From contig NZ_JAVALZ010000006.1 in NCBI RefSeq assembly GCF_030730865.1, positions 62,001-126,000 of the forward strand: DNA of 64,000 bases, given 5' to 3'. Position 1 is the first letter of the stretch; every line of letters begins with the position of its first letter. The stretch comes from Uliginosibacterium sp. 31-16. Lineage in GTDB: Bacteria > Pseudomonadota > Gammaproteobacteria > Burkholderiales > Rhodocyclaceae. Under the pieces are notes generated by a model. It was given only the letters and a program-made list of their open reading frames with translations, made no database searches and was not told where the DNA came from. The position numbers were made by a program, and so were the translations under genes. Shown here in pieces: positions 1 to 64,000 of the stretch.

Positions 1-45
1 AAACCCTCTGACTGGGCCGGTGAAGGCAAGCTTTTCGGCGGCTGA
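1..45 (+). CDS. C-terminal tail of a gene cut by the window edge (uncertain)
   Basis: Frame 1 is open from the first base and ends with TGA at 43-45, giving a 14-residue tail ending LFGG. The composition looks protein-like and it runs towards speD, which lies on the opposite strand. The fragment is too short to assign a family, and it could be a chance open frame. Confidence 0.3.
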   Translation, partial: KPSDWAGEGKLFGG

Positions 46-58
46 GTCCTTGGTCCCT

Positions 59-84
59 GGCGGTGCGCCTGCCAGCGCGCCGCC
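59..84. terminator. Hairpin between converging genes, weak terminator candidate
   Basis: GGCGGTGCGC (59-68) pairs with GCGCGCCGCC (75-84) around a six-base loop, with one G-T pair. It abuts the speD stop codon. There is no run of T on either strand, so intrinsic termination is uncertain. Confidence 0.35.
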
Positions 85-495
85 TTACTCTGCCGTCGAA
101 GACACACATCTCAGCAAGCGCTGACAATTCACAGCGGCTGGCTGGAACACGGCCAGTAACGCATCCATCAGCTGTTCAGCCCGCGTCGTGTTGTCGGCCG
201 AGTAGTTGCACACATACACATCCAGCGTGACGACGCCGAATTCCGGCCAGGTGTGCAGAGCGACGTGCGATTCGGCGAGCAGCAGGGTGCCGGTGACTCC
301 GCCGGCCTGTTCTCCCGCATCCGGAAAACGGTGAAAGGCTTCGCCGACAACGGTAAGTCCGGCAGCCAGCACCGCTTCGCGCGCCAGCAGGGCAAGTGCC
401 GGAGCATCGCTGAGCAAGGCCGGCGCACAGGCGCAAGCCTGCAGGTCGGCAACCAGATGCAGGCCTTGCATGGCGGCGGGAACGGATGGATTCAT
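85..495 (-). CDS. speD: S-adenosylmethionine decarboxylase proenzyme, SpeD type
   Basis: This 136-residue protein should decarboxylate S-adenosylmethionine to supply aminopropyl groups for spermidine synthesis. The family makes a proenzyme that cleaves itself at a Glu-Ser bond to form a pyruvoyl cofactor. Here that site is E75-S76 within AESHVALHTWPE, followed by the expected H81 and by C96 in LDVYVCN, which matches the catalytic cysteine of the class. The length fits the short bacterial form. The ATG at 493-495 has an AGGA-like ribosome binding site. It stands alone: a hairpin (59-84) follows its stop and a repeat element lies upstream. No spermidine synthase gene is seen next to it. Confidence 0.88.
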   Translation of the reverse strand: MNPSVPAAMQGLHLVADLQACACAPALLSDAPALALLAREAVLAAGLTVVGEAFHRFPDAGEQAGGVTGTLLLAESHVALHTWPEFGVVTLDVYVCNYSADNTTRAEQLMDALLAVFQPAAVNCQRLLRCVSSTAE

Positions 496-579
496 CAGGG
501 GTCCTGAGGCGTTCAGTCAAAACGGCAGGCGAATGGTGACATGAATCCGGCGGGAATGCGGCTGTACTGCCGGGCGGCG

Positions 580-686
580 GAAGAGGCGCTTGCAGCCTTG
601 ATCTGCAGGCAGGCATGCTGGCAAGACCCGACAGGCATGGTTCTCCAGCACATCCGCCTGAAGAAGACCGCCGGATGCGGCTCTTC
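580..686. repeat. Dispersed intergenic element, copy 1
   Basis: About 107 bp. The left end reads GAAGAGGCGCTTGCAGCC and the right end GGATGCGGCTCTTC, which are imperfect inverted repeats. Inside are GGCAGGC and TGGCAAGA words shared with other copies. It lies between speD and the por operon. Short open frames across it are not credible genes. Confidence 0.7.
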
Positions 687-701
687 GAGCCCCCGCTCAG
701 C

Positions 702-738
702 AAGAAAAACGCCCGCTGGCACGAGGCGAGCGGGCGTT
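702..738 (-). terminator. Rho-independent terminator of the por operon
   Basis: AACGCCCGCT (709-718) pairs with AGCGGGCGTT (729-738). On the minus strand the stem is followed by GTTTTTCTT. It lies just after the stop of the last por gene. Confidence 0.85.
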
Positions 739-760
739 CAAGGCGAGCGGACCAGAGCGA

Positions 761-2386
761 TCAGGTCTGCTCGGATTCCATCTTGATGGCGCCGCAAGGA
801 CATTCTTCCACGCACACACCGCAACCCTTGCAGTAGTCGTAGTTGAATTCGAAACCCTTGCCGGGGCCGAGCTTGATCACTGCGTTATCCGGGCATACGC
901 CGTAGCAGTTATCGCACTCGAAACAATTGCCGCAGGAGAGACAGCGACGTGCTTCAAACAGGGCGTTGTCTTCGTTCAGGCCACCCTGCACTTCATCAAA
1001 GGTCGATTGACGACGGATGATGTCCAGCATCGGACGCACCGTCTTGTCGGCATCGGTGTAGTACCAGGTGTTGAGCTTCTCGAAGTTGGCCAGTTCGGGC
1101 TTGGCCGGCTTGACGTAGGTCGTGCCGTTGAGCCATGCGTCGATGTGGCGTGCGGCGAGCTTGCCGTGACCGATACCGACGGTGACGGTACGGTCGGACG
1201 GGACCATGTCGCCACCGGCGAAGATGCCGGCGTAACCGGTCATCATGTTGTCACCCACCTGTACGACGCCGTCCTGGAAGGTCAGGTCGGGCACGCCGTT
1301 GAGCAGGCCCAGATCGACGTCCTGACCCAGCGCCAGCACCACGGAGTCGGCTTCCAGCGTGTCGAATTCGCCGGTCGGAACGGGCTTGCCGTTCTCGTCC
1401 AGCTCCATCTTCTCGACCTGGATGGCACCCTCGCCCACATGCTTGATGGTGGACAGCCAGCGCATCATCACGCCTTCCTGCAGCGCCTCTTCGACTTCGA
1501 AGTCGTGCGCCGGCATCTTGTCGCGGGTGCGGCGGTACACGATGATGGCTTCTTCAGCGCCAAGACGCTTGGCGGTACGGGCCACGTCGATGGCGGTGTT
1601 GCCGCCGCCATACACGACCACGCGCCGGCCCAGCATCGGCTTGTCTTCACCTTCCATGCTGCGCAGCACGGCCACGGCATCGAGGATCTTGGCCGATTCG
1701 GCAGCCGGAATGGCGGTGCGCTTGGCGATGTGCGCGCCCACAGCCAGGAAGGCCGCGTCGAATTTCTCGTCCTTCATGGTCTTGAGGAGATCTTCGACCT
1801 TGGTGTTCAGACGCATTTCAACGCCCATGTCGATGATGCGCTGCACTTCGGAGTCCAGCACTTCACGCGGCAGACGGTACTTCGGAATGCCGAAGCGCAT
1901 CATGCCACCCGCCAGCGGACCGGCTTCGAAGATCACGACCTGGTGCCCCATGCGGCGCAGCTGATAGGCGGCGGACAGACCGGAAGGGCCTGCGCCGACA
2001 ACGAGGATGCGCTTGCCGGTTTCCTTGCTAGGGGCCTCGAATTTCCAGCCCTGCTTGATGGCCTCGTCACCGAGGAAGCGCTCCACCGAGTTGATGCCCA
2101 CGGCCGAGTCGAGCTGACCACGGTTACAGGCGCCTTCACAGGGGTGATAGCACACGCGCCCCATCACGGCAGGCATCGGATTGGCCTGGGTCAGATGACG
2201 CCAGGCGGTTTCGTAGTCACCGGATTCGGCGTGGTAGAGCCAGCCCTGGGTGTCTTCGCCGGCCGGGCAAGCGTTGTTGCACGGCGGCAGACGCTTGATG
2301 TAGGTCGGGCGGAAGGTCCGCCAGGTGCCGGTCTTGTTGGCGAGCGACGAGCCAACATTCAGCGTGATTGCAAACGGTTTGTTCAT
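761..2386 (-). CDS. GltD-like FAD/NAD(P)H oxidoreductase fused to a 2[4Fe-4S] ferredoxin domain (Por-associated)
   Basis: This 541-residue protein is the last gene of the por operon. The N-terminal part has the Cys pattern of glutamate-synthase small subunits (CNNACPAG, then CYHPCEGAC), an FAD-binding GxGxxG (VVGAGPSGLSAAY) and an NAD(P)H-binding VVYGGGNTAIDVA. The last 80 residues are a PorD-like ferredoxin domain with two Cys clusters (CLSCGNCFECDNC and CKGCGVCVEECPC). It probably moves electrons between ferredoxin of the pyruvate oxidoreductase and NAD(P)H; the direction is not known. The ATG at 2386 has GGGGAG upstream; an in-frame extension to 2506 runs into the porB coding region and is rejected. 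It lies 19 bp after porB. Confidence 0.85.
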   Translation of the reverse strand: MNKPFAITLNVGSSLANKTGTWRTFRPTYIKRLPPCNNACPAGEDTQGWLYHAESGDYETAWRHLTQANPMPAVMGRVCYHPCEGACNRGQLDSAVGINSVERFLGDEAIKQGWKFEAPSKETGKRILVVGAGPSGLSAAYQLRRMGHQVVIFEAGPLAGGMMRFGIPKYRLPREVLDSEVQRIIDMGVEMRLNTKVEDLLKTMKDEKFDAAFLAVGAHIAKRTAIPAAESAKILDAVAVLRSMEGEDKPMLGRRVVVYGGGNTAIDVARTAKRLGAEEAIIVYRRTRDKMPAHDFEVEEALQEGVMMRWLSTIKHVGEGAIQVEKMELDENGKPVPTGEFDTLEADSVVLALGQDVDLGLLNGVPDLTFQDGVVQVGDNMMTGYAGIFAGGDMVPSDRTVTVGIGHGKLAARHIDAWLNGTTYVKPAKPELANFEKLNTWYYTDADKTVRPMLDIIRRQSTFDEVQGGLNEDNALFEARRCLSCGNCFECDNCYGVCPDNAVIKLGPGKGFEFNYDYCKGCGVCVEECPCGAIKMESEQT

Positions 2387-2405
2387 TGTTTCAACTCCCC
2401 TTGCC

Positions 2406-3455
2406 TTACTTGTGCTCGCTGTCGGGGAAGCCGACAACAGCCTTGTCGTTACCGAGCAGACCGAACTTGTGGATGTTCTGGTCAGCCATCGCCTGGAAAC
2501 GCGCAATCAGTTCAACCTGCGGTTTCTTGCCGAACAGGTGGGCAAAGCGGCGCTGCAGGCGCAGATAGGCTTCCACCGGCTGCTTCTGGCGGATCTTCGA
2601 CACATTCGTCACTTCACCGTATTCGGCTTCGAACACCGGGAACAGACCGGTTTCCTTGGCCAGGCGGGCGAGCTTGATGGTGTCGTGCGAAGCGGAGCCC
2701 CAGCCCAGCGGACACGGCACGAAGATGTGGATGTAGCGCGCGCCACGCATGCTCATGGCCTTCTTGACCTTGTATTCCAGGTCGCGCAGGTCCGACACGC
2801 TGGCCGTTGCCACGTAGGGAATGCCGTGCGCCATGGCAATCAGCGGCACGTTCTTGCCCTGACCCCAGTCGTTGCCCGGATGCTCACCCACCGGCATGGT
2901 GGTCGCGGTACGGGCCGCCGGCGGAGTGGCGGAAGAGCGCTGCACACCGGTATTCATGTAGGCCTGATTGTCGTAACAGATGTAGAGCACATCGTCATTA
3001 CGCTCGAACATGCCGGAGAGACAGCCGAAACCGATGTCGGTGGTGCCACCGTCACCGCCCTGGGCGATCACGCGCACCTCGGGCAACTGCTGGCCGGCCT
3101 TGCGCGCGCGGACCTTGGCGGCGGCAGCCACCCCGGTTGCCACAGCGGCGGCGTTGCCGAACAGCGAGTGGATCCATGGAATTTGCCAGGAGGTTTCCGG
3201 ATACGGCGTGGAGAACACTTCCAGACAGCCCGTGGCGTTGACCGCAACCAGCTGGTTGTTGGTGGCGCGCATCGCAGCGTCGATCGCATAACGTGCGCCG
3301 AGCGCTTCACCGCAGCCCTGACAGGCACGGTGGCCGCAGTTCAGCGAGTTGGTACGTTCGATTTCCGACTGTACCGAACGCTGTTCAGGTGGCAGCAGGC
3401 GATTGCCGACGGTGAAGGTGCCGGTCTGATAGAACTTTACGTCTTGATGTCCCAT
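2406..3455 (-). CDS. porB: Pyruvate:ferredoxin oxidoreductase beta subunit
   Basis: At 349 residues this is the thiamine pyrophosphate-binding subunit that, with PorA and the gamma subunit, interconverts pyruvate plus CoA and acetyl-CoA plus CO2 using ferredoxin. Visible marks are the Fe-S cysteines C40, C45 and C48 (CGHRACQGC), the TPP motif GDGGTTDIG from about residue 134, and the conserved PCPLGW near residue 248, which probably supplies the fourth cysteine. A related 2-oxoacid such as 2-oxoisovalerate cannot be ruled out as substrate. It starts 11 bp after the porA stop. Confidence 0.88.
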   Translation of the reverse strand: MGHQDVKFYQTGTFTVGNRLLPPEQRSVQSEIERTNSLNCGHRACQGCGEALGARYAIDAAMRATNNQLVAVNATGCLEVFSTPYPETSWQIPWIHSLFGNAAAVATGVAAAAKVRARKAGQQLPEVRVIAQGGDGGTTDIGFGCLSGMFERNDDVLYICYDNQAYMNTGVQRSSATPPAARTATTMPVGEHPGNDWGQGKNVPLIAMAHGIPYVATASVSDLRDLEYKVKKAMSMRGARYIHIFVPCPLGWGSASHDTIKLARLAKETGLFPVFEAEYGEVTNVSKIRQKQPVEAYLRLQRRFAHLFGKKPQVELIARFQAMADQNIHKFGLLGNDKAVVGFPDSEHK

Positions 3456-3466
3456 GTCTGCTCTCC

Positions 3467-4720
3467 TCAGCCCACGTTCGACTTGGTCTGACCCAGGTCA
3501 CGCAGGATGTTCTCGGCAATCGGGCCGGAACGGCGGGTGGTGCGCTCGCGGTCGAGTTCCTTGTTGACGATGCTCCACTCCAGATCGAGGAAGTGCAGCG
3601 CCTCAAGCTGGTCGTGCATGGCCATGCGGAACACGCGATGCAGCGAGGAACGGGTGATGTTGCGCCCGCCCAGACCGGCCACCACTGTGTAGATGCGCTT
3701 GTCGAGACCGTCCAGCGCCATGCGCACGTCAGTGGCAACGATGCCGCCGATGCCCACGGCCAGGCTCTTCTCCAGCACCACGATGCGTTTGGCATGCGAC
3801 AGGGCACGACGGATCGCCGACACAGGGAAGGGACGGAAGGAATTGATGCCGAGCACGCCGATGGAGATGCCATCCGCACGCATTTCGTCGATGGTGTCCT
3901 TGATCGTGCCGAGCACCGAGCCCAGAGCGATGACCACGGTTTCCGCATCTTCCAGCATGTAGGGACGCACCAGACCACCGGAGTCGCGACCGAAAATTTC
4001 CTGGAATTCGGAAGCAATTTTCGGGATCAGCTCAAGCGCCTGCATCTGCTTGGCGTGGGCCAGGTAACGCACTTCCGAGAAGGCTTCCGGGCCGACCATC
4101 GCGCCAATCGAGACCGGCGCAGCGGGGTCCAGCACCTGACGCGGGGAGTACGGCGGCAGGAACTTGTCGACCTGCTCCTGCGTCGGGATATCGACACGCT
4201 CGTAGGCGTGGGTCAGGATGAAACCGTCCATGCAGACCATCACCGGCAGGCTCAATTCTTCTGCGAGCTTGAAAGCCTGGATGTGCAGGTCGGCGGCTTC
4301 CTGGTTGGTTTCGGCAAAGATCTGGATCCAGCCGCAATCACGCTGACTCATCGAGTCGGAGTGGTCGTTCCAGATGTTGATCGGCGCACCGATGGCCCGG
4401 TTGGCCACCGTCATGACGATCGGCAGGCCCAGACCCGAGGCGTTGTACACCGCTTCGACCATGAACAGCAGACCTTGCGAAGCGGTTGCCGTATAGGTGC
4501 GGGCACCCGCGGCCGAAGAGCCGATCGCGACCGACATGGCCGCAAATTCGGATTCAACGTTGATGTATTCGCAGTTTTTGATGTCGCCTGCTTTGACCAT
4601 CTCGCCGAGACCTTCGACGATGTGGGTTTGCGGGGAAATCGGGTAAGCACAGATCACTTCCGGGCGCGACAGCGCCACGGCTTCCGCAACGGCGTGCGAA
4701 CCTTCACATTGCTTAAGCAT
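3467..4720 (-). CDS. porA: Pyruvate:ferredoxin oxidoreductase alpha subunit
   Basis: This 417-residue protein has the PorA signature AYPISPQTHIVEGL near the N terminus and INVESEFAAMSVAIG about 40 residues later, with the transketolase C-terminal-like domain (VIALGSVLGT) behind it. It forms the catalytic core with PorB. The ATG at 4720 overlaps the gamma-subunit stop by eight bases (ATGCTTAA), showing translational coupling. A longer frame upstream would lie wholly inside the gamma gene and is Pro/Arg rich, so it is rejected. Confidence 0.88.
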   Translation of the reverse strand: MLKQCEGSHAVAEAVALSRPEVICAYPISPQTHIVEGLGEMVKAGDIKNCEYINVESEFAAMSVAIGSSAAGARTYTATASQGLLFMVEAVYNASGLGLPIVMTVANRAIGAPINIWNDHSDSMSQRDCGWIQIFAETNQEAADLHIQAFKLAEELSLPVMVCMDGFILTHAYERVDIPTQEQVDKFLPPYSPRQVLDPAAPVSIGAMVGPEAFSEVRYLAHAKQMQALELIPKIASEFQEIFGRDSGGLVRPYMLEDAETVVIALGSVLGTIKDTIDEMRADGISIGVLGINSFRPFPVSAIRRALSHAKRIVVLEKSLAVGIGGIVATDVRMALDGLDKRIYTVVAGLGGRNITRSSLHRVFRMAMHDQLEALHFLDLEWSIVNKELDRERTTRRSGPIAENILRDLGQTKSNVG

Positions 4721-5291
4721 GCGCGGCCTCCATGGCTGCCTTGGCGATGTTGTAGGCCTCGGTGGCGGCGGCGATATTGCCGTCGGCGACCTTGCCCGAG
4801 AATTTGTCACGAATGGCGGCGACCACCGAATCCAGCGAAATCAGGCCGGAAACCGCAGCGAACGCGCCGAGCAGCGGCACGTTGGGTGCATTGCGGCCCA
4901 CATGCTTGAGCGAGAGATCGGTCGCCGACACGGCAACCAGACGCTCCGGACGAATCCGCTTGGCCAGATCGCCCAGCCCCAGATCCTCGAAGCTGTGATT
5001 GGTGTTGAGCACGACGTAACCGTCTGCCGAAAGACCTGCGAAAACATCGATCTGATGCAGCAAGGTGGCATCCTGAATGATTAGGGCATCCGGTTCCATG
5101 ACCGGCTCGCGCAGCCGGATTTCCTTGTCTGCAATACGACAGAAAGCCACAACTGGCGCTCCTGTCCGCTCCGAGCCGAAACTCGGAAATGCCTGTGCGT
5201 GACGGCCTTCAAGGAAAGCTGCGATGGAGAGCATTTCAGCCCCCGTCACCACCCCTTGACCACCGCGCCCGTGAATCCTCACCTGGAACAT
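4713..5291 (-). CDS. porG: Pyruvate:ferredoxin oxidoreductase gamma subunit
   Basis: This 192-residue subunit heads the por operon. It starts with the family motif VRIHGRGGQGVVT and continues with FPSFGSERTGAPV, both typical of the gamma (CoA-domain) subunit of 2-oxoacid:ferredoxin oxidoreductases. The ATG at 5291 follows GGGAG by six bases. The operon order gamma-alpha-beta-flavoferredoxin, all tightly spaced, indicates one transcript. Such an enzyme is oxygen-sensitive in many organisms, so the operon may serve micro-oxic or anaerobic growth; that is inference. Confidence 0.87.
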   Translation of the reverse strand: MFQVRIHGRGGQGVVTGAEMLSIAAFLEGRHAQAFPSFGSERTGAPVVAFCRIADKEIRLREPVMEPDALIIQDATLLHQIDVFAGLSADGYVVLNTNHSFEDLGLGDLAKRIRPERLVAVSATDLSLKHVGRNAPNVPLLGAFAAVSGLISLDSVVAAIRDKFSGKVADGNIAAATEAYNIAKAAMEAAHA

Positions 5292-5607
5292 CCATATCTC
5301 CCTGATGTGAGACTAGCTGCGATATCCGGAGACAAGCTGCGCACCCGAACATTCGTGCGGCTGGCCTCCTGCTGGTCACCAAGGGGCATCAAACAGAGGC
5401 CGCCAAGGCGATGGATGGAAACTATTGCAAGTTGGTGAAATTCACTATGCGCCACATCAAGTTTTCGGGCTTGCCCGCACTTAAAAAGTGGCTATAGGCA
5501 ATACGACTGCGTATGCCGCCTGCGGATCAAGCCGGCGCCAGCCAGGGTCATGAACCGTTTCCGCGGCAAGCCTGCCACACAGGCCCAGACGCCTGCACCG
5601 CACAAGC
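5292..5607. other. Non-coding region upstream of the por operon
   Basis: No credible gene is seen in this stretch. It holds a near-perfect palindrome GTGAAATTCAC (5435-5445) about 145 bp upstream of porG and a CGGGCTTGCCCG palindrome (5466-5477). Either could be an operator of the por operon. I could not find a convincing -35/-10 pair. Confidence 0.4.
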
Positions 5608-5653
5608 CCAAAAACAAAACCCGCCGGCATCCCAGAGGAATGCGGGCGGGTTT
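5608..5653 (-). terminator. Rho-independent terminator after bamC
   Basis: AAACCCGCC (5617-5625) pairs with GGCGGGTTT (5645-5653), with further pairing inside. On the minus strand the stem is followed by TTTTGTTTTTGG. It lies about 20 bp after the bamC stop. Confidence 0.8.
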
Positions 5654-5671
5654 CTCGACCGTGAGGTCGGC

Positions 5672-6865
5672 TTATTTCAGTTCGTTGTAGAGCAGGTTCA
5701 GGATCTGCTTGGCCGAAGCAGCAGGCGCCTTGGCCCCTTCCTTGTTCAGCAGGCGTACAACCGTCTGCTGGGCCTCGGCAACCACCTCGACACGGAACTG
5801 GTCCGTGCTGGAGTCTTTCTTGCCGCCCCAGGAGAACAGGCGTGCAAACCAGCCTTCGCGCTCTTTCTTGGTGCTCGGATCTTCAACCGCGATGTAGCGC
5901 ACGAAATACACGCCCTTGGCACGATCACGATCTTCGACCACCACGCCGGTACGATCCAGCGCCAGTCCGAGTTGCCGCCAGGCACGGTCCAGCGGCTCAT
6001 TCACGGTCAGCTGCAGGCTGCCATCGGCAGCGTTGCTCAGTCGGGCACGCTCAGGCACAGGCGCCGCAACCTTGGTTTCAGCAACAACCTTCTGCGCGAC
6101 CTTTTCCTCAAGCCCCAGACGCCCCATCAGACGCTGCAACATTTCAGCTTCAAGGTCCGGATCATTCGGGCGCGGTTCCCAGTGAGTGCCATCCTGATTG
6201 CCGGAGTTGCGCACCTCGATCATGCCGCGATGGCTGATGTAAATTTCCACGGCGCCCGGCTGGGCCGTGCTTTCCACGCGCACCCGGTACTTGTCACGCT
6301 CACCGGTGCTGTAATACGTGCCCATCGCCTTGCGCAGCAAGTCCTGGATCGGATCGCCCAGAATCTTGGCACGGTTCTCGGCCCATTCGGTTTCCATCAG
6401 GCCGGCCTGCTGATTGTCAGACACCAGCACGAAGCCCAGATCTTTCCAGAAGCTCTGCAGCTGCGGCCACAGCGCCGCATTGCTCGTACCCTGAATCACC
6501 AGCCAGCGCTGGGCGCCGACACGCTCGATGCGCAACTTGCCCGGCGCCGCTGCTGCGGCCACCGGTGCAGTGGCCGCCGGCTGCGAAGCGGATGCGGCAC
6601 TGGCAGCAACCGCCGGCTGACGTTCGGCCTCATAGGTCGACAAGGTGGCACTTGAGCGCGAGCTGCCATCCGGCACCACATACCGGTCATCACGCGCTGG
6701 CGTGATCAGGTCGGGCGGAACCTCCAGCGATTTTTTCTTGCTGGCGCCATCCACACCATGAGTGGTGTAGTCAATCGTCGGCTTCTCATTCTTTGAACCG
6801 CCGCAGGCTGCGAGCAGCAGCGCAAGCACAGATCCAGCCAGTACGGCACGGGAAATTGAACGCAT
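5672..6865 (-). CDS. bamC: Outer membrane assembly lipoprotein BamC (NlpB)
   Basis: This 397-residue lipoprotein is a probable accessory part of the BAM complex that inserts beta-barrel proteins into the outer membrane. The N terminus is a lipoprotein signal ending LLLAAC, with the lipidated Cys in AACGGSK. A low-complexity Ala/Ser linker at about residues 95-110 precedes the two helix-grip domains of the family. It lies 10 bp downstream of dapA, the classic dapA-bamC pair. The ATG at 6865 has GAGAGG in front; an in-frame ATG 33 bp upstream would overlap dapA and put extra residues before the signal. Confidence 0.85.
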   Translation of the reverse strand: MRSISRAVLAGSVLALLLAACGGSKNEKPTIDYTTHGVDGASKKKSLEVPPDLITPARDDRYVVPDGSSRSSATLSTYEAERQPAVAASAASASQPAATAPVAAAAAPGKLRIERVGAQRWLVIQGTSNAALWPQLQSFWKDLGFVLVSDNQQAGLMETEWAENRAKILGDPIQDLLRKAMGTYYSTGERDKYRVRVESTAQPGAVEIYISHRGMIEVRNSGNQDGTHWEPRPNDPDLEAEMLQRLMGRLGLEEKVAQKVVAETKVAAPVPERARLSNAADGSLQLTVNEPLDRAWRQLGLALDRTGVVVEDRDRAKGVYFVRYIAVEDPSTKKEREGWFARLFSWGGKKDSSTDQFRVEVVAEAQQTVVRLLNKEGAKAPAASAKQILNLLYNELK

Positions 6866-6875
6866 CAAGAACCTC

Positions 6876-7754
6876 TCAGGACAGGATATCGGCGGCACGC
6901 ATCGCAGCGCGCACTCGCTCGTGGAAGACTTCGGACAAAGGGGTCAGCGGCAGGCGGATCGCGCCCTCCAGCAAACCCATCTGCTGTGCGGCCCATTTCA
7001 CCGGAATCGGGTTCGCCTCGACGAACAGATCACGATTGAGCAGGAAAAGTTTCCGGTTGATCGCCGTGGCGCGGGGTACATCACCAGCACGAGCAGCCTT
7101 GCACAGGTCCGCCATCAGGCGCGGCGCAACATTGGCCGACACCGAAATCACGCCATGACCGCCCAGCAGCATGAAACACATGGCGGTCATGTCGTCACCG
7201 GAATACAGGGCAAAACCTTCCGGCGCGCGCATGACCAGATCGGTGATGCGCTCCATGTTGCCGGTGGCGTCCTTGATGCCGATGATGCCCGGCACCTGCG
7301 CCAGCCGCAGCACGGTATCGTTGGACAGATCGGCTACGGTGCGGCCCGGCACGTTGTACAGGATCACCGGCAGATCGACTGCTTCGGCAATGCTGCGGAA
7401 GTGCTGGTACAGCCCTTCCTGCGTCGGCTTGTTGTAATAGGGCACGACCGACAACGCGGCAACCGCGCCGACCTTCTTGGCAAAGCGCGACAGCTCGATG
7501 GCTTCGGCCGTCGAATTTGCTCCCGTGCCGGCGATGATCGGCAAGCGGCCGGCGGAATGCTCGACAGCGATTTTGATCAGTTCGCAGTGCTCGCTGACGT
7601 TGACCGTCGGCGATTCACCCGTGGTGCCGACGATCACCAGACCGTCCGAACCTTCACGCGCATGGAAATCAATGAGAGCCCGGAAGCGGGCCAGATCAAG
7701 CTGCCCATCCGCCGTCATGGGCGTCAGCAGGGCGACGAGGGAACCGGTGATCAT
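6876..7754 (-). CDS. dapA: 4-hydroxy-tetrahydrodipicolinate synthase
   Basis: This enzyme condenses pyruvate and aspartate semialdehyde in lysine and diaminopimelate synthesis. At 292 residues it has standard length, and the active site can be read in E. coli numbering: Schiff-base K161 (GIKDATG), Y133, T44-T45 (GTTGES), Y107 and R138. The start at 7754 ([13 protein letters not shown]) gives the usual N terminus; the upstream in-frame extension is not conserved-looking. It is followed after 10 bp by bamC. lysC, the first enzyme of the pathway, lies at the other end of the window. Confidence 0.95.
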
Positions 7755-7879
7755 GGGAAGCCGTGTCACAGTGGGAAAGCGGCGATTGTAGACCAAGGAC
7801 CGCAAGCTGAGGACCGAGGACCAAGTAAAACATTTCCACCAACACGGTCGCAGCCCTCATCCGTCCATCGCAGCATGCC
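7755..7879. other. Intergenic stretch upstream of dapA
   Basis: Together with the repeat at 7880-7988 and the bases up to 8139, this makes a 385-bp gap between dapA and the deacetylase gene. I see no gene, tRNA or clear terminator in it. The dapA promoter should lie here, but no strong -10/-35 pair stands out. Confidence 0.3.
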
Positions 7880-7988
7880 GGGAAGCCGCATGCAGCAAGC
7901 CTCTGCGGGCAGCATGCGGCAAACGCCTTCAGCGGCGGCCCTCTTCAGCACGCCTGCCCGCAGAAGTCCGCCACATGTGGGTCTTCAG
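7880..7988. repeat. Dispersed intergenic element, copy 2
   Basis: About 109 bp running from GGAAGCCGCATGCAGCAAGCCT to ATGTGGGTCTTCAG. It matches the other copies in length, end sequence and the internal CTTCAG and GCAAGCC words, but is more diverged. It sits in the gap between dapA and the deacetylase gene. Confidence 0.6.
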
Positions 7989-8139
7989 AGGCAGCTCACG
8001 ATCTGTAGCGAGAGGCCGTCAGCAGGGTGAAGAGCAGCACAGGAACCGGAGTTTATGTTGATAAATGAGGATTCCGAGCAGCGCATGAGCTCTCTCGGTT
8101 ACAACTACGCGGCCTCGCAGTAAGATCATGAACAGTCTC

Positions 8140-9069
8140 TCAGATATCCGCCAGCGCCCGTACGTGTGCCAGCACGCTACGCCCCAGGGCCGGCAGCGAG
8201 TAGCCACCTTCGAGCATCGACACCAGTCGGCCGCCGCAATGCGCATCGGCCCATTGGCGCAGCTCCTTGCTGATCCAGGCAAAGTCGGCATCCACCAGCC
8301 CCATCGAAGCCATGTCATCTTCGTAGTGGGCGTCGAAGCCAGCGGAGATGAACAGCATCTGCGGCTGATGTTCAGCCAGCGCGGGCAACCAGACGTGACT
8401 GAGCAACTCGCGGACCTTGTCGCCACGGGTGCCGGCCGGGAAAGCCGTGTTGTGCATGTTCGGCGCCGTACTCTTGTTGCCGCAGTACGGATAGAGCGGG
8501 TGCTGGAAGAAGCTGAGCATCTGCACGCGCGGATCGGCGACGAAGATGTTTTCCGTGCCGTTGCCGTGGTGCACGTCGAAATCGATGATGCTGATGCGCT
8601 CCAGTCCGCATACGTCGAGCGCATGACGCGTGGCCACCGCCACATTATTGAAGAAGCAGAAGCCCATCGCACGCAGGCGTTCGGCATGGTGCCCCGGCGG
8701 GCGCACTGCACAGAAGGCGTTGTGGACGGTGCCTGCCAGCACCAGTTCGGTGGCCATCACGCCGGCACCGGCGGCGCGCAGCGCGGCCTTGAGCGTGTGG
8801 GGCGTCATCGCGGTATCCGGGTCAAGGTGACGCAGACCCTGCTCGGGCGAAATCTCGAAAAGTTCTTCGACATAGGCCGGAGAGTGCGCGCGATAGAGCT
8901 GCTCCAGCGTGGCCTGCGGCACGTCTTCGCGCATGTCGAGCAGACCATCGAGGCCGGAACCCTTGATCTGGTCAAGAATCTCGGTGAGGCGATCCGGCGA
9001 TTCCGGATGCATGCTCCCCATGCTGTGCAGCCAGCAGTCGGAATGGCTGATGAAAGCGGTACGGCTCAT
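8140..9069 (-). CDS. Histone-deacetylase-fold amide hydrolase (acetylpolyamine / class II HDAC type)
   Basis: This 309-residue zinc hydrolase should remove acetyl groups from acetylated amines or lysines. It shows the HDAC-family catalytic elements: the His pair in RPPGHHAE, the zinc ligands in DFDVHHGNGT and in SAGFDAH, and the glycine-rich LEGGYSL with the transition-state Tyr. Bacterial members act on acetylpolyamines or acetyl-lysine; sequence alone does not decide between these. The ATG at 9069 is preceded by AAAGGAGAG, a strong ribosome binding site that rules out the longer upstream start. It is divergent from the MoxR operon. Confidence 0.85.
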   Translation of the reverse strand: MSRTAFISHSDCWLHSMGSMHPESPDRLTEILDQIKGSGLDGLLDMREDVPQATLEQLYRAHSPAYVEELFEISPEQGLRHLDPDTAMTPHTLKAALRAAGAGVMATELVLAGTVHNAFCAVRPPGHHAERLRAMGFCFFNNVAVATRHALDVCGLERISIIDFDVHHGNGTENIFVADPRVQMLSFFQHPLYPYCGNKSTAPNMHNTAFPAGTRGDKVRELLSHVWLPALAEHQPQMLFISAGFDAHYEDDMASMGLVDADFAWISKELRQWADAHCGGRLVSMLEGGYSLPALGRSVLAHVRALADI

Positions 9070-9224
9070 CGGGTCTCTCCTTTGGCGCTTTTCGTCCATG
9101 CCCGCCGATACATGCCAGCGCGCCTCTTGTGTGCCGTAAACTACTGCCAAACTCCGTCGCATACCAGCCGAACCTTTGGCCGTATCCGCCAGTCTGATTC
9201 ACACGCTTATCCAAGGATCCCGCC

Positions 9225-10148
9225 ATGCCCGCACCACAAAATGCCGCCACCGATGCCATCCTCGCCCAGCTCGGTCAGGTGCTGCTCGGCAAGCCGCAGG
9301 CGCTGCGCCTGGCGCTTGCATGCCTGCTCGGACGCGGCCATCTGCTGATCGAGGACCAGCCCGGCGTAGGCAAGACAACGCTGGCGCATGCGCTGGCCGT
9401 CACACTGGGACTGGATTTTCAGCGCGTGCAGTTCACCAGCGATTTGCTGCCGGCCGATCTGATCGGCGTGACGATCTTTGACACGGCCCAGCAAGGCTTC
9501 CGTTTCCATCCCGGCCCCCTGTTCACCCAGGTGCTGCTGGCCGACGAGATCAACCGCAGCACCCCCAAGACCCAGAGCGCGCTGCTGGAAGCAATGGAAG
9601 AACGGCAGGTTTCGGTAGATGGCAAGACCCATCCGCTGCCGGAGCCCTTTTTCGTCATCGCCACCCAGAATCCTTCGCAACAGATCGGCACCTTCCCGCT
9701 CCCGGAGTCCCAGCTTGACCGTTTCCTGATGCGCCTGTCGCTGGGCCTGCCGGATGCGGCAGCCGAGCGCGAACTGCTGGCCGGGCGGGATCGCCGCGAA
9801 ATCCTTGCCGGATTACCCGCCTGCATCAGCAGCGCCGAACTGCAGGCCCTGCAGGCGCAGGCTGCCACGGTGCATGTCAGCGAACGCATTCTCGACTACG
9901 TGCAGGCCCTGCTGGCAAAGACCCGCAGCCTGCCAGAGATCGCCCAGGGCCTGAGCCCGCGAGCCGGCCTCGGTCTGCTCGCTGCCGCACGCGCCTGGGC
10001 CCTGATCGCCGGGCGCGATCATGTGCGGCCGGAAGACGTGCAAGCCATCCTGCCGGCGGTGGCCGGGCATCGCCTGAACGCTGCGGACACCCGCCAGGGC
10101 GGCGAGATGCTGGCCCGCCGGCTTATTGAGAGCGTTGCAGTTTCGTGA
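9225..10148 (+). CDS. MoxR-family AAA+ ATPase (module 1)
   Basis: This 307-residue MoxR ATPase is thought to act as a chaperone-like motor on partner proteins with VWA or DUF58 domains. The Walker A is EDQPGVGKTT near residue 44, Walker B is LLADEINRS, and the sensor region is FFVIATQNPS. AAGGA precedes the ATG. It opens a four-gene operon in which every junction overlaps: MoxR, DUF58, transglutaminase, MltB. This suggests a role in the cell envelope. A second MoxR gene of the same family lies at 36.6 kb. Confidence 0.9.
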   Translation: MPAPQNAATDAILAQLGQVLLGKPQALRLALACLLGRGHLLIEDQPGVGKTTLAHALAVTLGLDFQRVQFTSDLLPADLIGVTIFDTAQQGFRFHPGPLFTQVLLADEINRSTPKTQSALLEAMEERQVSVDGKTHPLPEPFFVIATQNPSQQIGTFPLPESQLDRFLMRLSLGLPDAAAERELLAGRDRREILAGLPACISSAELQALQAQAATVHVSERILDYVQALLAKTRSLPEIAQGLSPRAGLGLLAAARAWALIAGRDHVRPEDVQAILPAVAGHRLNAADTRQGGEMLARRLIESVAVS

Positions 10149-11140
10149 ACCGCAATGTGACACCCGATCAGACCCGGAGCTGGCGCCGCCGGCTCCGGCG
10201 CTGGGCAACCCGTGCCGAGGTCCCCGAACCGCAGCCGGTCACGCTGCGTCAGGCACGCGTCTATGTATTTCCCACGCGTGCCGGCTTTGCCCTCCTCGCG
10301 ACCTTGCTGCTGATGTTCATTGGTGCGGTGAACTACAACCTGTCATTGGGCTATGCACTGACGTTCTTTCTGGCCAGCATCGGCATGGTGCACATCCTGC
10401 ACAGCTGGCGCACCCTCACCCGTCTGCAGATCAGTCTGCAAGCCGATGGCGAAGCCTTTGCAGGCAGCAGCGCCCACTGGCAGCTCAGCCTGATCAACGC
10501 TCAGATGCTGACGCGCCCGGCGATCCGCGTGCTGGATGCCGAAGGCACTGAACTGCTGTATGCCGATCTGCTGCCTGGTAGCACCCATACCGCCCGGATT
10601 GCCCTGCCCTGCCCTCAGCGCGGGCCGCAGCAGCCGGGCCAGCTCACCATCGAAACGCGCCAGCCGCTGGGCTGGATCCGCGCCTGGAGCTATATCGAAC
10701 CGGATGCCCCGCATCTGGTGTTCCCCGCCCCCGCTGGAGATCTGGCCCTGCCCATGCAGGCCGGGGAACAGGCCGAAAACGGCAGCGGACTGGTCGCCGG
10801 GCAGGATGACTTTGCCGGGCTGCGTGGCTTTCAGCCGGGGGACTCCTTGCGTCACGTCGCCTGGAAGCAGCTGGCGCGCGGCCAGGGCATGCTGACCAAG
10901 ATTTTCGCCAGCAGCCAGGCCCCCGCCTGCATTCTGGACTGGCATGCCTTGCCAACCGGCATGGCGCCGGAGGCACGCCTTTCCCAACTCTGCCAGTGGG
11001 TGCTGGCAAGCCGCCAAGGTGGCGCGCGCACCACCCTCCTCCTGCCCGGCGGCCAGACCGGGCCGGGGCAGGACGCCCTTCATCACCACACCTGCCTGAC
11101 CCGGCTGGCGCTGTTTGGCCTGGAGCGGCACGATGGCTGA
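10145..11140 (+). CDS. DUF58 domain protein (module 1)
   Basis: This 331-residue protein has two membrane segments near residues 47-90, a beta-rich middle and the DUF58 core FQPGDSLRHVAWKQLARG in the C-terminal half. DUF58 proteins are the usual partners of MoxR ATPases. The GTG start at 10145 overlaps the MoxR stop (GTGA), so translation is coupled. The C-terminal part is shorter than in the second DUF58 protein of this window (435 residues). Its molecular role is unknown. Confidence 0.82.
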   Translation: MNRNVTPDQTRSWRRRLRRWATRAEVPEPQPVTLRQARVYVFPTRAGFALLATLLLMFIGAVNYNLSLGYALTFFLASIGMVHILHSWRTLTRLQISLQADGEAFAGSSAHWQLSLINAQMLTRPAIRVLDAEGTELLYADLLPGSTHTARIALPCPQRGPQQPGQLTIETRQPLGWIRAWSYIEPDAPHLVFPAPAGDLALPMQAGEQAENGSGLVAGQDDFAGLRGFQPGDSLRHVAWKQLARGQGMLTKIFASSQAPACILDWHALPTGMAPEARLSQLCQWVLASRQGGARTTLLLPGGQTGPGQDALHHHTCLTRLALFGLERHDG

Positions 11141-13091
11141 ATCGCGCCCCAGCCCGCCCCTGCCACGCGAAGCCGGTTTCTTCCTGCTGGCCACTGCCGC
11201 ATTGGGGCTGGCGCCCTTCGTACCCTATCTACCCTGGAGCCTGAGCCTGCTTGCCGCCCTGCTCCTGCTCTGGCGTGGCGTACTGGTCTGGCGCGACGCA
11301 CCGCCCCCAGCCCGCTTCACCCTGCTACTGGCTGCCGCCCTGGGCATTGTCCTGACTGTCGCGAGCTATCACACCATTTTCGGCAAGCAGGCGGGCCTGA
11401 GTCTGCTGAGCATGCTGCTGCCGCTCAAGCTGCTCGAAGCCCGCACGCGCCGCGACGGCCGGGCCGCCCTGTTGCTGTGCTGCTTCCTGCTCACCGGCCA
11501 GTTCCTGAATGCACAGAGCATGGCCGTGGCCGCTTTCGTACTGTTGTGTGCCACCGCCATCGTAGCCACCAGCGCCAAACTGGAACAGCCCGGACAGGCG
11601 CCCCGCGGAGCACTGCGCACCGCCTTGCGCCTTCTCGGTGGCGCGGTGCCGCTGATGCTCCTGCTGTTTGTCCTGTTCCCGCGCATCAACGGCCCGCTCT
11701 GGGGCATGCCGCTGGACGCCTATGCTGGCAGCACCGGTTTGTCGGACAGCATGCGTCCTGGTTCGATCTCGGAGTTGATCCAGTCCGGCGAAATCGCCTT
11801 TCGGGTCGAGTTTGAAGGCACACCACCCGCTCCCGCGCAACGCTACTGGCGCGGCCCGGTGCTGAGCGAGTTTGACGGTCAGGAATGGAAGGTTCGTGAA
11901 TCCATGCTGCGACGCGCCCCGACCTACACCGTCGCGGGGCCGGCGTATCGCTACTCTCTCACGCTGGAGCCTCACAACCGTGGCTGGCTGCTGGCACTAG
12001 ACTACCCCGACAGCGGCGCCGCCGATGCGCTGTACGGCGACGATCTGGTGTTGCTGGCGCGCCGCCCGGTACGCAATCGCGTACGCTACAACCTGACATC
12101 CTTCCCCGAAACACCGGTGGGCCTGCAGGAGCGCGAGAACGTCCTGAAAGCCGCACTGCGTCTGCCTCCCGCAAGCAATCCCCGGACAAGCGCACTGGGC
12201 GCGGGCCTGCAGGCAGGCAACGCAGAGCCTGCAGCGCGTGTCGAGGCGGCCCTGCGCTTCATGCGCGAGGCACGTCTGGCCTATACGCTCAGCCCGCCAT
12301 TGCTGGGCCAGCACCCTGCCGATGAATTCCTGTTCGACACAAAACGTGGTTTCTGCGAGCACTTTGCCGGCAGCTTCGTCGTACTGATGCGTGCGGCCGG
12401 CGTACCGGCGCGCGTGGTCACAGGCTATCAGGGTGGCGAATTCAATCCGGTGGATGGCACGCTGGTCGTACGCCAGTCGGATGCCCATGCCTGGGCCGAG
12501 GTCTGGCTGGCAGGCCGGGGCTGGCAGCGCGTGGACCCGACCGCAGCCAGCTTCCCGCGCCGAATTGATGAGGGCATCGCCCGCGCCCTGCCCGAGGGTG
12601 AAGCCATGCCGATCATGCTGCGCCAGAACTTCGAATTCCTACGTAGCTTGCGCTATCGCTGGGAGGCCATCAGCAATGGCTGGAATCAGTGGGTGCTCGG
12701 CTACAACGCCCAACGCCAGCTCGATCTGATGCGCTCATTGGGGCTGCCGGATGCAGACTGGCGCCAGCTCGCCGGGCTGCTCGCCGCCTGCGCCAGCGCC
12801 TGGCTGCTGTGGCTGGGGCTACGCCTGTGGCCACGCCATGCCCGGCTGGATGCTCTGGACCGCTGCTGGCGTCGCCTGTGCCGCAAGCTGGCCCGCCAGG
12901 GTGTCCGGCATCAGCCATGGGAAGCGCCTGGCGACTTTGCCCGCCGTGCCGCCGCAGCCCTGCCACAGCATGCCGACACCATCATCGCGATTGCCGAGCA
13001 CTACGCCACGCTGCGTTACGGGCCGGGCGTCGAAAAACCGGCCACGCAGCTCGCCGCACTGCGCGCCGCCGTGCAACAATTCAGGCCATGA
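11133..13091 (+). CDS. tgpA: Membrane transglutaminase-like protein, TgpA type
   Basis: This 652-residue protein has a cluster of N-terminal membrane helices (residues about 12-190), a periplasmic transglutaminase-like domain with a complete catalytic triad (C408 in GFCEHFAG, H452 in DAHAWAEVW and D468 in RVDPTAA), and another membrane helix near residue 550 before a cytoplasmic DUF4129-like tail. TgpA of Pseudomonas aeruginosa is essential for viability; the substrate is not known. The ATG at 11133 overlaps the DUF58 stop by eight bases. Confidence 0.87.
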   Translation: MAESRPSPPLPREAGFFLLATAALGLAPFVPYLPWSLSLLAALLLLWRGVLVWRDAPPPARFTLLLAAALGIVLTVASYHTIFGKQAGLSLLSMLLPLKLLEARTRRDGRAALLLCCFLLTGQFLNAQSMAVAAFVLLCATAIVATSAKLEQPGQAPRGALRTALRLLGGAVPLMLLLFVLFPRINGPLWGMPLDAYAGSTGLSDSMRPGSISELIQSGEIAFRVEFEGTPPAPAQRYWRGPVLSEFDGQEWKVRESMLRRAPTYTVAGPAYRYSLTLEPHNRGWLLALDYPDSGAADALYGDDLVLLARRPVRNRVRYNLTSFPETPVGLQERENVLKAALRLPPASNPRTSALGAGLQAGNAEPAARVEAALRFMREARLAYTLSPPLLGQHPADEFLFDTKRGFCEHFAGSFVVLMRAAGVPARVVTGYQGGEFNPVDGTLVVRQSDAHAWAEVWLAGRGWQRVDPTAASFPRRIDEGIARALPEGEAMPIMLRQNFEFLRSLRYRWEAISNGWNQWVLGYNAQRQLDLMRSLGLPDADWRQLAGLLAACASAWLLWLGLRLWPRHARLDALDRCWRRLCRKLARQGVRHQPWEAPGDFARRAAAALPQHADTIIAIAEHYATLRYGPGVEKPATQLAALRAAVQQFRP

Positions 13092-14158
13092 TCATCAAGC
13101 CTCACCTGCTGGCCCTGTGCGCCAGCCTGCTCCTGCCCCTGACTGCCCTGGCCGGAGATTTCAGCCAGCGCGAAGACGTGCAGGCGTTCATCCGCGATGT
13201 TGCGCAACGCCAGAATTTCAGCCCGGCTCAATTGCAAGCGGCCTTCGACGACGCCCAGGCCCTGCCCAAGGTCATCGAACTGATCCGCCCGCCCGCCAAC
13301 CCTGGCGTGCGCAGCTGGCAGCGCTATCGCCCACGCTTCATCAACAACCAGCGCATCTCTGCGGGCGTGCAGTTCTGGCGCGAACACGCACAAACCCTCG
13401 CTGCGGCAGAAGAAAAAACCGGCGTACCGGCCGAGATCATTGTCGGCATCATCGGCGTGGAAACCGTGTATGGCCGCAACATGGGCAATTTCAGCGCCCT
13501 GTCCGCACTCACCACGCTGGCCTTCGACTATCCGCCGCGCGCGGATCTGTTTCGCCGCGAACTCGAAGCTCTGTTCCTGCTCGCCCGTGAGCAGGGCCGC
13601 GACGTGCGCGACTACCGCGGCTCCTACGCCGGTGCGCTCGGCCAGCCGCAGTTCCTGCCCAGCAGCATTCGCAGCTTTGCCGTCGACGGCGATCAGGACG
13701 GGCACATCGATCTGCGCGAAAGCGCCACCGACGCCATTTTCAGCGTCGGCAACTTCCTCGCCAGCCACGGCTGGCAGCGTGGCGCGCGCATCGTTTTGCC
13801 CGCGCAGGTGGACGATGAAACCCAGGTCAAACCGCTGATCGACGCCGGCATCCTGCCCGCACTGGACGGCAAGCTGTTGCGTCAGGCCGGTGTGCACAGT
13901 GATCTGTCCGACCAGGCCAGCGAACTGGTCACTCTGGTCGACATGGTCAGCCCGGGCTTCCCGACCGAATACTGGCTGGGGTTCCAGAATTTCTACGTGA
14001 TCACGCGCTACAACCGTAGCAGTTTCTACGCCATGTCGGTGCACGATCTGGGGCACGCAGTGAAACTGGAATTCGCGGCACGCCGCGATCTGGCCCAGCT
14101 GAGCAAAGCGCCTGTACCCAAGACCTCTGCCAAGAAGACATCGAAGAAGGCTCCCTGA
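13088..14158 (+). CDS. mltB: Lytic murein transglycosylase B
   Basis: This 356-residue periplasmic enzyme cleaves the glycan strands of peptidoglycan with formation of 1,6-anhydromuramic ends. The catalytic Glu is E125 in GIIGVETVYGRN, followed by the family motif GALGQPQFLPSS. The signal peptide ends ALAG without a lipobox Cys, so unlike E. coli MltB it is probably soluble. The ATG overlaps the transglutaminase stop (ATGA), placing it as fourth gene of the MoxR operon, which is an uncommon location. The tail is Lys/Ser rich. Its stop codon lies inside the end of a dispersed repeat. Confidence 0.9.
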   Translation: MIIKPHLLALCASLLLPLTALAGDFSQREDVQAFIRDVAQRQNFSPAQLQAAFDDAQALPKVIELIRPPANPGVRSWQRYRPRFINNQRISAGVQFWREHAQTLAAAEEKTGVPAEIIVGIIGVETVYGRNMGNFSALSALTTLAFDYPPRADLFRRELEALFLLAREQGRDVRDYRGSYAGALGQPQFLPSSIRSFAVDGDQDGHIDLRESATDAIFSVGNFLASHGWQRGARIVLPAQVDDETQVKPLIDAGILPALDGKLLRQAGVHSDLSDQASELVTLVDMVSPGFPTEYWLGFQNFYVITRYNRSSFYAMSVHDLGHAVKLEFAARRDLAQLSKAPVPKTSAKKTSKKAP

Positions 14159-14265
14159 AGAGCCGCTTCTGACAGCCTTCTCCAGCACATCACCCCGCAC
14201 ATCCGCTTGTAGCCTTGCTGAGCAGGACGGCATACTGCAGAAGAAGTCTGCACGCGGCTCTCCAG
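14156..14265 (+). repeat. Dispersed intergenic element, copy 3, starting at the mltB stop codon
   Basis: About 110 bp from TGAAGAGCCGCTTCTGACAG to CACGCGGCTCTCCAG. The first three bases are the TGA stop of mltB. It ends just before the rpoS terminator. Confidence 0.7.
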
Positions 14266-14274
14266 CCCGCCATG

Positions 14275-14300
14275 AAAAAGCCCGCCAAATGGCGGGCTTT
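14275..14300 (-). terminator. Rho-independent terminator of rpoS
   Basis: AAAGCCCGCC (14277-14286) pairs with GGCGGGCTTT (14291-14300) around AAAT. On the minus strand it ends in GGGCTTTTTC. It lies 20 bp after the rpoS stop and may also stop weakly on the plus strand after mltB. Confidence 0.85.
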
Positions 14301-14318
14301 CACTGCAGACAAAACTTC

Positions 14319-15257
14319 CTAGAAAAGCACCTCGCGTGACACACCACGTCGCTTCAGAATGCGGCGCAGCTGGGCCAGCGCTTCAAGCTGGATCTGGCGC
14401 ACCCGCTCGCGTGTCAGGCCAAGCTGTTCGGCGAGGTCTTCCAGCGTCAGCACCTCTACATCATCCAGCCCATAGCGATACTGGATCACCAGGCGCTGTT
14501 TCTCCGAAAGCTGACTGATCCATTCGCGAATCAGGGCTTCTACCTCGGAGGTGTGAATCGACAGTTCCGGACTGATCGCCTGATCGTCGGCCAGCGACTC
14601 GCCGATCGAGAGGTTCGGGTCAATGTCCAGCGGTGCATCCAGTGACGCAGTATGCTCGGACAGAGCCAGGATCTCGCGCACTTCGCCCACCGGCCGATCG
14701 AGCTTCCGGGCGATGTCTTCCAGTCGCGAAGACTGGCCGTTGCTCGACTCCACCTGACGTTGCGCACGCAACACCTGATTGAGCTCCTTGACCACATGCA
14801 CCGGCAGGCGAATGGTGCGCGACTGGTTCATGATCGCGCGCTCGATGTTCTGACGGATCCACCAGGTCGCATAAGTCGAGAAGCGGAAACCGCGCTCGGG
14901 ATCGAATTTCTCCAGCGCATGCATCAGGCCGAGATTGCCCTCCTCGACCAAATCCAGCAGCGGAATGCCTCGGTTCAGGTAGTGCTTGGCAATATTCACG
15001 ACCAGTCGCAGATTGCGTTCGATCATGATCTGGCGCGCTTCGAAATCTCCCAGACGAACCCGGCGGGCCAGTGCCGCCTCTTCTGTCGCGGTCAGCAGGG
15101 GATTGAGGCCGATTTCGTTGAGATAGATCTGGGTTACGTCGTTGAGGAATTCGCTTTCAGGCACCGGCGCCGGCAAGGCCTCGGCAAATGCCTCCAGTTC
15201 CGGGGGAAGCTCCGCTTCCTTTTCTTCTGGCTCGTCAAGGAACTCCGGATCGAACAT
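14319..15257 (-). CDS. rpoS: RNA polymerase sigma factor RpoS
   Basis: This 312-residue sigma-70-family protein is the stationary-phase and general stress sigma factor. Region 2 is clear ([20 protein letters not shown], then [13 protein letters not shown]), region 3 follows, and region 4 ([19 protein letters not shown]) closes the protein. Length and position after surE-pcm-nlpD are typical of RpoS and not RpoD or RpoH. The N terminus is acidic. GAGG precedes the ATG, 7 bp after nlpD. As in other proteobacteria, a further rpoS promoter may lie inside nlpD, but I could not locate it. Confidence 0.94.
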
Positions 15258-15264
15258 GATGACC

Positions 15265-16257
15265 TCAGCGCGTGGGCAGGTGCTTCATGGGGTCGACAGG
15301 TTTTCCCTGTCGGCGGATTTCAAAATGCAGCTTGGGCTGATCGGTATCGGAGTTGCCCAAGGCGGCAATCTTCTGGCCTTTCTGCACGATCTGCTCTTCC
15401 TTCACCAGAATCTCACTGTTGTGTGCGTACACACTCTGGTAGTTCTTATTGTGCTTGATGATCACCAGCTTGCCATACCCGCGCAAACCCGAACCCACGT
15501 ACATCACTCGCCCCTTTTCGGCAGCCAGCACAGGATCTCCGATGTTGCCTGCCAGATCGATGCCCTTGTTGCTGCTGTCATTGAAGGTAGCGATCACCTT
15601 GCCACTGCCAGGCCAGCTCCAGCCGGGTTCGTCGTCGTTTGCGACAGCGGGTTTGCTCTCCGCAGGCTTGCTTTGAGCGGCCTGCGGCTGGCTTGCAGCA
15701 ACCGGCACAGACGCCGCCGCCGGCACCACAGCTCCAACGGCTTGCAGATCTTTCCACGCCTGTGGCGAGTACGCCATGCGTCCGCCCTTTGGTTCAGCCT
15801 TCTGGCCCACAGGGGCAGGCGTGCCAGTCGCACTGCTGGCAGGGGCAGATATCGGCCCGGCAGACGCCACTTCGGAAGATCCGGTGATGGGTTTCGATTC
15901 GATGATGGTGGCAGGCGCAACGGCGACTGCCCCGGTCACCACGGCCGCGTCGGCCACAGGCGCGACTCGCAGCTCCTGCCCTACCTTGATGACACCAGGA
16001 TCATCGAGGCCATTCCACGCTGCGATCTCACGATAATCGCGCTCGTGAAGACGAGCAATGCTGTATAGCGTGTCGCCTTTTTTAACAATGTAATGGCCCG
16101 GGCGTGCGACAGCTGGCGCCACCTCGCCGCTGGCTTCCGGGCGGGAAGGCGTACGCGTTTCCATTGGTGCAGGAGCCGTGGATGCACAGCCCGAAAACAA
16201 CGCCACAAGCGTCATGCCCACGATGAAAACACGCATCAGCGAAAAACCTTCCTGCAT
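15265..16257 (-). CDS. nlpD: Murein hydrolase activator NlpD, LysM and M23 domains
   Basis: This 330-residue outer-membrane lipoprotein should activate amidases during septum splitting. The lipobox is ALFSGC. A LysM domain follows ([16 protein letters not shown]), then a long Ala/Pro/Ser linker, and a C-terminal M23 fold ([18 protein letters not shown] ... [14 protein letters not shown]). The catalytic His pattern of active M23 peptidases is incomplete, which fits NlpD being an activator and not an enzyme. I chose the ATG at 16257, with GAGG six bases ahead; a GTG at 16269 overlapping the pcm stop is possible. Confidence 0.88.
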
Positions 16258-16265
16258 TCCAGACC

Positions 16266-16934
16266 TCACTCGGTTCCCGGCAACAATGGTACGAATCGTA
16301 CCGCATCCAGCCGCGTTTCCTTGAACCCGCCATTCGCGGCGCGCTCGATCAGCACCACCACCTGCTCACCAGACGGCAAGGCCAAGGGCAGGACCATGCG
16401 CCCCAGTGGTGCCAGTTGTTCCACCAGCATTTTCGGCACGGCAGACGCTGCCGCAGCCAGGATGATCGAATCGAACGGTGCAACTTCGGGCAAACCCAAG
16501 CTGCCGTCGGCATGTTTGAGCCGTACATTCGGCAAACGCAATGGCCGCAGATTTGCACGCGCCTTTTCAAGCAATTTGCCAATGCGCTCGATGGCATACA
16601 CATCACTGGCCAGATAGGACAGCACGGCAGCCTGATAGCCACACCCCGCGCCAACCTCCAGCGTCTTGCCCATGGCCCGACCACCAGCCACCAGCAATTC
16701 GGCCATGCGCGCCACGATGAACGGTTGTGAAATGGTTTGCTGAAAGCCCAGCGGCAGCGCGGTATCTTCATAGGCGCGACTGGCCAGGGCCTCTTCTACA
16801 AAGGCGTGGCGAGGCACCTGGTTCAAGGCATTCAGGACACGTTCGTCGCGAATGCCGTCACTGCGCAAACGCTCGACCATGCGCGCACGTGCACGCGCAG
16901 CAGTGGGATTAGCGGCAGAAGGACTGGCCATCAT
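16266..16934 (-). CDS. pcm: Protein-L-isoaspartate O-methyltransferase
   Basis: This 222-residue methyltransferase repairs isoaspartyl residues in damaged proteins using S-adenosylmethionine. The AdoMet-binding motif is [15 protein letters not shown], and [11 protein letters not shown] matches the family motif just before it. The ATG at 16934 overlaps the surE stop (ATGATG), and TGGAG lies in front; a start at 16946 is less well placed. The order surE-pcm-nlpD-rpoS is a conserved stress block in proteobacteria. Confidence 0.92.
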
Positions 16935-17674
16935 TGCTCCAGCCAACGCTGTACGCCACCGATCTGGGCAACGTGCGTCAGATCAATCTGCAAGGGCGTT
17001 ATCGACACAAACCCCTGCGCTACCGCATGAAAGTCCGTTCCGTCGCCCGCGTCGGCAGCCTCACCGACCGGACCGATCCAGAATATCTGCTCGCCACGCG
17101 GATTGGTGTCGCGAATCACGGGCTCAGCACGATGACGTTTACCCAGACGGGTAATCCGGGTCCCTTGCAGCTCGGCATAGGGCAGATCCGGCACGTTCAT
17201 GTTGAGCAACACCGGCTGGCCAAAAGGTTCACGCTGCACCCGCTCCACCATTTCGCGCGCCAGTATCGCGGCCGTCTCGAACTGTGTTGGCGAACGCCCG
17301 ACCAGCGACACGGCCAGCGATGGCACTCCCAGCAAAAAACCTTCTGTCGCGGCAGCCACCGTGCCGGAATATACGGTGTCGTCACCCATATTGGCACCAT
17401 GGTTGATGCCTGAGATCACCATGTCCGGCACCATGTCGAGCATGCCTGTGACGGCAAGGTGTACACAGTCGGTCGGCGTACCGTTCACATAGTAGAAACC
17501 ACTGGCCGCGCGGCGCAATTGCAAAGGCCGATCCAGAGTCAGGGAATTGCTGGCTCCGCTGCGATCACGCTCGGGCGCCACCACGGTGATGTCTGCCACC
17601 TTGGCTAGTTCGCATGCCAGTGCCTGCAGGCCGGGCGAGAAATAGCCATCATCATTGCTCAGTAGAATCCGCAT
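16931..17674 (-). CDS. surE: 5'-nucleotidase SurE
   Basis: This 247-residue metal-dependent phosphatase hydrolyses nucleoside 5'- and 3'-monophosphates. The metal site is seen as N7-D8-D9 (LLSNDDG), S39 (DRSGASNS) and N91 (ISGINHG), the usual SurE set. It is the first gene of the surE-pcm-nlpD-rpoS group, with a 137-bp gap from the ABC-F gene upstream. No clear promoter was recognised in that gap. Confidence 0.94.
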
Positions 17675-17811
17675 GCTTCACCACAGACAGGTCAAGCGGT
17701 CGATTATAGGGGTGAGGCGCAAGCCTGTCTGCAAGGATTACCCACGTCAGCCAGATGTCGCCTGCCGCTGCGGTCAAAGCACCACAACGCCCTCAGGCAA
17801 GCACGCGGGAT

Positions 17812-19491
17812 CTACGTGGCAAGCCGTTTCTGCGCGGCCGATGCGGCTTCGCGAGCACGCTTGGCCTGATCGAGCAGATAGACCTGATAGTCATCCAGAT
17901 CACCTTCAAACGGCTCCACCCCACCATCAGCCACCAGCCAGAATTCATCGCACACTGCGCGCAACAAGGCACGATCATGGCTGACCAGCATTACCGTGCC
18001 TTCAAACTCGTTCAACGCCACGCCCAATGCTTCGCGCGTGGAAAGATCCAGGTGATTGGTCGGTTCATCCAGCAGCAGCAGATTGGGGCGTTGCCACACG
18101 ATCATGCACAGGACAAGGCGCGCCTTCTCGCCACCACTCATGGTGCCGACAGCCTGCTTGACCATGTCGCCGCCGAAGTTGAAGGTACCGAGGAAGGTGC
18201 GCAGTGCCTGCTCGCCGGTGGCCTGACCCGAGCGCAGGCTGGCCGGCAGATCGCGGGCGAGGCGCTGCATGTGCAGCAGCGGCGAGGCTTCCGGGTCCAG
18301 CACGTCAAGTTCCTGCTGGGCGAAGTAGCCGATGTTCAGCCCCTTGCCCTCACTGATCTCGCCGACGATGGGCGCGAGCGCGTGGGCCACGGTTTTCACC
18401 AGCGTGGACTTGCCCTGGCCGTTCGCCCCCAAGATGCCAATGCGCTGACCGGCGAGCACCGAGCGGTTGATGTTCTGGACGATCACGGTCGGCGGCGTAC
18501 CGGCGGGCGCATCGTCCGGCGGCGGATAGCCGAAGCTTGCGCCTAGCATCGAGAGCATTGGGTTCGGCACGTTGTTCGGCTCCTTGAACTCGAAGCTGAA
18601 CTCCGCATCGGCCAGCACCGGCGCGATCTTTTCCATGCGCTCCAGCGCCTTGACGCGGCTCTGCGCCTGCTTGGCCTTGCTGGCCTTGGCCTTGAAGCGG
18701 TCGATGAATTTCTGCAGATGGGCGATCTTGTCGGCCTGTTTGGCGAGCGCCGCGGTCTGCAACGCCATCTGCTCGGCGCGCATGTCCTCGAACCTGCTGT
18801 AGTTGCCGCCGTAGCGGACCAGCTTGGCATTGTCGATATGCAAGGTCACGCCAGTCACCGCATCAAGAAACTCGCGATCATGACTGATTACCACCATCGT
18901 GCCCTCGTAGCGCTTGAGCCAGGCTTCCAGCCACACCAGCGCATCGAGATCCAGGTGATTGGTTGGCTCATCGAGCAACAGCAGGTCGGACGGACACATC
19001 AGCGCACGCGCCAATTGCAGGCGCATGCGCCAGCCACCGGAGAAACTGTTAACTGGCTGGCTCAACTCTGCCGTGCTGAAGCCCAACCCGAGAATCAGCG
19101 CCTGCGCCCGCGCTGGTGCATCGTGCTCGCCTGCGTCATGCAAGGCCATATAGGCGTGCGCCATCGCCATGCCATCATCTCCGGCCTCTGCCGCAGCCAC
19201 TTCGGCCCGCGCAGCCAGCAACACCGTATCGCCTTCAATCACGAAGTCTGTCGCGCTCTGTTCCGTCTCTGGCATATCCTGCGCAACCTGTGCCATCTGC
19301 CATTGGGAAGGGATCGAGAACTCTCCACCATCTTCGTGCAAAGTGCCGTTCAGCAAGGCAAACAGAGAGGATTTTCCTGCCCCGTTGCGTCCAACCAGGC
19401 CCACTTTTTCGCCAGGATTGAGCGTAGCGGACGTGCTGTTCAGCACGATCTTGGTGCCGCGACGCAGCGTTACATTCTTGATGGAAATCAT
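17812..19491 (-). CDS. ABC-F family ATPase (YheS-like)
   Basis: This 559-residue protein has two ABC domains in tandem and no membrane segments, as in ribosome-acting ABC-F proteins. The first domain has Walker A GRNGAGKSS, signature SGGWRMR and Walker B LLLLDEPTNHLD; the second has GANGQGKST, SGGEKAR and the same Walker B. A charged linker near residues 240-290 (KAKASKAKQAQSRVKALERM) separates them. Lengths and motifs resemble E. coli YheS. The ATG at 19491 is preferred to a TTG two codons earlier. Its exact role in translation is not known. Confidence 0.87.
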   Translation of the reverse strand: MISIKNVTLRRGTKIVLNSTSATLNPGEKVGLVGRNGAGKSSLFALLNGTLHEDGGEFSIPSQWQMAQVAQDMPETEQSATDFVIEGDTVLLAARAEVAAAEAGDDGMAMAHAYMALHDAGEHDAPARAQALILGLGFSTAELSQPVNSFSGGWRMRLQLARALMCPSDLLLLDEPTNHLDLDALVWLEAWLKRYEGTMVVISHDREFLDAVTGVTLHIDNAKLVRYGGNYSRFEDMRAEQMALQTAALAKQADKIAHLQKFIDRFKAKASKAKQAQSRVKALERMEKIAPVLADAEFSFEFKEPNNVPNPMLSMLGASFGYPPPDDAPAGTPPTVIVQNINRSVLAGQRIGILGANGQGKSTLVKTVAHALAPIVGEISEGKGLNIGYFAQQELDVLDPEASPLLHMQRLARDLPASLRSGQATGEQALRTFLGTFNFGGDMVKQAVGTMSGGEKARLVLCMIVWQRPNLLLLDEPTNHLDLSTREALGVALNEFEGTVMLVSHDRALLRAVCDEFWLVADGGVEPFEGDLDDYQVYLLDQAKRAREAASAAQKRLAT

Positions 19492-19555
19492 GCGCAAGCC
19501 GGAACTGGATTTGCCCGACGGATCGCCGTGACAAACAGGTTGAACAGCAGAAACA

Positions 19556-19583
19556 AAAAGGCCACTCCGGAGAGTGGCCTTTT
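19556..19583 (-). terminator. Terminator after tRNA-Pro
   Basis: AAAAGGCCACTC and GAGTGGCCTTTT pair around a CGGA loop. The minus strand runs on as TTTTTGTTTC, so it ends the tRNA-Pro transcript before the ABC-F gene. Confidence 0.85.
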
Positions 19584-19595
19584 GCTTGAATCAAT

Positions 19596-19673
<78 letters not shown>

Positions 19674-19738
19674 CACAGAAGCAAGATTATAGCAGGGCAG
19701 CAAAATTACGCCAGACGCCCATGCAGATTTTTTATGGC

Positions 19739-20113
19739 TCAGGCCCTGAGAATTGCCAGTACCGCTTCCAGCTCTTCACGCAAGTGAGCTGAACTGGCCT
19801 TGCCACGCTCCACGATCTCTGCGGTTTCCCGCTTGAGAATCTGGTATTCCTCCAGCCGGTTGCGTGCGCCACTGATGGTAAAGCCTTCGCTATACAACAA
19901 CTCACGGATCCGCCGTACCAGCAGAACTTCATGGCGCTGGTAATAACGCCGGTTGCCCGTTCGCTTGACCGGCTTGAGCTGGGTGAACTCCTGCTCCCAA
20001 TAGCGCAACACATGCGGCTTCACCGCACATAGTTCGCTCACCTCGCCAATCGTGAAATACCGTTTGGCAGGGATCGGGGGCAACTCACCGACATCTTCAA
20101 GCTGGCTGTCCAT
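19739..20113 (-). CDS. MerR-family transcriptional regulator
   Basis: This 124-residue protein has an N-terminal MerR winged helix ([22 protein letters not shown]) followed by [20 protein letters not shown] and a C-terminal coiled-coil region. No cysteine-rich effector site is present, so it is not a metal sensor of the classic type. Small MerR proteins beside ihfA are common in beta- and gammaproteobacteria, and their targets are mostly unknown. The ATG at 20113 overlaps the end of ihfA by 17 bases, so the two are co-translated. Confidence 0.86.
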
Positions 20114-20417
20114 CACTCAACTGTTCAACCGTTGTCTTCAGTTTCTGGCTGGCATGGAATGTGACCACACGCCGGGCCGTAATGGGAATTTCCTCTCCAG
20201 TCTTCGGGTTGCGACCCGGCCGCTGGGGCTTGTCACGCAACTGAAAATTACCGAAACCGGAAAGTTTCACTTCTTCGCCACGTTCCAGCGCATTGCGGAT
20301 TTCGTCGAAGAAGCCTTCTACCATATCCTTGGCTTCGCGTTTGTTCAAGCCGACCCGATCAAAGAGCAGATCCGCCAATTCGGCCTTGGTCAGTGTCGCA
20401 GCAGAATTCTTGTTCAT
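20097..20417 (-). CDS. ihfA: Integration host factor subunit alpha
   Basis: This 106-residue nucleoid protein bends DNA as a heterodimer with IhfB. It shows the HU/IHF fold with the DNA-binding arm [20 protein letters not shown] and the intercalating Pro. The N terminus ([27 protein letters not shown]) is typical of the alpha chain. The ATG at 20417 is one base after the pheT stop. The pheST-ihfA order is conserved across proteobacteria. Confidence 0.95.
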
Positions 20418-20418
20418 T

Positions 20419-22794
20419 TCAGGCACGCAGGCGTCCCCCCAACTCTCGCTCGGCAGCGCTGATCAGCGTCCGCATCGCGTTATCGATTTCAGTCTCTTCC
20501 AAGGTGCGCTCAGCATGCTGGAGCATCACCCTCAACGCAATGCTCTTCTGATCCGGTTCGATACCTTTGCCCGAATAAACATCAAAAACGGCGACTTCAC
20601 GCACAATTCCAGTCGCAGCAGACCGCAACACCGACAACAAGACATCTGCCGTTACAGTATTGCCAACGACCAGCGCCAGATCGCGCATGACCGCCGGATG
20701 ACGAGGCAATTCGGCAAACGAGGGCACACCTGCGGCCAGCACCTGCTCAAGATCCAGTTCAAAAAGCACCGGAGCAGAAACCAGATCGTAACGTTGTACC
20801 AGAGCTGGATGCAGTTCACCCATGAAGCCTGTCACAGTCCCATCTACTTTGACCGCCGCCGAGCGGCCCGGATGAAAGGCGGGATGTTTATCAGCGACAA
20901 ATTCGGCACGACCACCCAGCAACAACTCGACATCGCGCTTTACATCATAGAAATCAACACGGCGCGAAGTCTGCCCCCACTGCTCAGGAGCGGCCGGCCC
21001 CCACGCCAGGCCCGCCACGCGCACAGGCTGCGAGTAGCCCGAGACCGGTAAGCCTGCAGCATCCTTGGCAAAACAACGCCCGACTTCGAACAGACGCACG
21101 CGGCTGGCGCGGCGACGCTGGTTGGCGCTCAAAGCCCCTACCAGACCGCCGACAAGGCTGGAGCGCATCACACTCATCTGACTGGCGATGGGATTGGCCA
21201 ACTTGACCGGATCGACATTGCCGGCGAAGTCACGCTCCCACGCCTCTTCAACAAAAGCGTAGCTGATGACCTCCTGATAATCCTGAGCCGCCAGCTGGCG
21301 GCGCAGCCGGTGCACCGGACGTGTGGCTTCGGTACTGGCCAGCATCATTGCCGGGCCCTTGGGCGGCAGCGGCTGGATGTTGTCGTAGCCATACACGCGC
21401 GCCACCTCTTCGATCAGATCTTCCTCGATCTCGATATCGAAGCGGTAGCTGGGCGGGATCACCTGAAGAGCCGCGCCAGCATTGGCTGTGCACATACCCA
21501 GGCGGGAGAGTGAGGCCAGCATTGCCTCATCAGACACCTCGAAGCCCAGCACCTTGCGCGCACGATCCGGGCGGAAATTCACGGCCTTGCGCTGCGGCAG
21601 ATGCACAGCCGATGCTGCCTCCACCACCGGACCCGCAGCAGCACCACAGATCTCGACGATCAGCTGGCTGGCACGCGCCATGGCACGCTGAGCAAGTTCG
21701 AAATCCACGCCGCGTTCGTAACGATGCGAGGCATCGGACGAAAAGTTCAATGCACGAGCACGCCCCACAATGGCGTCCGGCTGGAAGAAGGCTGACTCCA
21801 GGAAAATCTCGGTCGTGTCGTCCGACACGCCAGTGTCTTCACCGCCCATCACACCGGCCAGCGCCAGTGCACGGGCTTCATCGGCGATCAGCAGCATGTT
21901 GGCCGCTGGCTCGATTTCCTGCCCGTTCAGCAAGGTGAGCTTTTCACCGGCTTGCGGCCAGCGCACATGAATGGCACCCGAAAGCTTCGCGTTGTCGAAG
22001 GCATGCAGCGGCTGGCCGAGTTCCAGCATCACGTAGTTGGTGATGTCGACCACGGCGCTGATCGAGCGCACGCCACAGCGCTCAAGACGCGCTTTCATCC
22101 AGTCCGGCGTCGCGGCCTTGGCGTTAACGCCGGTAAAAATCCGGCCGCAGTAACGCGGGCAGGCTTCCGGCGCATCCAGCACGACGCTGCGCTGCTGCGC
22201 GTGGCTCACCGCCACATCCAGCGGTGCGGTCAGCGTGGCCGGCGTACCCGTCAGCGCTGCCAGCTCACGCGCCACACCAGCCAGACTCAGACAGTCGGCA
22301 CGGTTCGGGGTGAGCTTGATGGTTATCTTCTTGTCATCGAGCGCGAGGTATTCGCGGATGCTGGCCCCTACCGGCGCATCGGCCGGCAACACCAGCAGCC
22401 CGTCGTGATCCTGACTCATACCCAGCTCATCGGCCGAACACATCATGCCGAAGGACTCCATGCCACGCAGCTTGGCAGGCTTGATCTCGAAGCCGGGCAG
22501 CTTGGCGCCCACCATCGCGCACGGGGCTTTCATGCCTTCAACAACATTGGGCGCACCGCACACGATCTGCAGCAGCTCGCCCCGCCCCACATCCACGCGG
22601 CATACGCGCAGCTTGTCGGCATTCGGGTGCTTCTCGAAGGACACGATCTGCGCCACGACCACACTGGTAAAGGGCGGCGCAACGGCTTCGACCTCTTCGA
22701 CTTCAAGGCCTGCCATGGTCAGCAGATGGCACAACTCTTCGGAGTTGAGCGGCGGATTACACAGGGCACGAAGCCATTGTTCGGAAAACTGCAT
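20419..22794 (-). CDS. pheT: Phenylalanine--tRNA ligase beta subunit
   Basis: This 791-residue subunit pairs with PheS as an alpha2-beta2 enzyme that charges tRNA-Phe. The N-terminal EMAP-like tRNA-binding domain ([20 protein letters not shown]) is followed by the B3/B4 editing domains, the B5 domain and a C-terminal anticodon-binding (FDX-ACB) domain containing FDVYSGKGI. Length is normal for the family. It follows pheS after 52 bp. Confidence 0.95.
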
Positions 22795-22846
22795 GATGTG
22801 AGATTTCTATATAGAAGAGCACACAGAAGAATCGCTGTCGGCCGAC

Positions 22847-23917
<1,071 letters not shown>

Positions 23918-23941
23918 CTAGCGGCACGCCTACGGTAAAGC

Positions 23942-23969
23942 AAAAAAAAGGAGGCCTGCGCCTCCTTTT
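23942..23969 (-). terminator. Terminator between rplT and pheS
   Basis: AAAAGGAGGC (23946-23955) pairs with GCCTCCTTTT (23960-23969) around CTGC, and eight T follow on the minus strand. No Phe-rich leader peptide is seen between rplT and pheS, so this looks like a plain terminator and not a pheM-type attenuator. Confidence 0.82.
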
Positions 23970-23985
23970 CGTCCTGCAGCGCGAC

Positions 23986-24345
23986 TTAGGCTCCGAGTTG
24001 CGCCTTGGCCTGATTGGCCAGAGCAGCAAATGCGGGCTTGTCGAACACGGCCAGATCAGCCAGCACCTTGCGGTCGACTTCAATCGCAGCCTTCTTCAGA
24101 CCGTTCATGAAACGGCTATAGGTCAGACCCAGTTCGCGAGCCGCTGCGTTGATACGAGCGATCCACAGGGTGCGGAACTGACGCTTGCGCTGACGACGGT
24201 CGCGGTAAGCGTACTGACCAGCTTTCATCACCGCTTCTTTGGCGATGCGGTATACATTCTTGCGACGGCCGCGGTAACCCTTGGCTTTGTCGAGGACTTT
24301 CTTGTGACGGGCGCGTGCCGTTACACCACGTTTAACGCGAGGCAT
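23986..24345 (-). CDS. rplT: 50S ribosomal protein L20
   Basis: This 119-residue basic protein has the L20 N terminus ([21 protein letters not shown]) and the conserved [21 protein letters not shown]. It binds 23S rRNA early in assembly and in many bacteria represses its own operon. AGGAGA precedes the ATG, 16 bp after rpmI. Confidence 0.97.
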
Positions 24346-24361
24346 TTATTTATCTCCTGAT

Positions 24362-24559
24362 TCAAGCGTAAGGCATCATCGCGGTAACGCGTGCCGTATC
24401 GGTTTCGTGAACAGCGTGGACACCACGCAGTTGACGCTTGGACTTGGTAGTCTTCTTGGTCAGGATGTGGCGCTTGAACGCGGAACCGCGTTTCACGCTG
24501 CCACCGGCGCGAACCTTGAAGCGCTTGGCGGCGCCACTCTTGGTTTTCATCTTCGGCAT
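24362..24559 (-). CDS. rpmI: 50S ribosomal protein L35
   Basis: This 65-residue basic protein matches L35 by [15 protein letters not shown] at the start and [18 protein letters not shown] in the middle. GGAG precedes the ATG. A structured 144-bp leader separates it from infC. Confidence 0.97.
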
Positions 24560-24593
24560 TGCTAACTCCAGATATTGGATATGACGCCTGGTG

Positions 24594-24670
24594 ACTCCTG
24601 ACGGAGTGCTTCAACTACCAAGGCACCACTTGTTTTGCAGCAGGGATCAAACTTCGATCAGGGCTGCTGC
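24594..24670 (-). promoter_or_regulatory. Structured leader between infC and rpmI, candidate L20 translational operator
   Basis: The 144-bp gap before rpmI holds two clear inverted repeats: GCAGCAG (24637-24643) with CTGCTGC (24664-24670), enclosing a further GATC/GATC pair, and ACTCC (24594-24598) with GGAGT (24603-24607). In E. coli, L20 represses rpmI-rplT through RNA structure in this same interval. By position and pairing this leader could do the same; the match to the L20 recognition site was not tested. Confidence 0.45.
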
Positions 24671-24703
24671 GCCCCCGCCACCGTCTTGCGACAGCCGCAA
24701 AAA

Positions 24704-25228
24704 TCAACTCTTCTTCTTCGGCGCCACGACCATGATCAACTGGCGCCCTTCCAGCTTCGGAAACTGCTCCACCACGATCAGCTCGCCCAAGTCAGCCTTG
24801 ATGCGCTCAAGCTGCCGAATACCGAATTCCTGGTGGGCCATTTCACGGCCGCGATAGCGCAGGGTCACCTTGACCTTGTCGCCCTCTTCCAGGAAGCGCG
24901 TCATGTTGCGCATCTTGATCTGGTAATCGTTTTCATCAGTCCCCGGACGAAGTTTCACTTCCTTCACCTGGATCTGCTTCTGCTTGAGCTTGGCTTCGTG
25001 GGCCCGCTTCTGCTCCTGGTACTTGAACTTGCCGTAGTCCATCAGACGACAAACCGGCGGTTTGGCCTGCGGCGCAATCTCCACCAGATCCACACCGGCC
25101 TCTTCGGCCATGGCCAATGCCTGCAGCGTCGGCACAATGCCTAGTTGTTCGCCGTCTTCCCCTGCCAGCCGCACCTCGGGAACACTGATTTCCCGGTTGA
25201 TGCGATGTGCGTTCTTTTCCTGAGCGAT
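24704..25228 (-). CDS. infC: Translation initiation factor IF-3, probable ATC start
   Basis: IF-3 keeps ribosomal subunits apart and proofreads start-codon selection. The protein (174 residues from the chosen start) has the family core [21 protein letters not shown] and [18 protein letters not shown] and ends VVAPKKKS. There is no ATG or GTG near the expected N terminus. The best reading is ATC at 25226-25228, nine bases after GGAG, giving [18 protein letters not shown] at 25243 is the only conventional alternative, but it overlaps the GGAG site. Rare AUU/AUC starts are known for infC and allow IF-3 to repress itself. Confidence 0.9.
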
Positions 25229-25262
25229 GGTGATTATCTCCAAAAAAACAATAAAACCGAGG

Positions 25263-27173
25263 CTAGGCTTCGCGGCTCTTCAGCTCGCTTTGCCAGCGCT
25301 CGACCAATTCCGTGATGGACATTTGCCCCAGATCCTGACCGCCGCGGACGCGAACCGCGACCTTGCCGGCTTCTTTTTCCTTGTCGCCGACAACCAGCAG
25401 GTAGGGCAGCTTTTGCAAGCTATGTTCGCGGATTTTATAGTTAATTTTCTCATTCCGCAAATCCGACTCGACCCGGAAGCCCTGCGCGCGCAATTGCGCA
25501 ACCAGATCAGCCACGTAATCAGCCTGCGCTTCCGAGATATTCAGCACCACCGCCTGGGTCGGCGCCAGCCACAGCGGGAAGGCACCGCCGTGGTTTTCGA
25601 TCAGAATCCCAAGGAACCGCTCCAGCGAACCAAGGATCGCACGGTGCAGCATGACCGGACGCTTGCGGGTATTGTCTTCCGCCACGTACTCGGCATCCAG
25701 GCGCTCAGGCAGAACGAAGTCGAGCTGGATCGTGCCGCACTGCCAGGAGCGACCCAGCGCATCCTTGATGTGATATTCGACCTTGGGACCGTAGAAAGCC
25801 CCCTCACCCGGCAGCTCTTCCCACTCCTTGCCTGATGCTTTCAATGCATTTCGCAGACCTTCTTCAGCCTTGTCCCAGATTTCGTCGGAGCCCGCACGCT
25901 TTTCAGGGCGCAGCGCCAGCTTCACGGCCACGTTGTTGAAGCCAAAATCCTTGTACACACTCATCAGCAGTGCATCGAAAGCCATGGCTTCGGATTCGAT
26001 CTGGTCTTCAGTGGCGAAGATGTGCGCATCATCCTGCACGAAGCCACGCACGCGCATCAGGCCATGCAGCGCGCCAGACGGCTCGTTGCGATGACAGGAG
26101 CCGAATTCAGCCAGGCGCAACGGCAGGTCACGATAGGAGCGCAAACCGTGATTGAAGATCTGCACGTGACCCGGGCAGTTCATGGGCTTCACCGCGTAGT
26201 CGCGCTTCTCGGACTCGGTGGTGAACATGTTGTCGCGGTAGTTTTCCCAGTGGCCGGACTTTTCCCACAGAGTGCGGTCCATCACCATCGGCGTGCGCAC
26301 TTCCTGGTAGCCCGCCTCATTCAGGCGTGCGCGCATGTACTGTTCGACGGCCTGCCACAGAGTCCAGCCTTTCGGGTGCCAGAACACCATGCCCGGCGCT
26401 TCGTCCTGCAGATGGAACAGGTCCAGCTGCTTGCCGACGCGGCGGTGGTCGCGCTTTTCAGCCTCTTCCAGCATGTGCAGATAGGCTTCCAGTTCTTCCT
26501 TCTTGGCCCAGGCCGTGCCGTAGATGCGCTGCAGCTGTGCATTCTTGGCGTCGCCGCGCCAGTAGGCGCCCGCAACCTTCATCAGCTTGAAAAACTTGAG
26601 CTTGCCGGTAGACGGCACGTGCGGGCCGCGACACAGATCGATGAAGTCGCCTTCGCGGTACAAGGAAATGGTTTGCCCGGCCGGAATCGCCTCAATCAGT
26701 TCGGCCTTGTACTTCTCACCCATACCAAGGAAGAACTGGATCGCCGCGTCGCGCTCCATCTCCTCGCGGCTGATGGCGACATCCTTCTTCGCCAGCTCGC
26801 CCATGCGCTTTTCGATGGCTTCGAGATCTTCCGGCGTAAACGGGCGCGAGTAAGCGAAATCGTAATAAAAGCCGTGCTCGATGACCGGACCGATGGTGAC
26901 CTGCGCTTCCGGGAACAGTTCTTTCACCGCATACGCCAGCAAGTGCGCAGTGGAGTGACGAATGACTTCAAGGCCATCGACATCCTTTTCGGTCACGATC
27001 GCCAGATTGGCGTCAGCAGCCATCACGTACGAAGTATCAACCAGCTGGCCATTCACCTTGCCGGCCAATGCAGCCTTGGCCAAGCCCGCGCCAATCGAGG
27101 CGGCAACCTGTGCAACCGAAACAGGCGCATCGAAGCTGCGGACGGAACCATCGGGAAGCGTGATATTCGGCAT
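25263..27173 (-). CDS. thrS: Threonine--tRNA ligase
   Basis: This 636-residue class II synthetase has the full ThrRS layout: N-terminal TGS domain ([16 protein letters not shown]), the editing domain with the HSTAH metal motif, the catalytic domain with the zinc-site Cys in [10 protein letters not shown] and motif 2 [20 protein letters not shown], and a C-terminal anticodon-binding domain ([11 protein letters not shown]). The ATG at 27173 has AAAGAGG upstream; a 23-codon extension would run into the tRNA-Val terminator. infC follows after 34 bp. Confidence 0.96.
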
Positions 27174-27208
27174 TGCAGGCCTCTTTCCAGAAAGGGCAAA
27201 AACAGGGC

Positions 27209-27239
27209 AAAAAAAAAGTGCGGACTTAGCCGCACTTTT
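27209..27239 (-). terminator. Terminator after tRNA-Val
   Basis: AAAAGTGCGG (27214-27223) pairs with CCGCACTTTT (27230-27239), and the minus strand continues with a nine-base T run. It lies between tRNA-Val and thrS. Confidence 0.85.
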
Positions 27240-27337
27240 CAATTTTTACCAAATCGGGGACGCGCGGCGCTGAACGCTCAGAAAGCAATCATTACCGTGC
27301 GAGTTCGAAACATATTTAATCCCCGCTTCAGGAATTT

Positions 27338-27414
27338 TGGTAGGCGCGATTGGACTCGAACCAACGACCCCCACCATGTCAAGGTGGTGCTCTAACCAGC
27401 TGAGCTACGCGCCT
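27338..27414 (-). tRNA. tRNA-Val(GAC)
   Basis: A 77-nt cloverleaf with acceptor AGGCGCG/CGCGCCT, D arm TAGCTCAGCTGGTTAGAGCA, anticodon stem CCACC/GGTGG around TTGACAT (anticodon GAC), T loop TTCGAGT and an encoded CCA. It lies upstream of thrS. Confidence 0.95.
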
Positions 27415-27569
27415 GAAGAGCTGCGCATTATAGCGACGTTTTTTGATGTGTCAAAGGATTTGCCACGGTTTTTTCCATTTCCTCCTCCGCAGCCCGGATA
27501 TCGGATGCCGCGCCATCCACCTTCATGATCGCCTACACTGCAGAAATCCGACCCTTTCAGGAGCCTGAA

Positions 27570-28016
27570 ATGAAAGCCCTACTTGGACTGCTCGCCCTTG
27601 TTGCTGCCAGCTTGTTGCTGGCGGCCTGCGCCAGCACGAAGTTTTATCCGCACGAAAGCCGCGACAACAGCTACATGGGCAAGGGTGGCTCCCGCTTCAC
27701 CACGGAAGGGATGGATGTGTGGTTCATTGGCGAGCCGGATCGCAAATACATGATCCTTGGCTACATCGAGGATGAGTTCAACCCAGCCGTCGATGAGCGT
27801 CATCAGAGCGTATCTGACGCCGTACTGAAAAAGGCGCGCGAGATTGGCGCTGACGCACTGATCGAAGTCGTTACCCAGACGCGCACCGGCAGCAGCATCT
27901 CTACCGGTGGCATGTTTGGCGGCCGTCACAGCGGCGTAGGCATGGGCATAGGTTTCGGCGTCCCGCTCAGCGAGCAGAAAAACGCCCGTTACACGGCGAT
28001 CCGGTATCTGAACTAA
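27570..28016 (+). CDS. Small lipoprotein of unknown function
   Basis: This 148-residue protein has a lipoprotein signal ending LLLAAC and then a soluble domain with HQSVSDAVLKKAREIGADALIEVVTQ, a pattern like the YbjQ/DUF4156 group of heavy-metal-binding-like and lipoprotein folds that often read ARxxGADAxI. A Gly-rich stretch (TGGMFGGRHSGVGMGIGFG) lies near the C terminus. CAGGAG sits six bases before the ATG. I do not recognise a specific function. It is a single gene between tRNA-Val and orn. Confidence 0.75.
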   Translation: MKALLGLLALVAASLLLAACASTKFYPHESRDNSYMGKGGSRFTTEGMDVWFIGEPDRKYMILGYIEDEFNPAVDERHQSVSDAVLKKAREIGADALIEVVTQTRTGSSISTGGMFGGRHSGVGMGIGFGVPLSEQKNARYTAIRYLN

Positions 28017-28022
28017 GTTCTC

Positions 28023-28132
28023 TGGAGACCCGCACCGGGCGGACCTCTTCAGAGAGGCTGCCTGAAAAGCCTCGGGCAGCAAGGCTTTTCAGGCCAGCGC
28101 CTTGCAGAGCAAGGCAGGACGCGGCTCTTCAG
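28023..28132 (-). repeat. Dispersed intergenic element, copy 4, starting at the orn stop codon
   Basis: About 110 bp. Read on the minus strand it begins CTGAAGAGCCGCGTCCTGCC, and the TGA is the orn stop codon (28129-28131). The far end reads CCGGTGCGGGTCTCC. The centre holds a further inverted repeat, GCCTGAAAAGCC with GGCTTTTCAGGC. It fills the whole gap to the convergent lipoprotein gene and may serve as a terminator. Confidence 0.7.
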
Positions 28133-28680
28133 GCAGGCAACTTCAGGAAGTTGTCACGGTAATAGCGCAATTCTTCAATCGACTCGCGAATATCCGCCAG
28201 CGCGGTGTGCGCTTCGCTCTTCTTCACGCCCGCCAGCACCGGCGGATTCCAGCGCCGCGCCAGCTCCTTCAGGGTGCTGACATCGATGTTGCGGTAGTGG
28301 AAATACGCCTCCAGCGTCGGCATGTAGCGCGCCATGAAGCGGCGATCCTGACCGATGGTGTTGCCGCACATCGGCGTCGTGCGCTTGGGCACCCACTGCG
28401 CCATCCACTCCAGATACAGGGCTTCAGCGGCGGCTTCGTCGGTGGTCGAAGCGCGCACGCGCTCGATCAGGCCGGATTTGCCGTGGGTGTTCTTGTTCCA
28501 GTCGTCCATCGCATCCAGCGTCGCCTCAGATTGATGCACCACGACCACCGGGCTCTCGGCCAGCACGTTGAGATTCACGTCGGTGACGATCATGGCGATC
28601 TCGATGATGCGGTCCGTGTCCGGCTCCAGTCCGGTCATCTCCATATCCAGCCAGACGAGGTTGTTTGCATCCTGTGCCAT
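28129..28680 (-). CDS. orn: Oligoribonuclease
   Basis: This 183-residue 3'-5' exoribonuclease degrades dinucleotides and very short RNAs, including pGpG from cyclic di-GMP breakdown. The DEDD active site can be followed: D12 and E14 ([11 protein letters not shown]), the central Asp in [11 protein letters not shown] and the final His-Asp in [19 protein letters not shown] precedes the ATG. It is divergent from the M48 peptidase gene; orn, M48 peptidase and rsgA commonly sit together in betaproteobacteria. Confidence 0.95.
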
Positions 28681-28763
28681 ATAATTCCTTAGCGTTCGTG
28701 ATTGGCCGGCATTTTCGCACGCGCCCGCAGGATCGCCACTACCCGAAAGACGACCGCCCCTCC

Positions 28764-30014
28764 ATGACCGCTTCGACTCTGAGCCTCGCCTTCATTTTCT
28801 TCATCGTGCTGAGCACGGCCATCCGCCTGTGGCTGAACTTCCGCCAGGTCGCCCACGTGCAGGCGCACCGCGCGGCCGTGCCGGCTGAATTCGCTGCCCG
28901 CATCGAACTCGCCGCACACCAGAAGGCGGCCGATTACACGGTCGCCAAGTCGCGCTACGGGCGCATCGATCTGGTGCTCGGGCTGATCTGGTTGCTGCTG
29001 CTGACTTTCGGCGGCGGCCTGCAACTGATGCATGAATTTCTGGGCAACTATCTGGATCCGCACAGCCTGTGGCATGGCATCGCCCTCTTCGGTCTGCTCA
29101 GTGCGCTGGGCTTTATCTGGGAACTACCCGGCTCGCTGTATTACACCTTCGTGCTCGAAGAGAAGTTCGGCTTCAACAAGACGACGCTCGCCACCTTCAT
29201 CACCGACATCGTCAAGAGCAGCGCCATTTCCATCCTGATTGGCGCGCCGCTGCTGTGGCTGGTGCTGTGGCTGATACGCAGCATGGGCGGCAACTGGTGG
29301 CTGTGGACCTGGGGCGTACTGATTGCCTTCAATCTCGCGGCGATGGTGATCTATCCCATATTCATCGCACCGCTGTTCAACAAGTTCGAGCCGCTCAAGG
29401 ACGAAGCACTCGCCACGCGCATCAATGCGCTGCTCACGCGCTGCGGTTTCAAGTCCAAGGGACTCTTCGTGATGGATGGCTCCAAGCGCAGCGCCCACGG
29501 CAATGCCTACTTCACCGGCTTTGGCGCGGCCAAGCGCATCGTGTTCTTTGACACTCTGCTCGCCACCCTGACACCAGAGGAGGTAGAGGCCGTGCTGGCG
29601 CACGAACTCGGCCATTTCAAGCACCGCCACATCTGGCAGCGCGTGGCACTGTTCGCGGTGCTGTCTCTGGCCTTGTTCGCCGTGCTCGGCGGGCTCAGCC
29701 AGCAATCCGCTTTCTACAACGGTCTGGGCGTGCAGGCGCAAAGCGAGGCGCTAGCCCTGATCCTGTTCTCGCTGCTGCTGCCGGTCGTGACCTTCCCGTT
29801 CACCCCGCTGATGAGTTTCTGGTCGCGCAAGCACGAATTCGAGGCCGATGCCTATGCGGTCGCCAACGCCCAGGCCAGCGATCTGGTCTCTGCGCTCGCC
29901 AAGCTGTATCGCGACAACGCCAGCACGCTGACGCCGGACCCGCTGCATTCGCTGTTCTACGATTCGCACCCACCTGCCGCGATCCGCATCGGCCGCCTGC
30001 AGGCCGCGGCATGA
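28764..30014 (+). CDS. M48 family (Ste24-like) integral membrane metallopeptidase
   Basis: This 416-residue membrane protein has about seven hydrophobic segments and the zinc motif [10 protein letters not shown], with the third ligand in EFEADAYA, as in CAAX prenyl protease 1/Ste24. Bacterial members probably take part in membrane protein quality control; no prenylated substrate is expected. The ATG at 28764 begins [13 protein letters not shown]; a longer frame upstream overlaps orn and is rejected. rsgA overlaps its end by four bases. Confidence 0.87.
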
Positions 30015-30907
30015 GCACGACAGGTACCGTCATCGCCGCCTTCGGCCGCCAGTACGCCGTTCGCCTTGAGGACGGTACGGAAGTGCTGTGCGTGCCACGC
30101 GCGAAGAAGAGCGAAGTCGCCTGCGGCGACCGCGTCAAACTGGCGATGACCAGCACCAATCAGGGCGTGATCGAAAAGATCAGCGAGCGCGCCAGCCTCT
30201 TCTACCGCGCCGATCAGTGGAAAGAAAAACTGATCGCGGCCAATGTCAGTCTGGTCGTGGTGGTAGTCGCCACCGAGCCGAACTTCAGCGACGAGCTGAT
30301 CACACGCTGCCTGATCGCCGCCGACGCGCAGGACATCCCCGCGCTGATCGTGCTCAACAAGTGCGATCTCGCCCCCGAGCTGGTCGCCTATGCGCGCGAA
30401 CAACTCGCACCCTTCGCCGCCGCTGGTCACGATGTGCTGGAGCTTTCCGCCAAGGGCGATGTCGAGCCATTGCGAACCCGCCTCGCGGGCCACGTCAGCC
30501 TTTTCGTCGGCCAGTCCGGCATGGGCAAATCCACGCTCACCAATGCCCTGATTCCGGACGCCGAAGCGCGCACCCGCGAGATCTCGGAAGTGCTCAACTC
30601 CGGCAAACACACCACCACCCACGCGCGGTTGTATCCCTTACCCGGTGGCGGCGAACTCATCGACAGCCCGGGCCTGCAGAGCTTCGGCCTCGCCCACCTC
30701 AGCAAGAACGAGATCGAGTGCGGCTTCCTCGAAATCCGCCCGCTGCTCGGCAAATGCCGCTTCCGCGACTGTCAGCACCTCAAGGAGCCGGACTGCGCGA
30801 TCCGCGCCGCGCGCGACGCCGGGGCCTTCGACCCGCGCCGCTACGCCACCCTGCTGCAGGTACTGGACGAACACGAGGTGGCGCGCAAGCACCGCCTCGA
30901 ACACTGA
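30011..30907 (+). CDS. rsgA: Ribosome small subunit-dependent GTPase RsgA
   Basis: This 298-residue GTPase helps mature the 30S subunit. It has the N-terminal OB fold and the circularly permuted G motifs typical of YjeQ/RsgA: NKCD (G4) first, then GQSGMGKST (G1), TTTHA (G2) and DSPGL (G3). A zinc cluster follows (GKCRFRDCQHLKEPDC). The ATGA overlap with the M48 gene shows coupling. A dispersed repeat starts 7 bp after the stop. Confidence 0.95.
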   Translation: MSTTGTVIAAFGRQYAVRLEDGTEVLCVPRAKKSEVACGDRVKLAMTSTNQGVIEKISERASLFYRADQWKEKLIAANVSLVVVVVATEPNFSDELITRCLIAADAQDIPALIVLNKCDLAPELVAYAREQLAPFAAAGHDVLELSAKGDVEPLRTRLAGHVSLFVGQSGMGKSTLTNALIPDAEARTREISEVLNSGKHTTTHARLYPLPGGGELIDSPGLQSFGLAHLSKNEIECGFLEIRPLLGKCRFRDCQHLKEPDCAIRAARDAGAFDPRRYATLLQVLDEHEVARKHRLEH

Positions 30908-30913
30908 CCTGCC

Positions 30914-31018
30914 CGAAGAGCCGCACCCGGTGGCCCTGTTCAGGCAGGCACGCTTGCAAGCCAAGCCCCATGCGGCTCTCCGGCAAGCCTGCCGTGTGAC
31001 CCGGATACGACGCTCCGG
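30914..31018. repeat. Dispersed intergenic element, copy 5 (diverged)
   Basis: It begins CGAAGAGCCGCACCC just after rsgA and contains CATGCGGCTCTCCGGCAAGCC at 30969-30989. The right end is ambiguous: either that GCGGCTCTCC (67 bp) or GGATACGACGCTCC at 31003-31016 (about 105 bp). The remaining gap to 31129 is also rich in CCGGCATG-type palindromes. Confidence 0.55.
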
Positions 31019-31129
31019 TCGGCCCGGCATGACATCCGGCAGCCCGTGCTTGCGCCGGGCATGCGCCTGCGGCATCCTGCCGGACGCAGCATGCAAAACC
31101 ACATTTCAATAAATAACAGGGAGCATCCG

Positions 31130-31924
31130 ATGAACGAACCCGGCAGCAATCCTTACGCCCCGCCCGTCGCCGTAGTGAATGATGGCGAGCCGTACCAGAG
31201 CGAAGGCAATTTCATCCCCGGCGGACGCACGGTGGATGCAGGTCACGGTGCCTCCTGGATCGGTGCGGGCTGGGATAGCTTCAAGCAGAGCCCGGGTGCC
31301 TGGATCGTGATGATGATCCTGTTTGGGGTCATCTGGATCATCACTTCACTGATCCCCCTGGTTAACCTGCTGACCCTCATCCTGTTCCCCGTTCTTGGCG
31401 GCGGCATCGTGATTGCCTGTGACAACCAGCGCCGTAACGGCAGCCTGAATATTGGCGACCTGTTCGCTGGTTTCCAGCAGAAATTCGGCCCGCTGGCCAT
31501 TCTGGGGCTGATCGCCTTTGGCCTCATGCTGCTGGCCATGATTCCCGTCGTCCTGATCATGGGGGTGAGCGTCTTCAGCATGTTCATGGGCGGACAACAG
31601 CCCGACCCCGCGATGATCGCAACCATGTTCGGCTCTCTGGGGCTGATGTTCCTGCTCATCATGGTCGCCTCGACCCTCATGTATTCCGCGCTCTGGTTCG
31701 CCCCCGCACTGATCGTGCTGCATGACCTCAGCCCGTGGGACGCCATGAAGTCGAGCTTCACCGGCTGCTGGCGCAACTGGCTCGGAGGCCTGATCTATTT
31801 CATTCTGGTCACGCTCCTGATGTTTGTGGCGATGATCCCTCTGGGCCTCGGCCTGCTGGTCATGATCCCGGTGTTGTGGGCATCCATCTACGGCGCCTAC
31901 CGCGACATCTACATCGAAGACTGA
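31130..31924 (+). CDS. Multi-pass membrane protein (BPSS1780-like), unknown function
   Basis: This 264-residue protein starts with a Pro/Asn-rich cytoplasmic head (NPYAPPVAVV) and then has about five hydrophobic segments. GWDSFKQSPGAWIVMMILFG resembles the start of BPSS1780-type membrane proteins of betaproteobacteria, but I cannot confirm the family. GGGAG precedes the ATG by six bases. It lies just before the RDD-SpoIIM-MoxR module with a 49-bp gap and may belong to it. Confidence 0.72.
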   Translation: MNEPGSNPYAPPVAVVNDGEPYQSEGNFIPGGRTVDAGHGASWIGAGWDSFKQSPGAWIVMMILFGVIWIITSLIPLVNLLTLILFPVLGGGIVIACDNQRRNGSLNIGDLFAGFQQKFGPLAILGLIAFGLMLLAMIPVVLIMGVSVFSMFMGGQQPDPAMIATMFGSLGLMFLLIMVASTLMYSALWFAPALIVLHDLSPWDAMKSSFTGCWRNWLGGLIYFILVTLLMFVAMIPLGLGLLVMIPVLWASIYGAYRDIYIED

Positions 31925-31973
31925 ACTCCCCTGCGCTTTCACTGGCGGCGTCTGCGGGCGCCGCCACCGTTCC

Positions 31974-32660
31974 ATGCTCGATACCCTGCGTTCCGTCACC
32001 ACGCCCGAATTGATCGAAGTCCAGCTGCGCCCGGCGGGTCTGCTGCCGCGCACGCTCGCCTGGCTGATCGATTTCGCCATCCGCCTGGGGGTCGTGATGA
32101 GCGTGGGCACGGTGCTGGAAAGCCTGGGCGACTTCGGCGGCGGCCTGCTGCTGCTGCTCTACTTCGGACTGGAATGGTTCTACCCGGTGCTCTTTGAAGT
32201 GCTGGGCAAGGGCGCCACGCCGGGCAAGCGGGCACTGAATCTGGTGGTGGTCAACGCCAATGGCACCCCGATCGGCTGGGGCGCCTCGATGACCCGCAAC
32301 CTGCTGCGCACTGCTGATTTTCTGCCTTTTGCCTACGGTTTCGGCATGGTCACGATGCTCTGTCACAGGGAATTCCGCCGGCTGGGCGATATCGTCGCCG
32401 ACACGCTGGTGGTCTATCGCGAGAAGCAGCAAGCCTTGCCGGATCTGGCAGAGGCCACGCCGATCATGCCCACGGCGCCGCTGGACCGTGCCACCCAGCG
32501 CGCACTGGTCGCCTTTGCCGAACGCGCCCGGGGCCTCACCCCGGCGCGCCAGGAAGAGCTGGCCGATCTGGTGCCGCACCTGGCGCACGACGCCACCGGT
32601 CCGCAGGGCGCGGAGCGGCTGCTGGGGCTGGCCAATCACCTGATCGGGCGGCGCACATGA
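31974..32660 (+). CDS. RDD family membrane protein (MoxR module 2)
   Basis: This 228-residue protein has the RDD hallmarks: ELIEVQLRPAGLLPRTLAWLIDF at the start, a two-helix membrane hairpin, GKGATPGKRALNLVVV and HREFRRLGDIVADTLVV. Its C-terminal 60 residues are soluble. RDD proteins are poorly understood; some take part in transport. It is the first gene of a chain in which most junctions overlap: RDD, SpoIIM-like, DUF4129, DUF4350, MoxR, DUF58. Confidence 0.85.
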   Translation: MLDTLRSVTTPELIEVQLRPAGLLPRTLAWLIDFAIRLGVVMSVGTVLESLGDFGGGLLLLLYFGLEWFYPVLFEVLGKGATPGKRALNLVVVNANGTPIGWGASMTRNLLRTADFLPFAYGFGMVTMLCHREFRRLGDIVADTLVVYREKQQALPDLAEATPIMPTAPLDRATQRALVAFAERARGLTPARQEELADLVPHLAHDATGPQGAERLLGLANHLIGRRT

Positions 32661-33634
32661 AGCAGGAATTTTTCGAGCAGCAGCACGCTGCCGACTGGCA
32701 GGCCTTCGAGCAATGGCTGAAGCTCTCTGTCAACAAGCGCAAGGACCGGCCGCCCCTGCCGTTTGCCGCCCACGAACTGCCGCAACGCTACCGCCACCTG
32801 TGCCAGCATCTGGCCCTCGCCCGTGACCGCGACTACAGCCTGTCGCTGGTCGAACACCTGCATCAGCTGGTCCAGCAGGGGCATGACCTGCTCTACGGTG
32901 CGCAAGGCAATTTCGGCCAGCGCGCCTGGGCCTATGCGGCAGGCGGCTTCGCTGCCGATGTGCGCGCCAACCGCTGGTGGGTACTGGCGGCAGCGCTGCT
33001 GCTGTTCGGCCCGCAACTGGCGATAATGCTGGCCGTACACCTGCAACCGGATCTGGCCTATCTGATCATGAGCCCGCTGGAAGTGGCGCGCATGGAGCAG
33101 ATGTACAGCAACGATGCGCAAACGCTGGGACGCGTGGCCCGCGAGGCCTCGACCGATTTCCAGATGTTCGGCTTCTACATCTTCAACAACGTCAGCATCG
33201 GCTTCCGCTGCTTTGCGGGTGGTATCACGGCCGGGCTGCTGACAATCACCGCGCTGGTTTTCAATGGCCTGTCCTTCGGGGTGGTCGAGATGCGTCTGAC
33301 CCAGGCCGGGCTGGCCGAGAACTTCTATTCCTTCGTGATCGGCCACAGCGGTTTCGAGCTCGGCGCCATCATCCTCTCCGGCGCGGCGGGTCTGCGTCTG
33401 GGCCATGCCGTCATCGCCCCGGGCCAGCGCACGCGCGGTGCCGCCCTGCGCGACACGGCCCGGGCGCTGATCGGCATGGTCTGCGGACTGGCGGTGATGC
33501 TGGTCATCGCCGCGCTGATCGAGGCCTTCTGGTCACCCCTCAAGCTGGGGCTGCCGATCAAGCTGAGCGTGGGCGGCGTGCTGTGCGTGCTGCCGCTGGT
33601 GTACTTCGTGTTTGCCGGAAGGAGGCGTGCATGA
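32657..33634 (+). CDS. SpoIIM-like membrane protein (MoxR module 2)
   Basis: This 325-residue protein matches the stage II sporulation protein M family in layout: a soluble head, then several membrane helices including NNVSIGFRCFAGGITAGLLT and ENFYSFVIGHSGFELGAIILSGAAGLRLG. In spore formers SpoIIM acts in septal peptidoglycan hydrolysis; in this non-sporulating lineage it is part of MoxR clusters of unknown role. ATGA overlaps the RDD stop. Confidence 0.83.
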   Translation: MKQEFFEQQHAADWQAFEQWLKLSVNKRKDRPPLPFAAHELPQRYRHLCQHLALARDRDYSLSLVEHLHQLVQQGHDLLYGAQGNFGQRAWAYAAGGFAADVRANRWWVLAAALLLFGPQLAIMLAVHLQPDLAYLIMSPLEVARMEQMYSNDAQTLGRVAREASTDFQMFGFYIFNNVSIGFRCFAGGITAGLLTITALVFNGLSFGVVEMRLTQAGLAENFYSFVIGHSGFELGAIILSGAAGLRLGHAVIAPGQRTRGAALRDTARALIGMVCGLAVMLVIAALIEAFWSPLKLGLPIKLSVGGVLCVLPLVYFVFAGRRRA

Positions 33635-33647
33635 GGCACCGCCTCGC

Positions 33648-33752
33648 AAAGCCGCTTCCACAGTCACTCTTCAGCCAGGCATTGCCAGGAGCCCACACAC
33701 ACGGCGGTTTCCGGCATGCATGCTTGAAGATGACCGTCCGATGCGGCTCTTC
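33648..33752. repeat. Dispersed intergenic element, copy 6, inside the MoxR module
   Basis: About 105 bp from AAAGCCGCTTCCACAGTCAC to CCGATGCGGCTCTTC. It sits in the 147-bp gap between the SpoIIM-like and DUF4129 genes, the only long gap within the module. Confidence 0.68.
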
Positions 33753-33781
33753 GACGCATCACAGACTGCATGGGAGCCACG

Positions 33782-35329
33782 ATGGAGCTTGAGCGCCTGT
33801 CTGTCGCCCTGCGCCCGCGCAATCACTGGGAGGCCATCGACCTCGGCGTGCGCCTGGGCATTCACCACGCCCGTCCGCTGTATGCCGCCTGGTTTGCGGT
33901 GACCCTGCCGGTGCTGGCCGTGCTGGTGCTGATCTTTTCCCTGTGGAAGGGGGAGATTTCCTGGGTCAGTCCGATCATGTGGTGGCTCAAACCGGCGTTC
34001 GACCGGGTAGCGGTACATGTGGTCAGTCATTCCGTGTTCGGCGAGACGCCAAGCGTCCGCGCCACCCTGCGCGCCCTGCCCGGCCTGCTCTGGCACACAC
34101 GGCTCTTCGCCGGCCTGACCTGGGGCCGCTTCAGCATGAGCCGCAGCCTGAAACTTCCGGTCGACGTGCTCGAAGGCCTGCGCGGCAGGCCCGCCCGCCA
34201 GCGCAAGAGCCTGCTCAGCCGCCGCGTGAGCAGCGCAGCACGCTGGCAGACCCTGGTGTGGCTGCATCTGGAGGTCATTCTCTGGCTGAGCCTCTTCGGT
34301 CTGCTCGCCATGCTCGTACCCAGCAGCATGTGGCCCGAGCAGGGTAGCGGCCTGTGGCAGCGCCTGACCGAGGCGCCGCTGTGGCTCTCCCTGCTCCTCT
34401 ACCTGCCGCTGCTGGCCTGCAGCCTGCTGCTGGAGCCGCTTTATGTGGCTGGCGGCTTCATGCTCTACATCAAGCGGCGCACCGATCTCGAAGCCTGGGA
34501 TGTGGAACTGCAGCTGCGCCGCCTTGCTCGCGCCCGCACCGCCGAGCAGGCCAAGGCACTCGCCAGCAGTTTCGTTGGCGTGTTGCTGTGCCTGCTTCTC
34601 GGCTTCAGCCTGGCCGGCTCGCCACCAGCACACGCCAGTGACAACGCCACCCTGCGCGAGCAGGCCGTCGAACGCTCCGCCCAGGAAATCCAGCAGGTCA
34701 TGCAGGACCCGGCTTTCGGCAAGGAAGAGCAAGATCGCGAGCTGCGCTGGCGCAAGGCCCCGAAGCAGGACAAGAAGACCGAAGCCAGCAAGCTGCCGGA
34801 TTCGCTGCAAAGCTTGCTGAACAGCGTTTTCGAGGGCATGAAATGGATTGGCGAGGCCTTCGCCACGCTCGGCCGGGTGGGCGGCTGGGTGCTGATCCTG
34901 GTGGCCGTAGCACTGATCCTGTATCTGGTTTCACGCTTTGGCTGGGGGAGTGGGCGCGGCTCGCGCTACGTGCCGCCAGCCGAACTGGCCGGGTTCGACA
35001 TCCGCCCGCAATCGCTGCCCGACGACATCGCCGGCGCGGCCCTCCATCTGCTCCGCACGGGCGACACGCGGGCAGCCCTGAGCCTGCTGTTCCGCGGCAC
35101 CCTGTCGCGTCTGGCGCATCAGGAGCAGGTGCCCTTCACCCGCGGTGACACGGAAGGCGATTGTCTGGAACGCACCCGCAAGCACGCCCCCGCACGCTCG
35201 GCCTTCCTCGCCCGCCTGCTCGGCTGCTGGCAGCGTCTGGCCTACGCGCATCAAAGCATCGGAGCGCACGAAATCGAGGCGCTGTGTCAGGAGTGGTGGC
35301 GTGAATTCGGCGGAGGCACGCATGAGTAA
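33782..35329 (+). CDS. DUF4129 domain membrane protein (MoxR module 2)
   Basis: This 515-residue protein has about four N-terminal membrane segments, a charged periplasmic stretch near residues 290-345 (Lys/Asp/Gln rich), another membrane helix around 365-385 (VGGWVLILVAVALILYLV) and a C-terminal DUF4129 domain (DTRAALSLLFRGTLSRLAH ... FTRGDTEGDCL). DUF4129 also forms the tail of TgpA-type transglutaminases, which links this protein to the first MoxR module. GGGAG precedes the ATG at 33782. Confidence 0.82.
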   Translation: MELERLSVALRPRNHWEAIDLGVRLGIHHARPLYAAWFAVTLPVLAVLVLIFSLWKGEISWVSPIMWWLKPAFDRVAVHVVSHSVFGETPSVRATLRALPGLLWHTRLFAGLTWGRFSMSRSLKLPVDVLEGLRGRPARQRKSLLSRRVSSAARWQTLVWLHLEVILWLSLFGLLAMLVPSSMWPEQGSGLWQRLTEAPLWLSLLLYLPLLACSLLLEPLYVAGGFMLYIKRRTDLEAWDVELQLRRLARARTAEQAKALASSFVGVLLCLLLGFSLAGSPPAHASDNATLREQAVERSAQEIQQVMQDPAFGKEEQDRELRWRKAPKQDKKTEASKLPDSLQSLLNSVFEGMKWIGEAFATLGRVGGWVLILVAVALILYLVSRFGWGSGRGSRYVPPAELAGFDIRPQSLPDDIAGAALHLLRTGDTRAALSLLFRGTLSRLAHQEQVPFTRGDTEGDCLERTRKHAPARSAFLARLLGCWQRLAYAHQSIGAHEIEALCQEWWREFGGGTHE

Positions 35330-36602
35330 AACGCGCCTGATCATCAGTGCCGCCGCCCTGATCCTGCTGGGTCTGTTCGGCTGGTATCTGTACGACCATC
35401 TGGAATGGCACGACACCACCCGGCGCACGGGTTACACAAAGGAAGCCCTGCGCAATAACTACCACGCCGGCATGCTGCTGCTGAACCGCCTCGGTTATCC
35501 AGCCGAACGCAGCGAGGACCTCGCCCGGCTCGATACGCTTGCGCCACAGAGCACCCTGCTGCTCTCCGGTGATGAGAGCTTTGCCGACCCGGCGCTGCGC
35601 CAGAGGCTGCTCGACTGGGTCAAGCGCGGTGGCCATCTGGTGCTGCCGATCACCCCGGACGACAAAGGCAGTGAAGTGCTCAAGGCCTTGCAGATTGATG
35701 TACAGGGACGCCTGGAAAACGGCCGGGAACGCTTCGCACAGCAATCGAATTCCGCGGCTCCGCCGCGCCGCGAACAGGATCTGGATCGGCGCGATCTGGA
35801 AATCGAGGGTCATGACGTGAGCGTCAGCCTGCGCAACGCCGCCGTATTCGACGCGGCGCTGAGCATGGATCGACCGGGCGAATGGAGTGTCCAGGCCGAT
35901 GGCGCGTTCAAGGATGACGACTCGCTGGGCGACACCCGCGTGTTCCAGCCCCTCCAGGCCTCCGCCGAGGATGACGAAAGTGAAAGCGTCATGCTGTATG
36001 CCCGCTTCAAATGGGGTAACGGTTTTGTCACTGTCGGCAGCTTCGCGCCATTCACCAACGACGCACTCGACAAGGCCGATCACGCCAGCCTCTTCGTGCG
36101 CCTGCTGAGCCTGCCCGACGGCAAGCGGCCGGTGCTGATGCTTTTCGCGCCGAACTATCCAGACCTGCTGGAATGGCTGCTTGAGCATGCCCCCGAAGCC
36201 ATCACCGGCCTCGCCCTGCTGATCCTCGCCGGCCTGTGGCGCGCAGCCCCACGCTTCGGCCCCCTGCAGCCGGAACCGGAGCCGGTGCGCCCCGGCCTGC
36301 GCGAGCACCTCGCCGCCAGCGGCTATTTCCTGCTCAAGCAACGCAGCTACGAAGCCCTGATCGCTCCCTTGCGTGAAGACGTGCTGCGCCAGCTCGAACA
36401 CCTGCAGCACCGTCACCCTGAAATCGAAGGCCGCGATCGCCTGGGCGAACACCTGTCGGGCATCAAGGCCGGCGAGATCACCCGGGCTTTCGCGCCCGAG
36501 CCTGATTCACAGCACGAATTCCTGCGCCGTGCCCAAACCCTGGCGACACTGCGCGCGCATTGCAACCAATTGCGGCAAACCACTCCCGGAGCACTCTCAT
36601 GA
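35322..36602 (+). CDS. DUF4350 domain protein (MoxR module 2)
   Basis: This 426-residue protein has one N-terminal membrane helix (LIISAAALILLGLFGWYLY), a periplasmic DUF4350 region of a Rossmann-like type (LLLSGDESFADPALRQRLLDWVKRGGHLVLP), a second membrane helix near residue 290 (ITGLALLILAGLW) and a cytoplasmic tail. The ATG overlaps the DUF4129 stop by eight bases and the gene ends in an overlap with MoxR. Function unknown; it is a regular member of such clusters. Confidence 0.82.
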   Translation: MSKTRLIISAAALILLGLFGWYLYDHLEWHDTTRRTGYTKEALRNNYHAGMLLLNRLGYPAERSEDLARLDTLAPQSTLLLSGDESFADPALRQRLLDWVKRGGHLVLPITPDDKGSEVLKALQIDVQGRLENGRERFAQQSNSAAPPRREQDLDRRDLEIEGHDVSVSLRNAAVFDAALSMDRPGEWSVQADGAFKDDDSLGDTRVFQPLQASAEDDESESVMLYARFKWGNGFVTVGSFAPFTNDALDKADHASLFVRLLSLPDGKRPVLMLFAPNYPDLLEWLLEHAPEAITGLALLILAGLWRAAPRFGPLQPEPEPVRPGLREHLAASGYFLLKQRSYEALIAPLREDVLRQLEHLQHRHPEIEGRDRLGEHLSGIKAGEITRAFAPEPDSQHEFLRRAQTLATLRAHCNQLRQTTPGALS

Positions 36603-37570
36603 CCCTGCCCGTCACGCCCCTTGAAGCCACTGAACTGGCGCGCCAGCTGCGCGCCGAAGTTGCCCGCGTTTTCGTCGGCCAGACCGCGGTTGTCGAGCAC
36701 ACCCTGTGTGCCCTCATTTCCGGCGGCCACATTCTGCTGGAAGGCGTGCCAGGGCTGGGCAAGACCCTGCTCGTCAAGGCACTGGCGAAGACCTTCGGCG
36801 GCCAGTTCTCGCGCATCCAGTTCACACCGGATCTGATGCCCGCCGACGTCACCGGCCATACGCTCTACGACACGCGCAGCAGCCAGTTCGTGATCCGCCG
36901 CGGCCCGGTCTTCGCCAATCTGGTGCTGGCCGACGAAATCAACCGCGCCCCAGCCAAGACCCAGGCCGCGTTGCTTGAAGTGATGCAGGAAGCGCAGGTC
37001 ACCATCGAGGGCAAGACCATCCCGCTGCCGCCGCCCTTCCTGGTCCTCGCCACACAGAATCCGATTGAGCAGGAGGGCACCTACGCCCTGCCCGAAGCAC
37101 AGCTCGACCGTTTCCTGCTCAAGGTGCTGATCGACTACCCAACACACGATGAGGAGCGCGCGCTGGTTGCCGCCTCCTGCGCCGGACGCACCGGTGATCG
37201 TCTCGAAGTGGAAGCCGTGCAGCAGGTCGCCACGCCCGAGCAGCTCATCGCCATGCAACAGATTGCCGCTGGTCTGCGCGTCGATGACAGCGTGCTCGAC
37301 TACGCCGTGCGCATCGTCCGCGCCACCCGCGAATGGTCCGGCATTGCCATCGGTGCCGGTCCGCGCGGCGCCATTGCGCTGGTGCGAGCTGCACGCGCCA
37401 TGGCCCTGATTGCCGGGCGCGATTTCGTCACCCCCGACGACGTCAAACGCATCGCCCTGCCCGCGCTGCGCCACCGCATCAGTCTGGTTCCGGAAGCCGA
37501 GATCGAAGGCCTGTCGATTGATGGCGTGCTCGGCAGCCTGCTGGCGCGCACGGACGCACCCCGCGCATGA
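36599..37570 (+). CDS. MoxR-family AAA+ ATPase (module 2)
   Basis: This 323-residue ATPase has Walker A EGVPGLGKT, Walker B LVLADEINRAPAK, the sensor LVLATQNPIEQEGTY and the C-terminal lid ending in RHRISLVPEAEIEG. It is closer to the common MoxR subfamily than the module 1 protein, which carries ATQNPSQQIGTF instead of the more usual ATQNPIEQEGTY. It is coupled by ATGA overlaps on both sides (DUF4350 and DUF58). Confidence 0.92.
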   Translation: MTLPVTPLEATELARQLRAEVARVFVGQTAVVEHTLCALISGGHILLEGVPGLGKTLLVKALAKTFGGQFSRIQFTPDLMPADVTGHTLYDTRSSQFVIRRGPVFANLVLADEINRAPAKTQAALLEVMQEAQVTIEGKTIPLPPPFLVLATQNPIEQEGTYALPEAQLDRFLLKVLIDYPTHDEERALVAASCAGRTGDRLEVEAVQQVATPEQLIAMQQIAAGLRVDDSVLDYAVRIVRATREWSGIAIGAGPRGAIALVRAARAMALIAGRDFVTPDDVKRIALPALRHRISLVPEAEIEGLSIDGVLGSLLARTDAPRA

Positions 37571-38874
37571 ACCTGCCCTCCCGGCACCTTCTCGCCGCGC
37601 TCGGCATCTGGCTCGCCCTGGCAATCGCCACGGCCTTCCTGCCCGCCATCCTGTCCTGGTGCACGGGGGTGGGCGTGGTGCTGATCCTGTGGGCGGCGGC
37701 AGACTGGCTGCTGGTCCGGGCGCAGGCCCTGCCTGCTGCCCAGCGTGTGGTGAACGGCACGCTGGCCGTGGGCGAATGGTCACCGGTGGAAGTGCGCCTG
37801 CACTGGGCCGGCGCCGTGCCCGCGCAACTTGCGGTCTTCGATCATCATCCCGCCGGCTTCCAGCAGGAAGGCCTGCCCGGCCAGATCGTCACCACCGGCA
37901 AGAACAGCTTCGCCCTGCGCTACCGGGTGCGGGCGCTCCTGCGCGGCGACCATCGCTTCGGCCAGATCGAGCTGCGCACAGTCTCGCCCTGGCGCGCCTG
38001 GCTGCGTCAGGCAAAAGTCGGCGAAGCACAGGACGTGCGCGTCTATCCCAACTTCGCACCACTCGCCCGCCACGCCCTGCGCGCCGTGGACTACCGCAAC
38101 GCGCGCTTCGGCCTGCAGCAGCGCCGGCGGCGTGGTCAGGGCATGGATTTCTCGCAGCTGCGCGAATACCGCGAGGGCGACTCCATGCGCCAGATCGACT
38201 GGAAAGCCACCACGCGCATGGGCAAGATGATCTCGCGCGAGTATCAGGACGAACGCGACCAGCGCATCCTGCTGCTCGTCGACTGCGGCCGGCGCATGGG
38301 CGCACGCGACGGTGAGCTTTCACACTTTGACCACGCCCTGGATTCGGTGCTGATGCTCGCCTACGTGGCGCTCTCCCACGGCGACCGCGTCGGTCTGATG
38401 ACCCTCGGCGGGCCGGAGCGCTACCTGCCGGCCCAGCATTCACAGGCCACCGTCAGCCGCATCCTGCGCGAGACCTACGATCTGCAGCCCAGCCTGCAGG
38501 TCAGCGATTTCGAACGCGCCGCCCAGCAACTGCTGCTGCGCGAACGCAAACGCGCGCTGGTCGTACTGATGACCAACCTGCGCGACGAAGATGATCAGAG
38601 CCTGATCGCCGCCACACGCCTGCTCGGCAGCCGCCACCTGGTGCTCGTCGCCAGCCTGCGTGAATCGGCACTGGATCAGGCGCAAAGCGACACCATCGCC
38701 AACGCCCACGACGCGGCGCGGCTGGCCGCCGCCGTCGGCTACGCCCGCCGCCGCGAAGCCGCGCTCAAGCGCCTGCGTGCCGAAGGCGTGCTGTGCCTCG
38801 ATGTGGCACCGGAAGATCTGGCGATTGAAACCGTGAACCGCTATCTGGCTGTGAAGGCGGCGAGCCAGCTGTAA
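37567..38874 (+). CDS. DUF58 domain protein (MoxR module 2)
   Basis: This 435-residue protein has two N-terminal membrane helices, a beta-rich middle and a VWA-like C-terminal half. The DUF58 signature is EYREGDSMRQIDWKATTRMG, followed by LLLVDCGRRMG, a degenerate metal-ion-dependent adhesion site. It is the last gene of the module; a short lipoprotein gene follows after 30 bp. Together with MoxR it probably remodels envelope complexes; substrates are unknown. Confidence 0.87.
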   Translation: MNLPSRHLLAALGIWLALAIATAFLPAILSWCTGVGVVLILWAAADWLLVRAQALPAAQRVVNGTLAVGEWSPVEVRLHWAGAVPAQLAVFDHHPAGFQQEGLPGQIVTTGKNSFALRYRVRALLRGDHRFGQIELRTVSPWRAWLRQAKVGEAQDVRVYPNFAPLARHALRAVDYRNARFGLQQRRRRGQGMDFSQLREYREGDSMRQIDWKATTRMGKMISREYQDERDQRILLLVDCGRRMGARDGELSHFDHALDSVLMLAYVALSHGDRVGLMTLGGPERYLPAQHSQATVSRILRETYDLQPSLQVSDFERAAQQLLLRERKRALVVLMTNLRDEDDQSLIAATRLLGSRHLVLVASLRESALDQAQSDTIANAHDAARLAAAVGYARRREAALKRLRAEGVLCLDVAPEDLAIETVNRYLAVKAASQL

Positions 38875-38904
38875 CGGGGTCGTTACGCCCTTCAAGGAGA
38901 ACCC

Positions 38905-39174
38905 ATGCAACGCCTTCTGATCCGTGCCGCCACGATCGCCATGGCGCTTTCGCTGTCGGCCTGCGCTTCGGTCTATGGGCTGACCTGCAGCGGCGCCTAC
39001 GCCTGCCCGGGCGACAAAGTGATGGCAGGCACCCAGATTGATGCCGCGCTGGTGGCCGGCGCCACCAACAATTGCTCCGCCGAATGCTGGATGGGTGTGC
39101 TGGCGGCGGTTGATTTCCCCTTTTCGTTCGTTCTGGACCTCGTGGCCTTGCCCTACGCGCTGATTGCCCGCTAA
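38905..39174 (+). CDS. YceK/YidQ-type small lipoprotein
   Basis: This 89-residue lipoprotein has a signal ending SLSAC and the short YceK-like tail DFPFSFVLDLVALPYAL. Four further cysteines in the middle (C52 to C66 region is not fully conserved) could form disulfides. AAGGAGA precedes the ATG. It may be transcribed with the MoxR module, being 30 bp downstream. Function unknown. Confidence 0.76.
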   Translation: MQRLLIRAATIAMALSLSACASVYGLTCSGAYACPGDKVMAGTQIDAALVAGATNNCSAECWMGVLAAVDFPFSFVLDLVALPYALIAR

Positions 39175-39188
39175 GCAGCGACTCATCA

Positions 39189-39296
39189 AAGAGCCGCTTC
39201 TGGCAAGCCTTTTCAGCCACCCGGCCCTATCAAGCAGGCTCCGCGCGCTTCACCCGACAGGCCACCTGAAGACCCTTGCCAGATGCGCCTCTCCAG
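39189..39296 (+). repeat. Dispersed intergenic element, copy 7
   Basis: About 108 bp from AAGAGCCGCTTCTGGCAAGC to AGATGCGCCTCTCCAG. This copy best matches copies 3 and 8 at the left end. It lies between the YceK-like gene and the SDR gene. Confidence 0.7.
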
Positions 39297-39368
39297 ACAT
39301 CACCGCTCTTCAGCCGGTTTAACCGCAGCCACATCATCACGATCTCAACGCACGATCAGGAGGCAAAA

Positions 39369-40088
39369 ATGAAGCTCGCCATCATTTCCGGTGGTTCCCG
39401 CGGTCTGGGCGCCGCGTTGTGCCGGCAGTACCGCGACGCCGGGTTTGAACTCGTCGAGTTCTCGCGCAGTGCGCCGCATCCGTTCTCGGTGGCCTGCGAC
39501 TTCACCAACCCGGCACAGGTCGCGCACAGCGTGGCCGAGCGCCTGGCGCCGCTCGCGGCGGGTCAGGCGGTCAGTGAACTCGTGATCATCAGCAACGCCG
39601 CGATGCTCGACCCGATCGGCCCGGTTTCGCGCAAGGCGCCCGCAGCAGTGCAGGCCAACCTGAATGCAAGCCTTGTATCCGCCATCCTGTTCATGAGCGA
39701 AGCCATCCGCTATTTTCAGAGCAGCGCGGCGCGCAAGACGCTGGTGAGCATCTCCTCGGGCGCGGCCACCAAGGGGCACGCGGGCTGGTCGCTGTACTGC
39801 GCGGCCAAAGCCGGTCTGGATAATTTCATGCGCGCGCTGACGCTTGAACAGGCCCTCGAAGCGCGTCCGTTCCGCACCCTGATCATTGATCCGGGCATCA
39901 TGGATACAGCCATGCAGGCCGATATCCGCGCGAGTAGCCGGGAAGACTTTCCGAGCGTAGAACGCTTTCAGGGGTTCCTGCGTGACGGTGCACTGCGCAC
40001 GCCCGAACAGATCGCTACCGCGATCCGGACCATCATCGCCGGAGAGCATGCCAGCGGCGAACGCCTGATCGCCGCCGACTTCATCTGA
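39369..40088 (+). CDS. Short-chain dehydrogenase/reductase family protein
   Basis: This 239-residue SDR has the NAD(P)-binding GGSRGLG at residues 9-15, NNA-like SNAAML and the active-site Ser and YxxxK (ISSGAATKG; LYCAAKAG, where Tyr-x3-Lys is kept). The closest family may be sepiapterin reductase / benzil reductase-like SDRs, but the substrate cannot be read from the sequence. A strong CAGGAGG lies six bases before the ATG at 39369. It is monocistronic. Confidence 0.85.
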   Translation: MKLAIISGGSRGLGAALCRQYRDAGFELVEFSRSAPHPFSVACDFTNPAQVAHSVAERLAPLAAGQAVSELVIISNAAMLDPIGPVSRKAPAAVQANLNASLVSAILFMSEAIRYFQSSAARKTLVSISSGAATKGHAGWSLYCAAKAGLDNFMRALTLEQALEARPFRTLIIDPGIMDTAMQADIRASSREDFPSVERFQGFLRDGALRTPEQIATAIRTIIAGEHASGERLIAADFI

Positions 40089-40121
40089 ACCACGACTTCG
40101 CAAGCAATCCCGCCGGGCATC

Positions 40122-40233
40122 ATCTGCAGACCCGCATCCAGCGGCACTCTGCAACACCCCTGGCCGCACAGTGAATCCCCGTGCGGCCCACATGGCAGGC
40201 CACCCGAAGATGCTTGCCAGAAGCCGCTCTTCA
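40122..40233 (-). repeat. Dispersed intergenic element, copy 8, starting at the DUF4349 stop codon
   Basis: About 112 bp. Read on the minus strand it begins TGAAGAGCGGCTTCTGGCAA, nearly identical to copy 7, and ends GGATGCGGGTCTGCAG. The TGA is the stop codon of the DUF4349 gene. It fills the gap to the convergent SDR gene. Confidence 0.68.
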
Positions 40234-41100
40234 GGCAGCCTTGTTTTCGCGACGTGCGCGCAGTTTGCGCCACAGCCGGCGCAGGGCCCAGATCACCCCG
40301 CCGCCGACCACGAACCAGGGCAGACCACCCGCCAGGAAGTACATCAGCCCGGCGAGGCTGGCGGCGAACGTGCGGCCCATGTTCTGCCAGGCCTCGCGCA
40401 GGGGCTCCCAGCTGCCGGGCCGGCTGAAGGAGGCGGGTGCGCGGAAATTGATGTCAAAGCTGATTTTCTCCGTCACCGCCAGGGTGGCGCGCATCTGGCC
40501 TTCGGCCGAATCGATCTCGCCCTGCACGCGGGCCAGTTCGCGCTCCACTTCAAGCAACTCGCTGACTTTCGCGACATTACGACTCGCCACCAGCGTGCGC
40601 AGCCGGTCGCGCAGGGTTTTCTGATTGGCGAGACGCGCCTGGATGTCGACCACCTCGTTGGTCCGGTCGGTCTGACTCATCTGGTGCTGCGCCAGCTTGC
40701 CCAGTCCGCGCAAGGTATCGAGCAGCATGCCCGCCTGCGCCGACACGATGCGCAAGGACAGGTTGGCTCCGCCCATATCCCCATTCTGATTTTCGATGCC
40801 AGCCGACACCACTTCACAGGCTGGCAGCCTGCAGGCTTCCAGACGCTCGCGCCACACCGCCTCAAGCTTGTCCGCCGGCACTTCGAGCGTTACGTTATGG
40901 CGCAGCTCGATGTGGCGTGGCTGCGCATCCGCCACTGCCTCCATGGCTGCCGGTGCCATCGCCTTATCGGTCTCCGTCAGTACCGCACCCCGTTTCATCT
41001 CCGGCGCCGGCGCAGCAGCCAACATCGGAGCGGCCTCCTCTTTCCGGCCACAGGCCGTCAGGGCCAGTACCACCATGACCGCACACAAGCTCTTACGCAT
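40231..41100 (-). CDS. DUF4349 lipoprotein
   Basis: This 289-residue protein has a lipoprotein signal ending ALTAC, an Ala/Pro-rich spacer, a beta-rich domain, a coiled-coil stretch (VVDIQARLANQKTLRDRLRTL ... LLEVERELARVQGEID) and a C-terminal membrane helix (LAGLMYFLAGGLPWFVVGGGVI) with a basic tail. This is the standard DUF4349 layout. Having both a lipid anchor and a C-terminal helix is notable. Function unknown. Confidence 0.83.
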   Translation of the reverse strand: MRKSLCAVMVVLALTACGRKEEAAPMLAAAPAPEMKRGAVLTETDKAMAPAAMEAVADAQPRHIELRHNVTLEVPADKLEAVWRERLEACRLPACEVVSAGIENQNGDMGGANLSLRIVSAQAGMLLDTLRGLGKLAQHQMSQTDRTNEVVDIQARLANQKTLRDRLRTLVASRNVAKVSELLEVERELARVQGEIDSAEGQMRATLAVTEKISFDINFRAPASFSRPGSWEPLREAWQNMGRTFAASLAGLMYFLAGGLPWFVVGGGVIWALRRLWRKLRARRENKAA

Positions 41101-41226
41101 TTCGTTCCCCTGAAAGTCAGTCGTGACACTGTAACGGACCGGACCGGCGTTACGGGTTAAGCCTCCCGATCAAGCACGCAGACCTCAACAACGAGCGTCT
41201 GGCCCCTGACGCTGTTGGCAACCTGG

Positions 41227-41928
41227 CTACTCAGCCAGTTCCGGAAGAAAACTCGTGTCCACGCTGTAACGCTTCGGGTTGGCAGGATCGATGAACACTC
41301 TCACGTGCTTCTGATGGATATGGGCTGCGGGATCAAACCACAGGTTTTCGCTGTAGAACACGTGCAGTTTCCCGGTCTGCGGGTTCAGCCATTGCGCCAC
41401 CAGGCGCCAGGGATTCCGGCCATTGACCTCCAGATGGCCGATTTCTTCCACGCGCAGAAACTCGGCCTGAACAGCCTGTCCGCTTTCGCGCAAGTTGGCC
41501 GCCGACGAGCCGCTGCGCCATGCGGCAAACCAGATCCCCGCACCAATGGCAAAGAACAGCAGCCCAAGGCTACCCATGATAAGCACCACACCCCACAAGG
41601 CGAAGAAGCCGTTGATACTGGCTTTGTCAGGGTTTGCAGGATCATAGAGCACCTCGACATCCTCCCCCTGATCATACGAAGGCGGATTGCTGCCGGAACT
41701 GGAACGGAAGACATGCTCACGTCCATCAAGCGACTGGAAACCGATGATGGGGTAGTAAACATCGGAATCGTCACCCCGGGATATCTCCAGCTGAACCACG
41801 ACACCGGGCACATGTTGTGCTCCGTTCACGAAACTCCGCGTACTGGCAAACCATAGCATCGCGACAGCCAGAAGCAGAACACCGATGCCACCAAAAATGA
41901 ACTGAAACAACCTGAGCGGATTATTCAT
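41227..41928 (-). CDS. DUF3592 membrane protein
   Basis: This 233-residue protein has an N-terminal helix, an outside beta domain with VYYPIIGFQSLDGREHVFRSS and VEVLYDPANPDKASI, a second helix pair (ALWGVVLIMGSLGLLFFAIGAGIWF) and a repeat of the beta domain at the C terminus (VRVFIDPANPKRYSVD). The DPANP motif repeated after each domain is typical of DUF3592. GGGGGAG precedes the ATG. Function unknown. Confidence 0.82.
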   Translation of the reverse strand: MNNPLRLFQFIFGGIGVLLLAVAMLWFASTRSFVNGAQHVPGVVVQLEISRGDDSDVYYPIIGFQSLDGREHVFRSSSGSNPPSYDQGEDVEVLYDPANPDKASINGFFALWGVVLIMGSLGLLFFAIGAGIWFAAWRSGSSAANLRESGQAVQAEFLRVEEIGHLEVNGRNPWRLVAQWLNPQTGKLHVFYSENLWFDPAAHIHQKHVRVFIDPANPKRYSVDTSFLPELAE

Positions 41929-42115
41929 TCAGCACTCCCCCGATATTTTTTCCTGATCGCCGACAACCGGAGCCCCCGGCATGCACAGCAACAGCATGGT
42001 CGCAGCCAATGCGTATGCCTGTTCCGGTGCAGCTTGAACCACCGCTACACGCAGCAACGAGTTCTCTCAGAAGAATCGTCGTGCAGATTCTAACGGGCAA
42101 GCACCCGATAACGCG

Positions 42116-42754
42116 CTAGCCCAGGGCGGAAACGAGTTCGCCCGGCTCGCTGAGCAAGTAACGCGGCCCTTCGGCCGACAGCTCGGCATGATCGCCAAAA
42201 CCCCACAGCACGCCAGCAGCAGCGAGGCCATTGCGATGACCGGCAATCATATCCACATCCCGGTCGCCCACCATCACGCCACCTTGCGTGATCGTACCCG
42301 CCGTGATCAGGCCGGCGATCTGCTGCCACTTGTGGATGCCGATATCGCCACCGCTCACGAAGCGGAAGTACTGGCGCAGGCCGAAGAGTTCAAGAATCCG
42401 CTCGGCAAAATCCGCACGCTTGGAGGTACACAACGCCAGCGGCTTGCCCCTCGCATGCAGCGCGGCGAGCGCCTCTGGAATGCCTGCGTACAAGGTGTTT
42501 TCGGCGTAACCGATGTCGCCATAACGCTCACGGTATTTGGCGATCAGCTCGTGAATATGCGCGTCCGAGTCCGTGCCGGTCAGCACGCGGAAGCTCTGGT
42601 CAAGCGGCGGCCCGATGCAGGGTTTCAGATCGTCCAGCTCGCGCTCCGGATAACCGAAATGCGCCAGCGCGTAATTCAGCGAACGGCCGATGCCCTGCAG
42701 CGGATCGCTGAGGGTGCCGTCGAGGTCGAAGAGGATGAAATCGGGTTTCGTCAC
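42116..42754 (-). CDS. HAD hydrolase, phosphoglycolate phosphatase-like
   Basis: This 212-residue HAD-superfamily phosphatase has motif I FDLDGTLSDP, motif II LCTSK and the acidic motif IV MVGDRDVDM. The cap is of the helical C1 type. Its overall pattern resembles Gph/PGP-type enzymes, some of which are 5'-nucleotidases, so the substrate is open. I take GTG at 42754 as start; a TTG one codon earlier is possible. Confidence 0.83.
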   Translation of the reverse strand: MTKPDFILFDLDGTLSDPLQGIGRSLNYALAHFGYPERELDDLKPCIGPPLDQSFRVLTGTDSDAHIHELIAKYRERYGDIGYAENTLYAGIPEALAALHARGKPLALCTSKRADFAERILELFGLRQYFRFVSGGDIGIHKWQQIAGLITAGTITQGGVMVGDRDVDMIAGHRNGLAAAGVLWGFGDHAELSAEGPRYLLSEPGELVSALG

Positions 42755-42776
42755 CAATCTGCCACCGTTGATCTAG

Positions 42777-43571
42777 TCAGCACGAAACAAGCTTAAATTT
42801 GAATTGCCTGTCATCTAACTCGACTTTATGGAATGTGCAGGTTATCCCAGCATCCTTAACCCAAGCGCGAACATCGCTTTGCTTCGTATCTTCGCAGTTC
42901 AAACCGAAAACCACTCCCGTAAGCGTATCAACAGGAGCGGTATATAGCCCCGAGCCGACCAACTTTACGTCAAGCCCCATCGCAGCCAGGACACTTCCGT
43001 CATTTTTAGCGTAGGACACTATCCGCCACTCTTTTTCGTAGTCCCAATACGTGGCCTTTGTGCACGCGACCATTCGGTGCATCTCGGAATAATCCTGATT
43101 AGCCGTATCAACGAAGGGATACTGCTCTTGATATCGAACATCAAACGCAAGCTGAAAAAGCCACTTTGATGTATCAAATTCAAGACACACCCCTCGGTGC
43201 ATGTCTGCGTAATGAGCCCACATCAACGGAGAGTCAGGCAACTCAGACAAAGAGAGAAGTCCAATCTCAGTCAGTTGGCCTCGCTGCAAAGGTGGCATAC
43301 GCGCCATTTGCGCTGCCAATTGCACCCTCGCAGCAGGTTTGGCGCCGGGAACTCTTTTTTTTACCAATTCCCCAATATGGGCTCGGGTGTTCGCCCCTTT
43401 AGACGAAAATCCCGAAAGAGGGCGGCACTCAAACGGATCATTCAGCTGCTGCGGTGAGGGAAAGTAATGTTCACCATGAAGAATGATCCGTTGAACAACG
43501 GGTTCTTTAGTTACTGGATCGATACTATCCAGCGACCGGTACCGATAAAGTCGTGGAGGAATAAGCTTCAC
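42777..43571 (-). CDS. DUF2971 domain protein, low-GC, probably acquired
   Basis: This 264-residue protein has DUF2971 marks: LYRYRSLD at the N terminus, YFPSPQQLNDPFEC, SPLMWAHYADMHRGVCLEFD and TYWDYEKEWRIVSY. The family is uncharacterised; members are scattered and often found in variable genome regions. The gene has clearly lower GC and more A/T-ending codons than its neighbours, which suggests horizontal transfer. The GTG start at 43571 follows AGGGG by six bases; a TTG at 43589 would overlap the upstream stop. It lies 14 bp after the PurM-like gene. Confidence 0.8.
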   Translation of the reverse strand: MKLIPPRLYRYRSLDSIDPVTKEPVVQRIILHGEHYFPSPQQLNDPFECRPLSGFSSKGANTRAHIGELVKKRVPGAKPAARVQLAAQMARMPPLQRGQLTEIGLLSLSELPDSPLMWAHYADMHRGVCLEFDTSKWLFQLAFDVRYQEQYPFVDTANQDYSEMHRMVACTKATYWDYEKEWRIVSYAKNDGSVLAAMGLDVKLVGSGLYTAPVDTLTGVVFGLNCEDTKQSDVRAWVKDAGITCTFHKVELDDRQFKFKLVSC

Positions 43572-43585
43572 GACTATCCCCTGAA

Positions 43586-44695
43586 TCAAGCCCGCAGATG
43601 AAGCTCGTCGGCTGCATACGTCAGATTCAGCGGCTCGATCACCACCTGCTTCGGACCGGCTTCGACGCGACCGGCCACCCAGGCCTTGATGCCCAGGCCA
43701 TTGGCAATGCGCGCCACTTCTTCAGCCTGTTCGGCGGCAACGTAGAAGGCGAAGCCGGCGCCCATGTTGAGGCTGCCGTAGGCTTCGCGGTCGTCGATGC
43801 CAGCGTGCTGCTGCATGAAGCTGAGCACCGGCGGCACGTCCGGCAGGGTGTGGATGCGGTAGGTGAATGAGCCGGGGTGGCGCATGATCTTGCGCCAGCC
43901 GTGGCCGGTGATGTTGGCCGAGTAGTGCGGAGTGACGCCGGCAGCGAACAGGGCTTCGGTGACCGGCACGTAGAGCGTGGTCGGGTCCAGCAAGGCTTCG
44001 CCGTAACAGCGGCCGTCGGAGAGTTTGGTGGCATAGCCTTCCGGCAGACGCTCAACCAGCTTGCGCGCAAGGCTCACACCGTTGGCGTGGATGCCGGAGG
44101 AAGCGAGCAGCACGATGGCGTCACCGTCCTGCATCTTGTCGCCCAGCGTCAGGCGATCGCGCGAAGGAATCACGCCAACGCTGGATGCCGCCAGATCGAT
44201 GCGCCCGGCTTCGACCACGCCTGCCAGTGCCGGCGTTTCACCGCCGCCCCAGCTGACCTTGCACACGTCGCAGGCCTTCTGCCAGCCGGAGACCAGATCA
44301 CGCATGCGCTGCTCGTCGGCAAACCATTCGCTGCCGCCCGCGGACCAGTAGGCATGCACCGACAAGGGCGTGGCGCCGACGGTGATCAGGTCATTCACCG
44401 CCATGGCGATGGTGTCCTGAGCGATGGCGTCGTAATGCGTCTTGCCGGTAATCGGGCGCACCGCGTCGGCGACCAGCGCTTTGGTACCCAGGCATTCGGT
44501 GATCGAGGCGATCAGGGTGCCGCCGATGTCCATCACGTAGGCCGATTCGCCGCGCGAGGCGGGGATCTCGGTCACGCCATGACCGCCCAGATTCACGGCC
44601 GTAGCACTGGCGGCTTTCTGGGCAAGGATCTTGAGCGGGTCGATCTTCGTGTAATCGACGCCAGCAGCAGCGTAATCGAGAGGGGTCTGGGCCAT
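43586..44695 (-). CDS. PurM-like AIR synthase family protein, divergent
   Basis: This 369-residue protein has the AIR-synthase (PurM) fold: ALDYAAAGVDY-like start, AMAVNDLITVGATPL, WGGGETPAL and GIHANGVSLARKL. It differs from standard PurM at the phosphate/ATP loop, which reads ASITECLGTKALV where PurM has the GTDGVGTK type. It could be the cell's phosphoribosylformylglycinamidine cyclo-ligase in divergent form or a paralog with another substrate. No canonical purM is seen in the window. The ATG at 44695 is preferred to an upstream TTG. Confidence 0.72.
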   Translation of the reverse strand: MAQTPLDYAAAGVDYTKIDPLKILAQKAASATAVNLGGHGVTEIPASRGESAYVMDIGGTLIASITECLGTKALVADAVRPITGKTHYDAIAQDTIAMAVNDLITVGATPLSVHAYWSAGGSEWFADEQRMRDLVSGWQKACDVCKVSWGGGETPALAGVVEAGRIDLAASSVGVIPSRDRLTLGDKMQDGDAIVLLASSGIHANGVSLARKLVERLPEGYATKLSDGRCYGEALLDPTTLYVPVTEALFAAGVTPHYSANITGHGWRKIMRHPGSFTYRIHTLPDVPPVLSFMQQHAGIDDREAYGSLNMGAGFAFYVAAEQAEEVARIANGLGIKAWVAGRVEAGPKQVVIEPLNLTYAADELHLRA

Positions 44696-44958
44696 GTTGA
44701 TGAACTCGGGCAATCGGGAAAGTGCGGCATTTTACCCGCTTGAGCGCCGGGATGCCCGTCAGTTATGGGGCGAATTGCCGCAGAGGCAGCGCAACAGCCC
44801 CTGGAGCATCTGTTGCGACGACACAACAGATGAAAAAAACACATGCCTCACTCCTGAAAATTCACAAAACAAACTTTGTTACCGATATCATTCGGCAAAA
44901 CAATAAAAGTTTCCGGTACCAAATGATTTATACAAACATTCTTGAGAGGAGATAACTC
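44696..44958. other. AT-rich intergenic region upstream of the pectinesterase gene
   Basis: This 263-bp divergent gap is much richer in A/T than its surroundings from 44830 on. It holds an AACAAACTTTGTT inverted repeat near 44870 and a GGTACC near 44916. The pectinesterase promoter must lie here, but I could not settle a -35/-10 pair. AGAGGAGAT at 44944-44952 is the ribosome binding site. Confidence 0.4.
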
Positions 44959-47604
44959 ATGAGTATTCTTTCCCGGTCCAGCGGCTTTACCGCTGCGATC
45001 TTGTTCAGTGCGCTGGCCCTGACGGGCTGCGGAGGCGGCAGCGGCGGTGGCAGCTCCGACAATGGCACGACGAGCAGCAGCTCCAGCTCCAGCAGCTCCG
45101 GCTCGAGTTCGAGCAGTTCGAGTTCCAGCAGCTCCAGCGGAGGCGTCAGCCCGCAGAGTTGCCCCGCAACCAGCAGCACTTTGTATTTCTGCGACGACTT
45201 CCAGGCCGGAAATTCCGACAACTGGACGCTGACCCCCAACGGTAGCGATGCCGCGTTCGCCGTGGTGGATGCCACTGACGTGAATGGCGCGACGACCAAG
45301 GCTTTGCAGTACACGGCAGGGACGCTCAGCGTGAGCAGTTCCGTCACAAATGGCGTGGTGGCCTTGATGAAGGATGCCGTCTGGACATCCAAGGTCGGTA
45401 CGAAGGGGGACTACTACGTGGAAATGCGGATTCAACCGCAGACGAACTCTACGACCGGCAACAAACAGCTGTTCATGATCGGGCGCTACCAGAACAACAC
45501 CAACTGGAACCTGGGCGGCCTGAACGTGCAGAACAGCACCAGCAGCACCCAAGTGGAAGCTGGCTATGCATACAACGGCACTATTTCCCGTTCGTCGCAA
45601 ACCAAAAAGGCCATCAGCAACGGCAACTGGTACACCGTCCGCATGGAAATCATTGGCAACGTGACCACCATGTATCTGGATGGTGACACCATTGCCAGCT
45701 ATACGGACAGCGCGACGGGTTTCACCTCCGGCAAGATCGGTCTGTTCACCTATAACAAATCCTTCCTGATTGATGACGTGAAGGTGGGCGATCCGAGCGT
45801 CAAGCCGACGCAACTGTCACTGAGCGCTGGCAACTCGTATACGGCCGAAGCTGGAGCCACCCCGCTGAGCGTGACCGTGACAGCCAAGAAAACAGACAGC
45901 TCTGCCGACACCTTCACGGTAACGTCCAGTAATAGCAATGTTGTGTCGGTGGCAACCAGTGGAACCACGGTTACCCTGACTCCGGTTGCTACAGGGACAG
46001 CCACGATCAAGTTTGTCAGCGGTTCGGATGCCTCGGTAGTCAAGACCATCACGGCAACAATTCAGCCCGCCTACACGGACTCCACGACGACCTACACGCT
46101 CACCGGCAATGTGTTGCCGGCGGCCGGCGCAACGACCGTGTACCCGGAAGACAAGCTGCAGCTCACCTTCGATTCCGCTCCGACCTTGGGCTCCGCCGGC
46201 ACGATCCGCATCTTCAAGACCAGCGACAATTCACTGGTCGACAAGATCCAGTTGAGTGGTGAAAACGACTCGATCGGCGTGACAGGTTCCACGGTACGGG
46301 GCGTGAACACCACTCCGATCCAGATCAACGGAAACACCGTCACGATCACCCCGCACAGCGGCAAACTGACCTACGGCACAAGCTACTACGTGGGCATTTC
46401 CGACACTGCCTTCACTGGCGCCACGCTGGCTGGCAAGACCTTTGCCGGGATCGGCAAGGCCGCTGGATGGGCCTTCACGACCAAGTCCGCTGGACCGGCG
46501 ACGGGTCTGTCATCCGTGACCGTTGCCCCGCAAACGGATACGACGGCAGACTTCCACACCGTACAGGCCGCGTTGAACTACTACATGGTGAACACCTCGG
46601 TCAGCAACCCGGTCATCAACGTGAAGAACGGTACGTACAACGAAATGCTGTACCTGTACAACCGTGCGAACGTGACGATCCTCGGCGAGAGCCGTGCCGG
46701 TGTGATCCTCCAGTACAACAACTACGAAACCCTGAACAGTGGTTCCGGGGCCGGTGCTGTGGGTGCGACATCAGGTGGCGGCCGTTCCGTACTCATGGTG
46801 GAAAACAGCGACATGTTCACGCTGGATACACTGACTCTGAAGAGCACGCACCTGCGCAGCAGCCTGTTCTCGAATCAGGCGGAGGCAATCTTCTTCAAGT
46901 CAGCATCGACATCAACCAGCGGCCATCGTCTGGTTGCGAAGAACGCCAATTTCTACAGCGAGCAGGACACGCTGCAACTGCAGGGCTACGCATGGTTCTA
47001 CAACACCAAGGTCTCGGGCAACGTCGACTTCATCTGGGGCAACAACTACGTTTCCCTGTTTGAAGCCAGCACCATCGAGATGCTCGGTGACTCGCAATAC
47101 CCATCTACCGTTTCCGGGTACGCGAACGGCACGGGTGGCTACATCCTGCAGGCCCGTACCTACTCGGGAGGGAAAGGGTTCATCTTCGCAGGAAGCTCTT
47201 TGACCTATGCCGATGGCCCGGCAGGTGTTCATGTGGCGACAGGCAGCAATGCAGCGAGCTATCTGGCTCGTGCAGCGTCGGGCACCTGGGTCGACAACAT
47301 TGCCTTCCTGAACTGCAAGATGGATACGCATATTGCAGCCCTGGGCTGGGCGTCGGGGGTGTCGGGCAACCCTGCACCGAACCCTGCCACGCCGACGGCG
47401 AGCACGGGATGGCGTGAGTACAACAGTATGGACATGTCCAGCGTTGCACTCTCGGTGAGTGGTCGTACCTCCAACAGCAAGCAGCTTACGAGCTCTGACG
47501 TTTCGGCTGCCGGTCTGGGGGACTTCACTGCGAGCGGAGCCTATCCGACCAATGCGGACCGTGCGACCATCTTCAGCGCAATCAGCTGGGCGCCCGTGCC
47601 GTAA
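44959..47604 (+). CDS. Modular pectinesterase (CE8) lipoprotein
   Basis: This 881-residue protein should remove methyl esters from pectin at the cell surface. The signal ends ALTGC (C24). A poly-Ser linker (about 38-62) leads to a ConA/laminin-G-like domain (65-285), an Ig-like Big domain (285-375), a Big_5-type Ig domain (378-510) and the right-handed beta-helix pectinesterase domain (515-881). Catalytic residues are visible: D670 in EQDTL, D690 in GNVDFIWG and R771 in LARA. GC is somewhat lower than in neighbouring genes. AGAGGAGA precedes the ATG. It is alone, with its own terminator, between the PurM-like gene and hda. Confidence 0.86.
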   Translation: MSILSRSSGFTAAILFSALALTGCGGGSGGGSSDNGTTSSSSSSSSSGSSSSSSSSSSSSGGVSPQSCPATSSTLYFCDDFQAGNSDNWTLTPNGSDAAFAVVDATDVNGATTKALQYTAGTLSVSSSVTNGVVALMKDAVWTSKVGTKGDYYVEMRIQPQTNSTTGNKQLFMIGRYQNNTNWNLGGLNVQNSTSSTQVEAGYAYNGTISRSSQTKKAISNGNWYTVRMEIIGNVTTMYLDGDTIASYTDSATGFTSGKIGLFTYNKSFLIDDVKVGDPSVKPTQLSLSAGNSYTAEAGATPLSVTVTAKKTDSSADTFTVTSSNSNVVSVATSGTTVTLTPVATGTATIKFVSGSDASVVKTITATIQPAYTDSTTTYTLTGNVLPAAGATTVYPEDKLQLTFDSAPTLGSAGTIRIFKTSDNSLVDKIQLSGENDSIGVTGSTVRGVNTTPIQINGNTVTITPHSGKLTYGTSYYVGISDTAFTGATLAGKTFAGIGKAAGWAFTTKSAGPATGLSSVTVAPQTDTTADFHTVQAALNYYMVNTSVSNPVINVKNGTYNEMLYLYNRANVTILGESRAGVILQYNNYETLNSGSGAGAVGATSGGGRSVLMVENSDMFTLDTLTLKSTHLRSSLFSNQAEAIFFKSASTSTSGHRLVAKNANFYSEQDTLQLQGYAWFYNTKVSGNVDFIWGNNYVSLFEASTIEMLGDSQYPSTVSGYANGTGGYILQARTYSGGKGFIFAGSSLTYADGPAGVHVATGSNAASYLARAASGTWVDNIAFLNCKMDTHIAALGWASGVSGNPAPNPATPTASTGWREYNSMDMSSVALSVSGRTSNSKQLTSSDVSAAGLGDFTASGAYPTNADRATIFSAISWAPVP

Positions 47605-47628
47605 GCTTCGATCGTTGCAGGCAACACC

Positions 47629-47659
47629 AAAAGGATGGCTTCGGCCATCCTTTTTTTTT
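47629..47659 (+). terminator. Rho-independent terminator after the pectinesterase gene
   Basis: AAAAGGATGGC (47629-47639) and GCCATCCTTTT (47644-47654) close a TTCG tetraloop, with a nine-base T run. It is 25 bp after the stop codon. Confidence 0.92.
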
Positions 47660-47732
47660 GCCCGTGCTCGGCGGCATTTGAGAAGCCCGCCCCGCCCGGT
47701 AGAATCCGCACCTCGACCAGCACATCCAGACC

Positions 47733-48446
47733 ATGTCCGCCCCCTGCTCTCCTGCCCCGATGCACCAGCTGACGCTCGACGTCCGCCCCGAAGTTCCAGC
47801 TACGCTGGACAACTTCGTCGTGGGCGAGAACGCCGCGTTGCTGGCCGCCTTACGTCGCCAGATTGCAGCACGCGACGGCAGCTGGCTCTACATCTGGGGT
47901 GCTCCGGGAACCGGGCGCACCCACCTTCTTCAGGCAGCCATCGCGGAGAGCCGCGCCAGTGGCCGTCCTTCAGCCCGCCTGCCCGCAGATCAAGGCGGGA
48001 TGCTGCAGATGGAGCCAGACCTGCTGGTGGCGCTGGACGATATAGACCAACTCGACGCCGACGGTCAGGCGCTACTCTTCCGTGCGCTGATCCAGGCCCG
48101 CGAAGCCGCCGGCAGCCTGATCCTTGCCGGCAATGCCCCCCCCCAGCATCTGGTGCTGCGCGAAGACGTGCGCACGCGCATTGGCCAGGCCCTGATCTTT
48201 GAAATCCAGCCACTGGATGATGACGCCAAGGGCGTACTCCTGATCCAGCACGCCGTGGCGCGCGGCATTGCGCTGGACGCCGACATCGTCGAATACCTGC
48301 TGCGCCATGGCCGCCGCGATGCGCACTGGCTGATGGGTGTGCTCGACGAACTGGACGACGCCTCACTCACGCAATCCCGCCCGGTCACACTGCCACTGCT
48401 GCGCGAGATCCTGCGTGATGAATGCGAGCCAGGGTTACCGTTTTGA
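47733..48446 (+). CDS. hda: DnaA regulatory inactivator Hda
   Basis: This 237-residue DnaA-like AAA+ protein should stimulate ATP hydrolysis by DnaA at the replication clamp and so limit re-initiation. The N terminus MHQLTLDVRPE carries the clamp-binding QLTLD motif; Walker A is GAPGTGRTHLL, and the Walker B acidic pair is VALDDIDQLD. A start at 47760 (MHQLTLD) would put the clamp motif at the very N terminus as in other Hda proteins and may be the true start. Confidence 0.87.
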   Translation: MSAPCSPAPMHQLTLDVRPEVPATLDNFVVGENAALLAALRRQIAARDGSWLYIWGAPGTGRTHLLQAAIAESRASGRPSARLPADQGGMLQMEPDLLVALDDIDQLDADGQALLFRALIQAREAAGSLILAGNAPPQHLVLREDVRTRIGQALIFEIQPLDDDAKGVLLIQHAVARGIALDADIVEYLLRHGRRDAHWLMGVLDELDDASLTQSRPVTLPLLREILRDECEPGLPF

Positions 48447-48527
48447 GTCACGGGCAGGTGACGCGTAAAGTCGCCATGCCCCCATCTTGTCACCTATTAC
48501 CGATCACCTATCACTCCCCGTAAAACA

Positions 48528-49238
48528 ATGAACCTCGCTCTCTTTGATCTCGACAACACGCTGCTCGACGGCGACTCCGACCACGCTTGGGGTCAGTTTC
48601 TGTGCGACAAGGGAGTCGTCGACGCCGCTGAATTCAAGGCGCGCAACGACGCCTTCTACGAGCAGTACAAGGCTGGCACGCTGAACATCAGCACCTTCCT
48701 GGATTTCGTGCTGGCCCCGCTGGCCAGCCGTTCGCGCGAGGAGCTGATGACGCTGCACGACGAGTTCATGAACGACGTGGTGTTCAATATGGTCAATCCA
48801 CTGGGGCAAGCGCTGGTGCGCTGGCACGTGGAGCAAGGCGACCTGTGCGCCATCGTGACCGCCACCAATGCTTTCGTGACCGAGCGCATCGTGCGCTACC
48901 ACTTCCACGTGCCGCACCTGATCGCCACCGTGCCGGCCCTTGAAAACGGCCGCTTCACCGGCAAGGCGCGTGGGGTTCCGGCATTCCGCGAAGGCAAGGT
49001 CGAACGCGTGAACGCCTGGCTGGAATCCATGGCAATGGATCTGTCCAGCTTCGACAAGACCTGGTTCTACAGCGACTCGGCCAACGACATTCCGCTGCTC
49101 GAAAAGGTCAGCGACCCGGTTGCCGTCGATCCCTGCGTAGCCCTGCGCCTGCGCGCCGAAACCCTGGGCTGGCCGATCATCAGCCTGCGTGACCGCGACG
49201 AGGACGGCGCGGGCAGCGGCATCATCCTGCAGGCCTGA
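48528..49238 (+). CDS. HAD-IB family hydrolase (SerB-like)
   Basis: This 236-residue HAD phosphatase has motif I LFDLDNTLLDGDSD, motif II VTATN, Lys in the K(A)RG region and motif IV YSDSANDIPLLE. Such genes sit between hda and pcnB in many betaproteobacteria, and some members have been linked to phosphoserine- or histidinol-phosphate-type hydrolysis. The substrate here is not known. The gene follows hda after 81 bp. Confidence 0.86.
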   Translation: MNLALFDLDNTLLDGDSDHAWGQFLCDKGVVDAAEFKARNDAFYEQYKAGTLNISTFLDFVLAPLASRSREELMTLHDEFMNDVVFNMVNPLGQALVRWHVEQGDLCAIVTATNAFVTERIVRYHFHVPHLIATVPALENGRFTGKARGVPAFREGKVERVNAWLESMAMDLSSFDKTWFYSDSANDIPLLEKVSDPVAVDPCVALRLRAETLGWPIISLRDRDEDGAGSGIILQA

Positions 49239-49309
49239 TCGGGCAGCTCCCTGCTGCCAGTTCACCGGAACTGGCAGCATGCCGGAAAACCAAACAGGAA
49301 ATCGCCAGC

Positions 49310-49693
49310 ATGAATCTCGAAAAAATCATTTTCGGTTTCTTCATCATCCTTGCCTGCACGCTGAATTTCGGCTTTGTCATCGGCGACATTGACCGCCCCG
49401 AACTGCACCACGCTTCCGAGCTGTTTGCGGCCATCATCGTCAATCTGATCGCCACGGTGCTGAAGTTCGGCGACCGCACCCATATCGGAGCCACCCATCT
49501 GGCGACGAGTCTGGTTGCGGTGCTGCAGTTGCTGGCCGCAAGCATCGTATGGATGTGGCAACTCCACATTACCGGTCAGCCCATGGATGGCCAGGTCATT
49601 TCCATCGTGGTTTCGCTGTCGGGTGGCGCTCTGCTGGCCAATTTCATCTCCGTAATCCTTCTGATCGGCGAAACCCTCAAGCAAAGCCGCTGA
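49310..49693 (+). CDS. DUF6394-type membrane protein
   Basis: This 127-residue protein has about four hydrophobic segments (IIFGFFIILACTLNFGFVIG; ASELFAAIIVNLIATVLKFG; ATSLVAVLQLLAASIVWMW; VVSLSGGALLANFISVILL). It is placed 10 bp before the K+ channel gene, so the two are probably cotranscribed. It may be an accessory membrane subunit of the channel; this is inference from position only. Confidence 0.75.
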   Translation: MNLEKIIFGFFIILACTLNFGFVIGDIDRPELHHASELFAAIIVNLIATVLKFGDRTHIGATHLATSLVAVLQLLAASIVWMWQLHITGQPMDGQVISIVVSLSGGALLANFISVILLIGETLKQSR

Positions 49694-49703
49694 GGACGCA
49701 ACC

Positions 49704-51398
49704 GTGGGGGACGTTCTCTTCATCGCACTGCGCCGGCTGCGCACGCCGCTGATCACCCTGATCCTGGCGTATGCCATATCCGTAGCCGGGCTGGTCGCCA
49801 TACCCGGCGTAGATGCGCAGGGGCACCCTGCCTCCCTGGGCTTTTTCCACGCGTTCTATGTGGTGAGCTACACGGCCACCACCATCGGTTTCGGCGAACT
49901 GCCCTGGGTATTCTCCGACGCCCAGCGTGCCTGGATCACGTTCACGATCTACCTCTCGGTCACCTGCTGGGCCTACGCACTGGGTAGCATTTTCGCGCTG
50001 GTGCAGGAGCCGGTGTTCCGCACAGCCGTTGCACGCAGCAATTTCGCCCGACGGGTCCGACGCCTCAACGAACCCTTTTACGTCATCGCCGGCTACGGCC
50101 AGAGCGGCACAGCCCTGGCTCATGCCTTTGATGAACTGCACACCCGCAGCGTATTGATCGAGCTGCGCCCTGAACGCGCTGCCCGCCCGGATGTGGAGGT
50201 TTATCAGGAGCCGCCTCTGGCTCTGTGTGCCGACGCACGCTGGCCGGACATCCTGACCGATGCCGGCATCATGCATCGCCGCTGCAAGGCCTTGATCGTG
50301 CAGGTAGGCGACGACGAGGCAGCTCAGGCCATCGCGATCGGAGCCAGTGCCCTGAATCCCGATCTGACTGTGATCGCGCGGGTGCACAGCACACTCGCCC
50401 GCGCCAATCTCGACGGGTTCCCGAACATCACGGTGATCGACCCCTTCGAGACTTTCGCTGCCAATCTCGAAATGGCACTCGCCACGCCTGCTGTGCTGTG
50501 GGTGGAGGAATGGCTCTCCAGCGTGCCCGGCAGCGCTTGTCCGGAGCCCCCTGTAGTTCCGAAAGGCCACTGGCTGATTCTCGGTTATGGCCGTTTCGGT
50601 CATGCCGTTGCCCGGGCCCTGACCCATACAGGAACCACCTGGACGGCCATTGACGCCAATGCACGCCTGCCCGACGAACCGCACCTGCAGCACAGCGACA
50701 ATTCCGTCGAAAGCCTGCACACGGCAGGCATCGAGCAGGCCGTCGGCATCGTCGCCGGCACCGACCGCGACGCCATGAATCTGGCTCTCATCACGCGTGC
50801 CCGCAAACTCAAGCCGGGGTTGCATGTGATCATCCGCCAGAATCATGTGGCCGAACGCAGCCTGATCGAAGCGGCCCGTGCCCACCTGTGCTTCGTGAAA
50901 TCCGAGATCATGGTGCGTGAGTGCCTGCAGTTGCTCGTTGCTCCGCTGCTCAACCGATTCCTGCTGCAAGTGCGCCGGAAAGGACCGCAGCTCGCCGAGC
51001 AGATCGCCGTACGCCTGCTCACCGAACTGGAGGAGCGCGTCCCGCACATCTGGGTTTTCAATGCCTATGCCTCATACCCGGGGCTACGCAACGCACTCGC
51101 CGGACAGACTGAGCACCCCCTGCTGTTGCGCGAACTCCTGATCAATCCGCTCGACCCCGCGCAAACGCTCAAGGCTGTACCCCTGCTGCTGCTCCGAGGC
51201 GACGAGGAAATCATGCTGCCCCCGCCGGCAACCGCCCTGCATTCGGGCGACCGGGTCCTGTTCGCCGGGCGTGGCGGCGTGGAAAGCCTGCAGCACCGCT
51301 TCCTCCTTGACCCCAGCCCGCTGGGATACGTACGCAGCGGCGTGGAACCCGCCCGCAGCTGGCTATTCCGGACACTGCAGGCACGTCAGACCAGATAA
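49704..51398 (+). CDS. Two-helix potassium channel with two RCK/TrkA-N domains
   Basis: This 564-residue protein has a first membrane helix (about 17-35), a pore loop with the selectivity filter TTIGFGE (59-65) and a second helix (about 78-98). Two Rossmann NAD-binding domains follow: FYVIAGYGQSGTALAHAF and HWLILGYGRFGHAVARAL. The C terminus may include TrkA-C-like parts. It should conduct K+ with gating by nucleotide or ion binding to the RCK domains. The GTG start follows GAGGA, which lies at the DUF6394 stop codon. Confidence 0.87.
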   Translation: MGDVLFIALRRLRTPLITLILAYAISVAGLVAIPGVDAQGHPASLGFFHAFYVVSYTATTIGFGELPWVFSDAQRAWITFTIYLSVTCWAYALGSIFALVQEPVFRTAVARSNFARRVRRLNEPFYVIAGYGQSGTALAHAFDELHTRSVLIELRPERAARPDVEVYQEPPLALCADARWPDILTDAGIMHRRCKALIVQVGDDEAAQAIAIGASALNPDLTVIARVHSTLARANLDGFPNITVIDPFETFAANLEMALATPAVLWVEEWLSSVPGSACPEPPVVPKGHWLILGYGRFGHAVARALTHTGTTWTAIDANARLPDEPHLQHSDNSVESLHTAGIEQAVGIVAGTDRDAMNLALITRARKLKPGLHVIIRQNHVAERSLIEAARAHLCFVKSEIMVRECLQLLVAPLLNRFLLQVRRKGPQLAEQIAVRLLTELEERVPHIWVFNAYASYPGLRNALAGQTEHPLLLRELLINPLDPAQTLKAVPLLLLRGDEEIMLPPPATALHSGDRVLFAGRGGVESLQHRFLLDPSPLGYVRSGVEPARSWLFRTLQARQTR

Positions 51399-51496
51399 TC
51401 CGCGAAGCCCGGGCTGCTGGCGGTATACTTCCGCCCTCGGGGCAGAAAGCCCTTCACTGAAACCAGAATCGGGCCAAGGCCCCACACCACACAAGC

Positions 51497-52849
51497 ATGA
51501 TCCGCAAACTGTTGCGCAAGGTGTTTACCAAGAAGACATCCGTCAGACCCAAGGCCGAAGGCGCGGTCATCCCGCTGGCCTCGCACGGCATTCGCCGCGA
51601 GATGGTCTCGCCCGCCGCGCGCAAGGTGTGCAGCGTGCTGCAGGAGGCAGGCTTCACCGCCTACGTGGTCGGTGGCGCAGTGCGCGATCTGATCGCCCGC
51701 ATCGACCCCAAGGATTTCGACGTCGCCACCAGCGCCACGCCGGAAGAGGTTCGCCACCTGTTCCGCCGCTCGCGCATTATCGGCCGGCGTTTCCGCATCG
51801 TGCATGTGATGAGCGGACCGGAAACGATTGAAGTCTCGACCTACCGCGCGCTGCACGACGACGACACCGAGACAGACGAACATGGCCGCGTGCTGCACGA
51901 CAACGTATGGGGCTGCATCGAAGACGACGCCACGCGACGCGACTTTACGGTCAATGCCCTGTTCTACGACCCGACGACCGAGACCGTGCTGGACTTCCAC
52001 CACGGCGTAGCCGACCTGAAACAGAAGACCATGCGCGTAATCGGCGACCCGGCCACGCGTTACCGCGAGGACCCGGTGCGCATGCTGCGCGCCGTGCGCC
52101 TGGCCGCCAAACTGGATCTGATTCTCGACCCTGCCGCCCGCAAGCCAATCCGCGAGATGGCCGGTCTGCTCGCCAATGTGCCGGCCGCCCGCCTCTTTGA
52201 CGAGATGCTCAAGCTGCTCTCGTCCGGCTATGCGGTGGTGAGCCTCAAACGCCTGCGCGACGAAGGACTGCATCACGGCCTGCTGCCCTTGCTGGATGTG
52301 ATCCTTGAGCAGCCGATGGGCGAAAAATTCGTATGGCTGGCGCTGGAAAACACCGACGCCCGGGTGCGCGCCGGCAAGCCGATTTCCCCCGGCTTCCTGT
52401 TTGCCTGCCTGCTCTGGCATGAAGTACTGAGCAACTGGACGGCCCGCAAGGCCACCAAGCAGCATTCACAACCGGCACTGTTCGAAGCCATGGATGAAGT
52501 GCTCGCCTCCCAGGCCCAGAAACTCGCCATCACCCGCCGAATTGCGGGCGACATCACCGAGATCTGGGCGCTGCAACCGCGCTTCGAGAAGCGTGCGGGC
52601 AAGGCCCCGTTCCGCCTGATCGAGCAGCCGCGTTTCCGCGCCGGCTATGACTTCCTGCGCCTGCGCGCAGAATCCGGCGAGATCAACATGGAGCTGCCGG
52701 ACTGGTGGGATGAATTCGCCAGCACCAACACTGATGCACGCGAAGCCATGTTGGTACCCGAAAAGAAAGGCGATGGCGCTGCCCGCAAACGCCGCCGCCC
52801 GCGCAAGAAGCCGGCTGGCGCCTCTTCTGACAGCACGGCGGGAGAATAA
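51497..52849 (+). CDS. pcnB: Poly(A) polymerase I
   Basis: This 450-residue nucleotidyltransferase adds poly(A) tails that mark RNA for decay. The head motif is AYVVGGAVRDLIARIDPKDF with the catalytic DFDVATSATP; the RNA-binding RRDFTVNALFYD and the neck LRAVRLAAKLDL follow. The C terminus is basic (ARKRRRPRKKPAG), as usual for PAP I. Distinguishing marks (RRFRIVHV, the head motif) favour PAP I over CCA transferase. folK follows after 5 bp. Confidence 0.92.
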   Translation: MIRKLLRKVFTKKTSVRPKAEGAVIPLASHGIRREMVSPAARKVCSVLQEAGFTAYVVGGAVRDLIARIDPKDFDVATSATPEEVRHLFRRSRIIGRRFRIVHVMSGPETIEVSTYRALHDDDTETDEHGRVLHDNVWGCIEDDATRRDFTVNALFYDPTTETVLDFHHGVADLKQKTMRVIGDPATRYREDPVRMLRAVRLAAKLDLILDPAARKPIREMAGLLANVPAARLFDEMLKLLSSGYAVVSLKRLRDEGLHHGLLPLLDVILEQPMGEKFVWLALENTDARVRAGKPISPGFLFACLLWHEVLSNWTARKATKQHSQPALFEAMDEVLASQAQKLAITRRIAGDITEIWALQPRFEKRAGKAPFRLIEQPRFRAGYDFLRLRAESGEINMELPDWWDEFASTNTDAREAMLVPEKKGDGAARKRRRPRKKPAGASSDSTAGE

Positions 52850-52854
52850 GCACA

Positions 52855-53346
52855 GTGGCCGTTCTCGCATGGGTTGGCCTCGGCGCCAACCTGGGTGACC
52901 CTGTCGCCACCGTGCGCGAAGCCCTCGCGGCACTCGGCAATTTGCCGGAAAGCCGCGTCATGGCGCGCTCCAGTCTTTATCGCACCGCCCCAGTCGGCCC
53001 TGGCACGGAAGGTCAGCCCGATTACATCAATGCCGTCGCCGCGCTGGACACTACACTGGCTCCGACCGAACTGCTCGACGCCCTGCTCGCTCTGGAGAAA
53101 GCTTTCGGCCGCCAGCGCAGCGCCCGCAATGCCGCGCGCACCCTGGATCTGGACCTGCTGCTCTACGGCCACGAGATTCTCGACGCCCCCGGCCTGCACC
53201 TGCCGCACCCGCGCATGCATGAACGTGCGTTCGTGCTGATTCCGCTGTGCGAGCTTGCCCCCGAAACCCGCATCCCCGGGCGCGGTCCGGCACTGGAATT
53301 GCTCGACACACTGCCCGACGCGCATATCGCGCGCATCGCTGACTGA
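52855..53346 (+). CDS. folK: 2-amino-4-hydroxy-6-hydroxymethyldihydropteridine pyrophosphokinase
   Basis: This 163-residue enzyme transfers pyrophosphate to the pterin precursor of folate. It has the family start VGLGANLGDP, the RTLDLDLLLYG motif with the metal-binding aspartates and HPRMHERAFVLIPL. The start is GTG at 52855, five bases after the pcnB stop. pcnB-folK-panB form a conserved group; here two short genes lie between folK and panB. Confidence 0.94.
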   Translation: MAVLAWVGLGANLGDPVATVREALAALGNLPESRVMARSSLYRTAPVGPGTEGQPDYINAVAALDTTLAPTELLDALLALEKAFGRQRSARNAARTLDLDLLLYGHEILDAPGLHLPHPRMHERAFVLIPLCELAPETRIPGRGPALELLDTLPDAHIARIAD

Positions 53347-53360
53347 AGAAGGAGACCTGC

Positions 53361-53702
53361 ATGCCCGTGTGGTTGCAAACTGGCGGCCTGCTCGTCGCCT
53401 CCAATGTGTTCATGACTTTCGCCTGGTACGGGCATCTGAAGCACCTGCAGAACCGGCCATGGATCATCGCGGCCTTCATTGCCTGGGGCATCGCCCTGTT
53501 CGAGTATCTGCTGCAGGTCCCGGCAAATCGCATCGGTGCACAGGAACTTTCACTCGGCCAGCTCAAGATCATGCAGGAGGCGATCACGCTGGCCGTGTTC
53601 GTACCTTTTGCCGTGTTCTACATGGATCAGCCGCTCAAGCTTGATTACCTGTGGGCTACCCTCTGCATGCTGGGCGCGGTGTATTTCATTTTCCGCGGCT
53701 GA
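53361..53702 (+). CDS. DMT-superfamily small membrane protein (DUF486)
   Basis: This 113-residue protein has four membrane segments and the DUF486 motif FMTFAWYGHLK with LFEYLLQVPANRIG. It is related to small multidrug-resistance type proteins, but its substrate is unknown. AAGGAG lies 7 bases before the ATG. It follows folK after 14 bp. Confidence 0.85.
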   Translation: MPVWLQTGGLLVASNVFMTFAWYGHLKHLQNRPWIIAAFIAWGIALFEYLLQVPANRIGAQELSLGQLKIMQEAITLAVFVPFAVFYMDQPLKLDYLWATLCMLGAVYFIFRG

Positions 53703-53793
53703 GCCTCAGGCCTCCGCTGAGAGGATTCCAGCTGCCATCCTTGCCGAAGTCCGCCCTACAATATCGCTACACATCGCAGGCACTTGAAACTCC

Positions 53794-54429
53794 ATGCTCG
53801 AAAAAGCCCAATACATCGTCGTTGAAGGTCCCATCGGTGCCGGCAAGACCAGTCTGGCACGACGCCTGGCGCAACGCATGAACGGTAATCTGGTGCTGGA
53901 ACAACCGGAGATGAACCCCTTCCTTGGCCGCTTCTATGCCGAACGCGAACGCTGGGCACTGGCCACCCAGATCGAGTTTCTGTTCCAGCGCGCCGACCTG
54001 CTCGGCCAGGCAGCCGAGCGCCTGAATGCGGGGCATCGCGTGGTGGGCGATTTCATTCTCGAGAAAGATCCGCTGTTTGCCAGCCTGAATCTGACGGAGG
54101 ATGAAGCCCGGCTCTACGAGCGCGTCTTTGAACAACTGCGCCCGGCTCCGCTCAAACCGGATCTGGTGATCTATCTGCAGGCCCAACCGGAAACCCTGAT
54201 CGAGCGTGTACGCAAGCGCGGGCTGGATGCCGAGCGCAAGATCACCGAAGGCTACCTGGCCACCGTATCCGAGCGCTACGCGCGCTTCTTCCACGATTTT
54301 GAGGCCGCGCCGCTCTTCGTGATCAATGCCGAGGTGCTGAACCCGGTGGAAGAAGACGACGACTTCGAACTGATCCTGCAACGTCTGCTGGCCATGCGTG
54401 GGTATCGCGAATACTTCAGCTACGCTTGA
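53794..54429 (+). CDS. Deoxynucleoside kinase
   Basis: This 211-residue kinase has the P-loop GPIGAGKTS and the pattern of the dCK/dGK family: EQPEMNPFLGRFY after it, a motif VVGDFILEKDPLF and a lid with RVRKRGLDAERKI. It should phosphorylate a deoxynucleoside (dA, dG or dC), a salvage step. Many betaproteobacteria have such a gene between folK and panB. Confidence 0.87.
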   Translation: MLEKAQYIVVEGPIGAGKTSLARRLAQRMNGNLVLEQPEMNPFLGRFYAERERWALATQIEFLFQRADLLGQAAERLNAGHRVVGDFILEKDPLFASLNLTEDEARLYERVFEQLRPAPLKPDLVIYLQAQPETLIERVRKRGLDAERKITEGYLATVSERYARFFHDFEAAPLFVINAEVLNPVEEDDDFELILQRLLAMRGYREYFSYA

Positions 54430-54559
54430 ACCCGGCCTCACGGGGCTGCATTTCAATCCATACCTCCATAAAAACACTGGATACTCCGCTCACACAGATT
54501 GGCGGACAATTCGCTCCCACCGCGGGCGATCCTGATCGCCCCACTGCACAGGAGTTGCC

Positions 54560-55375
54560 ATGAGCTACCTCGCCAACACCAAACCCGTCACCCTTACCAG
54601 CCTCGCGGCCATGCGTCAGAACGGCGAGAAGATCGCCATGCTCACGGCTTACGACGCGAGTTTCGCTGCGCTATGCGAACGCAATGGCGTGGATGTGCTG
54701 CTGATCGGCGATTCGCTGGGCAATACGGTGCAAGGACAGAAAAGCACCCTGCCGGTAACGATGGATCACATGGTCTATCACACCGAATGTGTTGCTCGTG
54801 CCGCCCAGCGCGCCTGGGTGATCGCCGACCTGCCCTTTGCCAGCTATCAGGAAAGCCCGGCCCAGGCTCTGCGCAATGCGGCACGCCTGATGGCAGCAGG
54901 CGCGCAGATGGTGAAGCTGGAAGGCGGCGCGTACATGGCCGAGACGGTGCGTTTCCTCGTTGAGCGTGGCGTGCCGGTGTGCGCCCACATCGGCTTGACG
55001 CCGCAATCGGTGCACCAGCTCGGCGGTTACCGCGTGCAGGGCAAGACCGAAGCCTCCGCCACGCAGATGAAAGCCGACGCACTGGCTCTGGAGGCCGCCG
55101 GCGCAGCCATGGTCGTACTGGAAATGGTCCCGGCGACATTGGCCGCCGAGCTCACAAAATCCCTCACCAGCATGGCCACCATCGGCATCGGCGCGGGCAA
55201 GGACTGTGACGGTCAGGTGCTGGTGCTGCACGACATGCTGGGCATTTACCCCGGCAAGGTCGCACGCTTCGTGAAGAACTTCATGGAAGGAGCGGCCAGC
55301 ATTGACGCGGCCGTGGCGGCTTATTCTGCCGCCGTAAAGGGTGGCAGCTTCCCGGCGCCGGAACACACCTACTGA
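54560..55375 (+). CDS. panB: 3-methyl-2-oxobutanoate hydroxymethyltransferase
   Basis: This 271-residue enzyme makes ketopantoate from 2-ketoisovalerate and methylene-tetrahydrofolate for pantothenate and CoA synthesis. Conserved parts are [40 protein letters not shown] and VLEMVP. AGGAG precedes the ATG at 54560. panC does not follow; a convergent gene does. Confidence 0.95.
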
Positions 55376-55396
55376 TGAGGGATATGTGCGGTGATG

Positions 55397-55420
55397 GTGA
55401 CAGGTCGCCTGACCTGTCAC
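55397..55420. terminator. Perfect inverted repeat between converging panB and the J-domain gene
   Basis: GTGACAGGTC (55397-55406) and GACCTGTCAC (55411-55420) form a perfect ten-base stem with a GCCT loop, 22 bp after panB and 10 bp after the convergent stop. There is no T run, so it may act as a bidirectional stop or 3' end protector. Confidence 0.45.
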
Positions 55421-55429
55421 TATCGCCCG

Positions 55430-56677
55430 TCACGCCCCGCACAAGGTCCGGATGTAGTCAGCCACCTTGCGCAACCGCTCCGGCTTGAATGAACCATCCG
55501 GCTCGTCACGCGTGACGAAGAGATTCACGCCGGCATCAAAACCGTTCTCTGCATACCAGGCCTGCTGCGCTTGCCAGCGTGTGCGCAGACTCTCGTCCTC
55601 GCCATGCGCCAGATGCTCCCACAGCAGAGGCTGGCCATCCTTGTCCTGCACGGTGAAGCTCGGTGAATGCGCGCCACCCGGCAAAGGCTGAAGATAGGCA
55701 CAGGTCAGCCCGGCTTCATCCAGCAAACGCGCAATTTCCAATTCGGCCGGGCTGCAAACCCGCCCCCCGCCTTTGTTTTCAGGCATATCGCTCGTAGACT
55801 CAATAACGACGGGAGTCTCCACACTGGGCGGCTGCACAGGTCCGCCAGGAGCCGCTGTCGAAGCAGGCGCCGCAGCAGGAGCATTGCCAAGCAAACGCGC
55901 GTCGAGCTCCTGCTGGAGGCGCTGCAACTCGCTCTCGGTGCGAGCAATGTCGCGCTGGATACCCGCTTCGATGACGCGCAATTTGTCTTCACCGCGGGCT
56001 TCGGCCTCTTCCACGGTTTTGAAGAGGCGATACAGTCCGGAATCACGCAAGGTGGCCGTTGCCTGACTGATCTCGCCAATCTGCTCGCGCACCCGTGACA
56101 TCAGGCGGATGGTCCGGATCAGGCGCGTGGCCGCATCATCCTCGCCCGGCTGGGCACGCATCTGGTATTCGTCGATCAGGGCCTGGATGGTGTGCACATG
56201 ACCATCCCGATAAGCCACGTTGATGCGCGACATGATCTCGTCGCGCAGGCCGCGGTCATCGTCATCGCCGGCGCGATCCGGGTGCACGATCCGGGCCGCC
56301 ATTCGGTAGAACTTGCGCAGATCTTCGGTCGGCGAGAACTCCTCATTGCCCAGATCCACATCGATTGCGCGGGCGGCATCCGCACTGGCCCGTGCCTGTG
56401 TTGTCGCCGCCTTGGCCGCAGCCTGACGCGACGGGTCACGCGGGGCCAGACGGACCCGCACGCGTGCGATGTCCGCGCGCAATTCATCCAGCCGGGCGTA
56501 CAGATCCCCCACTCGGCGCCAGTAACGCAGCTTGAAAGCCGCCAACGCGTTCTGCAGGGTGACGTATTCGGTCTGCACTTCGGCATAGCGCTCTTCGAGC
56601 ACCTCAAGCTGCTGCAGCTTGCCATCGAGCTCGAGTTGCTCGGGGGCCGGTTTATCGCGATTCAGCCACTGGAACAC
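55430..56677 (-). CDS. J-domain protein with coiled coil and degenerate PD-(D/E)XK-like C-terminal domain
   Basis: This 415-residue protein has an N-terminal coiled coil (about 12-80), a J domain (about 115-170) that keeps the HPD motif at 132-134 (FYRMAARIVHPDRAG), a second coiled coil (195-262), an Ala/Pro linker and a C-terminal domain (305-415). That domain resembles PD-(D/E)XK nuclease modules found at the end of some helicases: SxxE (S309, E312), WEHL (353-356) and WYAENGF. The expected PDF is PSF (339-341) and the Lys before WY is Gln, so it is probably inactive. GTG start directly follows the ankyrin stop, with GGAGGGG upstream. Function unknown. Confidence 0.75.
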   Translation of the reverse strand: MFQWLNRDKPAPEQLELDGKLQQLEVLEERYAEVQTEYVTLQNALAAFKLRYWRRVGDLYARLDELRADIARVRVRLAPRDPSRQAAAKAATTQARASADAARAIDVDLGNEEFSPTEDLRKFYRMAARIVHPDRAGDDDDRGLRDEIMSRINVAYRDGHVHTIQALIDEYQMRAQPGEDDAATRLIRTIRLMSRVREQIGEISQATATLRDSGLYRLFKTVEEAEARGEDKLRVIEAGIQRDIARTESELQRLQQELDARLLGNAPAAAPASTAAPGGPVQPPSVETPVVIESTSDMPENKGGGRVCSPAELEIARLLDEAGLTCAYLQPLPGGAHSPSFTVQDKDGQPLLWEHLAHGEDESLRTRWQAQQAWYAENGFDAGVNLFVTRDEPDGSFKPERLRKVADYIRTLCGA

Positions 56678-57940
56678 TCAGCAAACCCCTCCGGTCAGAC
56701 GTTCGCGATAGGCTCGCACCAGATGCGGGCGATTTTCTGCGCCGAGCATCTCGGCCAGCCAGTCGCTGAGAACCAGCAAACTTTTGCTGCCCAGCGGAAA
56801 TTCCGCCAGCAGATTGAGCAAAAAGGCCCGTAATTCAGCATAGGCGGCAGGCTGACAGGTGATGTACTGATCATCGAGATGACTGAACACACCCTCCCCC
56901 GCTTCGCCGCGCTGAGCGCGCTGCAGCAGGGCCGCCAGCTGGGAATCATCGCAACGCTCAGCCAGCTGCAGTGCGCTCTCGCCACTGCCTGCCTCGACGA
57001 GCGCCGGATTGGCTCCATAGCAAAGCAGCATTGCTGCCGCTGCCGCATGGTCATTGATGACGGCATAGTGCAGCGGCGACATGCGTGTTGTAAGACCTTC
57101 GAGTTCGCAACAATCCTGTGCGTCCGGATCTGCCCCCGCCGCCAGCAGCACCTCCAGCGCCGCAGCGCAACCACGCGCGGCTGCGTAATGCAGGGGCGTC
57201 CGCAAATCGGCAGCGCAAACATCGCGCTCCGCCCCTGCTTTCAGCAGCAAGCGGACAATTTCCGCCCGATTATTCAACGCAGCCACATGCAAGGCGCCAT
57301 TGCCGCCATAAGCGCCTAGCTGATCATCGTAGGAGTGCCAGCGGGCCTGTGCTTCAATATCCGCTCCGGCGTTGAGCAAGGCCGCCACCAGAGCCTCCTG
57401 TCCATGCGCCGCGGCAAACTGTAAAGCCGTCTCGCCCCCGGCCGGCAGACAGGCATCTGGGTCAGCTCCTGCAGAAAGCAGGCAGAGGGCCACGTCCTCA
57501 CGCGCCAGCTCCGCCGCAATCAGCAAAGGCGTCGCACCAGGCAGCCCTCCCTCTTCAGCACAACGGGCATCCAGCGGCGCACAAAGCTCGATCAACAGGG
57601 CAACACAAGAGGCGGAACCATTACGTGCAGCCACATGCAGAAGCTGCTGCCCGTCCTCCGCTGAGCGGTATTCCGGTAGCCCCGGATGTTCATGCAATAA
57701 ACGCCCCAAACCCGCCAGATCATCACGCTCAATCAATGTCCGTGCCTCGGCATGACGAGCCGCCTGATCTGCTGTCAGCAGCTCACCACCAGCAGCCATC
57801 TCACGCCACAGGATTGCCAGGCCACGATTGACGAACCCGGCCGAGTCCTGCACGACCACAAGCGCCTGTCGCTCCGGAGGCAAAGCCAGTGCGCCGGCAG
57901 ACGACAGTGCAATGGATTGGGAGCTGGATTCGATATTCAT
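56678..57940 (-). CDS. Ankyrin-repeat protein, partner of the J-domain protein
   Basis: This 420-residue protein carries about seven ankyrin repeats (residues roughly 100-350), with typical motifs such as GQQLLHVAARNGSASCVALLIE, GETALQFAAAHGQEALVAALLNAGADIEA and RTPLHYAAARGCAAALEVLLAAGADPDA. No signal peptide or membrane helix is seen. The C-terminal 70 residues are a helical domain without repeats. Its stop codon touches the start of the J-domain gene (TGA-GTG), so the two are a translational pair. The ATG at 57940 is preferred to one 24 bp upstream. Function unknown. Confidence 0.8.
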   Translation of the reverse strand: MNIESSSQSIALSSAGALALPPERQALVVVQDSAGFVNRGLAILWREMAAGGELLTADQAARHAEARTLIERDDLAGLGRLLHEHPGLPEYRSAEDGQQLLHVAARNGSASCVALLIELCAPLDARCAEEGGLPGATPLLIAAELAREDVALCLLSAGADPDACLPAGGETALQFAAAHGQEALVAALLNAGADIEAQARWHSYDDQLGAYGGNGALHVAALNNRAEIVRLLLKAGAERDVCAADLRTPLHYAAARGCAAALEVLLAAGADPDAQDCCELEGLTTRMSPLHYAVINDHAAAAAMLLCYGANPALVEAGSGESALQLAERCDDSQLAALLQRAQRGEAGEGVFSHLDDQYITCQPAAYAELRAFLLNLLAEFPLGSKSLLVLSDWLAEMLGAENRPHLVRAYRERLTGGVC

Positions 57941-58051
57941 GAGAAGTGACGGTAACGCAGGCATTCAACACGGCAACCGTCGTATTGTGCGGTAAAAACC
58001 GGCATCCGGCGCAGCGCACCTAAAGGCAGAAGAAATTCCGCGCTGAAAAGC

Positions 58052-58079
58052 AAAAAGGCCGGTCTTTCGACCGGCCTTT
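58052..58079 (-). terminator. Terminator after tRNA-Arg
   Basis: AAAGGCCGGTC (58054-58064) and GACCGGCCTTT (58069-58079) pair around a TTTC loop; TTTTTG follows on the minus strand. It ends the lysC / tRNA-Ser / tRNA-Arg transcript. Confidence 0.85.
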
Positions 58080-58090
58080 CCACTTGAAAC

Positions 58091-58167
58091 TGGTACACCC
58101 AGAGCGATTCGAACGCCCGACCCCCTGGTTCGTAGCCAGGTACTCTATCCAGCTGAGCTATGGGTGC
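58091..58167 (-). tRNA. tRNA-Arg(ACG)
   Basis: A 77-nt cloverleaf: acceptor GCACCCA with TGGGTGT (a G-U first pair), anticodon stem CCTGG/CCAGG around CTACGAA (anticodon ACG, read as inosine), T loop TTCGAAT and encoded CCA. Confidence 0.93.
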
Positions 58168-58235
58168 AAAAACAGAAGCGGAATTATGAACAACTTTCCC
58201 GTTTTCTGCAACACCTTTCGATGTTTTTTTCTTTA

Positions 58236-58328
58236 TGGCGGAGAGCAAGGGATTCGAACCCTCGAGACAGGTTTTGCCCGTCTGCTCCCTTAGCAGGGGA
58301 GTGCCTTCGACCACTCGGCCAACTCTCC
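58236..58328 (-). tRNA. tRNA-Ser(GCT)
   Basis: A 93-nt type II tRNA with acceptor GGAGAGT/GCTCTCC, anticodon stem CTCCC/GGGAG around CTGCTAA (anticodon GCT), a long variable arm and an encoded GCCA end. It lies 46 bp after the lysC stop on the same strand. Confidence 0.94.
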
Positions 58329-58374
58329 GCAAAGAGGGCGCATTCTAGCCGCCCTCCTGCCCCTCGTCAATCTC

Positions 58375-59604
58375 TCAAGCAGCAGTCTGATCGAGTTCAA
58401 ATGCCTTGTGTAAGACGCGGACAGCCAACTCCAGATATTTCTCGTCAATCGCCACCGAAATCTTGATCTCGGAAGTGGAAATCATCTGGATATTGATGCC
58501 TTCTTCGGCCAGCGTGCGGAACATGCGACTGGCAACGCCTACATGCGAGCGCATGCCTACGCCGACGACCGAAACCTTGGCCATGGTGCGGTCACCATGA
58601 ACTTCGCGTGCGCCGGTATGGGTCTTGACCCCCTCCAGAATGCTCATGGCGCGATCCATTTCGCCACGCGGCACGGTAAAGGAGAAATCGGTCGAGCCAT
58701 CCTGGCCAACGTTCTGGATGATCATATCTACATCAATATTGGCCTCAGCGACCGGGCCAAGGATCTGGTAAGCAATGCCCGGGCGATCCGGCACACCTTG
58801 AATGGTGAGCTTGGCTTCGTCGCGATTGAACGCGATGCCGGAAATGATCGGCTGTTCCATCTTGGTATCTTCCTCGAAAGTAATCAGCGTGCCCTCGCCT
58901 CCATCCTGAAAGCTGGAGAGCACCCGCAATTTGACCTTGTATTTACCGGCAAACTCGACAGAGCGGATCTGCAACACCTTGGAGCCAAGGCTTGCCATTT
59001 CGAGCATTTCCTCGAAAGTGATGCGATCAAGCTTGCGCGCCTCAGGCACGATGCGTGGGTCAGTGGTGTAGACGCCATCCACATCGGTATAAATCTGGCA
59101 TTCATCAGCACGCAACGCTGCCGCCAACGCGACCCCGGTCGTGTCCGAACCACCGCGCCCCAGGGTAGTGATGTTGCCAGCATCATCAACCCCCTGGAAC
59201 CCCGCAACCACAACCACGCACCCCTCATCGAGGTCCTTACGCATGCGGTCTTCGTCAATTTTCAGAATGCGGGCCTTGGTAAAGGAGCTATCTGTCAGGA
59301 TACGGACCTGCGGCCCTGTGTAGCTTCGGGCCTTGATGCCTTCAGCTTGCAGCGCCATGCTCAACAGACCGATGGTGACCTGCTCGCCCGTGGATATAAC
59401 CACGTCAAGCTCACGGGGATCAGGATTGGCCTGAACTTCCTTGGCCAGAGCAACAAGGCGGTTCGTTTCGCCACTCATGGCAGACACGACTACAACCAGC
59501 TTGTGCCCTTCTGCATGCGCGCGCGCCACTCGTCGGGCCACGTTCTTGATGCGTTCGGGGTTGCCGACCGAGGTACCACCGTACTTCTGAACTATCAGCG
59601 CCAT
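58375..59604 (-). CDS. lysC: Aspartate kinase
   Basis: This 409-residue kinase catalyses the first step towards lysine, threonine and methionine. It starts VQKYGGTSVGN, has the catalytic GRGGSDTTGVALA and carries two C-terminal ACT domains for feedback control (LTIQGVPDRPGIAYQILGPV and VSVVGVGMRSHVGVASRMFRTL). The size is that of the monofunctional, lysine/threonine-sensitive form. The ATG is at 59602-59604. Two tRNA genes follow on the same strand. Confidence 0.95.
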   Translation of the reverse strand: MALIVQKYGGTSVGNPERIKNVARRVARAHAEGHKLVVVVSAMSGETNRLVALAKEVQANPDPRELDVVISTGEQVTIGLLSMALQAEGIKARSYTGPQVRILTDSSFTKARILKIDEDRMRKDLDEGCVVVVAGFQGVDDAGNITTLGRGGSDTTGVALAAALRADECQIYTDVDGVYTTDPRIVPEARKLDRITFEEMLEMASLGSKVLQIRSVEFAGKYKVKLRVLSSFQDGGEGTLITFEEDTKMEQPIISGIAFNRDEAKLTIQGVPDRPGIAYQILGPVAEANIDVDMIIQNVGQDGSTDFSFTVPRGEMDRAMSILEGVKTHTGAREVHGDRTMAKVSVVGVGMRSHVGVASRMFRTLAEEGINIQMISTSEIKISVAIDEKYLELAVRVLHKAFELDQTAA

Positions 59605-59756
59605 CTTGGGTGTGTGTTACCAAAACAGGAAAGGGCAAGATTTTATCCCATGCACTGGATTCCGGCACGCCTGTTTACATATTCATCAACCGGGTTTATT
59701 GACAACTTTTTACGTCAAGCCCTGAACTTTTCTCGAAAAACAGACACAAATGCTAC

Positions 59757-59786
59757 TTGAATGCCCCGGAATTATTGATCTATACT
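59757..59786 (+). promoter_or_regulatory. Sigma-70-type promoter of the HTH gene
   Basis: TTGAAT (59757-59762) and TATACT (59781-59786) are spaced 18 bp, close to the sigma-70 consensus. The leader to the ATG at 59920 is about 125 bp. The rest of 59605-59919 holds no gene; the first part upstream of lysC has no clear promoter. Confidence 0.65.
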
Positions 59787-59793
59787 AGCTTTA

Positions 59794-59815
59794 ACCTATA
59801 ACCAAAGTCATAGGT
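59794..59815. promoter_or_regulatory. Inverted repeat downstream of the promoter, possible operator
   Basis: ACCTAT (59794-59799) and ATAGGT (59810-59815) are perfect inverted half-sites with a ten-base spacer, starting 8 bp after the -10 box. The position suits repression, possibly by the HTH protein itself. Confidence 0.45.
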
Positions 59816-59919
59816 CGATTTCAAGCTTCCAGCATTTTTTAAAAAGGCAGGGGCTTAAACGGCAAGGCGGCGATCCCCCTTCTGCGCCAACGCTCCAACT
59901 ACTGACAAGGAAACCATAC

Positions 59920-60213
59920 ATGAAGACCATCGAAAACATCGATGTACGCGAAATCCGCCGCAAACTAGGCCTGAATCAATCTGAATTCTGGTCAGAACTG
60001 GGTGTCACCCAAAGTGGCGGCTCCCGCTATGAAAGCGGCCGCAACATCCCCCGTCCCGTTCAGGCGCTGCTGCGACTGGTACACATCGAACAGATCGATA
60101 TCGACAAGATCCGCAAGGATGATTTTGAAGTCATCGAGTATCTGCGCGCGCACAAGTCAGATCTGTACAAGAGCCTGAAGAAGGACGCCAAAGCCAAGAA
60201 GAAGGAAAAGTAA
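59920..60213 (+). CDS. Helix-turn-helix DNA-binding protein
   Basis: This 97-residue protein has a Cro/CI-type HTH in the first half (REIRRKLGLNQSEFWSELGVTQSGGSRYESG) and a strongly basic Lys-rich tail (KKDAKAKKKEK). The second helix region IPRPVQALLRLVHI follows. AAGGAA lies about 10 bases before the ATG. It has its own promoter and terminator and is monocistronic. Such small HTH proteins with a Lys tail occur in beta- and gammaproteobacteria; the target genes are unknown. Confidence 0.82.
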   Translation: MKTIENIDVREIRRKLGLNQSEFWSELGVTQSGGSRYESGRNIPRPVQALLRLVHIEQIDIDKIRKDDFEVIEYLRAHKSDLYKSLKKDAKAKKKEK

Positions 60214-60248
60214 TCCTTCCGGGAGGTTTTCCTCTCGCCATTCTTTGC

Positions 60249-60286
60249 AAACCCCGCAAGTACAGTGCTTCGCGGGGTTTTGCTTT
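60249..60286 (+). terminator. Rho-independent terminator after the HTH gene
   Basis: AAACCCCGC (60249-60257) and GCGGGGTTT (60272-60280) form the stem, with TTTTGCTTT following. Confidence 0.85.
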
Positions 60287-60334
60287 GATGGGCTACAATC
60301 CGATTCGTGTTCCACGCAAGACCCTGCTGATATC

Positions 60335-60793
60335 GTGATCATCACCCGTCGCCTTGAATTCGATTCCGGACATCGCATCCCGGATCACCGCAGTCTGTGC
60401 CGGCACCTGCATGGGCACCGTTACGCGCTGGAGGTCACCGTTTCCGGTGATGTGACCCGCATGGACGGAGACCCCCGAAACGGCATGGTGCTGGACTTCT
60501 CGGAAGTCAAGACCCTCATGCGTCAGCATGTCGTCGACGTTTGGGACCATGCCTTTCTCGTATATCAGGGCGACCTGCAAATCCTGAATTTCCTGAACAG
60601 TCTGCCGGAACACCGTACAGTCGTACTGGATGTTGTGCCCACCGCTGAAAATCTGGCCGCCAAGGCCTTTGAGCTGCTCCATCCACATATTGGCGACCTC
60701 TGCGCCAAGGCTCTGACGTTGGAGAATGTCCGCATCTATGAAACGCCCAACTGCTGGGCGGATGCCAGCCAGGCCAATCAGCAGCACAACTAG
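60335..60793 (+). CDS. queD: 6-carboxytetrahydropterin synthase QueD
   Basis: This 152-residue enzyme makes the second intermediate of queuosine synthesis from dihydroneopterin triphosphate. The zinc and catalytic residues are visible: FDSGHRIPDH, then SLCRHLHGHRYALEV (catalytic Cys and two His), WDHAFL and PTAENLAAKAFE, with ENVRIYETP at the end. The GTG at 60335 (M-IITRRLEFDSGHR) is the natural start; a frame reaching back to 60245 would run through the upstream terminator. Confidence 0.93.
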   Translation: MIITRRLEFDSGHRIPDHRSLCRHLHGHRYALEVTVSGDVTRMDGDPRNGMVLDFSEVKTLMRQHVVDVWDHAFLVYQGDLQILNFLNSLPEHRTVVLDVVPTAENLAAKAFELLHPHIGDLCAKALTLENVRIYETPNCWADASQANQQHN

Positions 60794-60858
60794 ACAGCGC
60801 CGCGCCTCAAAGGCACAATGCGCTCCCTGCAGGAAAGACCCCGCAGTGATTGATTTCT

Positions 60859-60948
60859 GGAGGTGTGGCAGAGCGGTTGAATGCACCGGTCTTGAAAACC
60901 GGCGATGTTGAAAGACATCCGTGAGTTCGAATCTCACCGCCTCCGCCA
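60859..60948 (+). tRNA. tRNA-Ser(TGA)
   Basis: A 90-nt type II tRNA: acceptor GGAGGTG with CGCCTCC, anticodon stem CCGGT/ACCGG around CTTGAAA (anticodon TGA), a long variable arm (GATGTTGAAAGACATC) and an encoded GCCA end. Confidence 0.94.
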
Positions 60949-60957
60949 GAATATGAA

Positions 60958-60989
60958 ACGGCCCGGGAACTCCGGGCCGTTCTGTTTTC
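60958..60989 (+). terminator. Terminator after tRNA-Ser(TGA)
   Basis: ACGGCCCGG (60958-60966) and CCGGGCCGT (60972-60980) pair, followed by TCTGTTTT. Confidence 0.8.
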
Positions 60990-61070
60990 GGGGAACCTTG
61001 CGGCATCTGCCTTGTCAATTCACCAGACGCAAAACGCGCGTCGCCTCAAACCCGTCTGGAGAGACCCGTC

Positions 61071-61757
61071 ATGGATCGTGCCCTCAGCACCTCATCACTG
61101 GACCTTGCGCAAAACCGCAACAAGGTCCTGCGCAACACTTATAACCTGCTGGCGCTGTCCATGCTGCCAACGGCGGCAGGCGCTTGGCTGGGCATGCAGA
61201 TGCACTTCGCCGGCCTGTTCAAGGGCAGCCCGCTGATGGGGCCGCTGCTGATGCTGGGCGTTATGGTCGGACTGATGTTCGCAATTCAGCGTTTCCGTGA
61301 CAGCTCGACTGGCGTATTCCTGCTGCTGGGCTTCACCTTTGTCATGGGGCTCATGCTTTCGGTGACGCTGGAGCGCACGCTGAGATTCTCTAACGGAGGT
61401 ACGCTGATCGCCATGGCCGCCGGTGGCACTGCCATCATTTTCTTCGGTATGTCGGCCCTCGCTTCGTCCATCAAGCGGGATCTGTCCGGTATGGGAAAAT
61501 TCCTTTTCATCGGCACCTTGCTGCTGATCGCCGCCAGCTTGGCCAACCTGTTCTTCCAGTTGCCAGCCTTGCATCTGGCGCTGACGGTCATTACCTGCGG
61601 TCTGTTTTCTGCCTGGCTGTTGTTTGATCTGAATCGCATCATCACTGGCGGAGAGACCAATTACATTACCGCCACCCTGTCGGTTTATCTCGATCTGTAC
61701 AACATCTTCGCAAGCCTGCTGCAGATCCTCGGCATCTTTGGTGGCGATCGCGACTGA
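61071..61757 (+). CDS. Bax inhibitor-1 / YccA family membrane protein
   Basis: This 228-residue protein has seven hydrophobic segments and the BI-1 pattern: RNTYNLLALSMLPTAAGAWLG at the start, TLIAMAAGGTAIIFFGMS, SASLANLFFQ-like middle and the C-terminal LSVYLDLYNIFASLLQILG. Bacterial members such as YccA and YetJ affect FtsH proteolysis or calcium leak; the role here is unknown. TGGAGAG precedes the ATG. It converges with rlmD on a shared terminator. Confidence 0.9.
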   Translation: MDRALSTSSLDLAQNRNKVLRNTYNLLALSMLPTAAGAWLGMQMHFAGLFKGSPLMGPLLMLGVMVGLMFAIQRFRDSSTGVFLLLGFTFVMGLMLSVTLERTLRFSNGGTLIAMAAGGTAIIFFGMSALASSIKRDLSGMGKFLFIGTLLLIAASLANLFFQLPALHLALTVITCGLFSAWLLFDLNRIITGGETNYITATLSVYLDLYNIFASLLQILGIFGGDRD

Positions 61758-61772
61758 ACAAGCGCCTGCCAG

Positions 61773-61808
61773 AAAAAACAAGGCCCGCAAATGCGGGCCT
61801 TGTTTTTT
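61773..61808. terminator. Bidirectional terminator between the BI-1 gene and rlmD
   Basis: ACAAGGCCCGCA (61778-61789) and TGCGGGCCTTGT (61792-61803) form a perfect stem. T runs follow on both strands (TTTTTT on the plus strand, and the A run at 61773-61778 on the other side). Confidence 0.92.
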
Positions 61809-61819
61809 AGCGAATACCT

Positions 61820-63118
61820 TCAACCCCGCTCGAATAGGGCAATGGATTCAACATGCGAGGTCTGCGGAAACATGTTTGCCACACCCACCGCACGCAAGTG
61901 ATAACCCTTTTCGTGCACCAGCACCGCTGCGTCGCGGGCCAACGTCCCCGGATTGCATGAAACATAAACAATGCGACGAGGCGCTTTGTCTCCCAACGCT
62001 CTGCACACAGCGACAGCACCTTCGCGGGGAGGATCGATCAACATCTTGTCGAGCCGTCCCATGGTGGCTACGCTTTTTTCTGTTGCCTCAAACAAGTTGG
62101 CTACACGGAAATCGCATCGTTCATCGAGACCATTCACCGCAGCATTTTCTGCAGCGCGCCGGGTCAGCACCGCACTCCCTTCCACGCCGATAACGGCTGC
62201 ACCCCGTGCGGCGACGGGCAGGCTGAAGTTGCCAAGACCACAAAACAGATCAGCAATACGTTCGCCAGGACGCGGATCCAGCAGCTGCATGGCGCGACGA
62301 ATCAGCAGGCGATTGATATGCACATTGACCTGAGTAAAATCGGTGGGGCGAAAGCGCAAGCGCAGCCCAAACTCCGGCAAGGTGTAATAAAGAAACCGGT
62401 CCTCACCCTTTCGTACCGGATGTACCGTGTCTGCGCCTCCCGGCTGCAGCCACATGCTGATCGCGTACCTGGAACCAAAATCCAGCAGTTTCGTCTCGTC
62501 TTGCGCACTCAGCGGCAACAAATTGCGCAGTACCAGAACATTGCGATCACCCCCGATCGCAATTTCGGCTTGCGAGATTTTGTCAGGAGACGACAGGCCT
62601 GCGATCAATTCTCGCAGAGGCAAAAGCAAAGCCGAAATATGCTTTGGCAGGATTTCACAAGAATCCATATCCGCGATATAGCTGCTTTTTTTCTCGTGAA
62701 ACCCTATCAGCACTGCTCCATTTATTCCGGTCTGGCTCACACCAAGACGCGCCCGATCACGGTACCCCCAAGCTGGGCCATAAATCGGAGGAAGAATGAT
62801 CTCCGGCCGCAGCTTGGCAATATGCCGGAAAGCGTCTTCCAGAACTCGCTGCTTGGCGGCAACCTGGGCCGCCTGGTCAAGATGCTGCATGCTACAACCC
62901 CCGCACACGCCAAAATGCGGGCAACGCGGCTTGACGCGCAGCGGGCTCTCCCGCAACACATGCACAGTGGTGGCCTGTTCAAAGCTGGGCTTCTTGCGAT
63001 AACTCGAATATTCCACCTTCTCACCCGGTAAAGCCCCCTCAATGAAAACAGCTTTACCCTCGCAACGGGCTACGCCACGCCCCTCGTGGTCCAGTGACTC
63101 TACAAGCGCTACAGGCAT
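61820..63118 (-). CDS. rlmD: 23S rRNA (uracil-5-)-methyltransferase RlmD (RumA)
   Basis: This 432-residue enzyme methylates U1939 of 23S rRNA in E. coli. It has an N-terminal TRAM domain (VALVESLDHEGRGVAR), an Fe-S cluster with the cysteines of RCPHFGVCGGCSMQH plus one further Cys (DSCEI), the AdoMet motif DLFCGLGNFSLPVA and the catalytic Cys in YVSCNPGTLARD. The four-Cys cluster supports RlmD over TrmA. I chose the ATG at 63118 (MPVALVESL); a start 81 bp upstream adds residues not expected for a TRAM head. Confidence 0.91.
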   Translation of the reverse strand: MPVALVESLDHEGRGVARCEGKAVFIEGALPGEKVEYSSYRKKPSFEQATTVHVLRESPLRVKPRCPHFGVCGGCSMQHLDQAAQVAAKQRVLEDAFRHIAKLRPEIILPPIYGPAWGYRDRARLGVSQTGINGAVLIGFHEKKSSYIADMDSCEILPKHISALLLPLRELIAGLSSPDKISQAEIAIGGDRNVLVLRNLLPLSAQDETKLLDFGSRYAISMWLQPGGADTVHPVRKGEDRFLYYTLPEFGLRLRFRPTDFTQVNVHINRLLIRRAMQLLDPRPGERIADLFCGLGNFSLPVAARGAAVIGVEGSAVLTRRAAENAAVNGLDERCDFRVANLFEATEKSVATMGRLDKMLIDPPREGAVAVCRALGDKAPRRIVYVSCNPGTLARDAAVLVHEKGYHLRAVGVANMFPQTSHVESIALFERG

Positions 63119-63367
63119 GAACAACCCCGAATCCGGTGAAAAGTGGGCGATTGTAGACGCCAAGTCGACTTTTGCAAGCCGCCCCCCGCACAAAACCACA
63201 GAAAATCAAATAGATGCATCGCATGTCAGGCAACCATCCAGTTGTCCGTACATCCTGTGGCGCACGCTTCCCTTCCGGACAAGCTGATTTGCGGGGAAGT
63301 CCTTATTGTGACTCAGCCTTATCCGTTGAGTCTTTGTACCAAAGTGTTCCCTTTTTGCATTTCGGGT
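63119..63367. other. Intergenic region between rlmD and the small lipoprotein
   Basis: About 330 bp, with the promoter region, separates two divergent genes. I see no coding gene here. The rlmD promoter is not obvious. Confidence 0.4.
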
Positions 63368-63376
63368 TGTTATAAT
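63368..63376 (+). promoter_or_regulatory. Extended -10 promoter of the small lipoprotein gene
   Basis: TGTTATAAT is a perfect extended -10 element (TGnTATAAT). The -35 is weak (TTCCCT at 63347-63352). The leader of about 70 bp starts with a hairpin, AATCGGCC (63383-63390) with GGTCGATT (63395-63402), and GGGAAA is the ribosome binding site before the ATG at 63452. Confidence 0.65.
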
Positions 63377-63451
63377 CTCGTCAATCGGCCAAATGGTCGA
63401 TTTCCGATTTTTTGGCTTGTCCGCTCTCATTTTTCGCAAGGGAAACTAACA

Positions 63452-63652
63452 ATGAAACAGTCTCTCCTCGTCGCCGCCCTGATCGCTCTGGCTGTGTCCG
63501 CATGTGGTAAGAAAGAAGAAGCTCCGGCAGTCGTCGAAGCCTCCGCTCCGGTTGTTGAAGCCTCCGCTGTTGTCGAAGCCTCCGCTCCGGCTGCTGACGC
63601 TTCCGCTCCTGAAGCTTCTGCTCCGGCTGCTGACGCCTCCGCTGCCAAGTAA
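63452..63652 (+). CDS. Tiny Ala/Ser-rich lipoprotein with short repeats
   Basis: This 66-residue protein has a lipoprotein signal ending AVSAC, then GKKEEAP and a low-complexity tail built from repeats of EASAP, DASAP and VVEASA. The mature part is about 48 residues with no fold expected. Such proteins may be abundant envelope spacers; the strong promoter and terminator agree with high expression. AAGGGAAA precedes the ATG. No family is recognised. Confidence 0.75.
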   Translation: MKQSLLVAALIALAVSACGKKEEAPAVVEASAPVVEASAVVEASAPAADASAPEASAPAADASAAK

Positions 63653-63668
63653 TTCAGGCACGACGCGT

Positions 63669-63698
63669 AAAAAGCCGACCGCAAGGTCGGCTTTTTTT
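63669..63698 (+). terminator. Strong terminator after the small lipoprotein gene
   Basis: AAAAAGCCGACC (63669-63680) and GGTCGGCTTTTT (63685-63696) pair around GCAA, with a run of seven T. Confidence 0.93.
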
Positions 63699-64000
63699 GT
63701 TCACAGTTCCTTCTTGGCTCCTGCGATTCTGATGACTGATTCGTGGCAGAGTTGTCAGGCATGTTTCTAGGCCACCTAAATCCGGCCGGGTTTTGAATAA
63801 ACTCTTGCGCCAGATCAAATTCAGCTATTCACCCCCTTCAAACCAGCATATTGCGTCGGAATTCCTTCGTTTTCGGGGAAAACCCTCAGTATGACCACGG
63901 CCAGGCAATCCGTATCCTGTCGGACAACTGCAGATCATCATGTTGCAGTCTGATTCTGGAAGACATTTGCGCCTTGCTTCACTCTGTTGTTGCGTCATTG
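63699..64000. other. Window-end region with no recognised gene
   Basis: About 300 bp. I see no convincing coding frame, tRNA or terminator. A TTTTCGGGGAAAA palindrome lies near 63873-63885, and the region could be the upstream part of a gene that starts beyond the window. Confidence 0.35.

Follow-up and report, generated by a model that had tools for sequence, protein, structure and literature searches.

Architectural and segregation sites such as matS and parS are protein-binding palindromes scattered along the chromosome, a distribution resembling that of the arrays described here. Unlike the arrays, they are single short palindromes present in tens of copies or fewer, and we know of no triple array at a 40-bp pitch among sites of this type. 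The nearest known kinds are REPINs and DNA uptake sequences (DUS), and each differs from the arrays in a defining feature that was tested.

REPINs and BIMEs, as characterised in PMC3116915, have hundreds of copies, conserved inverted ends, a variable middle, an extragenic preference and one genome-specific family, as the arrays do. The arrays depart from that account in having three palindromes at a fixed pitch, no hairpin covariation, copies formed in place in coding domains, and few signs of copying. For uptake sequences, PMC3630211 reports that they lie in the core genome, with some copies inside genes, that inverted pairs occur near terminators, and that Simonsiella has dyad pairs. The arrays resemble the DUS of Neisseriaceae and the USS of Pasteurellaceae in being genome-wide and biased towards the core genome, in occurring in coding and 3' regions, and in containing a TGA stop within the motif; species dialects and, in some genomes, dyad pairs are also listed as shared (PMC3630211). 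A core-genome location that includes coding sequence holds for the arrays, but a short word of 9–12 bp with very many near-identical copies does not. Here the unit is 107–120 bp and degenerate, copies number hundreds rather than thousands, and lone half-sites are rare.

Arrays in the window

The stretch of DNA analysed (the window) is 64 kb long and corresponds to positions 62001–126000 of contig C6, in a genome of 3.90 Mb and 8 contigs. An earlier note on this stretch described at least eight copies of an intergenic element with inverted ends, and a family member is present at all eight places that it listed. The arrays are as follows, with scores for the successive palindromes (unit scores) and, for some, for the 107-bp matrix.

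580..686, no strand: three-palindrome array of 107 bp between two minus-strand genes; unit scores 23.0/17.5/28.3; 107-bp matrix 80.1 bits
7880..7986, no strand: three-palindrome array of 107 bp between two minus-strand genes; unit scores 25.2/8.7/23.8; 75.0 bits
14157..14263, no strand: three-palindrome array between the convergent mltB-like (13088-14158) and rpoS-like (14319-15257) genes; unit scores 28.2/14.5/23.3
21465..21531, no strand: weak two-palindrome array in pheT (20419-22794); unit scores 15.1/11.2
28024..28130, no strand: three-palindrome array that takes up the whole convergent gap from gene 27570-28016 to gene 28129-28680; unit scores 27.5/28.4/26.7; 87.3 bits, the best in the window
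30915..30981, no strand: two-palindrome array of 67 bp, 3' of an rsgA-like gene; unit scores 34.3/20.6; earlier given as 30914-31018
33646..33752, no strand: three-palindrome array of 107 bp, 3' of gene 32657-33634; unit scores 20.1/5.7/23.9
39188..39294, no strand: three-palindrome array of 107 bp; unit scores 22.1/10.8/30.8
40126..40232, no strand: three-palindrome array of 107 bp between convergent genes 39369-40088 and 40231-41076; unit scores 16.9/4.6/30.6
47905..48011, no strand: three-palindrome array in an hda-like gene (47760-48446), over the P-loop; unit scores 10.9/18.6/6.3; 46.6 bits; absent from the earlier list
55754..55860, no strand: three-palindrome array in ORF 55430-56677; unit scores 17.1/5.1/18.1; 50.5 bits; absent from the earlier list

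The pheT array may be a chance occurrence. ORF 55430-56677 has no Pfam match, and the TGA stop of the mltB-like gene falls within CTGAAGAG of the adjacent array. The only known RNA families (Rfam 15) scoring over the gathering score in the window are five tRNAs, and none matches an array. The fixed length first reported is upheld, but not its range of 105–112 bp, which resulted from where the array ends were drawn: seven of the eight copies are exactly 107 bp and the eighth is 67 bp. The inverted ends are borne out, with seven copies running from GAAGAG to CTCTTC.

Structure of the array

An unbiased histogram of spans over 400 kb peaks at 107 (23 cases), 27 (18) and 67 bp (14), with all other spans at 3 or fewer. 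The array therefore consists of three 27-bp pseudo-palindromes at a 40-bp pitch (27+13+27+13+27; 107 bp in full), occupying positions 1–27, 41–67 and 81–107 and separated by 13-bp linkers. The linkers are themselves weakly palindromic, giving dyads every 20 bp, and conservation continues weakly for ~6 bp past both ends. With the palindrome matrix, the unit-to-unit distance is 40 in 190 cases and 80 in 101. Arrays of three, two and one palindromes number 101, 41 and 159 in 864 kb, and 37, 24 and 71 in the held-out contig C1 (400 kb); none of four was found in the 1.26 Mb scanned. Most of the single palindromes could be chance, given that the 864-kb set yields 108 singles with the reversed unit matrix.

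The half-sites are of two types, distinguished at half-site positions 9–10. The outer halves carry GC (type A), and the next halves carry CC, TT or AG (type B), with a CCGC-like word 2 bp further in. The first palindrome is A-B in 99 of 140 copies and the third is B-A in 91 of 140, the classes having been defined on the same data where they were first counted. The middle palindrome is AB in 37, BA in 24, AA in 10 and BB in 20, the rest being unclassified, and mixed pairs exceed expectation (Fisher p 0.0012). Among 56 held-out copies, the outer halves are A in 47 and 44 and the second and fifth halves are B in 48 and 37; the middle palindrome (AB 8, BA 13, AA 5, BB 4) shows the same direction (p 0.061). 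Each palindrome thus tends to pair one A with one B half, and the outer two are oriented alike relative to the centre.

Copy number and controls

The exact ends GAAGAGCCGC and GCGGCTCTTC, with 60–90 free bases between them, occur together at 9 places in the genome, always spanning exactly 107 bp (control 0). Fixing the span at 107 and allowing up to three mismatches in the 20 end bases gives 206 places genome-wide, again against a control of 0. With an iterated symmetric weight matrix, 864 kb yield 166 copies (76 in C2, 79 in C3, 11 in the window), the threshold lying above a first-order Markov null whose maximum is 2.3 bits; this set also catches two-palindrome arrays. Column-permuted matrices give no match above 10 bits in 5 trials. 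The real matrix gives 276 positions above that score, counting neighbouring registers of the same array, and the reversed matrix 19, with a peak of 27.8 bits at one spot. When registers are merged, 151 copies exceed 20 bits in the 864 kb versus 4 for the reversed matrix, a mean of 0.7 for 48 spacing-shifted matrices, and 1, 5 and 0 for block-order controls. In held-out C1, the matrix trained on the 864 kb yields 62 copies above 20 bits versus 2 reversed. The resulting 213 copies in 1.264 Mb correspond to ~650 per genome, an estimate that assumes even density. The genome-wide search proposed in the earlier note thus returns matches far above chance, and the interspersed family is confirmed as real and larger than was reported.

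Genomic context

Gene context was assessed with a simple gene finder for copies above 18 bits (n = 153). As first described, placement is mostly intergenic: 125 copies share no more than 40 bp with a gene, and of these 47 lie in convergent, 69 in tandem and 9 in divergent gaps, where the available gaps of at least 60 bp number 75, 281 and 88, respectively. Stop codons lie 0–30 bp from the element in 69 of 162 distances; in 12 of the 162 the distance is exactly -2, and the TGA stop is then part of CTGAAGAG. Stretches of low GC and poor codon fit are nearly free of arrays, with 2 in the first 98 kb of C2 versus 66 in the next 302 kb, and none at 60–80 kb of C3 or 60–64 kb of the window. Along the chromosome, the arrays are spaced no more evenly than if placed at random in non-divergent gaps. 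Symmetrised base frequencies show no T enrichment beside the element. In the mltB-rpoS gap, a separate hairpin-plus-T stretch can be seen in the sequence beside the array.

Distribution among other genomes

A strict pattern (at most two mismatches) has 125 copies in its own genome. Among 780 other genomes, comprising 7 of the same genus together with others of the same family and order, 13 contain a single match and the others none; with the reversed control, 13 genomes likewise contain a single match. All 7 same-genus genomes are without a match. This search of relatives, also proposed earlier, returns chance-level matches only across these genomes of the order, and the array is confined to one species among those examined. 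The proteins compared are 85–98% identical to those of the closest same-genus genome, G005 (Hda 85, RsgA 85, RpoS 95, orn-like 98). The assembly itself contains no 16S gene, and PheT matched against plasmid records reaches 49.6% at best, to Neisseria, which makes a placement in the Betaproteobacteria tentative.

A scan of contigs from named genomes gave at least 111 stretches; among the matches listed, none has the three-palindrome layout by eye, and they are largely two other inverted-repeat families (from a Gemmataceae MAG and a Phycisphaerae MAG) and chance. A scan of viral sequence gave just one 120-bp span, which is unrelated. A spaced-word search recovered the arrays from 340 kb of this genome and nothing comparable from 340 kb of G004, and an inverted-word spectrum had too low a sensitivity even for own-genome arrays. 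G004 does show a 105-bp TCTT...TCTT signal. A literature search found no description of such an array, which does not establish its absence from print.

Copies within coding sequence and evidence for copying

Eighteen of the 151 copies above 20 bits lie within coding sequence, a departure from the extragenic placement of REP sequences and REPINs. The reversed matrix places 0 there, the 48 spacing-shifted matrices a mean of 0.02, and the block-order controls 0, 2 and 0. The 21 copies wholly within called genes are divided 6, 8 and 7 among the reading frames. Gene 47760-48446 is identified as Hda by Pfam (Hda_lid and Bac_DnaA). In an alignment that excludes the wrongly oriented G005 and G006 rows, the own, G002 and G004 sequences are gap-free at the array site and G001 is short of three codons; the best array-matrix scores in the relatives' hda genes are below -2. 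Another candidate Hda orthologue, L213, was rejected as a weak 25% match. Ten proteins, drawn from the 21 copies, were compared with Pfam profile lengths. In LigA, GlnE, a heptosyltransferase and an alanine dehydrogenase, the array is within the domain and the residue count equals the profile length within 1. One of the other six has the array within a domain with fewer residues (200 to 220 positions) and one within a domain with 11 more (405 to 394); two are partly covered and two lie outside the domain. As no residues are inserted in Hda and the four Pfam domains, those copies arose by substitution, in place.

The copies were thought too divergent for recent insertion, and their mean pairwise identity is indeed 0.48. 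Mean nearest-neighbour identity is 0.635 versus 0.612 in simulated independent draws. Two pairs are close, matching at 83% and 80%. Their members are separated by 980 and 1123 bp and share an orientation, and the similarity stops sharply at the element edges and is random outside. These pairs indicate that the unit can be copied; adding C1 (203 copies in all) revealed no further pair above 0.72 identity. Local copying is rare and accounts for few copies. A non-autonomous, MITE-like element, one of the possibilities raised previously, is less supported, given the substitution origin in hda and conserved domains and a diversity that matches independent draws except in two pairs. The gap at orn is 112 bp versus 72, 120 and 122 bp in three relatives. 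The mltB-rpoS gap is 160 bp versus -17 in one relative, and because it is 177 bp longer, this array may have come by insertion.

The genome does carry REP-associated transposase (RAYT) genes, as the earlier note proposed to check. There are two (PF01797 matches), and each has one array on one side, at ~325 and 370 bp from the part that matches. This closeness is unremarkable, because about one third of genes have a neighbouring copy (estimated from density), and all 7 same-genus genomes carry RAYT yet have no array copies.

Covariation and folding

The strongest mutual information among 153 copies is between neighbouring columns (58-59, 0.95 bit; 18-19, 0.89; 49-50, 0.65; 89-90, 0.59), where the median is 0.05 bit; weaker distant pairs (0.15–0.18 bit) match no stem. 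The compensatory base changes that had been suggested as a check are absent over 143 copies. The Watson-Crick excess has z values of 0.38, -1.82 and 0.62 for the three palindromes, 1.47 and -0.21 for the linkers and -1.70 end to end, and the top value over all antidiagonals is 2.7 (spread 1.14). When palindrome halves are exchanged between 196 copies, the hairpins become no weaker (p 0.19, 0.60, 0.20), and exchanging whole halves or 40-bp units among them causes no significant folding change (p 0.10–0.60). Real copies fold at -52.3 kcal/mol, 3-column-block shuffles at -49.5 (p 3e-4) and random genomic DNA at -40.7. The hairpin or RNA reading was dropped on the neighbour-column linkage, the absent covariation and the neutral half-swaps, although the block shuffle, a cruder test, pointed the opposite way. 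Its folding gain is attributed to broken local words, which the half-swap test supports without proof. The absent covariation, the linked neighbouring bases and the mixed pairing of half-sites therefore favour protein-bound double-stranded DNA (three dimers) over a hairpin, and the structured mRNA 3' ends or hairpin-based REP suggested in the earlier note are less supported.

Possible functions

Of the earlier description, an interspersed, mostly intergenic family with fixed length and inverted ends, too divergent for recent insertion, stands, and the REP/BIME, MITE and mRNA 3'-end options fit only in part. We lean towards the view that each array is a putative composite site on double-stranded DNA, whose three pseudo-palindromes would be bound by a sequence-specific protein as three dimers. 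The putative site would comprise six 20-bp half-sites in alternating orientation, giving three pseudo-palindromes at the 40-bp pitch, and the protein could be a hexamer or a cooperative trio of dimers. Binding by three dimers would impose just such a fixed geometry, together with a maximum of three palindromes and two types of half-site. With less confidence, the protein may act genome-wide rather than on single promoters, and an intracellular architectural (nucleoid-type) protein appears slightly likelier than a mark of self-DNA maintained by biased uptake. Most copies would arise and persist by substitution under selection or drive, with local copying rare. Against a binding site stands the load: ~65 bits at ~650 places would be heavy for selection to maintain. 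The larger claim that the arrays represent a new class of genome-wide DNA mark is tentative and rather doubtful. Such a mark would span 120 bp and be bound by a six-subunit protein; substitution would have put it in hundreds of places, coding sequence included, within one species' lifetime, with the A/B grammar fixing its polarity.

Molecular drive has been proposed for the neisserial and Haemophilus uptake sequences. It is possible, if unlikely, that a DNA-uptake receptor similarly recognises the array, and that copies accumulate passively where tolerated through favoured uptake and recombination. The in-place origin, the copies in coding sequence and permissive 3' gaps, the restriction to one species and the scarcity in low-GC, island-like stretches such as the start of C2 would all fit. 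However, known uptake sequences are 10–12 bp with thousands of near-identical copies, whereas over 1.16 Mb, counting both strands, the commonest word of the element has 95 occurrences, of which 17 fall outside arrays, and known uptake words are scarce (1–18 each). Additive drive should moreover favour arrays of one or two palindromes, and triples instead outnumber doubles.

We give somewhat less credence to an old REPIN/BIME-like family that a RAYT transposase, working on hairpins of single-stranded DNA, once spread and that is now mostly decayed. The conserved inverted ends, variable middle, hundreds of copies and extragenic preference would suit such a family, as would the two RAYT genes with an array nearby and the two locally copied pairs; but hairpin covariation is absent, copies formed in place occur in conserved coding domains, and the RAYT genes are neither remarkable in their proximity at this array density nor accompanied by copies in the 7 same-genus genomes. 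A decayed family would also not retain its 107-bp length and conserved words while its copies resemble independent draws. A bidirectional transcription terminator or mRNA 3'-stabilising structure is very improbable, for despite the strong 3' preference (seen in the convergent, tandem and divergent gap counts) and folding better than that of random genomic DNA, covariation is absent, copies occur within genes, base frequencies show no flanking T-run, the mltB-rpoS gap has its own hairpin-plus-T stretch, and RNA hairpins need no fixed linkers.

Should the arrays prove to be protein sites, a single species would have gained ~650 long composite sites, some in conserved genes such as hda, since its split from relatives whose compared proteins are 85–98% identical. 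A genome would then have been rewritten unusually quickly and extensively to suit one DNA-binding specificity, which would make the question of selection or biased transfer approachable. The constant 40-bp pitch, with no more than three palindromes per array, provides a sharp biochemical prediction.

Only two pairs of the element in the Uliginosibacterium genome are clearly copied, among the 203 copies compared. Both lie on contig C3; the two members of each share an orientation and are separated by ~1 kb:

C3:33015 and C3:33995, copied element pair
C3:238744 and C3:239867, copied element pair

The position 3' of rsgA carries an array in the window genome, whereas in the relative G002 (L216) it is occupied by a REP-like inverted pair of the GTAG type, with GTAGGGCCGACTTCAGTCGGCC on the opposite strand.

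High-copy inverted repeats also appear, among the matches listed, in two MAGs. Those of the Gemmataceae MAG TH-Jun18-262 (L012, L013, L016 and further loci) are long (105–119 bp), contain the word GAAGAGCCGCAGATGACGCAGA... and show near-complete complementarity; this family is distinct from the Uliginosibacterium arrays. Those of the Phycisphaerae MAG RS_17_44 (L006, L010, L020 and further loci), in most cases 93 bp with arms GCCGCGGGCTTCAGCCCGCGCGG, form another family again.

One ORF in the window has NCBIfam matches, all below cutoff, to models of ankyrin-type T4SS effectors and to MzaA (its sigma-like part):

56678–57964, minus strand, ORF

Arrays are nearly absent from three stretches of low GC (~0.55–0.58) and poor codon fit:

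window 60000–64000, low-GC stretch
C2:1–98000, low-GC stretch
C3:60001–80000, low-GC stretch

Transfer RNA genes occur near window 58094–60945. All three stretches look like acquired islands.
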